From Trifolium pratense (Eukaryota > Streptophyta > Magnoliopsida > Fabales > Fabaceae): a stretch of 64,000 bases of DNA. The notes beneath the pieces were generated by a model. It saw only the letters and a list, made by a program, of their open reading frames with translations, searched no databases and had not been told where the DNA came from. The first letter of the stretch is position 1. Every line of letters starts with the position of its first letter. The translations under genes and the position numbers were made by a program. Location of the stretch: the NCBI RefSeq assembly GCF_020283565.1, contig NC_060063.1, positions 39,952,635 through 40,016,634 of the forward strand, given 5' to 3'. Below are positions 1 to 64,000 of the stretch, piece after piece.

Positions 1-41
1 AATAGGATAATAGTTTCATATTGACATAACCTTATTTAAAA

Positions 42-450
42 GGTTTAATTAGTCTGTTGGTCCCTTAAAAATATTTTAGGTTTCACAATGGTCCCTTAAA
101 AAAAAAAAGGTCTGGATTGGTCCCTTAAAGAAAAAAAGACTCGGATTGGTCTCTTAAAGACATATATGTTTGCCATATTGGTCATTTCGGTTAAATTTTA
201 ACTCCAAATATAACAAAAAATTCCAATTGTTAAAATTTTAAAAATTAATTAGGTTTTTGGTGGACCACTTAGACTTAACGACATCCACAATTCAGTCAAC
301 TAAAACTAACGTTTTTTTGTGAAAAATTGACGGAAAGGACCAATGTGAGAAACGGATGTGTCTTTAAGGGACCAATCCGGACATTTTTTTCATTAAGGGA
401 CCATTGTGAAACCTAAAATATGTTTAAGGGACCAATAAACTAATTAAGCC
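42..450. mobile_element. Fold-back MITE, Mutator-type (9-bp TSD)
   Basis: Long terminal inverted repeats begin ggtttaattagt and end with the near-complement (ctaattaagcc). They are built from repeated GGTCCCTTA blocks read in opposite directions on the two sides. A perfect 9-bp direct repeat, tatttaaaa, flanks it at 33-41 and 451-459. A related copy with its own 9-bp duplication lies at 44322-44663. There is no coding capacity. The 9-bp target duplication points to Mutator-type transposase mobilisation. Confidence 0.8.
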
Positions 451-1304
451 TATTTAAAATGTTGGCCAAATCAATGATGCACAAATGAGATATATCTTGT
501 ATCATGCATAAGTTGGCATCTTATGTATGATGCACAATATGTTTAGTTGTGTGTTTATTTACCCTAATAAAAATCACCTTTTTATATAAAAATAATTCCT
601 TATCAAAATTTTTGTTTAGAGAAGCCGTTAACTTTTCATTTGAAGCAATTTTTAATTTTTTTTTCTTTAAATTCTCATTTTAAAATAAATCTATAAAAAA
701 TAGATAAAAAAAAAATAATAATTCTTGTATCAAAAAGTAATATTTTTCATTATATATAATTTTAAAAAATAACAAATAGATAAAAAAGAAAAAAAGAAAA
801 AGCGACTAAGTTATTTGAAAAATGCGATTTTCTCACAAGACTCTATAACAAACCACTCTAAATTACATGGGTTTTATATATATCTAGTAGAATTAAAATG
901 AATTTCAACTAATTAAACATTATGTTAAGAAATGTGATTTTTTTACATAGTTAATATGTATTTCAACTAATTAAACATTATGTTAAGAAATATGTTTATT
1001 TTACATAGTTAATAAATATTTTCTCTGTCTAATAATAAGTGTCTTTTTAAAATTCTTTTTGTTTTAAATTATTTTTACATTTAAAATATTAAGACAACCT
1101 TCATTATAAACTCCAAAATAATAAAAATTTATGAGATAATGCAAATTTTGTACTTGTGAGTTTATCACATCACATATATATAATCTAATTACCTTAGATG
1201 AATCACTTTATAGGCAATTGTTACTTGAAAAAACATCACTCCCTCTAGTTATTAATACAAAAAAAAAATTATTTTTTAAATTCATCGAAATATTAATGTA
1301 TTTA
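451..1304. other. AT-rich intergenic DNA with a 58-bp tandem duplication
   Basis: No gene is visible. A 58-bp segment starting tttcaactaatt at 903 is repeated in tandem at 961, ending near 1017. The rest is low-complexity A/T sequence. Confidence 0.6.
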
Positions 1305-1608
1305 GGGTCCGTTTGGCCTAGCTTTTTTCCTCTTCTTTTTACTTAAAAGTAAGAAGTTAGGCCAAACAACAATTTCTAAAAGCTATAGTAAGAAGAAAAA
1401 AAACAGTTTCTATATTTTAGGAAAAATAATAATATATTATCAAATATATATTTTCACCCTATTATATTATAAAACAACAACTTTTAACTTTTTTTATAAA
1501 AGAATTAAGATTTACCAAACAATTTTAACTTTAGTTAAAAAACTATTATTTCTAGCTTTATGATTAAAAGATCTTCTACACCTAAAAAAAGCTAGATCAA
1601 ACAGACCC
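1305..1608. mobile_element. Tourist-like MITE (PIF/Harbinger type)
   Basis: A 304-bp element with inverted ends GGGTCCGTTTGGCCTAGC and, on the other side, the complement of GGGTCTGTTTGATCTAGC. A TTA duplication flanks it (1302-1304 and 1609-1611). The GGG(T/C)CTGTTTGG-type end and TTA target site match Tourist MITEs mobilised by PIF/Harbinger transposases. It is non-coding and AT-rich inside. Confidence 0.75.
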
Positions 1609-2039
1609 TTAGTCTTTGATTTAAGCTGTAACTTATAAACTTAAAATCTAGCTTTACCAAACAAAGTCATAATAAAATACATCAATCTTTCAATAAATTT
1701 AAAAAGAAAAATTTTCTTATATTAAGGGATAAAAAAAAACTTAAAAAATACCATAGATCAATAATATTTAAAAAATATTCAAAACATCAATAATGATGGA
1801 TATATAACATTCAACTAAAAGTTTAGACAACAATACAATGAAAAAGGGAGATCATAGCTTGGGCCATGCTGCTTTGTTTTTCAAAGTTATCCTTAAACCT
1901 TTCCTTTTTTTTGGTTACAATTCTTCAATGTCAAATACCCACCTGAAATTATAAAATTCGTCAAATACTCTCCTGAAATTTGGAAATAGGCAAATACCCC
2001 TCCTGAAATTTTAAAAAGTCAATCATATTGCCCCCTGGC
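1609..2039. other. Intergenic DNA, no gene seen
   Basis: AT-rich sequence. The phrase cctgaaatt recurs three times near 1941-2010 with variable spacing, suggesting decayed short repeats. No start-to-stop reading frame of note. Confidence 0.5.
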
Positions 2040-2165
2040 AATACAATTTTGTCTTGACTAGATTTCGAACCCACGATCCTTCAGTGCAAGACAATATTTT
2101 CAACTATTATGGCAAGTATACCAATTGTGATTAAAATTATGTGCAATAATTGATAAGCACTATCG
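2040..2165 (-). mobile_element. tRNA-derived SINE-like repeat
   Basis: Read on the minus strand it carries a pol III B-box-like motif GGGTTCGAAATC and an upstream A-box-like stretch. The same repeat occurs at 13500-13610 and 13871-13981 on the plus strand, sharing the block around ggtat-cttgccata and the downstream tagtcaagacaaaatt. Three dispersed copies with tRNA-like internal promoter motifs support a SINE; the A box is poorly conserved. Confidence 0.5.
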
Positions 2166-2342
2166 ATTTTCATAGGAAAGATTTCATACAACAATTAAAC
2201 ATCATCAAATTACATTGCACAGTTTAAACAATTAAAAACCGATAATTAGAAATCTAGCAAATCATCAAATCATACATTTTCTTAGTGTTTTATTTTTCGA
2301 AAAAATTTACATTTTTTACCCTAATTCAATATTTTTTACTAA

Positions 2343-4200
2343 CTAGAACATCGACCCGTGCGGTGCACGGGTCTGATTAGATGTAAGATATATAATGATT
2401 AAATAAGATATGATAATTCCAATAATGTACGATATATGAAAAAAGTTGAGTAACATTAAACGATAGTTCAACAATAATTTTGGATAAATATTCATACAAA
2501 GGAAATTATGTTATATTACGGAAGACTTCCTTATAGACCACATTCGAAGTCTTAGTCGTATTTTCACCGTCGTCATCGATGATCAATATTTTTAATCCTT
2601 TTCTAGAAGTAACTCTTGAAATTGCAACATACAACTGACCATGTGAAAACACTGACGACGAAAGATATATCCCAACATGCTTTAAAGATTGTCTCTGACT
2701 CTTATTAATAGTCATCGCAAAAGAAATCATTATAGGAAATTGTCTCCGTTGAAATTTAAAAGGAATTCTCACGTCAGATGGTGTTAGAGAAAATCTAGGT
2801 ATGAAAACCCGATCACCAATATTACTTCCTGAAATAATTTTTCCTTCAAGAGCATGTTTTCTCAATCTCGTAATAATAAGTCTTGTTCCATTGCATAATC
2901 CTAATTTTTTATTCAAATTCCTTAATAGCATAACTGGAACTCCAAATTTAAGTCTCAACTTGTGATTTGGAAGTCCCGACGTAGAAATCGTGTTCAAAAA
3001 TTCGGGAGTATGAACATCATCCACTGTTTGACCGTCTACAATATTTTGTGTGAGTGTAGTATCATAACTCAAATATGTTTTTTCTTCATCAGAAATTAAA
3101 TCCAACATGTAATCCTTTATTGTGTCGACTATTGAATTTTTAGGAGGTAGTATAACTCTATTTTGGAAATACGTTATATCGTTCATGTTTTGTAAAAGTT
3201 GGGGATGGGTGCTTTCAACGATAGAAGCAAGAGGATCACCTGAATTTGGAATCAATAAATCTGATGGAATGTCAAGTTCTAAATCATCGTCGTTGTCATC
3301 TCCAATTTCTTCATCGCCAACACTCAAAACCCATTCAGAAAACAATCTTCTTTGTTCAACGTCTGCACTCGAAGCACCACCGAGAAGCCTCGTGTTTTTA
3401 CTCAAAGTTAAAACTTCACAAAAATTCCAAAGAACCGAAGAATTAATAGTAGCATGAATAACTTCTGGCCTTGTACCTTTGGGTATTACTGGTAGAATTT
3501 GTCTAAAATCTTCGCCAAAAACAACAATTTTTCCACCAAAGGGAATGTGTTTATTTTTTCATCAACAGACTTGAGAATATTTTTTAAAGTTCGATCAACA
3601 GCTTTGAAACAGTGTTTGTGCATCATTGGTGCTTCATCCCATATAATGAGCTTTGCTTTTTTATTAATAGCGCCAAAGGGCTTTTAGGAACTATGGTACA
3701 TGTTGAAAACTCGTCAACATTTAGAGGAATACAAACCCTTGAATGTGCTGTTCTACCGCTAGGTATAAGCAATGCAGCGATCCCACTTGTGGAAAATGTT
3801 AAAACTATCTCAGCTTTTGAGCGTAATGCGACTGACATGGCCCTCCAGATAAATGTCTTCCCTGTACCGCCATAACCATAAAGAAAAAAGACCCCAGGTT
3901 TGTTTTCGTTTACTCTTGTCATGATTGTGTCATATACTTTACGTTATTCTGAAGTCATAGTTGACATTAATCTAACATGTTCCTCAGCTAATGATTGTCT
4001 GTTATAATTCAATTTTTCGTGTATTAAACTATTTTGTATATCAGGAACAAATGATGTGTCTGCTCTAGGCATTGGAGGATAATCTTTTAAACTATTCCCA
4101 CAACTACGTGACATCATCTCAATATCTGCTAGTGCATATTGTATCAATTGATCATCGTTTAATATTAAATCTGCAATGTTAAAATCAAAATAATGAATGT
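2343..4200 (-). mobile_element. Helitron fragment, 3' end with terminal hairpin
   Basis: On the minus strand the sequence ends with the hairpin GACCCGTGCACCGCACGGGTC followed by GATGTTCTAG and a T, the canonical plant Helitron 3' end (hairpin, then CTRR, inserted before T). The terminal CTAG lies at 2343-2346. A degenerate helicase gene fills the rest. No 5' TC end can be placed; homology stops near 4200, and a sirevirus-like element is inserted 127 bp further on. Confidence 0.75.
2506..4200 (-). pseudogene. Helitron PIF1-like DNA helicase, broken
   Basis: This is the SF1 helicase half of a Helitron Rep/Hel protein, the enzyme that unwinds DNA during rolling-circle transposition. Walker A (GYGGTGKT) is read at about 3845-3870 and the Walker B-type DEAPMMHK motif near 3610-3640. 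The long C-terminal block (2506-3405) contains the PVMLLRNLN, MTINKSQ and QLYVAISRVTS motifs typical of PIF1 helicases. The gene is not functional: a TAA stop interrupts it at about 3942, and at least two frameshifts between 3540 and 3660 separate Walker A, Walker B and the C-terminal block. The Rep nuclease half is absent. A second copy of the C-terminal part lies inverted at 14881-15732. Confidence 0.85.
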
Positions 4201-4327
4201 GATTAGTGACATGACTATGGTTGTGTTTGGTTGTATTGCAAAAAAAAAATGATTTAGCAGAATTGAGTTTGATAGATTCGATTTTGGGCAAAAGTGAGTT
4301 AAACAGAATTGATTTATGTTTGGATAC

Positions 4328-5499
4328 TGTTGGGTTTTTGTATGTTGGCTACATTTTGCAAAAACATCTTTTAGCCAAGTGTTGAGACATATGTGCGTAC
4401 ACCAAGTGTTGAGACAGATGTAACAACACTTGTATGTCTGATTGTTCGCGCCAGCTAGCATTTTTATTTTCTACTCAATCTTTCGAAGATTTGATTGAAG
4501 AATTGTTTCGTGGTTTCTTACTCAACAAGGCGCACGTGATCAATATTGTTTATGAAGGCAGCCGAACCCTAGTTCTATTTTCTAAAGGAATAAAATAACT
4601 TTTAGAAAATATAATATTTGTTTCAAAAATATATATTGTGAAGATTGCTGCAAAAAATATAAAAGATTTATTTCAAATAAATCTTTGTGCTTCAAGAAGA
4701 TTAGAAGATTTAATTTTAAAATATATTTACAACAAATATATTTATGGGAGGAATATTTGATGCAAAGAAAGATTTGGTAAAAATATATATTTTGCATCTA
4801 GAAGATTTATTGGAGCTGAAGCATTATGAAAAGCCCACGAGGCTCTGCTATTTAAAGGGTGCTGCTAACCCTGTTTTATTCACCGAAACTTGAAGCTAAA
4901 ATAGAATATCAAAGATGTAGTCTTTTAAGGGTTTCGTGTCTTTGAGCCACTCTCTAGGAGAGTTGGTGTAAAGTGAACCACTCGGGTTGTGAGATGGTCA
5001 CTATGTCCTCACTCAGAAACCTATAGGTAATGAGTTGAGTATTGTAATTGGAGGAAGCTTTTAAGCAACTCCAAATTGTGAACTTAGTCGTTGGCTAGGT
5101 GGTGATGTTACTGAAGTGTGTCTTCATCTTTGTCAAGGAGAGTGTCTCCATTCTGTTGTTATTGAAATCCTTACTGGTTGTAAGGTTGAGGGGAGTGAGA
5201 CGGGGTCTCATATCTAGGAGTTCCTAGGTAGAAGTTGCATTGGGTAGGGATTAAGTGAGGAGTTGTAAACGGGGGAGTTTAGCTCTGAATTAATACTGCT
5301 GATAGTGAATTTCCTCCTGGATTGGTATCCCCCAGATTAGGCTGTTAGGCTGAACTGGGTTAACAATTATGTGTGTTGTTTATGCTTTTCAGTATCTGTT
5401 TTTAATGCTCTGCTTTATTGTTCTTACTGCTAAGACAAGTGTTACGACAAGTGTCTGAATATCGTGGACAACACTTGTCTACTGTGTACCAGAATTTCA
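4328..5499 (+). repeat. 5' LTR of the sirevirus-like element
   Basis: 1172 bp, direct repeat of 11908-13078. It begins TGTTGGGTTTTTG and ends ACCAGAATTTCA. It contains a TATA-like site near 4848 that would drive the genomic transcript. Confidence 0.9.
4848..4858 (+). promoter_or_regulatory. Candidate LTR TATA box
   Basis: CTATTTAAAGG within the 5' LTR, repeated in the 3' LTR. It sits in the middle of the LTR, where the U3/R promoter is expected. Position and sequence only; no transcript evidence. Confidence 0.4.
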
Positions 5500-5501
5500 A
5501 T

Positions 5502-5516
5502 TGGTATCAGAGCAGG
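5502..5516 (+). other. Primer-binding site, initiator Met-tRNA
   Basis: TGGTATCAGAGCAGG begins 3 bp after the 5' LTR. It matches the complement of the 3' end of plant initiator methionine tRNA, the usual primer for Copia and Gypsy reverse transcription. Confidence 0.85.
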
Positions 5517-6839
5517 CATCCTGTTCTGTATCTGAGTGAGATCCTAGGGAAGATACTTTCTGGTTATGAACAAGTAAGGAATACTGAAAAGTTGTTTGGA
5601 CTTGAAGAAGTTCATATTTGTTTGAATGGTCCCTAGAAGTGGAGGATGGACTATTCATGGCACGGTGTGTAGCTTTGATGTTGAGCTTCTGTATGGTTTG
5701 ATTTATTTTCAAACCTTTGTTAACCTGTTGCATCTGGAGTGTGGAATTTGTGCAAAGGTCATTATGGTGTGCCTGAAGTTTGTTGAGGAGTTTTTCTGCT
5801 TTGAATTCCGCTGCATATATATATGATGGAAAACTCTTGGTGGTTTTGAGTGTGCAACACTCTGTTCTCCTCTGAAGAGGTTCAACTAACTTGTTGGAGA
5901 TGCCAACGATACTTGAGGGTGATCTCAAGTCCACTCATAAAGGCACTCATACATGAGTTTGTTGAAGAGAGATCATAAGGTAGTTATGAGCAATTTATTT
6001 TTGCTTCTAACCCTAAAAGCCAACCTCCAATGGCTTTGATAAAAGATCTCTTGGTGTGTTCCTTGAGAAGGGGACTGATGTCTTCCCAGATGTTGGTACA
6101 TCTGACCAGCAGTATGCAGAATCTTGTTGGATTTATTTTTACACTAGAAACTTATGGTTGACTTCTTGGGTGAGTTTATTTCTGATCCAAGTAAGTGGTG
6201 GTGCAGATGTGTGTTTTGATTTTCCTGTGGAAGCTTGATAAAGGTATCTCATTTAGATTCTTTACGTGGAGGTTAAGCTCAAATGTCAAGGACATCTTCT
6301 CTGACATCTAGAGAATCCTTCTGATCAAAGGAACCGGATTTATGGAATCTTGTTTATGGCCATGAAACAGATTCTGTTTGGAGGAGAGTAACTTGCGTAT
6401 ACCAACCACTAGATGTGCAGCTATTGAAGGGGAGAATGTATAATTCTCTAGAGTGCTCTGAGAAGTTATGGAGTCCTTATTCTGAAGCTGTGAGATCTTG
6501 AAGACAAGTCAGACTCAATGTCTTGACATCTTTATATTGAGAACCTATTTTTGTTCAATATGTCTAGTGGTATTTCTCTAAAACAGGATGGAGGTTGTTT
6601 ACTCTAACTTGATATTGTCAAGTCTACGAGAGCATGGAACTCTTGTTCTGTTGTAGTGAAAAGAGCTTCATGGGATTATGAACATTGGAGCTGCTTCAAC
6701 CTATGTCCAATGGGTGAATTGTTATCTGCACTTTGGAGTGTCATCCAAATCACCTAGGATAGGCATTTCAGTTGTTTCTAGCAAGGAGGAGTTATTATTT
6801 TTGGGAGCAAAGGATTATTGCTCTTTGGTATTGAAAGTT
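5517..6839 (+). other. Sirevirus-like interior, leader and unrecognised sequence
   Basis: Internal retroelement DNA with no intact gag. Several short open stretches occur, but none shows a recognisable domain. The GTS-coding phrase (gttggtacatctg) already appears near 6090, matching the linker-type repeats seen later in the element. Confidence 0.5.
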
Positions 6840-8335
6840 GATCAACTACTGATGGTTGATTCTCTTGTGGCCCAATGTTGTTGTTAATTATGATGTTGGT
6901 GCTTCTACTAAGACCACAAGTGAATGTGTTGTTGATTCCCTCAAGGGAACTGTCCCTGAGACTGATGTTGTGCCAAATATTGACACATCTGTGGCACCTG
7001 AGACGAATGTTGTCTCTGATGTTGACACATCTATGGCATTGGAGACAAATGCTGTACCAAGTGTAGGTACATCTGAGGTACCTGAAATTGTCACAAGTGA
7101 CACTGTTCATAATGATGCTACTGAAAAAGAAGGAACTCTTGTGGTAGAAAAATCTAGTAATAATCTTGTGGATTACTCTGAATCAGATGAAAGCAGTAAG
7201 ACCCTATCTGAAGGTAAGGGAGTGAGTGATCCTGATGTTGTCTTCATGCATGAAAACGTTAAAGGTGACAAACTTGTGACAGAAGTGCCTGGTACTAGTG
7301 TTGGTAAAAGAACTAGAAGTAGGACAGGTAAAGGTGTGACAACTGTTAGTACACCTGTCCATCAGTCTGAGGTAGAGAAGTCTGCTAAAATGGCTGGGAA
7401 GAAAACTGTGACTGGTCCCCCCAGAACCAGGAGCAAGGTGATTCCAACTTCTGAGGTCAAGAAGAAGAGCTTAAAGAGAAAAGAACCTTCTTCTAGTGAT
7501 TCAGACTTTGAAAGGGAGACAAGTGTAGCTACATCTGGTGGCACATCTTGAAGAAGTGTGAAAGGTTTGATGAGAAAAGTGTCTGATCTAGGTGACTGTT
7601 TTGATAAGCTGGTAAGGGAATTTGTAGTGAATGTTGCTGACAATTGTGATGACCCTAAAAAAACCCTGAGTAAAGGCCACTTTGGAACATGCTGTTTATT
7701 TTGCTCTACAACTGCCCATAGCATTTACAACCCTGCTGTGTGGTATTATACTTGACCAATATCCAACTATTCTTGTGGATGCTGATGTTCCCTGTAGAAG
7801 GGCTAGTAAGCTGACCGTTAGTAAGAATTTACTGTCTGGGACACATGTAGATGCCGGTGTAGGTACATCTGTCCAGCAAAAGGCTGGTGCTCTCACTAGG
7901 TAGAAAATGATAACTGACTTTACTGAGTCTAGTAGAGCTGTTGAAGCTAATAAACTGAAGACTGTGATGATCCTTTGAGCAAGGAATTCATGAAGGTTTT
8001 TTAACATGGGTTGATGTGTTGAATTTTCACCTGCTAGCTGTGATTAATAAGTTTTTGGCCAGGAGTGAAGATCCTGAAGCTGAGCATGCTATGTCTTTGG
8101 CTGTGAAGATGCCAACAACATTTCCCACTGTGCTTTGTAGTATTATTCCTGATCAGCATCCAAATATTTTGATCAGCTTTGATGTTGTCTGTAAGAGGGA
8201 ATCTCCTCTCACATTGCACTATAGACTAGTTGAAGGGACAAATGTTCCACATAATGTTGCAACATCTGGCAAGAAAACTTCTGGCTTCATGATCAGAAAA
8301 GAGATGATTGCTGATTTGATGAGACCTATGTAAGT
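6840..8335 (+). pseudogene. Sirevirus envelope-like / plant transposon protein, broken
   Basis: An open stretch at 6856-7551 encodes an acidic, repetitive N-terminal part with recurring (D/N)-V/I-x-T-S motifs. It ends in a basic segment (KRTRSRTG, then KKKSLKRKEPSSSDSDF). After a stop at 7549-7551 the homologous frame resumes near 7560 with LGDCFDKLVREFVVNV, then shifts again near 7690 and 8016 (INKFLARSEDPEAE). These phrases resemble, from memory of the family, the envelope-like third ORF of legume sireviruses. Function is unknown for the family. Stops and frameshifts make it a pseudogene. In sireviruses this ORF normally follows pol; here it precedes the integrase fragment. Confidence 0.6.
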
Positions 8336-9120
8336 TGAAAACCTTGGTCGAAAGAAGTATGTCTTTTTAGTTGTTGATGATTCCTTCAGATTTACCTGGG
8401 TAAATTTTATTAAAGAAAAATCAAATACTTTTCATGTCTTCAAAGACCTTTGTCAACGCCTCCAAAGAGAGAATGAGGGTGTAATTGTCAGGATCAGAAG
8501 TGACCATCGGAAGGAATTTGAAAATTCTAAATTCTCTAACTTCTGCTCCTCTGAAGGAATTAGTCATGAGTTCTCATCTACCCTCTCTGAGCTTTGGAAG
8601 GGGAGAAAACCAAATGTTAATTATTTCTATGTCTTTGGGAGTAAATGCTACATCTTGGCTAATAGAGAACAAAGACGAAAAGATGAATCTCAAAAGTTAT
8701 GGTAGGAATGGTGATCCTTTTGTTGTTGTCAATAAATCCCATACTATGACATGTTTCTATCTTGAACCTATCAAAACCCCTAATGTCGAATCAAATGTTG
8801 TTACCCATGTTAAAGGTTTTGTCAGTTCAAATGTTATGGGTAGTGTTGGAACATCTGTCAGATGTACCTCTGAAACTTTCAATCTGGTATGAATGTTGCT
8901 GTTGTTGATGACACTATTGTTGAAATTGTGCATGTATCATCTTCCAAGGTTGTTGGTTCTGACATTTTGTCATCCCTCACTAAAGTTGTGGTTGAGTCCC
9001 CCAAAGGAACCTCACATAAGTCTAATGTCATATCGGATGTTGAAACATCTTGGACCAACCCGTTAGTGTTGTTGAAACCTGTTCTGCAATTCCCCAAACT
9101 GATGATGATATGGTTCTGAG
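8336..9120 (+). pseudogene. Copia integrase fragment and GTS-rich linker, broken
   Basis: Translation in the homologous frame gives a Copia integrase catalytic-core piece. KKYVFLVVDDSFRFTWVNF contains the first catalytic Asp region, followed by RIRSDHRKEFEN with the second Asp. Next come the post-core motif LWKGRKPN and the phrase FGSKCYILANREQRRKD. A linker with VGTSV and VETSW motifs runs to about 9060. The HHCC N-terminal domain, the third catalytic residue region and the whole reverse transcriptase are missing. It is a decayed internal fragment, not a working integrase. Confidence 0.75.
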
Positions 9121-11895
9121 AGTCCTCAATCTAATGAGGATCAACTAATGGTGGTTTGGAGTATTGAGGTTTTGAATGTGGTAGAAGAAACTGATCTTGA
9201 TGATCTTCCATTTAACCAAAGTTGTTGCTCAAAGTGTGACTAAAAGAGAACTAGCATGGTACGATTGTTTGTGTGGATGTGCATTCTGCTGAGAAGTATT
9301 ATATGTGTTCAGATGTGTTATGATCAGATGCGATAATGCTCAGATATGTGATGATCAAAGGTGATTACTATTATTGTAAGTGACTGTTTCAGACCTGTTT
9401 CTGAAACCTCTAGTTTGATGTTCTTGTGTGATGACAATATATCTATTGTTGAAGATGCTTTTGGTATATGTCTCTTGAGATTGAAACTGAATAATACTCA
9501 TCTGTGTTGAATAACTTGTCTGTTCTGGTACGAGATGTTGTAACATCTGTCTCAACATCATGTTATCTCAAGTATTCCAACAGTGTGTACAACAGCTGTC
9601 GCCAAAATGCCAGAATGTGGTTGACTATGAGCCAAATATTGAGGATGATGTTCTGGGCATCATGTCACTTGACAGGAAGAAAGTTGACATCTCTTCTGTC
9701 CTCTTAGAATGTTTCATTCATTTTAAAGAAAATGTCTAGAAATAGAAATTTGTGTTTTAAAGGAGATAATGCTATGAGAAGCTGGATTTTTTTTGTGAGT
9801 ATGTTTTTAACTATGAAGCAAGCTACAACGTTTATGGTGAAGCTACCAATAACCTTTATGGGTGTAATCTCTAAGAGTATTATGAGACAACTCTTTGAGA
9901 TTGAAAGATCAGAAGCACTCCAAAGCCAAAAAGGGAGTGTCTTTGACTTCTGACTATAGATTTCTTTTGTCGGACCACATGTTCCTAACATTGTTTTCTC
10001 TGCCGGTTGGTACATGTTGTTTCCAAGAACAATGTTTTCTCATGCTCTTGTCATGTTGTGGAAACAAGGGGAAAATGTATATTTTATGAGTGTTTACTAT
10101 GGAGTTTGATGTGGTGGATATGATATGGTTCCTCCATTTCTGATTTATATATGATGAACTATGTATCCCATGGTGTTATATTTGGTTGTAGTATCTCTGT
10201 GCACTATGTGGTTGATGTGATGAAGATAGTATAGGTTTATGCCTTGTTACTTATGATCTTCATGTTATACTATTGGAGTTTGGTCATGGTATTGTGGATG
10301 AAAGCGCGCATGTTCTCTTTCCACTACTTTTGTTCTCCGTATCTTTTGTGGGCTAGGCCATGGATTTCTAGCACCTGTATGTGCCTATGGTCTGTAATAT
10401 CTGCACTCTGGATATTTCTGTTTTTGCTACTCTGTGTTCTGATATGTATGATGTTTGTCAAAATTATGACTAAAAAGGAAGAGTAGTGTGTGTGTGGACA
10501 AATGTGTGGACCGATGTTCTTACATTTGGTGAAGTTGCTGTTCTTATGCTTCTATGCTCGTATTGATGTTCTTATGCTTCTATGCTCGTATTGAGAGGGA
10601 GTGTGAGTTATATATATGTGCATGTATTCAAGAGGAGTAGTAGTGTGTTGCTAGCCTGATAATGTGTTCTGATAGCTTTTGCTCTGATAGTGTGCTTGAT
10701 GGTTGTGGGAGTGCTATGTTCCTGATGTGTGATGTCATGCCTGATGTCTAAACATCCAGATCTGATGTGTGAGAATTTATTCTTCTCAGTATGTGGGAGT
10801 TTATTTCTCCCTATGTGGTTCTTTTGTGAGAGTTTAGTTTTCTCTGTTATATAACTTGCACTTCTGATACTGCTATGGTACCTCTATGCCTCTGTTCTTT
10901 TGTTTAATGCACACTGACTTTATTTGTCAGAATTTGTGGCTAAAAAGGGGGAGTAGTGATCTATGTAAGATCTATGTGCGTGATGTGTGGACAGATGTGC
11001 TGACATCTGGTGTGTATGTTGTTGTTGCGATTCTCCCTACGATGTGTTAATCTGCTAGGCCTATGTCTGAGCGGAGTAAATGTTACCTTCAACTCTGTGT
11101 GATGTGCATGCAAGAATTCCAAAAAGCATTTAAACTTGTAGCATAGGGCATGATCATAATCATAGTCATAGAAATATGGATGATTCATCGTGCTTAGTCA
11201 TAATCATAGAAATATGGATGACTTTTATGCTTAGGATCACAATCATAGAAATATGGGTGATTTGGGTCACAGTCATAGCAATATGGGTGACTTAGTTAGT
11301 TACAGTCGTAGAAATATGGGTAACTTGTACATGCTTATTTATGAATGCACAAATGTGTGTCTACAACAACTATTAAACATTGATCACTCTGATTGAATGC
11401 TTCTGCTATTACAAGGATGTTGTAGTTCATATGGTTGACTACATTGTATGCTTGTGCTCTATCATGCACAAATTCAGGGGGAGTGGTAGTATGAATAAGT
11501 GACAAGTGTGATGCCAGATGCTGAGACATCTTGGCTTTATTCTCTGGTGGCTGGGAATTTATTTTTCCTAGTTCTATGTTTGTGGGAATTTATTTTTCCC
11601 TGGTGATCTTTTGTTGAATGGATGTACTCTGATTGTAAGAGTTTATTTCTCCTATCTTTGAATCCACTGTGAGAGTTTATTTCTCTTTATCTGCTCTGTG
11701 AGGCTATATGTGTTTATTCCTGCTGTTGCATGCCTCTGTTACTACTTACAAGTTATTCGTAGCTGAAGAGCTCTCTTGGAAGTAGCTTTTCTATGTTACT
11801 TTATTTCCTAGTTGTGTGCTCATGTTGACTCGAAGGAAAGGTGATACTGTATCTCTCTTAATACTGGTCTAATATTGTTTTAGCCAAAATTTGCC
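9121..11895 (+). other. Sirevirus-like interior, non-coding
   Basis: About 2.8 kb in which I recognise no domain. Short repeats are frequent: atatgg(g/a)tga-type phrases with cataatcatagaaatatgg near 11150-11330, and ttatgcttctatgctcgtattga duplicated at 10550-10592. The position between pol remnants and the purine tract matches the long 3' untranslated part of many sireviruses. Confidence 0.5.
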
Positions 11896-11907
11896 AAAGG
11901 GGGAGAC
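11896..11907 (+). other. Polypurine tract
   Basis: AAAGGGGGAGAC directly abuts the 3' LTR at 11908. It is the expected plus-strand primer site. Confidence 0.8.
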
Positions 11908-13078
11908 TGTTGGGTTTTTGTATGTTGGCTACATTTTGCAAAAACATCTTTTAGCCAAGTGTTGAGACATATGTGCGTACACCAAGTGTTGAGACAGATG
12001 TAACAACACTTGTATGTCTGATTGTTCGCGCCAGCTAGCATTTTTATTTTCTACTCAATCTTTCGAAGATTTGATTGAAGAATTGTTTCGTGGTTTCTTA
12101 CTCAACAAGGCGCACGTGATCAATATTGTTTCTGAAGGCAGCCGAACCCTAGTTCTATTTTCTAAAGGAATAAAATAACTTTTAGAAAATATAATATTTG
12201 TTTCAAAAATATATCTTGTGAAGATTGCTGCAGAAAATATAAAAGATTTATTTCAAATAAATCTTTGTGCTTCAAGAAGATTAGAAGATTTAATTTTAAA
12301 ATATATTTACAACAAATATATATATGGGAGGAATATTTGATGCAAAGAAAGATTTGGTAAAAATATATATTTTGCATCTAGAAGATTTATTGGAGCTGAA
12401 GCATTATGAAAAGCCCACGAGGCTCTGCTATTTAAAGGGTGCTGCTAACCCTGTTTTATTCACCGAAACTTGAAGCTAAAATAGAATATCAAAGATGTAG
12501 TTTTTAAGGGTTTCGTGTCTTTGAGCCACTCTCTAGGAGAGTTGGTGTAAAGTGAACCACTCGGGTTGTGAGATGGTCACTATGTCCTCACTCAGAAACC
12601 TATAGGTAATGAGTTGAGTATTGTAATTGGAGGAAGCTTTTAAGCAACTCCAAATTGTGAACTTAGTCGTTGGCTAGGTGGTGATGTTATTGAAGTGTGT
12701 CTTCATCTTTGTCAAGGAGAGTGTCTCCATTCTGTTGTTATTGAAATCCTTACTGGTTGTAAGGTTGAGGGGAGTGAGACGGGGTCTCATATCTAGGAGT
12801 TCCTAGGTAGAAGTTGCATTGGGTAGGGATTAAGTGAGGAGTTGTAAACGGGGGAGTTTAGCTCTGAATTAATACTGCTGATAGTGAATTTCCTCCTGGA
12901 TTGGTATCCCCCAGATTAGGCTGTTAGGCTGAACTGGGTTAACAATTATGTGTGTTGTTTATGCTTTTCAGTATCTGTTTTTAATGCTCTGCTTTATTGT
13001 TCTTACTGCTAAGACAAGTGTTACGACAAGTGTCTGAACATTGTGGACAACACTTGTCTACTGTGTACCAGAATTTCA
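11908..13078 (+). repeat. 3' LTR of the sirevirus-like element
   Basis: 1171 bp, nearly identical to the LTR at 4328-5499. Differences include a T/C change in ttactgaag versus ttattgaag and a one-base deletion in the gtagtttttaagg stretch. It is followed by the TSD gatac. Confidence 0.9.
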
Positions 13079-13083
13079 GATAC

Positions 13084-13480
13084 ATTAACGTAAAAATAAA
13101 GGGTATTTACAAAAAATATCAATTTTTTTTCCATTTTTTTTGACAAAATTCTTTTTCCAATTTTAAAAAACTACAATTTAATAAACTGCATAATAAATAA
13201 TTTAAAAAGTGATATAAGCAAGGTTACATGAGACATTGAAATGTGAAAGATGTTTTTTTTTAATAGATTTCAATATTGTTAAAGGTGTTATAGTATGAGA
13301 AATATAACTTTCCAAATCACACATGATAATAACTTTCCAAATCTCACATGATAATTATTCTCTAAATTTATGATCCGGTAGAAAAAAAATCATTGATCAG
13401 GAAAGACATAAAAAAATTTCGTGATGAATAATATAATCAACAATAATTTTGATATGATATACTTTTAAAATTGATGGTGC
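13084..13480. other. Intergenic DNA, no gene seen
   Basis: AT-rich. The phrase aactttccaaatc-cacatgataat is duplicated at 13306 and 13330. Nothing coding. Confidence 0.5.
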
Positions 13481-13499
13481 TTATCAATTTTTGCACATA

Positions 13500-13610
13500 A
13501 TTTTGATCAGAATTGGTATATTTGTCATAGTGGTTGGAAATATTACCTTGCATTGAATGGTTGCTGGTTCAAATCCTAGTCAAGACAAAATTATATTATT
13601 TTTTAATAAA
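13500..13610 (+). mobile_element. tRNA-derived SINE-like repeat, copy in unit 1
   Basis: It carries TAGTGGTTGG (A-box-like) and GGTTCAAATCCTAG (B-box-like) at the spacing of a tRNA-type pol III promoter, and ends in an A/T-rich tail. Confidence 0.5.
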
Positions 13611-13870
13611 AATTGCAAGATAAAATGAAGGGAAAATGAGGAAAACAAATTAGGGTTTAAGGTTTGCTTGTGTATACAAGCTTATAATATAAAAGATTAA
13701 CTAAACATGTTAACTATTTTCTTAGTTTTTTTTTTTTAAACCAAAAGAGGTGGAGTTAAAAAGCACTCCACCCGAAAATATATTAAGCAAGCAAACTGGA
13801 AATAACAAATTACATGGAGGGGACTAAACCAAAACTCCATTAAAAGGAGCATTATCAATTTTTGCACATA

Positions 13871-13981
13871 ATTTTGATCAGAATTGGTATATTTGCCATA
13901 GTGGTTGGAAATATTACCTTGCATTGAAGGGTTGCTGGTTCAAATCCTAGTCAAGACAAAATTATATTATTTTTTAATAAA
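13871..13981 (+). mobile_element. tRNA-derived SINE-like repeat, copy in unit 2
   Basis: Tandem copy of the SINE-like repeat at 13500-13610, differing by a few bases (for example ttgccatag versus ttgtcatag). Confidence 0.5.
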
Positions 13982-14097
13982 AATTGCAAGATAAAATGAA
14001 GGGAAAATGAGGAAAACAAATTAGGGTTTAGGGTTTGCTTGTGTATACAAACTTATAATATAAAAGATTAACTAAACATGTTAACTATTTTCTTAGT

Positions 14098-14584
14098 TTT
14101 TTTTTTTTAAACCAAAAGAGGTGGAGTTAAAAAGCACTCCACCCGAAAATATATTAAGCAAGCAAACTGGAAATAACAAATTACATGGAGGGGACTAAAC
14201 CAAAACTCCATTAAAAGGAGCATAATCTAAAACAAGGTATACCTAACTTGTTTTTATCAAAACAGTCCCTAATAAACAAAGGAGCTTCTTGCCAATATGC
14301 TATCGAAATTAAAGTAAGACCATGATTAGCCATAAGATCAGCCACTTGATTCCCTTCTCTAAAGATATGAGTGACAATGAAATTCATGGATTTCGCCAAG
14401 TGAAGAACATTTTTCCATCTGTTTCTTAGAGACCAAAAAATTGGTTTATCAGGATTTTGAAAAGCTGAAACAACCAAAGTGGAATCAGTTTCAAACCAGA
14501 TATTGTGCCAATTATTTTGAGAAGCAATTTCAAAAGCCCTCATTGCTCCACAAAGTTCAGCAAAGTAGGAAGAAAAAGCCCTCA
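14098..14584 (-). mobile_element. 5'-truncated LINE with 17-bp TSD
   Basis: Flanked by a perfect 17-bp direct repeat, ttaactattttcttagt, at 14081-14097 and 14585-14601. On the minus strand it ends in a poly(A) run (plus-strand T run near 14098-14108) after the phrase actccacctcttttggttt. It begins inside an RNase H domain. These are the marks of target-primed reverse transcription with 5' truncation. Confidence 0.85.
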
Positions 14585-14585
14585 T
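14211..14585 (-). pseudogene. LINE RNase H domain (RVT_3 type), fragment
   Basis: A 124-aa frame with AELCGAMRAFEIA, then WFETDSTLVV, containing the Asp of the RNase H active site, and later THIFREGNQVADLMANHGL. The last is the signature at the end of the plant-type RNase H found at the C terminus of LINE polyproteins. Endonuclease and reverse transcriptase are absent because of truncation. The apparent ATG is an internal codon. Confidence 0.75.
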
Positions 14586-14601
14586 TAACTATTTTCTTAG
14601 T

Positions 14602-14880
14602 GTTTTTTTTACGGAAAGAAAAAAATCATTGAACTTAAAAGTTACTTTTTTTAACTAAACATGCTAAGAAAAATATACTTTTTTTATGTCTTTCTGAACT
14701 TAAAAGTTTGTTTATGTTGAGGAGTATGATTGATCGTATTACTGCAAATATATATCAAGGTGATATTTATGCAAATAGTAGTTGACTCCAAGTATATATC
14801 AACGTGACTATATTATTAATTACCAAAAAAAACATTGATTCACATTTGTTTCTTTTGCTAACAATATATCATAACCTTTC
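14602..14880. other. Intergenic DNA, no gene seen
   Basis: AT-rich spacer between the LINE and the right-hand Helitron fragment. The phrase tatatatcaa-gtga occurs twice near 14750-14810. Confidence 0.4.
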
Positions 14881-15732
14881 CGGATCAAAGAAGATTGTTT
14901 TCTGAATGGGTTTTGGTGTTGGCGATGGAGAAATTGAAGATGACAACGAAGATGATTTAGAATTTGACATTCCATCAGATTTATTGATTCCAAATTCAGG
15001 TGATCCTCCTGCTTCTATCGTTGAAAGCACATATCCTCAACTTTTGCAAAACATGAACGATATAACGTGTTTCCAAAATAGAGCTATATTAGCTCCTAAA
15101 AATTCAATAGTCGACACAATAAATGATTATATGTTGGATTTAATTCCTGGTGAAGAAAAAACATATTTGAGTTATGATACTTCACTCGCACAGAATGTAG
15201 ATGGTCAAACAGTGGATGATGTTCATACTCCCGAATTTTTTAACACGATTTCTACGTCGGGACTCCCAAATCACAAGTTGAGACTTAAAGTTGGAGTTCA
15301 TGTTATGCTATTAAGGAATTTGAATAAAAAATTAGGATTATGCAATGGAATAAGACTTATTATTACAAGATTGGGAAAACATGCTCTTGAAGGAAAAAAT
15401 ATTTCAGGAATTAGTATTGGTGTTTCATACCTAGATTTTCTCTGACACCATCTAACGTAAGAATTTCTTTTAAATTTCAACGGAGACAATTTCCTTTTAT
15501 GATTTCTTTTGCGATGACTGTTAATAAGAGTCAGGAATAATCTTTATAGCATGTTGGGATATATCTCTCGTCGCCAGTGTTTTCACATGGTCAGCTGTAT
15601 GTTGCGATTTCAAGAGTTACTTCTAGGGAAGAATTAAAAATATTGATCATCGACGATGACGGCGAAGATACGACTAAGACTTCAAATGTGGTCTATGAGA
15701 AAGTCTTCCGTAATATATCTTCCTTTGTATGA
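14881..15732 (+). pseudogene. Helitron helicase C-terminal fragment, broken
   Basis: The 14906-15445 frame gives the block from the acidic DDNEDDLEFDIP stretch through HVMLLRNLNKKLGLCNG. A frameshift near 15420 and an in-frame stop near 15538 follow. The homologous continuation with MTVNKSQ, QLYVAISRVTS and the extreme C terminus is spread over two frames up to about 15732. The ATP-binding half is missing. It matches 2506-3405 closely, so both derive from one family. Confidence 0.85.
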
Positions 15733-15874
15733 ATATTTATCCAAAATTATTGTTGAACTATCGTTTAATGTTACTCAAAAAATTTCGTATACCTTATATT
15801 ATTGCAATTATCATATTATAATTACATATCTTACAGCTAATTAGACCCGTGCACCACACGGGTTGATGTTTTAG
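14881..15874 (+). mobile_element. Helitron 3' fragment, inverted relative to 2343-4200
   Basis: It contains the C-terminal part of a Helitron helicase and, at 15843-15863, the hairpin gacccgtgcaccacacgggtt followed by gatgttTTAG. The left-hand copy has CTAG here, so the terminal motif has mutated by C to T. The two copies are about 11.5 kb apart in opposite orientation. Confidence 0.75.
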
Positions 15875-16036
15875 TTTTTTAAAGTGTTTTTTATAAAAAT
15901 AACGTAGTATTATATGTTCAACACTTAGCAACGTGTAAAAGAAAAATGGTTCGAATGACAAGACCACGAGGCAGCCATGGGACCCTGTTTTTAGTAAACA
16001 CGACCCACTGAGGAAATAATTGAAGGTTTAAGGATA
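15875..16036. other. Short spacer between two Helitrons
   Basis: No coding sequence or repeat structure recognised. Confidence 0.4.
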
Positions 16037-17052
16037 TCTATATATATAATTCCTAGATAGTTCTCCTACTATCCATCTTAACCCTAATCCACATCACCCA
16101 CTTACATCCAATTAAATCACACAATAATGCCACATCACTTCCTTATATTATATCATTTTGATCTCTATTTTTTTTTTGTTTCCACATCACTTCCTTATAT
16201 TATATCATTCTCATCTCTATTTTTGTTTTATATTATATCAATCTCATAATAAATAATAAAGAATCATGTTTCTCTAATTATCCAAAAATTGATGTCACAA
16301 GATGTTACAATTTTCTACATTATTATTGAATTATACTTCTCCAATTATCCAAAAATTGATGTCACAAGATGTTACACTTTTCTACATTATTATAACATTT
16401 CTTAGTGACAATGAAGATGAACATAGTTGGATTCTCTTTCAACATTTATCCCATTTAAATGTCAACCGTTTTCATAGAAACAACAAAGAGTTTATAATTT
16501 AGTCACACAAAAAAATACGAAGAGTGTATACATTATTGACTTAATCTATATATATAATTCCTAGATAGTTCTCCTACTATCCATCTTAACCCTAATCCAC
16601 ATCACCCACTTACATCCAATTAAATCACACAATAATGCCACATCACTTCCTTATATTATATCATTTTGATCTCTATTTTTTTTTTGTTTCCACATCACTT
16701 CCTTATATTATATCATTCTCATCTCTATTTTTTTTTTATATTATATCAATCTCATAATAAATAATAAAGAATCATGTTTCTCTAATTATCCAAAAATTGA
16801 TGTCACAAGATGTTACAATTTTCTACATTATTATTGAATTATACCTCTCCAATTATCCAAAAATTGATGTCACAAGATGTTACACTTTTCTACATTATTA
16901 TAACATTTCTTAGTGACAATGAAGATGAACATAGTTGGATTCTCTTTCAACATTTATCCCATTTAAATGTCAACCGTTTTCATAGAAACAACAAAAAGTT
17001 TATAATTTAGTCACACAAAAAAATACGAAGAGTGTATACATTATTGACTTAA
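16037..17052 (+). repeat. 508-bp tandem duplication of the Helitron 5' end
   Basis: Units 16037-16544 and 16545-17052 are nearly identical; one difference is tatacttctcc versus tatacctctcc. The second unit begins exactly at the 5' TC terminus, so the Helitron has two complete 5' ends in series. Confidence 0.9.
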
Positions 17053-17421
17053 TTACATTATAATTTTAGAGAAGAGTGAAGGTTATGCAAAAAGTTAGGT
17101 TATGGGATTGAAATATATAATAACCATTATCATTATCATATTTCATTCAATTTTAGTGCGTCGCCTATGCGTTGCACTATTGCATTGGCTGGCGCACCCC
17201 ACAAAAAAAAAATTCATTCAATTTTGATGGTCCGTACTCATTCTCTATACATATAGGTATATATATTGGTTGGAGGAAGTGATAAGTACATCACTTTTAT
17301 ATTATTATTATTATTATTTTCATTTTATAATACTTATTGTTACAATTTATACGAATAATTTTTTAACATTATAATATAAAATACCACATAACACCTGTGC
17401 ATCGCACGGGTGTGGGACTAG
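16037..17421 (+). mobile_element. Non-autonomous Helitron with duplicated 5' end
   Basis: It starts TCTATATATATAATTCC after an A and ends with the hairpin ACACC-TGTGC-ATC-GCAC-GGGTGT (17391-17413), a short spacer and CTAG (17418-17421) before T. This A|TC...CTAG|T insertion between A and T is diagnostic. The 3' end is homologous to that of the Helitron at 31747-33198, including the shared phrase aacattataatataaaa. It is non-coding. Confidence 0.85.
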
Positions 17422-17610
17422 TAATTGAAAGTGATAGATATAATTCTTTCAATTATTTATTTAAAATACTAATTAAATTAACTAGTTCAATTTCTAAGTT
17501 AAATATAAATAATTAAATTTATTAATTTACTCACAATTTTTTTTTCTTTCAAAAACTAAATTCATTCCAAGTAAAAAAAATAAAAATCATGAACCAGATA
17601 TGAATCTCAC
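17422..17610. other. Intergenic DNA, no gene seen
   Basis: AT-rich sequence between the Helitron terminus and the next repeat. Confidence 0.4.
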
Positions 17611-18132
17611 ACAAGCATGGCAATAGGCAGGGCAGAGACGAATTTTGCCCTCCACAAACCCAAACTCATAAAGTTCGGGTATCCTCAAACCCGTCACGAT
17701 TCTTAATGGGGATAAAAACTAAAACCCCAAACCCATATCCAATAGGGTTCAGGTATCCCCGTGAGATTCGTGTATCCTTATTCTGCTCTACCTCCATATG
17801 AATTTGAGTTGAACTTTGTTGTTTTTTTATTAGAAAAATAGTTAAAAGTGGAAAATTATTATTTTTCAACAATATTTATACATAGAAAATAAATAGAGAA
17901 AATAATTTGATTAATACTCAACTTAAAAATATGAATGTAATAATCTACGAAAAAAGATATGAATGTAATCTAGAGTTTGTTTAAGAGTTTCTAATTTATG
18001 AATGATAAAATGTAATTCGATAGAAGCAAAGCGGGTTCGGATTTTGGGTGGGTATCAATAACTCCATTACCCAATCCAAACCCATCTTTTAAAATCGGGG
18101 AAAACCCAAATCCGAAGCCAAACCACCCAACT
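17611..18132. mobile_element. Degenerate inverted-repeat element, hAT-like ends
   Basis: The two ends are rich in opposing CCCAAACCC / GGGTTTGGG-type blocks (17650-17760 and 18030-18130) around an AT-rich middle, starting catggcaata. The arrangement resembles the better preserved hAT-type element at 31018-31662, whose end is TAGGGATGGCAATGGGTA. I cannot place a target duplication. Confidence 0.35.
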
Positions 18133-18244
18133 GCTTGGGTTGCTGTCCAATACTTGGGCTATACTCCTGAGATTTTTATTGTAGGGCTCTTTGGTATCCT
18201 TATTAACTTCTGGTGGATCACAGGATTATTACTCGTAGTTGGAG
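18133..18244 (+). other. Possible exon of an unidentified membrane protein
   Basis: One frame reads WVAVQYLGYTPEIF, then IVGLFGILINFWWITGLLLVVGG: two hydrophobic, membrane-like stretches. It ends directly before a GTATGG donor-like site at 18245. No start codon is evident. It could be a captured or relic gene piece; I do not recognise the family with confidence. Confidence 0.3.
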
Positions 18245-19029
18245 GTATGGTACTCTTATTATCGTTCGCGTTTTCAGATGTGTTCTGTAGTAACCATGAT
18301 AAAACAAGAGAGGGTATGCCTATTGTTTTATCATCTGTTGTACTACATACAACATTCTATTAAAATTTCAGAGCCACCTATAGGATCGCACAGCCCTCCG
18401 AATTTCAACATTCTATTAAAATTTCAGACCTTTATAGTTTATACTCTAGCTGTAAGCATAGTTCCTGGTTGAATTATAGATTCTTTATAGTTGCGGTTGC
18501 GGGTTTTGCCCCTTCGTTATTTTGTTTTTAAGTTTATGTATATTTTTTTTCCTGTTGATTAGTTATCTGTTTTGACTTTGGTTCTCGGTAAAATTATCGT
18601 GTGCTTTTGGTTGTGCTGTTATTTGATTGTAATTGTGATGCAAGTGAATTTGCTATTCATGTGTGGTGTGAATCATTGTTGAACTTTAGCTGTAAAGATT
18701 GAGGAGAATGAATGATGTGTTCTTTGTGAGCCATGATTTTGCTTGCATGTTTGGTTTCTCTACATTGTAGCTGATCTTGGGTTGTTTTGCTTTTCTGGTA
18801 TTACGCACTGTGATGAATGGCTGGCGGTGCTGTCGAGGTCGAGGTCAATGAAGTGCAAATCTTTGTTTTTGTTTTGTCCAAGGCTGTTATGTTTTGATCT
18901 TTTTGCATCCTTTGGTTTTTCCTATTTATGGGATTTGCCTTTCATTAGTTTCATTATGTTAGGATTTCATGTGGTTCTCCCTTATGCAGGCCTTGTAATT
19001 TATTTTAGGAGGTCTCTACCAAGGAAACT
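18245..19029 (+). other. Intron-like or intergenic DNA
   Basis: T-rich sequence with a GTATGG donor-like start and a GCAG site at 18986-18989. Less AT-biased than its surroundings. No protein domain recognised. Confidence 0.3.
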
Positions 19030-19197
19030 ATGGCAGGTTTTGCCTTGTTCTTTTCCATGGCTACAACAGTGTTGGTGTTTAGTGCAACAATATTAGTGAA
19101 CATCAAGTTAGATAAGAACAAATGGACTTCAAGCTTGACTTATTGTGCAGCATTCTTTCCTGTCAGAGAAATAGACTATGGTATATTTGATATTTAA
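19030..19197 (+). CDS. Short hydrophobic ORF or exon, 55 aa
   Basis: ATG at 19030, TAA at 19195-19197. The product starts MAGFALFFSMATTVLVFSA, a signal-anchor-like hydrophobic segment. It is followed by a basic stretch (VNIKLDKNKW) and ends with TYCAAFFPVREIDYG. The last codons run into a GTATAT donor-like site, so the true exon may end near 19187. A hydrophobic N terminus followed by a basic patch is typical of a small membrane protein. Family not recognised; it may be a gene fragment rather than a complete gene. Confidence 0.35.
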   Translation: MAGFALFFSMATTVLVFSATILVNIKLDKNKWTSSLTYCAAFFPVREIDYGIFDI

Positions 19198-19792
19198 GCA
19201 TTTTCGACCTCTCTTTTTTTTTTCAGCCATAATTTCTTTTGGTTGAGTACATTTGGCTATATAACATTTTGCTTTTTCTACCATTAGATAAATAAGAACA
19301 TACTTTCTCCGTATATGGTTATGCATTTCTTGTGATTTGTGGTAAAAAAAAAAAAAAATAACAAATACACATTTCCATCATAGCAGCCAAGAATTGAACT
19401 GAGGTAGTGATCAGTGTAGTTAAACGCATCAACAAGCGCAATTGCATTATGACGAACCTATCCAAACATTTTATTAGTAAATTTCATGAGGTAAAAACCT
19501 ACGTACTAGATGTGACCTATGGATTGCTATCATTTAGGACAAACCTATGAATACAAGGATCTGAGCTGGTCATTGGCCTGTGAACCCTGTTTGGGAGTGA
19601 TGCAACCAGTAGAAAGAAAATCACCATAATGCATATGAAGATGAGTCAAAGCATAAATGCTACAAAGAATTTGTAATTGCTGTTTCACTCCCTTTCCTTG
19701 TGTTCCTTGTTAAATTATCAAATAAAGGACATCAAAATAATTCATTTTGACCCAATTGCATAATTTTGGCACTCATTGAATCATTAAATAAT
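19198..19792. other. Intergenic DNA, no gene seen
   Basis: A/T-rich with an A run at 19344-19359. No domain or element boundary recognised. Confidence 0.4.
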
Positions 19793-20862
19793 GATGATTT
19801 CTCTCCCGACCCCCGCATTTCTTTTCTACCCCCAGAATTTTCGTTTTTTTCCTTTGGGGTACTGCGGTTTATACGAACCGAATTTTTTTGTCATGCTAAA
19901 AAATTTCGGTTAACATAAACCGAAATATTGTATTCCAATTTTTTTTTCCAGATTTCCTGCAAAAATTCTGCACGAGATCCTCAACTTCCACAATTTATTT
20001 GAAATACTAAACGATGTTCGATTTGAGTAAACGACCGCTCGTTGGAAAGCTTAGGGTGTCAAGAATACAAATATAATTTTTGTTTTGAGGGTTAACTATC
20101 CAATTGGTTCAATTTGACCAAATAATGGGTACTGGTACATAAACAGAGCAGAAACTTTTCTCAAACTTGTAGGTAGATTTTCTCATGCTATACTTAATGA
20201 AATTTAACAAGTCCGATGTCAATCTTGTAGTAAATTTTGTCTTCTTTACACTAGATAAAAATCATTAGCATACGACTTATATTCAGAGAGCTATGATAAA
20301 TTTACCACAGGTATCTCTACAACATTTTGCAAAAACTTTTCTCAAACTTGTAGGTAGATTTTCGCATACTATACTTAATGAAATCTAACAATTACGGTGT
20401 CAATCTTGTAGTAAATTTTGTCTTATTTACACTATATTAAAAATCATTAGCATACGACTTATATTCAGAGAGCTATGATAAATTTACCAGAGATATCTCT
20501 ACAACACTTTGCAGAAACGTTTCTCAAACTTGTAGGTAGATTTTCTCATACTATACTTAATGAAATTTAACAATTCCGGTGTCAATCTTGTAGTAAATTT
20601 TGTCTTCTTTACTCTAGATTAAAAATCATTAGCATACGACTTATATTCAGAGAGATATGCTAAATTTAACACAGGTAGCTCTACACGAAGTTTCACATAA
20701 ATTTTTCTTCTTTTTGGGGGGTAAATTTATGTTATTTCGGTTTATATAAACCGATTTTTTTTTAACCGAAGTTGGTTGCCAAAATTTTTTCAAACCGCAA
20801 GGGGCAAAATGAGATTTTTTGGGGGTATAAAAGAAAGGAGGAGGGTCGGGAGATAAATCATC
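19793..20862. mobile_element. Non-autonomous Mutator-type element A
   Basis: A 1070-bp element with inverted ends GATGATTTCTCTCCCGACCC and its near-complement. The flanks are ttaaataat (19784-19792) and tcaaataat (20863-20871), an 8-of-9 match. Subterminal AACCGAAA/TTTCGGTT palindromes such as CGGTTTATATAAACCG lie near both ends. It contains a triplicated 181-bp segment and no gene. It belongs to the same family as 20977-21706. Confidence 0.75.
20149..20690 (+). repeat. 181-bp tandem triplication inside element A
   Basis: The segment beginning near gaaacttttctcaaacttg recurs with its ctcaaactt landmark at 20160, 20341 and 20523, a period of 181-182 bp. The sibling element at 20977 has a single copy, so expansion is specific to element A. 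Confidence 0.85.
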
Positions 20863-20976
20863 TCAAATAATTATATGCTAATAAACTTAAATGGGCTAAC
20901 CGTGTACCACGCGTGGTAGCCTTTATTTTAAACAGACTTTTTCATATTGTGCTAAAAAGTCATACAATAAGAATAA

Positions 20977-21706
20977 GATGTTTTCTCTCCCGACCCCCCA
21001 CCTTTCTTTTTCCACCCCCTGAATTTCCGTTTTTTCCCTTGGGGTACTTCGGCTTGTACGAACCGAATTTTTTTGTCATGCTCAAAAAATTCAGTTAATA
21101 AAAACCGAAATTTTGTGTTCTAATTTTTTTTCCAGATTTCCTGCATAAATTCAGCATGAGACCCTCAACTTCCACAATTTATTTGAAATACTAAACGATG
21201 TCAAATGTGAGTAAACGACCACTCGTTGGAAAGCTTAGGGTGTCAGGATTACAAATATAATTTTTTTTTTGAGGTTTAATTATCCAATTGGTTCAGTTTG
21301 ACCAAATAATGGGTACCGGTATAGAAACAGAGCAAAAACTTTTCTCAAACTTGTTGGTAGATTTTCTCATACTATACTTAATGAAATTTAACAATTCCGG
21401 TGTCAATCCTGTAGTAAATTTTGTCTTCTGTACACTAGATTAAAAATCATTAGCATACGACTTATATTCAGAGAGATATACTAAATTTACCACATGTATA
21501 TCTACACGAATTTTCACATACATCTTTCTTCTTTTCTTAACATTTATGTTATTTCGTTTTATATAAACCGGATTTTCTTTTCCATGTTTAAAAATTTCGG
21601 TTTGTATAAACCGAAATAAGTTGGCCAAATTTTTTCAAACCGTAAGGGGCAAAATGAGATTTTTGGGGGTATAAAAGAAAGGCGGGGAGTCGGGAGAGAA
21701 AACATC
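20977..21706. mobile_element. Non-autonomous Mutator-type element B
   Basis: A 730-bp element with perfect 17-bp inverted ends GATGTTTTCTCTCCCGA, flanked by taagaataa (20968-20976) and taagaatca (21707-21715), an 8-of-9 match. It has the same orientation, subterminal AACCGAAA palindromes and internal sequence as 19793-20862, 114 bp upstream. Non-coding. Confidence 0.8.
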
Positions 21707-21715
21707 TAAGAATCA

Positions 21716-22064
21716 GGCTAATATTTTAATGTTTAAGTCTTATATATATTCGGGTTTTGCGAGCCAACCCAAGCAGGTTAGTCTATTTTAACAGTTCTAC
21801 CTCAAAAAAATCAAAACTTGTGTATTTTATAATTATTTTTTTAAAAAAAGAATAACTTTTTTTAATAAAAATCGTAGCTATAAAATATTTGGGACCGTTG
21901 TAATGGTACTATTTAATGTTGTTTGTTAGTTTGACTATGGATTATCCATTAAGACTTTTATGAAGATTTATTGTGGGGGGACCAGTTTGACGAGCGATTT
22001 CTTAATTACTGGATACTAATGTTGTTTTGGTGCTTTGTATTTAGCTCCTACTTTTATTTGTTCT
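21716..22064. other. Intergenic DNA, no gene seen
   Basis: AT-rich sequence up to the Copia insertion; nothing recognised. Confidence 0.4.
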
Positions 22065-22283
22065 TGTTAATTGCAAAGTGGAATCTCTCATCTTATTCAT
22101 CATAGGCAATGCCTTATATAGGCTTATTTACAACTCAATTGTTTAGACTAGCAAATTGGCCAAGCCAAGCCCAAGCCCAACAGCAGGCCAGGCCAGCCTT
22201 GCGCGCGCGCCTGCAACATGCTGCTTGCTGCACAAGCCAAGCCACACAACACTAAGCCTAAGCACATAAGCCTATTCCTAACA
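22065..22283 (-). repeat. 3' LTR of the Copia element
   Basis: 219 bp, identical by eye to 26494-26712. Short LTR with a GCGCGCGCGCC stretch and a TATATAAGG promoter-like box on the minus strand. Confidence 0.95.
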
Positions 22284-22295
22284 TACCCTCCCTTA
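22284..22295 (-). other. Polypurine tract of the Copia element
   Basis: The minus strand reads TAAGGGAGGGTA directly before the 3' LTR. Confidence 0.8.
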
Positions 22296-22319
22296 AATTG
22301 AATCCCCAACAGATACAAT

Positions 22320-25300
22320 TTACTTTACAAAATCATTCAGATCACAAATTCCAAGTCCCTCCCTTAATTTGCAAAAACTGTCAAACTTCAAAGGCTTGGT
22401 GAGGATGTCTGCCAATTGTTCTTCTGACCTGCAATGCACCAGCTCAATAACATTGTCCTTAGTGAGATCTCTAAGGAAATGATACCTGACATCAATATGT
22501 TTACTTCTACCATGCATAATAGGATTCTTAGAAAGCTTAATGGAAGAACTATTATCACAGTAGATCATAGTGCATTCAGGTTGCTTCACTCTCAAGTAAC
22601 TCAGAATATTCCTAAGCCATATTCCTTGACAAGCACATGATGCTGCTGATACAAACTCTGCTTCAGTTGTGGAAAGACTATAGGTTGTTTCTTAGAGGAC
22701 CAGGAGATGGCACCTGAACCAAGCATAAACACAAACCCACTAGTACTTTTCCTGTCATCTAGATCACCAGCATAGTCTGAATCACTCCAGCCAATGAGCT
22801 TCAGATCCTCACTTGAACCAGCTCTGTACAAAATTCCTAATCCCAGTGTTTCTTTTAGATACCTTATGATCCTTTTTACAGCAATCACATGCATCTCAGT
22901 AGGCCTGTCCATGAATCTAGCTACCAAACATACAGAATAAGCAATGTCAGGTCTTGAAGCCAGCAAATACATCAAACACCCTACCATTTGCTTATATGTA
23001 GTACCATCAGCTATTCTTTCATTTGCATCTTTGACAAGCTTACACCCAGGCACTATTGGATTAGTAACTTTGTTGCAGCTCTCCATTCCAAATCTAACCA
23101 AAATCTCAGCAATGTATCTCTGTTGATGCATAAAAATACCATCACTGCTTTGAATTACTTCAACTCCAAGGAAATATCTCATCTTGCCCAAATCTGTCAT
23201 AGCAAATCTACCTTTCATGGAGCTTTTGAAGTCTTCTATTAGATTGACATCATTTCCAGTGAAAATTAAGTCATCTACATAGAGACTAACAATGAGTATC
23301 TCATCCTTCTTTCCATATTTAACAAACAAAGTGTGCTCATAGGGACATTTCACAAATTTTTCAGAACTGAAATAAGCTTCAATCTTACTATACCAAGCTC
23401 TAGGGGCTTGCTTCAATCCATACAGAGCCTTTTTCAATTTGTACACCATGTTCTTGCTGCCATTACTATACCCCTCAGGTTGAACCACATATATGTCCTC
23501 AGTCAAATCTCCATGCAAAAAAGCACTCTTCACATCTAACTGAAACACATTCCATCTGTTGTTAGCTGCAAGAGCCAGTATAGCTCTGATTGTATCCCAT
23601 CTAGCCACAGGTGCAAACACCTCATTGTAGTCAATGCCTTGTTTCTGAGTGTAGCCTTTAGCCACCAACCTTGCTTTGTACTTTTCAATCTCACCCTTTT
23701 CATTAAATTTTGTTTTAAAGATCCATTTCACACCAATGGCATTGCATCCATCTGGTAACAAAGTGAGCTCCCAGGTGTTGTTTCTTTTGATTGAATCCAT
23801 CTCAGCATCCATAGCAGCCCTCCAAACATCAAGTTTCATTGCTTCATCATAAGTGTTGGGATCTTTACCAGTGCTATAGATGGCTAGATTATGAAGTTCT
23901 CTTTCTTCTTCTGCATCTCTTCCAGTTACATATATGTCAAGACTCCTTGGTGGTTTTCTGATTCTAGGAGGAAGCTGTGTTACTCCATCACTATTATCTT
24001 CACTATCATTGGTGTTATTACTTATAATCATGTCATCATCTTCACTGTTGCCTGCTGCATTTACATCACCTTCATTGACTGGCTCAATTGGAATATCTTC
24101 ATGAACTGAATCATCTTCTGCATCATCATTGGACCAGTCATCATTATCTGTACTTTGTGTCTGTGATAGCTTGTTTCATTCCCATCCTTTTGACTCTTCA
24201 AACACAACATCTCTGCTAGTGATTATTTTCTTGTCAATTGGATCATAGAGTTTATAGGCCTTGGATACATCACTTACTCCCAGCAAAACACATTTCTTGC
24301 TTTTGCTGTCAAGCTTCTTTCTCTGACTGTCAGGTATGTGAACATGAGCTAGACAACCAAACACTCTAAAGTGATTTACTGATGGTTTTCTACCACTCCA
24401 AGCCTCTTCAGGTGTCATGTCTTTAACACTAAAAGTAGGGCTCCTGTTCATAAGATATGTTGCCCAGTTGACTGCTTCAGGCCAAAATGACTTAGGTACC
24501 TTTCTAGCACTGATCATACTTCTTACAATATTCAGAATGGTCCTATTCTTTCTTTCAGACACACCATTTTGCTGTGGTGTGTATGCAGTAGTCAATTGCC
24601 TCTTTATCCCTTCATTGCTGCAGAAATCATTGAATTCATTAGAGGTGTATTCTCCTCCTCTATCAGATCTAAGGCATAAGATAGGACAACCAGCTTCTTT
24701 TTCTACCAATGCTTTAAAACTTTTGAAAACTTCAAATGCAGCAGATTTCTCTTTTAACATGTAACACCAAGTCTTTCTACTAAAGTCATCTGTGAATGTC
24801 ATAAAATACCTGCATCCACCATTGGATTGAGGTGATATAGGCCCACAGATGTCAGAGTGAATGAGCTCAAGCTTCACACTAGCTCTCCAATTGGCTTGTT
24901 TAGGGATGATGTCTCTGTGTTGCTTACCAGTCAAGCAATCACTACAATTCTCATCAGAGTCTTCTAGCTCAGGTAGACCTCTCACCATTTGCTTCTTAGA
25001 CAAGGTATTGAGCCCTTTAAAACTCAAGTGGCCATATCTATCATGCCATAGCTGGGTGCTTTCTTGCTTGGCAGTTTGCAGACACATAGGCATTATAACA
25101 GGTGCAGAGATCACATACATTCTATTCTTAGACATGTGTGAAGTGAACAATAAGCCTCTATCATCATGATACACCTTACATTCATCATTCTTAAACACCA
25201 CTGAAACTTGTTTTTGCTGTATCTGACCAATACTCAGAAGATTGGTCTTCAAACCAGGCACATAATATACATTGCTAATCACATGAACAATGTTATTAAT

Positions 25301-26344
25301 GCTGAGTTTGATGTTGCCTTTCCCTTTCACAGGCATCTTTGAATCATCCCCCAACTTCACAGAGTCACTATAACTATCATCAAAATTAAACAGCCATTCT
25401 TTGTGTCCTATCATATGATTACTACAACCAGAATCTAGAAACCAATTTTCAGATTTTCCAATTGTATCAGAGAATTGCTGTTCAGTTTTAGCCATAAGCA
25501 ATAATTCTTCATTACCATCATAAAATTCAGCATAGTTGGCATTACCTTCCCAATCTGGACATTCAGATTGATAGTGACCTAGCTTGTGACAGTTGTAGCA
25601 TTCAACCATCTCTTTGCTTTGTCTACCTCTTCCTCGACCTCTATTGGAATTTCTTCCTCTCCCTCTACCAGATCCAGATCCTCTTCCTTGTGAAACTTTC
25701 AAAGCTTGTTCTTCTGTGTTCACTTGTGATTTTGCTGAAGGTTTCTTCATCCTTCCCTCATGCACAATTAGACTACTCTGCAATTCATCAATTGACATTG
25801 TAGTTACATCATTGGATTCCACAATTGAACACACCACATAATCAAACTTTGTCACCATGGATCTCAGGATCTTTTCAACAATTGCAACTTCTTGCAATCT
25901 TTCACCTTGTGCAGACATTCTATTTGCAATAGCTAGGGTTCTTGAAAAGTAATCTTCCACAGATTCTCCTTCCTTCATTTCAAGAACCTCAAACTCTCTC
26001 TTCAGAGCTTGCAGCTGAGCTCTCTTTACCTTTGTAGAACCTTGATACTTTCTTCTCATCGCATCCCAAATACTTTTGGAGGAATTACGATCAAGAATCG
26101 TATCAAGAATGGAACGATCGATCGATTGAAACAAGTAATTCTTCACCTTCAAATCCTTCAGCTTGCTAGCATTAGCAGCTTGAATTTCTTCAGCTGTGGC
26201 GTTTGCAGGTGCCACCGTGACTCCATCTTCAATTGAGGACCAAAGTTCTTTGGAACGAATGAGATTCTCCATGAGCATTGACCAATGGTCATAATGTCCA
26301 TCAAACTTTGGAACACGAGACTGTGAGTGTTTGGATTCATCCAT
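22320..26344 (-). pseudogene. Copia gag-pol polyprotein, two lesions
   Basis: Starts at ATG 26344 with a UBN2-type Gag (FDGHYDHW, then SVEDYFSRTLAI) and an arginine/glycine-rich stretch. A zinc knuckle CYNCHKLGHYQSEC is followed by the protease motif WFLDSGCSNHM. Integrase follows, with a partly atypical zinc region, the DDFSRKTW and RSDRGGEYTS catalytic segments and the TAYTPQQNGVSERKN region. A TGA stop at 24176-24178 lies just after integrase (codon context GWE-stop-NKL). The frame then continues into reverse transcriptase (LDVKSAFLHGDL, LYVDDLIFTG) and RNase H. A small deletion, apparently 4 bp, near 22680 shifts the frame inside RNase H; the last part is at 22320-22595. All domains are otherwise present in Copia order (PR-IN-RT-RH). 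Confidence 0.92.
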
Positions 26345-26477
26345 TAATGGATCAAGGAAGAAGCTTGAAGAAGAAGCTTGAAGATGAAGAAGAAGCTCGC
26401 GCGAAAAAAAAACGGTTATAACGGTTTTCTTGAGAAAACTGCAGTTTTCTCTCTTTCCTCAGGTTTGAGATCTTTTA

Positions 26478-26491
26478 GGCTCTAGATACCA
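26478..26491 (-). other. Primer-binding site of the Copia element
   Basis: The minus strand reads TGGTATCTAGAGCC two bases inside the 5' LTR. This is close to the initiator-Met PBS TGGTATCAGAGCC, with an altered middle (CTAG for CAG). Confidence 0.7.
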
Positions 26492-26493
26492 CT

Positions 26494-26712
26494 TGTTAAT
26501 TGCAAAGTGGAATCTCTCATCTTATTCATCATAGGCAATGCCTTATATAGGCTTATTTACAACTCAATTGTTTAGACTAGCAAATTGGCCAAGCCAAGCC
26601 CAAGCCCAACAGCAGGCCAGGCCAGCCTTGCGCGCGCGCCTGCAACATGCTGCTTGCTGCACAAGCCAAGCCACACAACACTAAGCCTAAGCACATAAGC
26701 CTATTCCTAACA
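26494..26712 (-). repeat. 5' LTR of the Copia element
   Basis: 219 bp; the promoter LTR for the minus-strand transcript. A TATATAAGG box lies at 26542-26550 on the minus strand. Confidence 0.95.
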
Positions 26713-26779
26713 GTTCTTTTTTGTTTGGATTAATATTTTCTTTTGATTTTTGTGTTTAGATTACGGGTCACACCCTAGT

Positions 26780-27706
26780 TTAATTTAACTAAATTTAATG
26801 AGCTTATCAAGTTACACGAGTAGAAAATATGAGAAAAAGAGAGCGAAAGTTTTGGTGGACAGAGCAATGTGATCTAATCCTTTCCTAGATTCTTATCGAT
26901 TAAAAGCAAGAATGATTTACAAGGAAGATATTTGCCTCTTAAGAAAACTTTGGTTTATCTGAGTAACTTTGCCTATTAAGAATCTTTGTTCACGAAAGAG
27001 TTTTGATGTTTGATGTGGTTTTTTTTCCGGGCGTTGTTGTTACGTGAATCAGTATGTATTAGCGGTTGGTGCATTCGCCGTTCTAAGATGTGAAGGCTCA
27101 CACAATACTCTTTCTTTGTTATCTGGGTTTGTGCCGGTACACAGGTTCGTTGGTAAGTGTACTATGTTGTGCATTTACTTCATCTTTTAATAAACCACGT
27201 ATTTGGATTGTTCGTATACCTGGTTGAGTTGATTATGTTGTTTGATTAGATTTGATTAATATCCCGCAATATTTTATATTTTCTTCTCATTTTTATCTAT
27301 TTACGGTCAAGGCCGTTTCCGACAATTTAGAGGCCCGACCTTGAATATTAAATGTGGACCCCTTAATAAAAAAGCAAAAAATTGAAAAAGAATATTAGTC
27401 TTTTAAATTGTAAATCGTTAATACATACTGATTCACGTACCAACAACGCCCGAAAAAAAAACTACATCAAACATCAAAACTCTTTCGTGCCATACAGTCA
27501 ATGTCAAACAAAGATTTTTAATAGGCAAAGTTACTCAGATAAACCAAAGTTTTCTTAAGAGGCAAATATCTTCTTTGTAAATCATTCTTGCTTTTAATCG
27601 ATAAGAATCTAGAAAAGGATTAGATCACATTGCTCTGTCCACCAAAACTTTTCTCACATTTTCTACTTGTGTAACTTGATAAGCTCATTAAATTTAGTTA
27701 AATTAA
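26780..27706. repeat. Large inverted repeat, ~285-bp arms
   Basis: The left arm 26780-27061 and right arm 27420-27706 are near-complementary over almost their full length. Both include the block ggtggacagagcaatgtgat or its complement, and the end cgtgaatcagtatgtatta. The spacer is about 360 bp. A transcript would form a long hairpin. There is no coding capacity and no clear target duplication. Confidence 0.85.
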
Positions 27707-27949
27707 ATGTGAAAAACATTTCCCAGTTTTGGACATATTGAAAAGGGATATGTTGGCAAAAGGTGCATGGAATTGGGTTCAAAGTATGGGAATTGGGCTA
27801 TAAAGTAAAAAAGTGGTGAGTCTTATAAGAAGCTCCAGCATGCCATGGTCACTTGTTTGCTGACCTCATATTCAAGAAGTTTTTGACATCATATTTATAC
27901 ATGACCAATTTAACAACCATAAATTTTCTAGTTAGAAATATTTAAAATC
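27707..27949. other. Intergenic DNA, no gene seen
   Basis: No reading frame or repeat recognised. Confidence 0.4.
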
Positions 27950-28083
27950 GTCCCGTAAATATAGCTCAATTGATAGTTATCAAAAATATTATTAGAGGTG
28001 TCAAAATTTGAACTTTAGATTTTTTTATACTTCTTTACATATAAAGTGTGCGAGTTTAGTCACCGGACTATTTGATAAAAAAA
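27950..28083 (+). mobile_element. Degenerate tRNA-derived SINE
   Basis: TAGCTCAATTGATAG matches a tRNA-type A box. GGTGTCAAAATTTGAAC, about 35 bp downstream, is a decayed B box. The tail ends gataaaaaaata. Flanking AT-rich repeats are too imperfect to call a target duplication. Confidence 0.5.
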
Positions 28084-28407
28084 TATTAAAATTATTTAAA
28101 ATATTTCATACTCATGATAGCCTACTTTATTTTCCAAATCATAATATATCATACTCTTTTTATTAGTATTTTGTCATGAACTCTGTTCTTGGAGATGAAA
28201 GAAAAATATGAGAGAAAAAAAATATCTGATTTACATGTGAGAATTTCTATGGAACTTTTTCTAAAATAGAAACAACTTTAGAAATTTCTCTTCAAATTTT
28301 TAATACGTAGAAACTTATTATCCAAATGGTGTATAGATATCTAAGATCTTTAGAATTAAATCAGGTTTTTTTTGAATATTTTGGCAATGTTTTGATAAGA
28401 TTAAAAA

Positions 28408-28524
28408 AAGGCAATCCCCACGAAGACAGGAATTACCATAAAACATTTTGATAAACAATTTAATTGATGGCTTATATGGCTTTGCTATTTTTTGTGGTAA
28501 TTCCTGTGTTCATGGGGATTGGCT
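28408..28524. repeat. Compact fold-back, ~32-bp arms
   Basis: Arms at 28408-28439 (containing gcaatccccacgaagacagg) and 28494-28524 (containing cctgtgttcatggggattgg) pair with a few mismatches around a loop of about 54 bp. It could be a tiny MITE or a small-RNA precursor-like hairpin. Confidence 0.6.
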
Positions 28525-28864
28525 TTGTTGACTGAAGGTCCCTCGATCTGGCTTTCGATTGGTTATGATTGCTCTAACAAGATTTGATTCATCAGAGATT
28601 GATAAAGAGGTCTCTTTTGCTAGGTCTATCTCAATATTCGTATTATTCCTTGATTTCGAACTGTTTAGCTTGAAAAAATCATCATCGCTTAGTGTAGGGA
28701 GTAGTGGATACGTCGTGTTGACGGTTGGTTCATTTGCCTCATCACTTAAGCCCAATATCATGGCTAAGAGAGAGATTTTTTTTTTTAAAATACATATACA
28801 TGCAACCTTTGCACAAAGAGAAATATTTTGAGAACAAAAAAGTTGATAATATTAACACTGCAAT

Positions 28865-28965
28865 ATGTCCAAGAGCCTAAACTTAACTGATAAAAAATAT
28901 TGAAATTGTTAGACTGAATATCTTGATCGGAGTTTGAATCTCAACTCACTCTAACACAAAAGGTG
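28865..28965 (+). mobile_element. Possible decayed SINE
   Basis: A weak A-box-like CTTAACTGATAAA and a B-box-like GGAGTTTGAATCTC lie at tRNA-promoter spacing. The level of decay makes this tentative. Confidence 0.3.
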
Positions 28966-29253
28966 TGAATTATTTCATATGCCAACAATTGCCTTTATTC
29001 CTTTTAATTTTATGACTGGTCGGTAATATTCTTGCAAGTTTGATTTCAACACAAATTGAAAAGAATATTTTTGTCAAAAAAAATAAAATTGAAAAGAATA
29101 TTAACCATTAATATGAAACGTGGAAAGTATATAAAAATTTTAGCAAGAAAAGAAGAAGAAAGTATAAAAGAATATATTTTTATTTGGACGGAAAGACATC
29201 ATATTCTCGGCGAAGAAAATTATCAAAAAGTGGACACGGTAGAGATATCTTTC

Positions 29254-29668
29254 TCCATGAGCCAGGATCAAATGACACAAACTAGTTTGACACCAAATGT
29301 TACATCTCTTAATAACATTTTTACTGATATAAATTTTATAAAATTCACTGTTGGATTGAAAGTTTATATTATAAAGATCATTTATTTAAAACTTTCAGAC
29401 AAATCCAAAAGCATTTGATATGCTATTGTGACACATAAAGATTAACGACATATAAAAAAAGACACAAACCGTTAATTTTGATGTATCTCAATAACATATC
29501 AAATGATTTTGGATTTGTCTGAAATTTTACATAAATGATCTATACGATATAAACTTTCAATCCAACGGTGGATTTTAAAAAATTTATATCGGTAAAAACG
29601 TTATTGAGAGGTGTAACATTTGGTGTCAAACTAGTTAGTGTCATTTGATTCTGACCCTTATGGACTAA
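29254..29668. mobile_element. Fold-back MITE
   Basis: Two arms of about 170-180 bp (from about 29254 and ending about 29668) are inverted copies of each other. Both contain caaatgacac and aactagtttgacaccaaatg or its complement. Apart from a loop of about 50 bp, the element is almost entirely palindromic. Superfamily not determined. Confidence 0.7.
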
Positions 29669-29744
29669 ATTTTTAATAAGAAAAAATTAACCAAAATATT
29701 GGATTTAAGTAGTTTTTTTAACAAGGATTCAGAGTTTGTAAAAA

Positions 29745-29875
29745 AAAGTTTTTTTTTTTTAAAAAACTCGGTATCTAGTGAAATTGACACTAGAGTACAT
29801 CGAACCTAAGACCTTGAGAGGAGCATACTCCAAGGACCAAAGTCAACACCACTAAACCAACCCAAATGGATTAAA
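29745..29875 (-). mobile_element. tRNA-derived SINE
   Basis: On the minus strand TGGTTTAGTGGTGTTG (A box) is followed by TTAGGTTCGATGTAC (B box) and an A-rich tail (plus-strand T run 29747-29760). Good pol III promoter spacing. The flanking duplication is imperfect. Confidence 0.65.
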
Positions 29876-30174
29876 AAAGTAGTTAATGAGTTCCTCTTAA
29901 GACGAGTAGATTGTGAGAACCAATAAGTTCGATATCTGGTAATGAATTTGTAAAAGAATTAGAACACTATCATCTAATTTTTTTATGAATTTTCACATAC
30001 TTGTATCGTCTTAATTAAATTTCGTTATATATTTTTATATGTTTAAAAATACAGAAAAAAATTAATAATACATTAAAGACAAAATCCTAATGAATTTGGA
30101 AAGTAGCTCTTTACAACCAGGATCAGTGTCTTGAAAAATGATTATATTTATTAACATTAATCATAAATGACCAT

Positions 30175-30310
30175 TTTTTTTTATCAAGTAGCTTATTAGT
30201 TAGATATTCCACCTTTAAAGTGGATAAGTGGATGACCGGGGTTCGAACCCCAGCCCTCTCTACATATATAATGCAATGACCCTGTCAACTGAGTTAAACT
30301 CACGAGACAC
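30175..30310 (-). mobile_element. tRNA-derived SINE with target duplication
   Basis: On the minus strand TTAACTCAGTTGAC (A box) is followed by GGGGTTCGAACCCC, a perfect B box, and an A run. The flanks aaatgaccat (30165-30174) and aaatgactat (30311-30320) form a 10-bp duplication with one mismatch. Confidence 0.75.
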
Positions 30311-30320
30311 AAATGACTAT

Positions 30321-30760
30321 GATATCTATCTTTCTTACGCATTTTCTCTTTAGTTAAATCCTGTGTTGCAGAAAGAGATCAATCACACTACTACTTGATG
30401 AATTGTAAATCATGTTTGTGTCATGTATTTCATTTGTTTGTTTTAATTGTTAGTTTGTTGAAACTGAGAGTAGTTATTGGTTAAAGTGGTTATTTTAGGT
30501 ACATAGCTTGAGTCACAAGGTACTAGTTGTTTTGAAAATTTAACCACACTAGTATATAAGTGGATGTACTCATTCTATTAATACAATTCCACTTATTCTC
30601 TCAATTAAATTGAATAAGGACATGTATATAAAATTTTTAAAAAATATTTGGTTTAATGGTTGGCTAGTTGGGTGGGGGTAATATTTTAATGCTTAATTTC
30701 ATGTTAATGTTTTGTAACAATTTCTTACCAGCGAAATTAATAACATGAAAACTTTACGCT
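30321..30760. other. Intergenic DNA, possible LTR relic
   Basis: The stretch 30450-30610 contains a TATATAAG box and looks promoter-like, as in a decayed LTR. I could not find matching ends, so no element is called. Confidence 0.3.
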
Positions 30761-31009
30761 ACAAAAAAATTGTTCTGGAGCGTCGGCTAAAATGAGACGT
30801 TAAAAGGCAAAAAAAAAAACAGACGCCACAAGGTATTTAGCGCCACCTTAGCATTCAAGTCGTGACGGACGCTTAAATGCCTGAAGTTAGACAGTTGCAT
30901 CCAGCAGACACTATGTAGCGTCCGTTTAATGTGAGGTTAGGCCGAAGCTATAATTGTACGTATAGGTGGACGTTATTAGCTTCAGATTTTTGGTGACACT
31001 GTAAGTATT
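30761..31009. mobile_element. Possible CACTA-type terminal fragment
   Basis: GCTACAAAAAAATTGTTC followed by repeated GCGTC/GACGC-type short motifs resembles the CACTACAAAAAA end and subterminal repeats of CACTA elements, with the terminal CACTA mutated to CGCTA. No partner end found. Confidence 0.3.
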
Positions 31010-31017
31010 ATTTCATT

Positions 31018-31662
31018 TTGGGATGACAATTTGACTCATACTCATTGAGTACCTACAAAAAATACCCACAACGAGTAGGGTAAAAACCCGCATTTTGGGT
31101 ACGTGCATGGGTATCAGTAATTACCCATAAAAGTGAGTGGGTATGGGTGCAAGTACGGGTACCTTAGTACCCACACTTCCCCATACCCACATAGTATATA
31201 TTTATTTATTTATTTTATTTATATTATTATATAATAATATATGTATATAAATTTAAATAAAATACAACACTATTAAACTATTACATATTTTTAATAAAAA
31301 ATGTTTATTTATAGCATAATGCAAACAAAATGTGAATATGTCATAAAAAATATGAGCTTTACAATGAGGTTAGTAATAATTTTGTTTATAATTTTCATGA
31401 GTCAACATTAAAATCTTTAAATTTTTTTAATTTTATTAAAATGATATGATATTTTAAAATTGATCTATTTACTTTTAACAAAAGTTCGGGTAATAGGTAC
31501 GGGTATGAGTACTTAACTTAGGTACCCATTGGATTTGAGGACGGGTACAAAGATTGATACCCATACGGGTATATGAGGATGAGTACGAGTATTTTTTCAA
31601 ACCGCAGGTATGGGAATGGGTACTATAATACCTTACCCATACCCTACCCATTGCCATCCCTA
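31018..31662. mobile_element. hAT-type non-autonomous element
   Basis: A 645-bp element. The right end reads (complement) TAGGGATGGCAATGGGTA and the left end TTGGGATGACAATT. A perfect 8-bp TSD, atttcatt, lies at 31010-31017 and 31663-31670. The subterminal regions are full of GGGTA(T/C)GGG and complementary blocks, giving a strong fold-back. An 8-bp duplication and the TAGGG end fit hAT. Confidence 0.8.
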
Positions 31663-31746
31663 ATTTCATTTCTTCAATGTTGCTTGTAGAGTCCCTTGGC
31701 AGATGCTAATTCTATGATGGATGTTATACATTAATTAATTTATCTA

Positions 31747-33198
31747 TCTATGTATATATAAATCCTAAATAGTTCTCCTACTATTCATCTCAACCCTAAT
31801 CCACGTCAGCCACTTACATTCAATTAAATCACTTTACAATGCCACATCACTTCTACTTGCATCATTTTTATCTCTATTTAGGTTTCACATGCCTCATTTA
31901 TATACTACTTTATCACTTCCACTTACATCATTTTTATCTCCATATACTTTTCATATCCCTCATTTATATAGATATATTACGCAAAACATACAAAATTAAA
32001 TTGAAAATTGAAAAGACAAAGGAAGTTACAACTCACACCAATACCCCATTGTGAATACATTTATATAGTTTTATAGCATATTGGCTTTTCATTTATATTT
32101 CCCTATAATCATCCATCTATAAATATGTGACTTCTCCCACCAATTGTGTGACTTAGTTTTTGTCATATTTCTTTTCATCTAATCTTTTGCGTGTTTTAAA
32201 ATGGACTCATATACTGTTCAAATTGCTCTTGCAAAATAAACATTGAAAGGTTCATTGGTATTTACATTTCTATTTTTTTTACTTTGACATAATTAAGTTA
32301 TATCAAACTTTTATTATGGGCAGTATCAGGAGCTTAGGTAAGTGGTTGAATTGTCCAAAAGCAAGGTTCAGACTAATATCGTTGACTAAGGCGCTGAGCA
32401 TGAAATCGGGTGCTGATCAAATTTGTATTTGGGGTCTAGATTTTTTTAATTTAGTATGGGGTGCTGATTCACAATCATTGTTTGTAGTTTTGTATTCAAC
32501 CCTTATAGAGTGTTCTTTATTGCAAAAAATTTCTTTTATTCTCTTTATACCAAAAAAACAAACAAAAAAAGAAACTATTATTTGGTTTACATGCCTTAAT
32601 CAGATCTTGGGTAGTTTTACATGCCTTAATAATCCGATTAATATTAATATCCTTCAAGATTGCTTTTGTAGATTAAGTTACAATTTTCGTTTTTCAAGAT
32701 ACAAATTATAGTTATAGGTGTTTTGCTTTAGGTAGTTTATGAATCAGTTGACAATAATTTTTTTTTGTTCCACAATTGACATTGATTTTTCTATTAGAAT
32801 TTTTTTTTTACAGTTTTCTCGACTAAAATATATTAATTGTGACTTTTTTTTTTGTTTTTTGAAGGATTAATTGTGACTTTTTAGTATATTCACAACTCTA
32901 CAATTTAATAGATAATAATAAATAAATATACGTTCCTTAAAAAAAAAATATGTTCTTTGTAGATTTTATATAAATGCACAGGACTGGAAGTAATATTGAT
33001 GATAATTAAGATTTTTATTTTTAAATTATCATTTACAACATTTGATATTTATATTATATTCAGATAAATTTTATTGATACTATTATTTTGAAAATAACTA
33101 TTGCTTCAATTTTAAATTTACTAACTATACAAATAATTTTTGACATTATAATATAAAAGAACGCATAAGACCCGTGCATCGCACGGGTAAATGTCTAG
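31747..33198 (+). mobile_element. Non-autonomous Helitron
   Basis: The 5' end TCTATGTATATATAAATCC aligns with that of the Helitron at 16037; an alternative TC lies at 31743. The 3' end has the hairpin ACCCGTGC-ATC-GCACGGGT (33170-33188) and CTAG at 33195-33198 before T. Internal sequence is AT-rich with no recognisable gene. It ends 37 bp before the large MULE. Confidence 0.8.
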
Positions 33199-33235
33199 TA
33201 TTTTTAAATATTTGCTTAGTAACTCTTTTAAAGTT

Positions 33236-33311
33236 GGAAAATTCTTGCGTGAGGCCAGTAAAATGGCCTCATTAGTGAGGTCAATTGAATTGCCCAATAG
33301 AATTTTAAGTG
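33236..33311 (+). repeat. Left TIR of the giant MULE
   Basis: Begins GGAAAATTCTTGCG. The core GTGAGGCCAGTAAAATGG is identical to the right TIR. The preceding nine bases are the TSD. Confidence 0.85.
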
Positions 33312-34677
33312 ATGCCACATCAGCTCTACATTGTAATGAAGGTACATGATAAGACTTTTTACTGAAAAGTTTAATTATTGCACACAAGTCCCTCATAAAC
33401 TTAACAGTTATTTAGAATAATTTACAAATTTACAAATAAAAACAAGTTTTAATTGTCATTTAAAATTAGTTAGATAAAAATTTACAATATGTTTTATTTG
33501 ACAATATTTATTTTGTAATTGAAAACCCTAAAGCCGACCCGTTCTTCATCCTCCATCGTATTGTTCTTTTTTCTTCATCCCTGAATTCCACCTGTTCTTC
33601 ATCCTCCATCTTCTCCGTCGTATTATCTTTGTACTTCATCTTCTCCATCGTATTCTTTTTGTCCTCATAGACCGTTCGATCTTATTGTAACTCTTCCATT
33701 CGACTTGGTTGTGTTGGTTGTCGTTCTACTGGTTTGAAGCATTACTGCAACGTCCTCGTGTCCTGTCACAGATATGTTGTTCGCAAAATTATCTTTATTT
33801 TAATTTTCATTGAATTGGGGTATTTATTGTTAGCCAGAAAACGATCGATTTGGAATTAGGTTTGTATTTAAAATCGAAGTTGATTTGTTACCCAGAAACG
33901 ATCAATTTGGGGATTAGGGTTGTATTTAAAATTGACTATGATTGTAGTTGTTACCCAGAAAATTATGGAATTGGGGATTAGGGTTGTATTTAAAATTGAC
34001 TATGATTGTAGTTGTTACCCAGAAAATTATGGAATTGGGGATTAGGGTTGTATTTAAAATTAACTATGATTGTAGTTGTTACCCAGAAAATTATGGAATT
34101 GGGGATTAGGGTTTGTATGTTTCAAATGTTTAAATTCTGAATTTGAATATAGTGATATTATATTGAAAAGTTTAATCAAAAGTGAATGTGTAGTGTTTGA
34201 TTTGAATTGGAAATTTACATGTTGATACTGTGTTAACACTTTGTATGTGTTTCAATTGAATAGCTGCTGTTGTGAAGTCAACTATGATTTCTCTACTGAG
34301 CAAACACAACGCATGGTCTGATATTCTCAGTATAGAAAGGAAACAACGGAGAAAACAATTGACAAGTTTGAAGTTGAAGGGCTTAGCATAGGAAATAGTT
34401 GCATAGGAAATAGTTTCCTGTAAAATTGAGATAAGCTCAACTAGTTTATACAACAATGATCTATATAAGCTGAATAATAATGTAAAGCATTGTGTTACAA
34501 TTCAAGGTTATACAATGTACCTTAAAGCTTTGTAATTTGAGTTATACAATGATATCGTAGATAATGCCTTGTAATAGAGTTCAATTTTACATGCACGATC
34601 TTAACAAATGTATACATTCATATTTATATACAATGATAAATTTGTGATTGATTGCTTTATATTGACTTGTTTTGTTA
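33312..34677. other. MULE left subterminal region with 64-bp tandem repeat
   Basis: Pyrimidine-rich sequence with repeated ttcatcctcca phrases (33545-33660) looks like a 5' untranslated region. It is followed by a tandem repeat of about 64 bp from 33827 to 34112; the landmark gattaggg falls at 33912, 33976, 34040 and 34104, with more diverged units before. Only one possible exon is visible (34264-34391). Confidence 0.6.
34264..34391 (+). other. Possible exon, basic C-terminal peptide
   Basis: After an acceptor-like TTGAATAG, one frame runs to TAG at 34389-34391. It contains ATG at 34284 and encodes a K/R-rich tail (IERKQRRKQ). If the upstream pyrimidine-rich region is a leader, this may be part of a short plus-strand MULE transcript starting in the left TIR. 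Weak evidence. Confidence 0.25.
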
Positions 34678-34682
34678 GATAG

Positions 34683-36883
34683 TGTAACACCCTAACCCAT
34701 ACTACCCTTAAAAACGTAATTTTAAAAACTTTTCAACAAGTGTAAAGGCAGAGTGCCACGCGGTAATTAAAACACAAGCATACACACAGAGCATCATGAA
34801 ATTTAACATGAAAAGCAACAGCGGATTCATTTCAAACCAAGCATGCATATATATATACATATATATATACATAAGCCAAATTCATCCCTAAGGATGCCAC
34901 TTATACAAGAACTAGCATATCAAAAGGTAACACCGATATAGATGAAATCCAAGCGTAACCCCGACTCGATGTTACATTACCAGAGCATTTACTATTTACA
35001 AACTCTAGTCAAAAGCTAGTACTAAGAGGAGTAATCTATTCTAAGTCTCCTCACCAAAAGGTACTTCAACGCCACGCTAAAACCGCAGTCTAAACGTCGG
35101 CACCGTCCTCAGCCTGAATATCTGAACCCCCAAAGGTCCAGCAAATAACACAAAGCAGAGAGTTAGAAAACATAACCGCATATCATACGAGTATAAGAAA
35201 GGTCTCACACTTTCGAACTACATCATACATATTCTAACTCACGCCAAATCATCGTACCAAACAGTTATCAATTAATAAAGTTTAGCACAGTTCAACCAGA
35301 TAATGTCACATACCATTTATCAAATATATGCGCATTTACCCTAATGTATCTAATGCCAATCATTCTATGTCATGCCATCCCTAGACACGACTAATGCATG
35401 TGGTACCAATTGCCTTTTACCCCTCATGGATAAGTTAAACAGTTTTACATCTTGCCGGATTGTTCGGAACTTACCAAACCTTCATATCCCTCATGGATAA
35501 GTTAAACAGTTTTATATCCTGCTGGATAGCAGCTCTAGATCTTAGGGATTCATCTAATCCGATCCTCGGCTTCCTTATGGACTCAAAAATCCATTTAAAT
35601 CTATTGGAACCCAAGTTTCCAATTTCAACATATATATACATGAATGCATGTATGTTTGCACATATCATCAATATGATATTTCTAGCTCGAAGCTACTCAT
35701 TATGAATGCGGGAACACAATCCTAACACATTCACTTAACATTGCAACTTAATGCCAAAACATCACATTGCTCACTTTAAGCTACAACTTATTGCATACAC
35801 GTTTATCAATCATATAACGATTAACAATAAGCATTAACAGTATCAACATGTATCAACAATCATGTAAGGATACTCCTAAACCATGTTACAAGTGCCAAAT
35901 CACACTTACAAACATTAACAAAAGTTGCAGGTTCAGTACTGTTCGCTAAGCGAATCCAAAGCGAACAGGTAGCGAACTCATTCGCTAAGCGAATCTCAAT
36001 TCGCTGTAGCGAACCACATCAGAGGATTACAGGTGCATGGCGAACAGGTAGCGAACTCGTAGCGAACTTATTCGCTGCAGCGAACTCCTATTCGCTAAGC
36101 GAACAACACCAGAAAGAAAATCTGTTCTTGAGTTATCTAAGGCGGTTTAACCTCAAATCAACTCAAAAATTCATCTAAACATGTTATAAATTCATATAAA
36201 CAGCCATTCCAAACATATATGGTATCAAGGAACATTAATCATCCCTTCCAAACATCCAAATACCTCTAACAATCAAAATCAAGCCAATTACTTGAGTTTT
36301 AAGTAACTTTCATAAACTTTCCAAAAATGATCCAAACACATACATATTCATCATGGAATCAAGCTAGTGATTAACACATACAAAGTGATGATGAAGAACA
36401 TCATACTCACATACAAAAGCTTATCAAAAGTCTAAAAGAAATTGAGTGGGAGAGTTCGGGAACGGAGACATAGACAATCTCCCCCCTCCTTGTCACTCAA
36501 GAATCATGAATTCTAATCTCTTACCTTAAGCAAAGATGATGATCCAAGCCTTCTCTTGCTCAAGCTTTCTCTCTTGATCCAAACCCTAGCTTAGCTCTTA
36601 TGGTTTTGCTCTTGCTCTACTCACTCAAAACTCAAAGATATGAAGTTATGAAACTATTCATAAGTTGGACTTGCTACTTATACTCTTTCCCATGGTCATG
36701 AACCAAGCCCATTTGGCTTAGGCCCATTGCCTCTCACGCCCCTCAAGCCCAAAACAAGGTTCTCGCGCCTAATAACTTACGATCGGCTAAATAATTATTC
36801 GCCGCTCACTAAAATAATAAAAGCCAATTAATAAATAAAATACATTTAATAAAATATACGATTACGAAAAACGGGTCGTTACA
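34683..36883 (-). repeat. 3' LTR of the Gypsy element
   Basis: 2201 bp, beginning TGTAACACCC and ending GTCGTTACA. It contains the AGCGAA/TTCGCT palindrome cluster and forms the stop codon of the polyprotein. Confidence 0.95.
35940..36106. promoter_or_regulatory. AGCGAA/TTCGCT motif cluster in the LTR
   Basis: Within about 165 bp the hexamer TTCGCT or its complement AGCGAA recurs more than a dozen times, including three perfect palindromes TTCGCTAAGCGAA. The same cluster sits at 42627-42793 in the other LTR. It is upstream of the likely transcription start, so it may be a binding-site array; function unknown. Confidence 0.55.
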
Positions 36884-39800
36884 ATCCTACCCCCCTTAAA
36901 AGAATTTCGCCCTCGAAATTACCTAGAAACAGATCGGGATAAGAATCTCTCATCTTGCTTTCCAATTCCCACGTCGCATTCTCACCAGCCGGTCCTCCCC
37001 ACACGACTTTCACGGATGCAATCTCTTTGTTTCTCAACCTCTTCACTTCTCTCCCTTCGATTCTCAAAGGCACAGTCTCGATGGTCAAGTCATCCCTCAC
37101 TTGAACATCGTCCGATTCAATCACGTGTGTCGGATCAGACACATACTTGCGCAACTGTGATACATGAAAAACATCGTGCAAATTCGCCAATGATGGCGGT
37201 AATGCAATCCTATACGCAACTTTCCCAACTCGCTTCAAAATCTCAAACGGCCCAATAAACCTCGATGTCAACTTCCTTGACTTCAATGCACGTCCTACTC
37301 CAGTAGTCGATTTAACTCGTAGGAATACATGATCCCCTTCTTGGAATTCAATGTCCTTCCTCCTCTTATCATGATAACTCTTTTGTCGACTCTGAGACGC
37401 TTTCATCTTCTCACGAATCATCCGAATCTTCTCTGTTGTTTCTTGTACAATCTCTGGTCCAAGAATTGCACCTTCTCCAGTTTCATACCAACACAGAGGT
37501 GTCCTACACCTTCTCCCATACAAAGCCTCAAACGGTGCCATTCCGATACTAGAATGGTAACTGTTGTTGTATGTAAACTCTACCAACGGCAAACAAGAAT
37601 CCCAATTCACGTTTTGCTCCAAAACACAAGCCCTCAACAAATCCTCTAAGGATTGTATCGTCCTCTCCGACTGACCATCTGTCTGAGGGTGATACGCTGA
37701 ACTCAACCTCAACTTCGTTCCTAAAGCTTCTTGCAAGCTTTCCCAAAATCTAGAAGTAAATCTCGGATCTCTATCCGAAATAATACTTGTTGGAATACCA
37801 TGTAGCCTCACAATCTGCTCCACATAAATCTCGGCCAACTTAGGCACCAAAGTACCTTTCCTGATAGCAATGAAGTGAGCACACTTCGTCAGACGATCTA
37901 CCACTACCCAAATCACTTCATGACCTTTCTTGGTCTTCGGTAAACCTCCCACAAAATCCATTGCAATGCTATCCCATTTCCATTCGGGTATAAACATTGG
38001 TTGCAACAAACCAAACGGCTTCTGATGTTCGATCTTCGATTTCTGACAAGTTAAGCATGAATAAACAAATTCAGAAATTTGCCTCTTCATTCCCGGCCAC
38101 CAAAATAACTTCCTCAAATCCTGATACATCTTGGTTACTCCAGGATGAATACTCAAACCACTTCTGTGACCTTCTTCCATGATCATTCTCTTCAATTCGG
38201 GTACGTCTGGTACACAAACTCTTCCTTGAAATCTCATGACTCCACTCTCGTCAATCTTGATATTGGTCTCCTTACCTTCATTGATGAGTACCATCTTCTC
38301 CATCAATCTCTTATCCGATTTCTGACCTTCTTTAATATCTTCAAGAAAAGGATTCGTCAATCTTAACATTCCAAGCTTCACACTTGAAGAAGTAACCTCG
38401 CACACAAGACTCAAGTCTCGGAATTCTTCAATCAACTCTAACTCTCTCACCATCAATGATGACATATGCAAAGTTTTCCTACTTAATGCATCGGCCACCA
38501 CATTGGCTTTTCCGGGGTGATAACTCAATTCAAAATCGTAGTCCTTTAAGAATTCGAGCCATCTTCGTTGCCTCATATTCAACTCCTTCTGGTCGAATAA
38601 GTACTTCAGACTCTTGTGATCACTGAAAACTTCAAACCTCGATCCATACAAGTAGTGTCTCCACACTTTCAACGTAAACACCACTGCGGCTAACTCTAAA
38701 TCATGCGTTGGATAGTTCCTCTCGTGAACCTTCAGTTGCCTTGAAGCATACGCTACCACATTACCCCCTTGCATAAGCACTCCACCAAGTCCTAACTTCG
38801 AAGCATCGCAATATACGACGAACGACTCTTTGGCATCGGGTAAAATCAACACGGGTGCAGTAGTCAATCTTCTCTTGAGTTCTTGGAAACTCTTCTCACA
38901 AATACCATCCCAAACAAACGCTTGATCTTTCCTCGTCAACTTGGTTAACGGTAAAGCCAACTTCGAAAAACCTTCGATGAATCTTCTATAATAACCGGCT
39001 AAACCAAGGAAACTTCTAATCTCTGAAACAGATTCCGGCGTTCCCCACTGTGACACAGCGTCAACCTTCGCAGGATCTACCGCGATTCCTCCACTTGAAA
39101 TTATATGCCCTAGGAAACTCACCTCTTTCATCCAAAATTCACACTTCGACAACTTGGCATACAACTTCTTCTCCTTCAAGACTTGCAAAACAATCCTTAA
39201 GTGCTCTTCGTGCTCTTCCTCGGATTTTGAGTAAATCAAAATGTCGTCAATGAACACCACCACGAATCTATCCAAAAATGAATGGAAAATTCGGTTCATA
39301 TACTCCATGAAAACTCCAGGTGCATTGGTCACACCAAACGGCATAACTGAATACTCGTAGTGCCCATACCTCGTCCTAAATGCAGTCTTAGGTATGTCTT
39401 CCGTCTTCACTCTAATCTGATGGTATCCAGATCTCAAATCGATCTTACTAAACACACAAGCTCCAACTAGTTGATCCATCAAATCATCTATCCTCGGAAG
39501 TGGATATTTATTCTTGATCGTCACTTTGTTCAACTGACGATAGTCTATACATAATCTCATGCTTCCATCTTTCTTCTTTACAAGCAATACTGGCGCTCCC
39601 CATGGCGAAACACTCGGTCGAACAAACCTCTTCTCAAGCAGCTCTTCAAGTTGCTTCTTCAATTCATTCAACTCAGACGCTGACATTCGATACGGCGCCA
39701 TCGATATCGGACTAGTTCCAGGTACTAGGTCGATAGAAAACTCTACCTCTCGCTTTGGAGGCACGTCAGATATGTCATCCGGAAACACATCTGGGAATTC

Positions 39801-41243
39801 ACAAACGATCGGTAACTCTTCTATCTTAACTCCTCCTTCGAGTTTCAATGATGCAAACATCATGAACATCTCGGCATGTTCTTTCAACGCTTCCGATACT
39901 TCCTTCCCGCTCATCAAATGCAAGTTCCCCTCCGGCTTCGGAAAAACAACGGCCTTCTCACGACAGTTGATATGAATTCGATTAAAGATTAACCAATTCA
40001 TACCAAAAATCACATCCATACCACTAAGTGGAATACACACTAAATCCATTCCAAAATGCTTACCAAAAATGGTTACGGGGCAATTACGACATACTTGTCG
40101 AGTAATTACTGAACCATTAGCAGGAGTTTCTATTTCCATCCTACCCATCATATCCGTTAAAGGAATACTAAGACGCTTCGCACAATCCAAAGAAATAAAA
40201 GAATGCGTCGCTCCCGTATCTATAATCGCAATTAAAGGAGTGTTATAGATGAAACACGTACCTCTAATGAGATTGTCCTCAAGGCTAGCATCCTCTCCAC
40301 TTAAAGCAAACACCTTGCCCATCACCTTCTTGGGCTTCTTGCAGATTATACTCTTGTGGCCCTCCTCACCACAGTTGAAACAAAAGACTCTTGTCCTACA
40401 CACTTCGGCTTTGTGGCCCAACTTCCCACAATTCAAACACTTGTCCAATTTCTTCTGGCAATCATACGACATATGACCCCTCTCTCCACATTTGTAACAA
40501 TTCCCATTCACCGGCCTCTTACCACCACTGGTATTACCCCTACCGCGGTTATCATAAGGTTTCCCGCGCTCTTGTCCTTTCCCTTTTCGGTCATTCACAG
40601 CCTTGTAGTAGTTCACCTTCGCCATACCATCTTCATCACAGATCCTACTCTTGTTCACAAGGGTCGCAAAATCCCTTATCTGCGAAAATCCAATCATATG
40701 CTTAATGTCTGGACGTAGACCACTTTCAAACTTCACACACTTGTCGTTCTCCGCTTCCAAAGTGTTGTAATGCGGACTAAACGCACACAAAGTCTCAAAC
40801 TTGACGGCATAATCAGCTACCGTCATATTTCCCTGTTTCAACTCCATGAATTCCACCACCTTCTTATTCTTCACATCCACAGGAAAATACTTGACCAAAA
40901 ATTCTCTCTTAAACATTGCCCATGGTATAGCCATACCACCGGGTCCTAGCCTCAACTTGGCATTCTTCCACCACACATTCGCTTCCTCGCGCAACACATA
41001 TGTCCCAAGGGTTGTCTTTCCTTCCTCGGAACAATCCATTGCTTCAAAAATTATCTCAAGTTCCTCCAGCCACTTGTAAGCTCCATCCGGGTTGTAACCT
41101 CCGGTAAATGTTGGCGGTTTCTGCTTCATGAACCTCTCCAACCTCATCTCTACCTCTCTTCCAGGTTGATGATCTCTAACCACAATGTTGGTGAGTGCGG
41201 CCAAAGCTTCCGCAATCTGAGCATTCGTTCTCGCAGCAGCCAT
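36879..41243 (-). CDS. Gypsy gag-pol polyprotein, intact
   Basis: ATG at 41243, TAA at 36879-36881, 1454 residues without interruption. Order of domains: retrotransposon Gag ([19 protein letters not shown] region); three CCHC-type zinc knuckles ([42 protein letters not shown]); aspartic protease ([10 protein letters not shown]); reverse transcriptase ([12 protein letters not shown] and [10 protein letters not shown], the catalytic Asp pair); RNase H ([13 protein letters not shown]); integrase (zinc region with [19 protein letters not shown] and [11 protein letters not shown] core with [17 protein letters not shown] and [10 protein letters not shown]); and a C-terminal chromodomain-like segment ([18 protein letters not shown]). 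The order RT-RH-IN defines Gypsy. The stop codon lies within the first bases of the LTR. Confidence 0.95.
36884..36899 (-). other. Polypurine tract of the Gypsy element
   Basis: The minus strand reads TTAAGGGGGGTAGGAT immediately before the 3' LTR. The gag-pol frame is still open through it. Confidence 0.85.
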
Positions 41244-41347
41244 GATTCCTGAACGAATCACAACTAGACGTTAGAAAGTACTAACAGTGTTCCCTACACA
41301 TGCTCATACGGGGAAAAGAAAAGTCCTAGTTGGTTCACACGAACCGA

Positions 41348-41362
41348 CCTGCTCTGATACCA
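41348..41362 (-). other. Primer-binding site of the Gypsy element
   Basis: The minus strand reads TGGTATCAGAGCAGG a few bases inside the 5' LTR: initiator-Met tRNA complement. Confidence 0.9.
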
Positions 41363-41366
41363 CTAT

Positions 41367-43569
41367 TGTAACACCCTAACCCATACTACCCTTAAAAGAC
41401 GTAATTTTAAAAACTTTTCAACAAGTGTAAAGGCAGAGTGCCACGCGGTAATTAAAACACAAGCATACACACAGAGCATCATGAAATTTAACATGAAAAG
41501 CAACAGCGGATTCATTTCAAACCAAGCATGCATATATATATACATATATATATACATAAGCCAAATTCATCCCTAAGGATGCCACTTATACAAGAACTAG
41601 CATATCAAAAGGTAACACCGATATACGATGAAATCCAAGCGTAACCCCGACTCGATGTTACATTACCAGAGCATTTACTATTTACAAACTCTAGTCAAAA
41701 GCTAGTACTAAGAGGAGTAATCTATTCTAAGTCTCCTCACCAAAAGGTACTTCAACGCCACGCTAAAACCGCAGTCTAAACGTCGGCACCGTCCTCAGCC
41801 TGAATATCTGAACCCCCAAAGGTCCAGCAAATAACACAAAGCAGAGAGTTAGAAAACATAACCGCATATCATACGAGTATAAGAAAGGTCTCACACTTTC
41901 GAACTACATCATACATATTCTAACTCACGCCAAATCATCGTACCAAACAGTTATCAATTAATAAAGTTTAGCACAGTTCAACCAGATAATGTCACATACC
42001 ATTTATCAAATATATGCGCATTTACCCTAATGTATCTAATGCCAATCATTCTATGTCATGCCATCCCTAGACACGACTAATGCATGTGGTACCAATTGCC
42101 TTTTACCCCTCATGGATAAGTTAAACAGTTTTACATCTTGCCGGATTGTTCGGAACTTACCAAACCTTCATATCCCTCATGGATAAGTTAAACAGTTTTA
42201 TATCCTGCTGGATAGCAGCTCTAGATCTTAGGGATTCATCTAATCCGATCCTCGGCTTCCTTATGGACTCAAAAATCCATTTAAATCTATTGGAACCCAA
42301 GTTTCCAATTTCAACATATATATACATGAATGCATGTATGTTTGCACATATCATCAATATGATATTTCTAGCTCGAAGCTACTCATTATGAATGCGGGAA
42401 CACAATCCTAACACATTCACTTAACATTGCAACTTAATGCCAAAACATCACATTGCTCACTTTAAGCTACAACTTATTGCATACACGTTTATCAATCATA
42501 TAACGATTAACAATAAGCATTAACAGTATCAACATGTATCAACAATCATGTAAGGATACTCCTAAACCATGTTACAAGTGCCAAATCACACTTACAAACA
42601 TTAACAAAAGTTGCAGGTTCAGTACTGTTCGCTAAGCGAATCCAAAGCGAACAGGTAGCGAACTCATTCGCTAAGCGAATCTCAATTCGCTGTAGCGAAC
42701 CACATCAGAGGATTACAGGTGCATGGCGAACAGGTAGCGAACTCGTAGCGAACTTATTCGCTGCAGCGAACTCCTATTCGCTAAGCGAACAACACCAGAA
42801 AGAAAATCTGTTCTTGAGTTATCTAAGGCGGTTTAACCTCAAATCAACTCAAAAATTCATCTAAACATGTTATAAATTCATATAAACAGCCATTCCAAAC
42901 ATATATGGTATCAAGGAACATTAATCATCCCTTCCAAACATCCAAATACCTCTAACAATCAAAATCAAGCCAATTACTTGAGTTTTAAGTAACTTTCATA
43001 AACTTTCCAAAAATGATCCAAACACATACATATTCATCATGGAATCAAGCTAGTGATTAACACATACAAAGTGATGATGAAGAACATCATACTCACATAC
43101 AAAAGCTTATCAAAAGTCTAAAAGAAATTGAGTGGGAGAGTTCGGGAACGGAGACATAGACAATCTCCCCCCTCCTTGTCACTCAAGAATCATGAATTCT
43201 AATCTCTTACCTTAAGCAAAGATGATGATCCAAGCCTTCTCTTGCTCAAGCTTTCTCTCTTGATCCAAACCCTAGCTTAGCTCTTATGGTTTTGCTCTTG
43301 CTCTACTCACTCAAAACTCAAAGATATGAAGTTATGAAACTATTCATAAGTTGGACTTGCTACTTATACTCTTTCCCATGGTCATGAACCAAGCCCATTT
43401 GGCTTAGGCCCATTGCCTCTCACGCCCCTCAAGCCCAAAACAAGGTTCTCGCGCCTAATAACTTACGATCGGCTAAATAATTATTCGCCGCTCACTAAAA
43501 TAATAAAAGCCAATTAATAAATAAAATACATTTAATAAAATATACGATTACGAAAAACGGGTCGTTACA
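41367..43569 (-). repeat. 5' LTR of the Gypsy element
   Basis: 2203 bp; the promoter LTR. One extra base in aaaagacgtaa and one in atatacgatg distinguish it from the other LTR. Confidence 0.95.
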
Positions 43570-43574
43570 GATAG

Positions 43575-44110
43575 TAACATATGTTTCATTTTAATTTCAA
43601 ACAGTTTGGAGGAATATGCACCATAGAAGAGTTAGAGATGAAGGAGAGCAGGTGAAAGCTAACGTTAGGTTTCATTAGCCAGACAAAGGAGGTATGTTTA
43701 ATATTTAAAGTCCAAAAATGTTATGTGTGTGTGTATGTGTTCATGTAACTTTTTCTTAGTGAGTGTTGAATTATGCTGGAGTTCCAAATTAGTAGTTCCA
43801 AATTAGTAATGTACTAGTAATTTGCAAAATAATGTTATGTGTATAGCACAAACCCAAGTACTGACCAAAGTGTTGTTAATATCCAAGATAATATCCAAAC
43901 ATAACATTGAAAATCAAACATAGAACGCAACCAACGTAATAGCCAAAACACTTGAAAAAACTGAAAAAACTAGAGTCGACACAAATATCGAAATCGAAAA
44001 CCACGACAGACATATCAAATTATCCAAAATACAACCCAAAATTCAAATTAAAAATCAAATCAAGCATAATGCCCCAAAGTTTCACGCCTTAACCACCATA
44101 GAACACAATT
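43575..44110. other. MULE DNA between Gypsy insertion and Ulp1 gene
   Basis: Just right of the insertion, TTTCAAACAG resembles a splice acceptor on the plus strand, followed by a short open stretch. The rest, up to 44110, should contain the 3' untranslated region of the Ulp1-like gene. No domain recognised. Confidence 0.4.
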
Positions 44111-47042
44111 TCAAACTTTAACCAACGCCTTCCTTTTCTTCCACTGAACATCCCAATGTTTTGCAGCCTTCGACACGAGTTCATTCACCAACACATTATT
44201 AGCTGATTGACAGATAAAAAGAGCTAGTTTCATCCTTGTGACTGTAACAACCTGAGATTACAGTAATAAAAACAGTTAGTTAAATTAGAAATATAATTAG
44301 AGGGACAAAGTATAAGAAATAGACTTAACTATACATTTGGTCCCTTACGTTTATTTTAGGTTTCAATTTGGTCCCTTACGTTTAAAAAGTATCAATTTGG
44401 TCCCTTACGTTTATTTTAGGTTTCAAGTTAGTCCTTTCCGTCAATTTTGTCACATGTGGCAGTCAATTGCATACGTGGACTGACACGTGGCACTTTGACA
44501 TGCTGACACGTGTACTGTTCAAACGGTGTTAGTGACAAAATTGACGGAAAGGACCAACTTGAAACCTAAAATAAACGTAAGGGACCAAATTGATACTTTT
44601 TAAACGTAAGGGACCAAATTGAAACCTAAAATAAACGTAAGGGACCAAATGTGTAGTTAAGCCTAAGAAATAATATATAATGACCATTAGTTTAACTTAC
44701 AGTTACGTTTTGATACTCATTCATTAATGCACACTCAATCATCCATTTTGCCACCCATACTCCACAGTCGTTTCTATAGGCAGTCATTACAAAGCAAGTG
44801 TTATAGTCATAGGTAAAGTTCAATAAATTTAAAATATAAAAAGGGTTTTATGAGACGTACGAGCCTGGTCGCTGATGTGCGAGGCCAGTAGGCTGAATAA
44901 GGTTATAGTTTGTGATTAAATATTGATGCAACTTAGGATCCAGTACACCAATAGAATCATGAAGCAGTATTTTCTCCAGAAATATAGCCTGAGAATATTG
45001 GAAAAACCAATTTTGAAAAAAAAGCATATATTTGAATGTAAAACTTAGTAGGTAACAATAAAGTATAGATAAGAATATATACCACTGTCATTATGGAATG
45101 ACGTCTATTATGATATCTTTCTTCAGTAGGCAAAGAGTCCAACCATAAAAGTTTTCTATCCAACAAATCAACAACCAGTAGATACCAGTGTGATCCTTCG
45201 TCGTTTATAGGAATAAAAATCTGTAAACAATCTAATATTTAGTCATACGAACATAATTATCAAAAGCTAATTAACAAATATTGTTGTAAAGTAAAATGTT
45301 AACCTTGGAAACATGAGTTTTTGGTTTCAGGAAGTTATGTTGATATTTTACCCTAACTTGATCAGCTGAGTGTTTGGATTCCAGAGCATATTGCTTAAAA
45401 AAAGATGCAATTTAAGTCAATAATTAATACTTAACAGATGTAAATTTAATAGTTGGGTTAGTGGCAATCACCGCAAAATCCGTAGGCATATACCAAACCC
45501 TCCTTGTTTTGCCCATTTTATCCTGAAGCCAATTTGATCTGGCAACTACTAGATTAAGAATCTGTACAGATAAATATAAATGATATTAGATATAAATTAT
45601 ATTAAACTTCTGTATGGAACATTGTAATTAAAAAAAAAATATAACCTCTTGGTCAACAGGGCATCTAGGCATAAGAGACTTAAGCGTTTTCCTATCTCCA
45701 TAGACACCTGATGTAGTTCTAACCAGAACCTCATCACTACAAACAATAGTTGGTGTGCAATGTTAGTTATTATGAAATGCAATGTCATAAACAACTATAA
45801 ATGCAGAATTATATGGTACAAAAAGAATGACCCCAGTAGCTGATGATCATCTTTCATAAAGATGTATGCAGCTGTGTAAGTACATATGTCGTTCAATTGC
45901 ATTTTTTGAGTCGGTTGAAACGTCATTGGCATCCACTGTTATTAAATAGGTATGAAATTAAAACTGTGGTAAGTAAATAAAATTCATATAAAGGTTTACT
46001 TTGTTGTAGTTAAAAAAAAATGAAATTAGTTAAGTCTTACTTCAGGAATATAAAAAGGAACGTCGGCACCCTCGTATCCAAACGCACTTGTTGGATGGAA
46101 GTTTAAGTTAAAATCATGGTCATCATCTTGTTCTGGTTGACAGAATAGATTCCTCCTAATCCTGTCTAACTGATATGCATCAAGAATAATCTCACCGTCA
46201 TCGTTAGGCTTCATTTTTGGTGGGGCAGATGTTGTTCCCTTGGTCATATTAAAAATTGGCTTTGTTATTTTTCTAGTTGTTTCTGCCCGTTTTTTAACCG
46301 GACGTTTACGGTCCACCTCAGGAGTCGAGGCAGTGGACTCGTAATCTGTTTCGTTGTCGCTTTCATCGATCCTTCGGCTACTATTGTATTTACTGCACAA
46401 ACAAATAAAGTCAGATGAACATACAAACCTAAAAAAACTACAACTAACCAGATGAACCCCTTATGAACCAGATGAACAAACCATTAGTGGTACATACAAA
46501 CCTAAAAAAACTACAACTAACCATATGAACCCCTTATGGACCAGATGAACAAACCATTAGTGGTACATACAAACCTAAGTAGAGTTAAAAACCCCTTTTG
46601 GGTTGTAGTCAGAACTTAAGTATTGTCTAAGTATTTGCAGATTTTTTAACTAAAAAATTTGTCCATATTTGTAGAGTTAAAAATGGTTCTGATTTAAAAA
46701 AATAAAGTATAGTTAAAAATGGTTCTGATTTAAAAAGAAAGTAAAATTAGGGTTCATTAGCAAAATACATTGCCAAAGTCCCTAAGTTGAAGAATATAAG
46801 ACGTAAGAGGAATGACAACAACCATAGGTAAAATATATCTGCAAACATTACCTGGATGATAGGTCAATAACCTTTTTTTTGAAGCTATCTTTGCGAGTTT
46901 CAGTCTCAGAGTAATGCTTACTAATTTCAATAGAGTGAGTGGTAGTCTTTGATGTCATCTTAACTGTATTGTTTGTTGCATCTGTTTCAGGTATTTTTTG
47001 TTTGGTGCGTTTACTTGGCCTGGGAGGAGAAGGTCTTCTCAT
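44111..47042 (-). CDS. Ulp1-like C48 cysteine peptidase, 10 exons
   Basis: Predicted exons, in transcript order: 47042-46852, 46392-46041, 45935-45832, 45736-45646, 45561-45472, 45393-45304, 45220-45083, 44988-44861, 44773-44701, 44251-44111. All introns are GT-AG; the joined frame is 1398 nt, 465 residues, no stop. The N-terminal third is basic and low-complexity. The C-terminal part carries the Ulp1/C48 core: GSHWYLLVVD (His about 317), LLWLDSL (Asp about 334) and NDCGVWVAKW (Cys about 398), so a catalytic triad is present. C48 enzymes release SUMO-type modifiers. Ulp1-like genes are known cargo of plant Mutator-like elements (Kaonashi type). The last intron holds a MITE (44322-44663). The third donor (GTCATT) is weak. 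Confidence 0.82.
44322..44663. mobile_element. Fold-back MITE, Mutator-type, inside an intron
   Basis: A 342-bp element with TIRs of about 130 bp made of GGTCCCTTACGTTTA blocks and a short CACGTGGCA-containing loop. A perfect 9-bp TSD, taagaaata, lies at 44313-44321 and 44664-44672. Related to the element at 42-450. It lies in the last intron of the Ulp1-like gene (44252-44700) and leaves splice sites intact. Confidence 0.85.
46419..46580. repeat. 73-bp tandem repeat in intron 1 of the Ulp1-like gene
   Basis: acatacaaacctaa recurs at 46419, 46492 and 46565, giving two full units and a partial third, with only a few changes. Confidence 0.8.
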
Positions 47043-47369
47043 TTTGAAGAATATGAAGTTGAGAAGAGGAGCAGGTGTTTAGGATTGCAACTGAAGCTAG
47101 GAAGTAAAATTATGTTGCTTTCTTCCTTTTTGGTGTAATCGAAATTAGTTGAAAAGCTCAAAGGTTGGAGTTAATAGTAGGAGTTAATAGGTTGTAGGTT
47201 ATTTTGGAAGTTGAAACATTTTGCTTGTGGCTTGTAAAACATGATTAGGGTAGGTTTTTGTGTGCTCAATGTAAATTGTAACATGGATTAGCGTGACTCA
47301 ACTTATCCTAATGAACTCCTCAATTTACATTAGGTAAATGGAGAATTCACCTTTTGTTGTCAAGCTTTA

Positions 47370-47429
<60 letters not shown>

Positions 47430-47880
47430 TACTATTATGTTATGGTATCTCGTTGGTTTATTTTTATATAAATTGTGAATTTATAATAAATTGTCAAATA
47501 TAAAAACAAAGTTTATTTTATTGTCAGATAATTACTATCAAATATATCAATTTTTTTAATATAATTTTGTCCAATTTCGTATGTCATTTAAAATATTTAG
47601 TAGTTTTATTGTAAACTAAAAAAATAACGGGCTTAAATTTCGTCGACAACTCAAATTACATAAAAAATTGGAAACATTCGATAGTTTTCATATATAAGGA
47701 CAATGAAACTACGTTGGTATATATAACGTTCGATATGATATATAAAGGCAATAAAATATAAAATGTCATTACACAAACTTTGTCATCCTGAATAGTACAG
47801 GGACACACAAATTACCGTAAACACAAATTAAAGTAAACAAACAACAAAACTACAATTAAACTAATAACTTCACATTCAAA
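47043..47880. other. Spacer between Ulp1-like and B3-like gene 1
   Basis: Contains the probable promoter of the Ulp1-like gene on its left and the 3' region of the B3-like gene on its right. A long TA microsatellite lies in between. Nothing coding. Confidence 0.5.
47374..47426. repeat. (TA)n microsatellite
   Basis: An uninterrupted run of about 26 TA dinucleotides. Confidence 0.95.
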
Positions 47881-49022
47881 TCAACTTATGCTCCTCACCG
47901 TCATAGCATGGTCCTCATAGATATTGTATGTATTGAATTGTATACGATCTCCAACTTTAAATCCATTGATTCCCACAACCTCCGGCCAACCCCTCCAAAT
48001 CGTAACGACGAACGGGTTCCTCTGATAATGTAACGAACACTTATATTTTTCTCCATTTGCTCCAATCATGGTAACCTCATCCAACATTGTGTACCACAAG
48101 TATTCCCCCATTTCCCTCGGTAACGTCTGCATCAAACAACATAAGTTATAATCATAATTTTGCAAACAGGCTGATAAGTGAAACAAAAAATTATGATAAC
48201 TGGACTGATTACCAACCAATTCTGGATCAATTTCAGCATCCTCTGTAATGGTCATTGTGAATGTAACAACTTTTCGGAGAGATCGCGATTTGTTGTGCCA
48301 AGTAGGGAATTGGTCCGGAGTTATTGGGTTAAACGATGGAATGATCTGGAATTGATTTGTTCCCAAGTATTTGAAAAAAATCTGATGATGAGAATCGAAT
48401 TCGTAGTAGGTTCTTAAAGTCATCCAACCATTGGTGATTTTGGGTACATCATCATAGTTGCTGAACTCAACCTCAAAGATCACACATTTGGAATTGTGGT
48501 TGAAGTCATACAGGCGCCAAACATTCCCCAGTTCATTTTTGTATTCTCTATAGAACTCTCGTTCGACCTCGGCCTCGACCTACATAATTGATAGACAAAA
48601 GAAACTGATTTAAATCTGGTAGTAATACTCGTCTAACAAAACAAATCAATATAAGACCAACATAATTTTGAAGTAATGATTTTTGCTTAACAGATAACAA
48701 CAGTTTGGTAAATTTTGCAGTCCTAGAGACACTTTACGATTGGTTCATCAATTTTGCAGTCATGATTTTTTCTTAACAGACAACAACATTTTGGTAGTAA
48801 TAACAAAGATTATAAACCCAAAGGAAAAAAAATTGCTCTGTTTTTAATCTATTGTGTGAGACACAAAAAGCTCTGTTTTTGCTGATGCAAACATAATATA
48901 ATGTCAAAAAAACATAAAATTGAACTAATGAAACAACGAAAACATACCTCTCCTTTCACATGAACCGTCATAAAATAACTTAGTGCTGGTCTTTGCATAA
49001 CTTCAACAACATTTTCGGCCAT
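47881..49022 (-). CDS. B3-like DNA-binding protein 1
   Basis: Exons 49022-48948, 48579-48217 and 48126-47881, all phase 0 with GT-AG introns, encode 227 residues without a stop. Residues about 14-125 resemble an N-terminal B3 domain, with the pattern W-L-D, then ITNGWMTLR, IFFKYLG and NQFQIIP. Residues about 146-227 resemble a second B3 domain (LPREMGEYLW, then WRGWPEVVGINGFKVGDRIQF). B3 domains bind short DNA sites in plant transcription factors, presumably in the nucleus. It is a tandem paralogue of 50323-51505 with the same intron positions and the same sizes for exons 1 and 3. Two 112-bp satellite units lie about 0.5 kb upstream of its start. The B3 assignment rests on motif pattern, not on a search. 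Confidence 0.75.
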
Positions 49023-49503
49023 TTTTTCACGGATTTTTTGTAAGATGGATGAGAAAAGGAGGGGATGAACTGAGAAAAAGTGAAATGGCCTTTGTTGGTA
49101 AGGTTGGTGGTTCGGCAGATGAAAAGAGAAGGTTTTGGGTAAGTGAGTTTCGATTACCAATGTGTGTAATAATGACATTGGTTTGTAAAATTAATTGGCG
49201 TGTTGTTTCATCGAAAAGAAGAGGAACCGGTTAGTTTGTACTCCATTAACGAGTAACAGTGTCTCTGAAACGTTGAATTGGTTAGATATAACAAACAGTT
49301 ACCCCTGGACTTGCTAAATATTAATTATCGTTGGATCCAAATTGTCTGTGATCTAAGGGTTATGATTAAACTGTTGACTTTGTGATTAAATGAGTGACTA
49401 TGTGACTTGGCCACTAATAACCGTCTGATTAAATGGTTGTGTCTATGATTATTGGGTCATGCAAAAAACGTATAAAATGGTAAGTGTGTACTGGACGGTT
49501 TGT

Positions 49504-49709
49504 ATTTAGCCGGTGGAAACGGAGTAAATATCTAAGTCAGTAGCATTAGGGTAAAATGTTAAGTCAAAGAACCTAAAAAATTGAACTACTCCGATTTCGA
49601 ATTCAATAAATCTGTATTTACCCGGTGGAAACGGAGTAAATATCTAAGTCAGTAGCATTAGGGTAAAATGTTAAGTCAAAGAACCTAAAAAATTGAACTA
49701 CTCCTATTT
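49504..49709. repeat. Two outlying 112-bp satellite units
   Basis: The ggtggaaacggagtaaat landmark occurs at 49512 and 49624, again 112 bp apart, and the sequence closely matches the main array at 52090-56336. A few changes set it apart (for example gtcagtagc for gtcattagc). It is located upstream of B3-like gene 1 and downstream of gene 2. Confidence 0.95.
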
Positions 49710-49719
49710 TCCACCAAGT

Positions 49720-50148
49720 TATATTTGTATGAGTTCATAAGTGTCGGTGTCGGTTTCGGACGAGGACACCGACACGTGTCTGACACGGACACGCATAATG
49801 TAAGGTGTGTCGGTGCTTCCTAATTCATAACTCAAATAACATAAAAAAAACTTAATAATTAAAAAAAAATTATTAAATTTCGAATTCGTTATTTAATTTA
49901 GTTTTAAAATATCTGCATTACTTCGTTTTTTTTTTAAAATAAGATACTAACCTATGGCCTTATGTTGGGCTATTGGTCGTATGTGATTATACACCGAGCT
50001 ATATTTGTATGAGTTCGTAAGTGTCGGTGTCGGTTTCGAACGATGACCCCGACACGTGTTTGACACGGACACGCGTAATCTGATGAGTGTCGGTGCTTCC
50101 TAATTCATAACTCAAATAACATAAAAAAGAAAACTTAATAATTAAAAA
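49720..50148. repeat. Duplicated ~148-bp GTGTCGG-rich segment
   Basis: Copies at 49720-49866 and 50000-50148 share atatttgtatgagttc, gtgtcggtgtcggtttcg and cttcctaattcataactc. Each has opposing GTGTCGG and CCGACAC / GACACGGACAC blocks that can pair, so these may be small fold-back elements. No target duplication identified. Confidence 0.7.
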
Positions 50149-50322
50149 TAAATTACAAGTTTTCAATTGTCATTATAATCACAAACTACTAACAAACTAC
50201 CAAAATACATGCAACATCGGCGGCAAACATCAAGTTTTCTAAAATGATACCCGGCAAAAATCAAGTTTCACAAAATATAATCAAAATACTAATAGTTACA
50301 AACTTTGAAATCAACTTAAATA

Positions 50323-51505
50323 TCAATTTAAGCTCCTCACATAAAAGGTATGGTCATCATATATGTTAGATGTGTTGAATAGTAGGCGGTCTCCAACTTT
50401 AAATCCGTTAATGGCAACAACTTCCCTCCATCCCCTAATGATCGATACCACGAACGGATCCATTTGATACTCTAGCTCACACTTATGCTTTTCTCTGATT
50501 GTTCCAATAATATAGATCTCATCCAACATAGTGTCACACAAGTACTCCCCCATATCGTCTGGCAATATCTGCAACAGATAAAAGAAATTTGATAAGCATC
50601 AATTTGTCTCAAATTCGGATAATCAATTTAAACATTATCAAAAACAATTGGATTGAGATACCAACCAAATATGGAACAATTTCAGGATCATCCTTCATAG
50701 TAATTTCGAAGGTAACAACTTTCCGGAGAGCTCGTGATTGGGTATGCCAAGTAGGGAATTTATCAGGAGTAATTGGGTCCTCTTTGGGAATGATCTGGAA
50801 CTGATTGTTCCCCAAAAATTTGAAGAGAATTGGATGATGACCTTGAAAATTGTAATGTTCTCGTATAGTCATCCAACCGTCCGTAATTCTAAGGACATCA
50901 TCATCATCGTGGAACTCTACGCAGAGTTGAAGACCTTTGCAATCAAACAGAAACCAAAATTCTCCCAACTCAGACTTACAGTTTTCATAAAAACTGCGTT
51001 CAACCTCGCCCTCGACCTAGAGAATAAACAAACCGAAAGTAATCATAACATAGATTAGAAATCATAGTTACAGTACCTTCATAGTTATTTACAAACCGAA
51101 ACAAATCATAATTTACAGTACCTTAAAACAATAACCCAACTCTAAATCAAACGAAAACAAATAAAATTAACATCACACATAACATGCTCTGTTTTTTGGC
51201 CAAAGATTTGTGACATGCTCTGTTTTTTTAATTTTTTTTAATCTAACTTGTCAAAATCATTGTAAGATCTAGACCCAGTTTCAAAACGAAATAAATCAAC
51301 ATATAACATGCTCTGTTTTCTAATCTATGGTTTGAACATCATGCAATTTTTTAAAAAATCATATTTATACTGTGTTTAACTTAAATATGACCCAAACGAA
51401 GAAATCAACGAAACATAGTACCAAACTTACCTCTCCTGCAACATGAACAGTCAAAAAATAATCCCTTGCTGGCTTTCGAAGAACATCGGCAAGAGTTTCC
51501 ACCAT
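50323..51505 (-). CDS. B3-like DNA-binding protein 2
   Basis: Exons 51505-51431, 51016-50666 and 50568-50323 join in phase 0 (GT-AG) into 223 residues. The product parallels protein 1 throughout: YFLTVHVAGE at the exon 1 end; ITDGWMTIREHYNF and ILFKFLGNNQFQIIP in the N-terminal B3-like domain; LPDDMGEYLCDTMLDE and INGFKVGDRLLFN in the C-terminal one. Exon 1 (25 codons) and exon 3 (82 codons) have the same length as in the paralogue, so the pair arose by tandem duplication. Divergence at many residues with an open frame suggests both were kept under constraint. Its start faces the 4.2-kb satellite, which separates it from the divergent gene at 56641. Confidence 0.75.
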
Positions 51506-52089
51506 TTTTTTCGCTTGATTATCGTCGCAGTGGGTTTGGTAGACGGTCGGAAGTTGAAGGGAGAAGGAAAAAAGAAGAAAAAATGGCGTGTGAGAAAGTG
51601 GAGAAATGAAGGGACTGGTAGTGTCTTGGTAAGAGGAAGAACAGATTTTTGGGTAATTATCTTTCTTGGGAGAAGAAAGATAATGGTTTGTAATGATGAT
51701 TTTGGTTAGCAAAATTAATTGTGGTAAGGCGCCATGAAACGATTGGTACTGGAAAGTGGGAAGTAACACTGTATCAAATTACTCGTTTGAATCGTTTAAT
51801 TGGTTTGGGACTACAAACATTTACAGTGTTATGCAACACATGTTTTGGATCGTAGGATCAACATTTAATGTCATCTAATGGTTGACATTAAATAGTTTAC
51901 TTTCTGACTTCCTAAAATAGTGACCGTCCGATTAAAACGAATAGACATGGAACCTTGGATGATGTAAACGCGTTAGCAGTTGTTGCATTGGATACATCAC
52001 TCGTTTAATTTAAAATTGAAATTTAATACGAGAATTTTTTTTAATTTAAAATAACTAGTCGTTTGAAATTTAAAGGTCACAGATATATG
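51506..52089. other. Upstream region of B3-like gene 2
   Basis: Leader and promoter DNA between the gene 2 start codon and the satellite. No clear TATA box chosen. Nothing coding on the other strand. Confidence 0.4.
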
Positions 52090-55000
52090 TCTAAGTCATC
52101 CACGTGTATTTACTCCGGTGGAAACGGAGTAAATATCTAAGTCATTAGCATTAGGGTAAAATGTTAAGTCAAAGAACCTAAAAAATTGAACTACTCCGAT
52201 TTCGAAGTCATCCACGTGTATTTACTCCGGTGGAAACGGAGTAAATATCTAAGTCATTAGCATTAGGGTAAAATGTTAAGTCAAAGAACCTAAAAAATTG
52301 AACTACTCCGATTTCGAATTCAATAAATCTGTATTTACCCGGTGGAAACGGAGTAAATATCTAAGTCATTAGCATTAGGGTAAAATGTTAAGTCAAAGAA
52401 ACTAAAAAATTGAACTACTCCGATTTCGAAGTCATCCACGTGTATTTACTCCGGTGGAAACGGAGTAAATATCTAAGTCATTAGCATTAGGGTAAAATGT
52501 TAAGTCAAAGAACCTAAAAAATTGAACTACTCCGATTTCGAATTCAATAAATCTGTATTTACCCGGTGGAAACGGAGTAAATATCTAAGTCATTAGCATT
52601 AGGGTAAAATGTTAAGTCAAAGAACCTAAAGAATTGAACTACTCCGATTTCGAAGTCATCCACGTGTATTTACTCCGGTGGAAACAGAGTAAATATCTAA
52701 GTCATTAGCATTAGGGTAAAATGTTAAGTCAAAGAACCTAAAAAATTGAACTACTCCGATTTCGAAGTCATCCACGTGTATTTACTCCGGTGGAAACGGA
52801 GTAAATATCTAAGTCATTAGCATTAGGGTAAAATGTTAAGTCAAAGAACCTAAAAAATTGAACTACTCCGATTTCGAATTCAATAAATCTGTATTTACCC
52901 GGTGGAAACGGAGTAAATATCTAAGTCATTAGCATTAGGGTAAAATGTTAAGTCAAAGAACCTAAAAATTAGAACTACTCCGATTTCGAAGTCATCCACG
53001 TGTATTTACTCCGGTGGAAACGGAGTAAATATCTAAGTCATTAGCATTAGGGTAAAATGTTAAGTCAAAGAACCTAAAAATTTAAACTACTCCGATTTCG
53101 AATTCAATAAATCTGTATTTACCCGGTGGAAACGGAGTAAATATCTAAGTCATTATAGCATTAGGGTAAAATGTTAAGTCAAAGAACCTAAAAAATTGAA
53201 CTACTCCGATTTCGAATTCAATAAATCTGTATTTACCCGGTGGAAACGGAGTAAATATCTAAGTCATTAGCATTAGGGTAAAATGTTAAGTCAAAGAACC
53301 TAAAAAATTGAACTACTCCGATTTCGAAGTCATCCACGTGTATTTACTCCGGTGGAAACGGAGTAAATATCTAAGTCATTAGCATTAGGGTAAAATGTTA
53401 AGTCAAAGAACCTAAAAAATTGAACTACTCCGATTTCGAAGTCATCCACGTGTATTTACTCCGGTGGAAACGGAGTAAATATCTAAGTCATTAGCATTAG
53501 GGTAAAATGTTAAGTCAAAGAACCTAAAAATTTAAACTACTCCGATTTCGAAGTCATCCACGTGTATTTACTCCGGTGGAAACGGAGTAAATATCTAAGT
53601 CATTAGCATTAGGGTAAAATGTTAAGTCAAAGAACCTAAAAAATTGAACTACTCCGATTTCGAATTCAATAAATCTGTATTTACCCGGTGGAAACGGAGT
53701 AAATATCTAAGTCATTAGCATTAGGGTAAAATGTTAAGTCAAAGAAACTAAAAAATTGAACTACTCCGATTTCGAAGTCATCCACGTGTATTTACTCCGG
53801 TGGAAACGGAGTAAATATCTAAGTCATTAGCATTAGGGTAAAATGTTAAGTCAAAGAACCTAAAAAATTGAACTACTCCGATTTCGAATTCAATAAATCT
53901 GTATTTACCCGGTGGAAACGGAGTAAATATCTAAGTCATTAGCATTAGGGTAAAATGTTAAGTCAAAGAACCTAAAGAATTGAACTACTCCGATTTCGAA
54001 GTCATCCACGTGTATTTACTCCGGTGGAAACGGAGTAAATATCTAAGTCATTAGCATTAGGGTAAAATGTTAAGTCAAAGAACCTAAAAAATTGAACTAC
54101 TCCGATTTCGAAGTCATCCACGTGTATTTACTCCGGTGGAAACGGAGTAAATATCTAAGTCATTAGCATTAGGGTAAAATGTTAAGTCAAAGAACCTAAA
54201 AAATTGAACTACTCCGGTTTCGAATTCAATAAATCTGTATTTACCCGGTGGAAACGGAGTAAATATCTAAGTCATTAGCATTAGGGTAAAATGTTAAGTC
54301 AAAGAACCTAAAAAATTGAACTACTCCGATTTCGAAGTCATCCACGTGTATTTACTCCGGTGGAAACGGAGTAAATATCTAAGTCATTAGCATTAGGGTA
54401 AAATGTTAAGTCAAAGAACCTAAAAATTTAAACTACTCCGATTTCGAATTCAATAAATCTGTATTTACCCGGTGGAAACGGAGTAAATATCTAAGTCATT
54501 ATAGCATTAGGGTAAAATGTTAAGTCAAAGAACCTAAAAAATTGAACTACTCCGATTTCGAATTCAATAAATCTGTATTTACCCGGTGGAAACGGAGTAA
54601 ATATCTAAGTCATTAGCATTAGGGTAAAATGTTAAGTCAAAGAACCTAAAAAATTGAACTACTCCGATTTCGAAGTCATCCACGTGTATTTACTCCGGTG
54701 GAAACGGAGTAAATATCTAAGTCATTAGCATTAGGGTAAAATGTTAAGTCAAAGAACCTAAAAAATTGAACTACTCCGATTTCGAAGTCATCCACGTGTA
54801 TTTACTCCGGTGGAAACGGAGTAAATATCTAAGTCATTAGCATTAGGGTAAAATGTTAAGTCAAAGAACCTAAAAATTTAAACTACTCCGATTTCGAAGT
54901 CATCCACGTGTATTTACTCCGGTGGAAACGGAGTAAATATCTAAGTCATTAGCATTAGGGTAAAATGTTAAGTCAAAGAACCTAAAAAATTGAACTACTC

Positions 55001-56336
55001 CGATTTCGAATTCAATAAATCTGTATTTACCCGGTGGAAACGGAGTAAATATCTAAGTCATTAGCATTAGGGTAAAATGTTAAGTCAAAGAAACTAAAAA
55101 ATTGAACTACTCCGATTTCGAAGTCATCCACGTGTATTTACTCCGGTGGAAACGGAGTAAATATCTAAGTCATTAGCATTAGGGTAAAATGTTAAGTCAA
55201 AGAACCTAAAAAATTGAACTACTCCGATTTCGAATTCAATAAATCTGTATTTACCCGGTGGAAACGGAGTAAATATCTAAGTCATTAGCATTAGGGTAAA
55301 ATGTTAAGTCAAAGAACCTAAAGAATTGAACTACTCCGATTTCGAAGTCATCCACGTGTATTTACTCCGGTGGAAACGGAGTAAATATCTAAGTCATTAG
55401 CATTAGGGTAAAATGTTAAGTCAAAGAACCTAAAAAATTGAACTACTCCGATTTCGAAGTCATCCACGTGTATTTACTCCGGTGGAAACGGAGTAAATAT
55501 CTAAGTCATTAGCATTAGGGTAAAATGTTAAGTCAAAGAACCTAAAAAATTGAACTACTCCGGTTTCGAATTCAATAAATCTGTATTTACCCGGTGGAAA
55601 CGGAGTAAATATCTAAGTCATTAGCATTAGGGTAAAATGTTAAGTCAAAGAACCTAAAAAATTGAACTACTCCGATTTCGAAGTCATCCACGTGTATTTA
55701 CTCCGGTGGAAACGGAGTAAATATCTAAGTCATTAGCATTAGGGTAAAATGTTAAGTCAAAGAACCTAAAAATTTAAACTACTCCGATTTCGAATTCAAT
55801 AAATCTGTATTTACCCGGTGGAAACGGAGTAAATATCTAAGTCATTATAGCATTAGGGTAAAATGTTAAGTCAAAGAACCTAAAAAATTGAACTACTCCG
55901 ATTTCGAATTCAATAAATCTGTATTTACCCGGTGGAAACGGAGTAAATATCTAAGTCATTAGCATTAGGGTAAAATGTTAAGTCAAAGAACCTAAAAAAT
56001 TGAACTACTCCGATTTCGAAGTCATCCACGTGTATTTACTCCGGTGGAAACGGAGTAAATATCTAAGTCATTAGCATTAGGGTAAAATGTTAAGTCAAAG
56101 AACCTAAAAATTTAAACTACTCCGATTTCGAATTCAATAAATCTGTATTTACCCGGTGGAAACGGAGTAAATATCTAAGTCATTATAGCATTAGGGTAAA
56201 ATGTTAAGTCAAAGAACCTAAAAAATTGAACTACTCCGATTTCGAATTCAATAAATCTGTATTTACCCGGTGGAAACGGAGTAAATATCTAAGTCATTAG
56301 CATTAGGGTAAAATGTTAAGTCAAAGAACCTAAATT
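52090..56336. repeat. 112-bp satellite with 12-unit higher-order repeat
   Basis: There are 38 head-to-tail units (landmark ggtggaaac from 52117 to 56269) of 112 bp; four units carry 2 extra bases (cattatagcatt). Two variants alternate. Type A (21 units) has gtcatccacgtgtatttact; type B (17 units) has ttcaataaatctgtatttac. The A/B order repeats every 12 units (1346 bp). Private variants recur at that spacing: aaagaaacta at 52395, 53741 and 55087, and cctaaagaat at 52625, 53971 and 55317. Type A units contain a G-box (CACGTG) and a perfect 10-bp inverted repeat, ATTTACTCCG / CGGAGTAAAT. The array lies between divergent B3-like genes 2 and 3 inside the MULE. Confidence 0.97.
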
Positions 56337-56640
56337 CCCATGTTGAAATTTTTTTTAAATTTTTACTATTCACGTTAAAAATTTAAAAAATTAAGTACAA
56401 ACAAACACACACCTGCGTGGAAACCAAAAAGTTTTCTTCCAAACAGGTACTATTACCACACCACATATGCGTGGAAACCAAAAAGGCTTCCTTTTGTTGG
56501 AATAGATATCATTCATCATTGCAACCTAAAAAAACTTTTCCATTCTCCAACAAAGGGAACCACTTCATCGTGTGAAACCCTTACCATTCTTGTTAAGCGT
56601 CCGAGGCGGAAAAACGGAGCAACCGGCGCAACGACAATGA
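56337..56640 (+). promoter_or_regulatory. Upstream region of B3-like gene 3
   Basis: It holds two copies of gcgtggaaaccaaaaag (56415 and 56469), which share GTGGAAAC with the satellite unit core. The region lies directly between the satellite and the start codon at 56641, so it is the likely promoter and leader. Confidence 0.45.
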
Positions 56641-57775
56641 ATGGCGTCCTCGTCCAGACAAAGGTTTGTCCTTCTTACTTTTTGTCATCGTTTTTGTTAT
56701 CGATTTACATCCTATTTGTGTTCTTTGTTGTCGTTGGTTTCATTGATACTGTTCGTATCTACTAAGTTCATTCATGAGTAAATTCCTAAGTAGGAGAATT
56801 GCTTCGTTATTGTTTATAAAGACTTAGTTACATGATAAAGTGATTTGAGAGTAAATACATTCAACAAGATCTGCATGTGGTTTTTTTGATAAAGTGATTT
56901 GATAGTAGATTTTTTTTTTTTTTTAAACGATGTTTATTTACCTTCAATTACCAAGATCTGAAACGTTGATGCTATGTTATACTTCCAATGTGTTGTCTTA
57001 TTTGTAAACGATGTTATCATTATCAGACGTTGTTGGTGATTATTGGTTATGTTCTGTGTTCATGCACTGGTACTATTTGATGATGTTGTTTATTTATGTT
57101 GATTTAGGAATGTAAGTATGAACCCAGTCAAACCAGAGCCTGTTGACGTAATATGGTTAAGTTCAGATGACGAAGGTGATAATGTTTATCAGAGGTCTCA
57201 GAGGTTTGAAAGGAGGGTTGCTAATAAGGATGCTAATAGGGTTGCTAACAATGTTGCTCAAAGGACTGCTAAGGGGACTGGTATGATGGTGGACAACAAT
57301 GCTGGTAAGAGGAGGGTGGATAACAATGTTCAAAGAGTGGTTAAGGACAGGAATGAAATCTGTGAATGGATAACACAAGTTACACCAGCTATGCAGAATT
57401 TGAAGAGGAAACAAACACTAGTATTAGTTCACATTTGGTGCATTCTCAATTATGTATCACTTGTTATTTACTTTGTCTTACTGACTAATAATCTTGATTA
57501 TCTTATATTTGGTACAGCACATTCCTGCGTGGGTTGTGAAGCGTGCTCTAAAAGACAAGTGCGAGATTTACTTGCGATCTGCAGAGATGAAACGTACATA
57601 TGACTGTGCTATTTTGGATCCAGGACGCTCGTCGCAGAGATACATTGGAGATGGTTGGTATGACTATGTTGAAGTGCACAGGCCTAAAGTTGGTGACGTC
57701 CTCCACTTTTCTCTGAAACCACCTTATAACTTAATGGTTGTTTCATTGATGCGCCAGAAGCCTCGCACCCGCTGA
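56641..57775 (+). CDS. B3-like DNA-binding protein 3
   Basis: Exons 56641-56663, 57108-57420 and 57518-57775 give 197 residues; the ATG at 56641 joins in frame across the first intron. Residues 1-110 are hydrophilic and low-complexity, with an acidic WLSSDDEGDN patch and repeated RVANN/NNVQR-type segments. Residues about 113-197 resemble a single B3 domain: HIPAWVVKRAL, then RYIGDGWYDYVEVHRPKVGD and VLHFSL. It differs from genes 1 and 2 in having one domain and a different intron layout, and is transcribed divergently from gene 2 across the satellite. The GTATTA donor of intron 2 is plausible but not certain. Confidence 0.72.
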
Positions 57776-58375
57776 ATTGATGCCCAGATGGATCAATGTT
57801 TGATATCCTCGTCCAAACTGTTTGCTACTGTTTAATTAGCTCTTGTTAAGTACTTATGTTTGTTTTATGTAGTTGTTGAACTTTTTAATTGTAAAAATGC
57901 TACTTTTATCAGTAGCCAGACATCAGTTGACGATCACATACGTGTTCGTCGACATATGCAATTTCAATTCTATTTTAAAAAGTTTCGTTTTATTATTATC
58001 GTTTAAGTTACGATACATATGGTGTGATTCGTTATTATTTTGCGTAGTTCGTTATTATTTAGCTTGCTTACCCTTTGTGTGGCTGAGGCATTTGTGCCCT
58101 TATTTGGTGCATTTGCGTAGTGTATTGAGTGATATATCCATCACTTACAAAATTGTTCCACTAGTTTTCAAAGAGTTAAACATTTGATTTAATGAAACAC
58201 TAAGTAAAGTGGAATTTCATTCAGTTTTGGAAGTTTAAGAGCTATAATCACTTGATACCCATAATGAATGAATTCCATCGAAAAACTTTATGTCCAGATA
58301 AAGCTTGTTAAATAGGTTTGCTTTTTCAAATTTACTCATGTTTAAAAGTTGAAACACGCAATAATTACTCCACAG
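57776..58375. other. 3' region of B3-like gene 3, no further gene seen
   Basis: T-rich sequence typical of a 3' untranslated region and spacer; no polyadenylation site assigned. Confidence 0.4.
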
Positions 58376-58637
58376 CAGCCCTATAAGCACTCCATAAATC
58401 CTATAATCAAGCTAACCAATCCTATAATCACGCTAACCAATCCTATGTCTTATCCCTATAATTACTAGTTATTCAGTTTTGGAAGTTAAAACACACAATA
58501 ATCAATTCACAACCCTATAATCACTCTAACCAATCCTATTCCTATAATTACTAGTTATTCAGTTTTGGAAGTTGAAACACACACTAATCAATTCACAACC
58601 CTATAATCACTCTAACCAATCCTATTCCTTATCACTT
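58376..58637. repeat. ~86-bp tandem repeat, degenerate
   Basis: attcagttttggaagtt recurs at 58471 and 58557, and the shorter phrase cctataatcac-ctaaccaatcc recurs four times. It sits between the convergent 3' ends of the B3-like gene 3 and the GRF gene. Confidence 0.8.
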
Positions 58638-58736
58638 ATCACGGTTGGAACAAAAAAGAAAAAAGAGAAAAAACAACAATCCATCAATATTTTTCTGAGA
58701 TTAGAATCGTTATTAAAAAAAAATTAATTACATTAA

Positions 58737-59265
58737 TTAGGTAAACATTTTAACATAAAAAAAGAAAATAATCCAAGAACAAATCAATAAATTCCTAAAC
58801 ATCTTTGCTGTCGATCTCTCGTTTTGTAGTTTCATCTTCATCTTCTCTCCCTTATTGAATTGAATTTCTTTAACAATTGAAACCACATCTTTGAACAACT
58901 CTGAGCATGTGCAACCACGACTGGGTTGAGTTTGTGATTCACGAACATTTGGACGAGCAGTTGGACGCACATAGGGAGGGTGGCCTTCAATTTCATCATC
59001 CCATATGAAAAGATTACAACTTCGAGCTCCCTGCAAATTATATTTCAATCATCAAAATGTTATACTTACCAAATTAAATCATGATCGAAATAGATCTACC
59101 AAGTATAAAACGATCTGTTAGCAAACCTACCCCATGAGTTGGACATTTCCAATATCTACGCTTAGGATTTTCGCCTGAATTGGATATGTACAACCTCATT
59201 GGATTTTTGCAACCACATTCTGGGATTTCGACTGCCATTGAATTTGCAACAGATGAAGAAGACAT
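58737..59265 (-). CDS. GRF zinc-finger protein with C-terminal membrane segment
   Basis: Exons 59265-59131 and 59030-58737 (GT-AG, phase 0) encode 142 residues. The N-terminal part matches the GRF zinc finger: CGCKNPMRL (Cys17, Cys19), then GENPKRRYWKC (Cys41) and ARSCNLFIWDDE (Cys50 and the F-x-W-D end). A charged region with a probable coiled coil follows (EKMKMKLQNER). The end, FRNLLICSWIIFFFYVKMF, is hydrophobic and could be a tail anchor. GRF fingers bind single-stranded nucleic acid in other proteins; the role of these short plant versions is unknown. It lies downstream of the transposase gene, same strand. Confidence 0.78.
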
Positions 59266-59479
59266 TGTTGGGACAAATTGCGAAATTAGGGATTTTTGGG
59301 AAACAATAAATCTGTATTTCGAATTGGATGGAGAGAAGAGATGAGTATTGGGAAACTAGGGTTTTCGAAACATTAATGAATGAGAGGTCTTTATATAGCC
59401 GTATTTGAAACTATGTCTGGGTGCAGAGCATGCGTCAAATAAACATAATTATATCAACACAAATGAAAACTTTACAAAA

Positions 59480-59571
59480 GAATTAATGACAGCCTAGTGG
59501 TAGTGTTTACCGTTCAATTCATGTAGATCTCGAGTTCGAAACTGGTTGGTGCCAGTTTTGTTATTTTTTTT
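59480..59571 (+). mobile_element. tRNA-derived SINE with 10-bp TSD
   Basis: CCTAGTGGTAGTG (A box) and GAGTTCGAAACTGG (B box) at the expected spacing, ending in a T-rich tail. A perfect 10-bp duplication, ctttacaaaa, lies at 59470-59479 and 59572-59581. It sits between the GRF and transposase genes, within the MULE. Confidence 0.75.
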
Positions 59572-59837
59572 CTTTACAAAATAACATTAAATAACCGAAT
59601 GTTGCAAACATGACTCAAACCTGCGTTATACTGGTATAAAAGCCAATTTTATAAGTTTTCTAAACATGTAACTCATATTAAAGCATAAATAACAGTCATG
59701 AATCACTATTGTACCAATTTCTCCAACTAAATCAAAACAAACATGAAATCCCAAACAATTTATCCACAAACATAATTAAACCAGAATTGTACATCAACAT
59801 TATCAAAATGCATTCAATTATACTACTACTAAAATAC

Positions 59838-62720
59838 TCAATCATCAGTAGCAGCCTTTTCAACTTGTTGTAGCAGACTGTAGCACGAACGTGAAGATTG
59901 CCCGACACTCTGTTGTAGCATACCGTAGCACGAACTTGTAGTTTGCCCAACACTCATTCCATACATTGGGTATACGGGTTGCAAATGCATTGGTTGAAAC
60001 ATATGATGTACCATCGGCATAACAGGTTGAACTCCACACATTGCATTTAAATGTCTGCTTGTGCCTGTAACATCCATCTGTGCTTGGAAATGCATTTGCT
60101 TGTAACATCCATTTGTGTCTGCTTGTGTTGTCACTGTGGCCTTAGCGCCACGGTGTATCGGTGGACGTGAACCCTTCTTTTGCACACTTCTGTCAACATT
60201 GCAGGTTGCTTTTCTTTTCTTTTTCTGATTATAAAAAAATAATGGCAAAATAATTATTATTAAATTTCACATAATAACACAAAATATTTAATAAAACATA
60301 TTATACCTCATCCATTTGGCTTATAGCATCAGATATCGACACCGACTGCAAATCAACTATTGGTTCTGTCGCTTTTTGTGTACCCTGCAAGTTTAAACAT
60401 ATCAACTATAATGTTTAATAACAAATCAAACAGTAACTATAACTAAGTAATCACGAGTTATTGAAATAACCTCGGAACATGTCCTCGCATTATGAGTTGT
60501 AGCGTTGCATTTTCCACATCGCCTGACAGATTTTGGTTCTTTCTTTTTTTTCTTTGGAGCACCTTTACTCTTAACCGCCACCGGATCACCGACTGCTGGA
60601 TTTTGTGTCCCAATAATAGGATCATCATTAATGCAGTACTTTTTTTGTAATTTCATAATGTCATCCAAAATTTGGCCATACACACCATTCTTTTTTGCAG
60701 CTTCTTTGCAAAAACTTGTAAAGGCCGAACAATATGCACCAAAACGAGCTTCCTCAACTACGTTCGAATCAACATCACCATTACATTCCATGTTGTTCAA
60801 ATACTCAATTTTGGCATCCTTGGTCCATCGCGACAATACCAAGGGCCTAGGAATATGATCAACATGTTCATCCTTCATGACATAAAATATATGAGAACAT
60901 GGAACACCGCGAGAATCAAACAACTTACACGAACATTGCAATGTGGTACCATCAAATACAACTTTCCTTTCATATGTATCGTTACAAAATTTTGTTAATG
61001 TATAAATCTTTGTATCCCCGTGATCGCTTTTATGCTTAACTATCAATGCACCAGCCTTCAGAATTTGCTCTTTAACTTCTTTGAAAATCTCCGCAATATA
61101 AGTATTGGCGGCATCACTCTCAATCACATGCAGTTGAGTTGTCAACACAGGTACCGTAAACTTTGACTTAAAATCAGCTTCCAATTCATTATTTCTGTAA
61201 TCTCTCAAAACCTTATCAAAATTATGCATGAATTCAAAAATGCAGCCTTTCGTCCTGACATAAGTCTTTATTATTGCATTAACAGCTTCACATTGAGACG
61301 TAGTCCTTATACGTCCAAAAAACTGATCACGTAGATATCCAGTTGCCCATAGTGACCTATTCTCATAAGTTTTGACAACCCATGGATGTTGTTCCACTTC
61401 AGTTTCTTTAATTAGCTCTGACCAATACTCTTCAAATTCATCCTTTGTGAAATTTGAGTACATGGCTTTTTGAAAACCGTCCAAAAATTCTGGATTATCT
61501 TTCACATTCTCAACTGCATTCTTATTCAAATGCCAAGCACATAACCTGTGGGTGACATCGGGAAAAATCTGTTTTATGGCCTCCCTCATTGCCCCATCTC
61601 CATCTGTTACCACTGCTTTTGGTTGTTTACCTTCCATGCACTCTAAAAAACAATTCAACACCCACTTGTACGTCTCTGTCGTTTCATCTGCTACCAATGC
61701 AGCACCAAAAATTACTGTATGAGAATGGTGGTTACACCCTGAAAATACAACCAATGGATAGTTGTATTTATTCTTCCGGTAAGTCGTGTCAAAGGCAAGC
61801 ACATCACCAAAACAAAAGTAGTCTGATCTGCTACTGCCATCAGCCCAAAATAGAGACCTCATTCGTCCATTACTATTGTCGACGGCATACTCAGCATATA
61901 GCATGGGATCAGTAGACGACTTTACATTAAGATAATTTAAAGAAGCGACAACATCACCATCTTTAATACACTCACGCATTTTTTTATCAAAATAATTGTA
62001 CAAATCTTTCTTTGTAAATCCAACACTAGCATATCCTCCCTTCTGGGCAATCATGTACCCCATTATATGACAAGTTCTAATTCCACGTGTTTGAAGACCA
62101 TCAATCTGAGCCTTATCTGCTTCAGAAATTTTACGATAAACAGGGTGCAGGTGAACAAACCTAGCTGGGGTTAATTCATGGTTATGACACTCTACGAAAG
62201 CAGTAACTACATATCTATCCTTTTGTTTTCTGTATTGCACACGAAACCTAGCTTCACAATTTGTACGGCTCAAACATCTATGTTCTACTTTCCTATCTAA
62301 CCTGGTTAAATGTTTCTTCTCTCTTAAACCATGTCTGTTGCAAACAAACTGCTTCATTTGTGTTACTTTATTACCATCTAACTCTTTTATCCTACTAGAA
62401 GCTTTCATAATAGCAAAACCCTTACATTTACCATACCGGTAATAAAATTCATAAGCTTCACTAACAGTAGCAAATTCCATGGCTCGAATCTCATCAGAAG
62501 TAATTGAATCAAAATTTACCTCACTATGAACTGCAGCTCCAATATTATCAGATGCATCTTCGCCAGTCTCTGAACTTTCAGTCTCTGAACTTTCATCCCC
62601 ACTGGATCCTGAATAACTGTCATCCTCGTCGGCATTCGATTCTAAATCATACGTATCAGTACCTTTAGTGGAATGAAGGTCTCTGGACTCAACGTCAACA
62701 GATTCGTCGGTGTGTTCCAT
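59838..62720 (-). CDS. mudrA-like: MURA-type MULE transposase, 904 aa
   Basis: Exons 62720-60471, 60384-60307 and 60224-59838 join in phase 0 (GT-AG) into 904 codons without a stop. ATG 62720 is the first ATG in frame. After an acidic N terminus, residues about 82-190 form a FAR1/WRKY-GCM1-type zinc-binding DNA-binding region (FVCNRHG, then CHNHELTP). The MULE catalytic core has Asp311 (LAFDTTYRKN), Asp373 (VVTDGDGAM), the AWHLNKN motif and Glu478 (QCEAVNA). A SWIM zinc finger (CSC at 596-598, CSH at 608-610) and a CCHC-like knuckle (CGKCNATTHNARTC) follow. The exon 3 tail is rich in Met, Gln and Ser. This enzyme cuts the TIRs and should mobilise the whole element. It reads inward from the right TIR. 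Confidence 0.9.
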
Positions 62721-63248
62721 ATCTATATCATGAATTAACACAATATGTCAAACAACATAAATATTCATCGAAGTGTTCCATATCTATATCCCTAATTCCC
62801 AAATTTTATTATTTTTTGAATTGTAAACCCTAATTCCCAAATTACCTGAATGTCGCACTTGTCGCCCTCGATTGTATATTTATGGTCGGCGATTCAATGC
62901 GATAACATCAATGGCTAGCTCGTATGCAGTGTTGTTAAGAATAGAAAAGTTCAGTTGATTCAACAATGGCGGACGAAGGTTGGGTGGTGAGGTGAGATAA
63001 TACGATGTTGATGAACAGAAGAATGAAGAAGATGAATATTTTCTTTATAATTTGCGTTTTGATAATTTGATTTTTACAACATCATTATAATTAATAAAAC
63101 AATATAAATGTTGATGTAATTTACATAAATGTTGAGATAATTTATGTAACAATTTTAATGGTAGGGACTTATTTACAATTTTAATAGATGTGGAGATGCA
63201 TGGTAAGTGACATGCATTGTATTATCCTATGTGGCAGTTGAATAAGTC
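62721..63248 (-). promoter_or_regulatory. Transposase leader and promoter region
   Basis: DNA between the right TIR and the transposase ATG. It should contain the promoter and 5' leader. The cat-atctatatc phrase is duplicated at 62718 and 62779. No TATA box could be fixed. Confidence 0.4.
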
Positions 63249-63323
63249 CACTTACTTTTCTATTGGCCACAGTGGCGATCTCACCAAAGAGACCATTTTA
63301 CTGGCCTCACCATAGAAGCACCC
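63249..63323 (-). repeat. Right TIR of the giant MULE
   Basis: Read inward it starts GGGTGCTTCTATGGTGAGGC and shares GTGAGGCCAGTAAAATGG with the left TIR. The TSD tttaaagtt follows at 63324-63332. Confidence 0.85.
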
Positions 63324-63332
63324 TTTAAAGTT

Positions 63333-63706
63333 ACCTAAGATAAGAGTAAGTTAATCCACGATTATAATACCACTATGTTCTTTCCAATTCTGATATTTTG
63401 ACTAGGGACCACAAATAGAACAAATATTGGATCAATAATGAAGGTGGCCTATATTCCCATTTAGAACTATATACTATTATTATATGAAGTCTAAATTAGC
63501 TATTGAGTCTGATTACTTTCCTTTATATGCAATATCTTCCTTTTTTGTTTTGATAATTTCTTTATATGCAATATCAAAGTTTTAAAATGATAAATGTGAA
63601 TATATTCCATCTAAAAGCGCGAACAGACATTCCATAATCAATTCTATATATGTTAAGATTTTATCATAGTGTTTCATAAATTATTAGTGTAGAATAAGAT
63701 AAAACT
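63333..63706. other. Flanking DNA, no gene seen
   Basis: AT-rich host or older repeat DNA outside the MULE. The phrase tttatatgcaatatc occurs twice near 63520 and 63560. Confidence 0.4.
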
Positions 63707-63722
63707 AATTGTAATAATCTTA

Positions 63723-63816
63723 AAACCATTAGGTTTGGTCTAGTTGTGAGGAGTTTGAATAGTACGTTATAAGTATTGAGTTCGATTCCTAGCTCATTGT
63801 AAAAAAAAATAATAAT
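63723..63816 (+). mobile_element. tRNA-derived SINE with perfect 16-bp TSD
   Basis: GGTCTAGTTGTGAGG (A box) and GAGTTCGATTCC (B box) are followed by an A run and AATAAT tail. A perfect 16-bp duplication, aattgtaataatctta, lies at 63707-63722 and 63817-63832. It is the best preserved SINE of the window. Confidence 0.9.
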
Positions 63817-64000
63817 AATTGTAATAATCTTAGATTTGAACTTTTTCCCTTGGATTATCAAAAGTTATACTCTTACCACCAAGTTTTTGGATCTTGTGGG
63901 GAGCACAATTGATCACGCAGAATTTTGAACAACTAAATAAATAGAATTATATCATATTTTCATTCAAAATCTAAAAATATTGGGTAGATCAGTCACTCGC

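Follow-up and report, generated by a model that had tools for sequence, protein, structure and literature searches.

A probable Jittery/Hop-type Mutator-like element of Trifolium pratense with predicted B3-like, GRF and Ulp1-like genes between its ends

The stretch of Trifolium pratense DNA analysed here (64 kb; hereafter the window) supports a single insertion of a Mutator-like element (MULE) whose borders are exact and which holds a transposase that looks complete, together with five more open genes. We consider it likely that this is a potentially autonomous Jittery/Hop-type MULE of about 20.8 kb, inserted once with a 9-bp target duplication, and that its accessory genes are genes of the element, kept as useful to it. 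The features concerned are as follows.

33227 to 33235, no strand: left target-site duplication (TSD), TTTAAAGTT
33236 to 33435, plus strand: left TIR, 18-bp identical core at 33249-33266, about 200 bp of weaker homology, inner limit not sharp
33827 to 34118, no strand: subterminal tandem repeat, 64-bp unit, 4.7 copies
34683 to 43569, minus strand: Ty3-type LTR retrotransposon, a later nested guest outside the MULE proper, LTRs 99.86% identical, TSD GATAG
36879-41270: open gag-pol frame of the retrotransposon, 1463 codons
44111 to 47042, minus strand: Ulp1-like (Peptidase_C48) gene model encoding 481 aa in ten exons (nine in 44701-47042, the last at 44111-44251), GT-AG introns
44322 to 44663, no strand: MITE, a later guest nested in the final intron of the Ulp1 model, 9-bp TSD TAAGAAATA
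47881 to 49022, minus strand: B3a, B3-like, 227 aa, three exons
49501 to 49709, no strand: 112-bp repeat, two units, upstream of B3a
50323 to 51505, minus strand: B3b, B3-like, 223 aa, three exons, intron positions matching B3a
52093 to 56334, no strand: 37.8 units of the 112-bp repeat in a tandem array upstream of B3b
57118 to 57775, plus strand: B3c, B3-like, about 186 aa in two exons, with an uncertain splice donor
58737 to 59265, minus strand: 142-aa GRF zinc-ribbon protein encoded by two exons
59838 to 62720, minus strand: FAR1-MULE-SWIM transposase of 878 aa in two exons, with D311, D373 and E478 as candidate catalytic residues
63124 to 63323, minus strand: right TIR, core at 63293-63310, no sharp inner limit
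63324 to 63332, no strand: right TSD, TTTAAAGTT

The element ends at 33236 and 63323, with TTTAAAGTT adjoining each end, and the 18-bp identical core occurs in the window only at these two ends. Allowing up to three mismatches, GTGAGGCCAGTAAAATGG was found twice in the window, one copy per end and the two inverted relative to each other, while across 100 shuffles it was present 0.03 times on average and never in two copies (0/100). The window was also scanned blindly for 9-bp direct repeats around inverted ends with at least 25/40 bases alike, excluding low-complexity words, words occurring more than 60 times and units below 80 bp or above 40 kb. Four pairs were recovered, namely two MITEs (38 and 36 of 40), the MULE ends (30) and an A-rich pair (26), and the maxima of five block-shuffled controls were 23, 25, 23, 23 and 26. 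The exact inverted ends with a 9-bp duplication, as proposed in a preliminary description, are thus borne out by the core, by TTTAAAGTT on both sides and by the blind scan. Gapped alignment of the TIRs yielded 82/111 identical aligned positions for the first 120 bp and 131/189 for the first 200 bp; the scores at 120, 200, 300 and 400 bp exceeded the average of 300 random window pairs by 4.7 to 6.3 standard deviations, with no random pair matching them at 120 bp or 300 bp (0/300 each), but with the top random pair outscoring the MULE ends at 200 and 400 bp. The outermost 13 bases of the two ends are identical at 6/13 positions.

The distance between the borders is indeed 30.1 kb, congruent with the ~30-kb element put forward previously; however, 9.2 kb of it is taken up by the later retrotransposon and MITE, leaving a MULE of about 20.8 kb. 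Direct repeats 6.7 kb apart within the element were considered as a duplication and rejected, as they represent the LTRs of the retrotransposon. Elsewhere in the window, long inverted repeats (2341-3357 and 14883-15876) were rejected as a second MULE; since local frames resemble PIF1 helicase by eye, a Helitron remnant is likelier there. Criteria for scoring splice sites and the features expected of CACTA and Helitron ends were taken from general background.

FAR1, MULE and SWIM domains all exceed their Pfam cut-offs within one 773-codon open frame of the transposase. The MULE domain (PF10551, E 2.6e-30; Transposase_mut, E 4e-7) and the roughly 9-bp target duplication beside inverted ends are those of the Mutator superfamily, and the N-terminal FAR1 (PF03101, E 9.3e-17) and SWIM finger (PF04434, E 1.4e-4) are those of the Jittery/Hop type. 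As judged from these predicted domains, the element is a Jittery/Hop-like MULE. The transposase had initially been called MURA-type, a designation we abandon because FAR1 occupies the N-terminus and DBD_Tnp_Mut gave no match with E up to 0.01, the former being assigned to Jittery and the latter to MURA (MuDR) in the consulted passages of PMC9569675. An excerpted table of PMC6446971 lists FAR1 also in a few other MULE groups; by the numbering of that paper, the Jittery/Hop type would comprise the Jittery clade (group 36) and the plant part of group 35. The candidate D-D spacing of 62 equals the value printed for TEDA in PMC9569675. The gene lies within TIRs and TSD, unlike a domesticated FAR1/FRS host gene, and the element holds its own transposase, unlike a Pack-MULE. 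Searching viral and prokaryotic contigs with the transposase frame returned 2 and 10 peptide-pattern matches, none confirmed as a relative.

Turning to the remaining genes, the GRF protein (E 9.5e-8) and the ten-exon Ulp1 model (E 1.8e-12) both pass their Pfam cut-offs with open gene models, the latter with His, Asp and Cys in their usual contexts as read by eye, in agreement with what had been proposed for both. The three proteins described as B3-like are less clear-cut: B3 is the sole Pfam match for B3a and B3b and the top of four for B3c, so that the calls agree for all three, but the scores of 14.8-22.1 bits (21.3, 17.5 and 18.6 for the three genes) all fall below the gathering cut-off of 30.1. 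Neither B3a nor B3b matched B3 in its N-terminal half in the Pfam profile searches, a PDB sequence search returned no relevant match, and the AlphaFold model of the B3a frame has a mean pLDDT of 34.4. That all genes have open spliced frames holds for the gene models as such, although the B3c intron offers weak splice-donor candidates only. B3a and B3b are an old tandem pair (dS 0.7-1.05), and with a dN/dS of 0.26 (bootstrap 95% 0.13-0.37; 0.35 by a second method) they are therefore not decaying fragments. This ratio sustains, for B3a and B3b, the earlier assertion that the cargo is not broken, and some of the carried genes probably encode DNA-binding proteins that selection has kept. The same dN/dS would however be expected of a tandem B3 pair of host origin.

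A perfect 9-bp dyad is present in 20/40 of the window's 112-bp units, and 11-mers of the unit occur outside the arrays sporadically, within and beyond the element. Few words are enriched in the non-coding DNA of the element relative to the rest of the window, the best being ACCGACAC (7 vs 0), followed by ATCAACAT (6 vs 0) and CACCGACAC (5 vs 0). None of the three was accepted as a target motif, the enriched words being few and CACCGACAC confined to one local repeat (49741-50095). An Rfam search gave nothing at gathering score.

Ulp1 within Jittery-like MULEs is already published: the excerpted text of PMC2528002 reports such sequences as recurrent in these elements of grapevine and, cited there, melon. 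They share with the Trifolium element a Jittery-type transposase and the internal Ulp1 sequence, whereas that excerpt names neither B3-like or GRF genes nor long tandem arrays. Kaonashi, the comparison drawn in the preliminary description, is consequently not the closest. KAONASHI/KIU and VANDAL of Arabidopsis are, in the portions of PMC13317346 and PMC5735166 consulted, likewise multi-gene MULEs, with an Ulp1 domain in KIU genes as in the Trifolium element and with VANC targets that are often tandem repeats in non-coding DNA; they are however non-TIR MULEs, whereas the Trifolium element has TIRs. DUF1985 had no match in Pfam scans covering part of the element's strands. Like the Trifolium element, maize Jittery has an N-terminal FAR1 domain along with MULE and SWIM, its TIRs measure about 200 bp and its TSD 9 bp; the excerpt of PMC9569675 describes for it a single transposase cDNA (2738 bp) and no mudrB homologue, accessory genes going unmentioned there. 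Pack-MULEs similarly have MULE ends flanking non-transposase genes, but depend on transposase in trans and hold gene fragments, with the 2004 set all at most 7 kb according to the part of PMC6431247 consulted. In the literature searched with B3 or GRF terms, as far as the retrieved text goes, no MULE carrying B3 or GRF genes was found.

Mechanistically, the domains and ends suggest that the FAR1-type transposase would bind the TIRs and cut and paste the unit, together with the predicted GRF, Ulp1-type cysteine protease and three B3-like genes carried inside the ends. The latter are most likely element genes, retained because they help the element, the benefit being conjecture: the Ulp1 protease may take SUMO-like tags off factors of silencing or repair, and the B3-like proteins may bind the element's own DNA, perhaps in the 112-bp repeats located upstream of B3a and of B3b. 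An element gene set is supported by the exact ends with TSD, the domain matches, the B3a/B3b dN/dS and the recurrence of Ulp1 in Jittery-like MULEs, as excerpted; against it count that the set is known from a single copy in the 64-kb window, and the sub-threshold B3 scores and unmatched N-terminal halves.

We regard it as rather unlikely that MULE ends instead mobilised, as a one-off capture or macrotransposition, a stretch of host chromosome in which a B3-like tandem pair chanced to lie with other genes, so that the set would be private to this insertion. The intron-exon structure and selection signature of B3a/B3b are also expected of an ordinary host tandem pair, and no second copy surfaced among the viral and prokaryotic contigs searched with the transposase. 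However, Ulp1 sequences recur in Jittery-like MULEs (PMC2528002, in excerpt), and captured fragments are usually non-functional according to the consulted part of PMC13317346, as opposed to the five open genes here. It is unlikely that some of Ulp1, GRF or B3 derive from older transposons nested in the MULE, with decayed ends. Two guests are certainly nested in the element, CACTA elements also hold Ulp1 domains (PMC2528002, in excerpt), and one scanned pair with a 10-bp TSD, 17469-52043, would enclose Ulp1, B3a and B3b; this pair is however AT-rich, reaches 25/40 bases where 9-bp controls peak at 23-26, and runs across the left border of the MULE, which is well supported. Among the pairs listed, no other with an 8-, 9- or 10-bp TSD brackets an accessory gene, the MULE itself excepted; the sole CACTA-like pair listed (40038-44534, 11/16) starts inside the retrotransposon and has no accessory gene whole within, and intact genes are not expected in decayed guests. 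That the two ends stem from different elements with TSDs matching by chance, as the divergent outermost bases and better-aligned random pairs might suggest, is barely conceivable given the identical 9-bp direct repeat exactly at both borders beside a core unique in the window.

Returning to the element gene set, a bolder version, to which we give little credence, is a lineage of Jittery-type MULEs equipped with its own regulatory module of three B3-like genes, GRF and Ulp1, in which a fast-homogenising 112-bp array would be the binding target of an anti-silencing system working like VANC of VANDAL but having arisen from unrelated protein families. As the B3 pair is under purifying selection and neighbours the homogenised array, a binding test is direct. 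Should the set prove private to this copy, it would represent unusual intact multi-gene cargo. If it recurs in other copies, it would constitute a second, independently evolved accessory module in plant MULEs beside VANC, and DNA binders of the B3 type would be added to the means that transposons may use against silencing.

The borders claimed in the preliminary description of the Mutator-like element (MULE) at 33236-63323 were recovered: an 18-bp core, GTGAGGCCAGTAAAATGG, is common to both inverted ends (33249-33266, plus strand; 63293-63310, minus strand), and both ends are directly adjoined by the 9-bp target site duplication (TSD) TTTAAAGTT. The core occurs nowhere else in the window at up to three mismatches, and shuffled windows yielded a mean of 0.03 matches, with two matches in 0/100 shuffles. 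Moreover, a blind scan of the window for 9-bp direct repeats around inverted ends (threshold at least 25/40) returned four pairs, namely two MITEs, the element ends (30/40) and an A-rich pair (26/40), the latter matchable by the five shuffled controls, which peak at 23 to 26. Weaker homology extends inward (131 of 189 aligned positions agree in a gapped alignment of the first 200 bp), with end-alignment scores 4.7 to 6.3 standard deviations over the mean of 300 random window pairs. At 120 and 300 bp none of the 300 random pairs attained the score of the real ends; at 200 and 400 bp the top random pair outscored them, perhaps owing to other inverted repeats in the window. The plain reading is that the element is a single insertion event. 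Outside it, 28 bp left of its TSD, lies a ACCCGTGCATCGCACGGGT hairpin, then six bases, then CTAG|T (33170-33199), resembling a Helitron 3' end.

Repeats and later insertions within the element
34680-36883 and 41364-43569: direct repeats (LTRs), 99.86% identical
34683-43569: LTR retrotransposon guest (Ty3-type), TSD GATAG
44322-44663: MITE guest, 342 bp, TSD TAAGAAATA, inside the final intron of the Ulp1 model
49501-49709: 112-bp unit, about 2 copies, 5' of the B3-like gene B3a
52093-56334: 112-bp tandem array, 37.8 copies, 5' of the B3-like gene B3b

The retrotransposon guest encodes gag, protease, reverse transcriptase, RNase H and integrase domains in a single open frame, and its high LTR identity suggests a recent arrival; the MULE was in place earlier. 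Subtracting the two guests, each with one copy of its TSD, leaves an element of 20,845 bp, about 4.2 kb of which is the 112-bp array. Further repeats were observed elsewhere in the window. A MITE at 42-450 (9-bp TSD TATTTAAAA) resembles parts of the MITE guest at about 72% identity, and 22063-26712 appears by eye to be a Copia-like LTR retrotransposon that has a pair of identical LTRs (221 bp each) and two long open frames side by side. Inverted arms of 1 kb, 90% alike (2341-3357 and 14883-15876), contain frames resembling PIF1 helicase by eye and are perhaps two inverted Helitron fragments; between them, 1.18-kb direct repeats, 99.2% alike and separated by 7.6 kb (4322-13078), are probably retrotransposon LTRs.

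The 773-codon transposase frame matches FAR1 (E 9.3e-17), MULE (E 2.6e-30) and SWIM (E 1.4e-4), all over the Pfam cut-off, and joining the second exon via a GT-AG intron gives a product of 878 aa. It had been called MURA-type, an assignment we revise: according to PMC9569675, N-terminal FAR1 is the pattern of Jittery, whereas MURA carries DBD_Tnp_Mut. Candidate catalytic residues assigned from motif positions, D311, D373 and E478, are spaced 62 and 105, compared with 62 and 99 for D318, D380 and E479 of TEDA (PMC9569675). FAR1 is also reported from a few other MULEs and from half of a group-35 sub-group of plants and fungi (PMC6446971). The domain pattern thus fits Jittery without separating Jittery from Hop relatives. 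Two contig collections, viral and prokaryotic, returned no relative.

Gene models for both the Ulp1-like peptidase and the GRF protein pass the Pfam cut-offs. Nine exons and a tenth past the MITE make up the Ulp1 model, which encodes 481 aa; Pfam detects the family at E 1.8e-12, and in the PDB the Ulp1 protease chain 1euv_A is a weak hit (E 0.017). The GRF gene has two exons (Pfam E 9.5e-8). Frame scans covered the element except for the plus strand of 47900-55800 and the minus strand of 52100-55800. The open spliced frames originally described hold for Ulp1, with GT-AG introns and no stops; for the intron of B3c, the third B3-like gene, no good splice donor candidate was found.

Pfam B3 is the sole or top match for B3a, B3b and B3c (E 2.6e-4, 0.004 and 0.0019; B3 regions searched alone, E 3.1e-4, 0.027 and 5.9e-4), at 21.3, 17.5 and 18.6 bits, under the cut-off of 30.1. 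No Pfam B3 match falls in the N-terminal half of either B3a or B3b, a PDB search with the B3-like proteins gave no relevant chain, and the AlphaFold model of the B3a frame was unusable. Given these sub-cut-off scores and the structural results, B3-like is a probable label. B3a and B3b have their two introns at matching positions and are 61% identical in amino acids, and over 223 codons dN/dS is 0.26 by NG86 (dN 0.28, dS 1.05; bootstrap median 0.26, 95% 0.13-0.37, 199/200 replicates usable) and 0.35 by LWL85 (dN 0.25, dS 0.73). Their introns are 69 and 72% identical, barely under the exons at 71-73% (shuffled control of intron 1: mean 62%, maximum 70%), so the exon-intron contrast is by itself no sign of constraint, for which dN/dS is the evidence. 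The pair is old and has been held under constraint, within the element or within a host.

Among 40 units of the 112-bp repeat, the 37-bp core matches the reference exactly in 37 and is off by one base in three. A perfect 9-bp dyad is present in 20; in 19 it is one base short (one of these units has an additional change) and in one it carries a substitution. As the units are far more similar than B3a and B3b, the array was homogenised, or spread, later than the gene duplication. Satellites are often homogenised, and homogeneity alone does not demonstrate function. Between B3a and B3b, two 170-bp copies, 85% alike (49706-50155), contain all five CACCGACAC words in the window.

Jittery-like MULEs with Ulp1 sequences are described from grapevine and, in earlier work cited there, melon (PMC2528002). 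Searches of open-licence papers listed none with a title or opening abstract lines on a MULE that has B3 or GRF genes. For VANC, the proteins of VANDAL elements, published work reports that the short motifs they bind form tandem repeats in VANC's own elements (PMC5735166) and that VANC genes carrying Ulp1 cause hypomethylation of related elements (PMC13317346). The B3-like proteins of the clover element may bind the 112-bp array, and its accessory genes may benefit the element, a role in which SUMO-like tags could take part.
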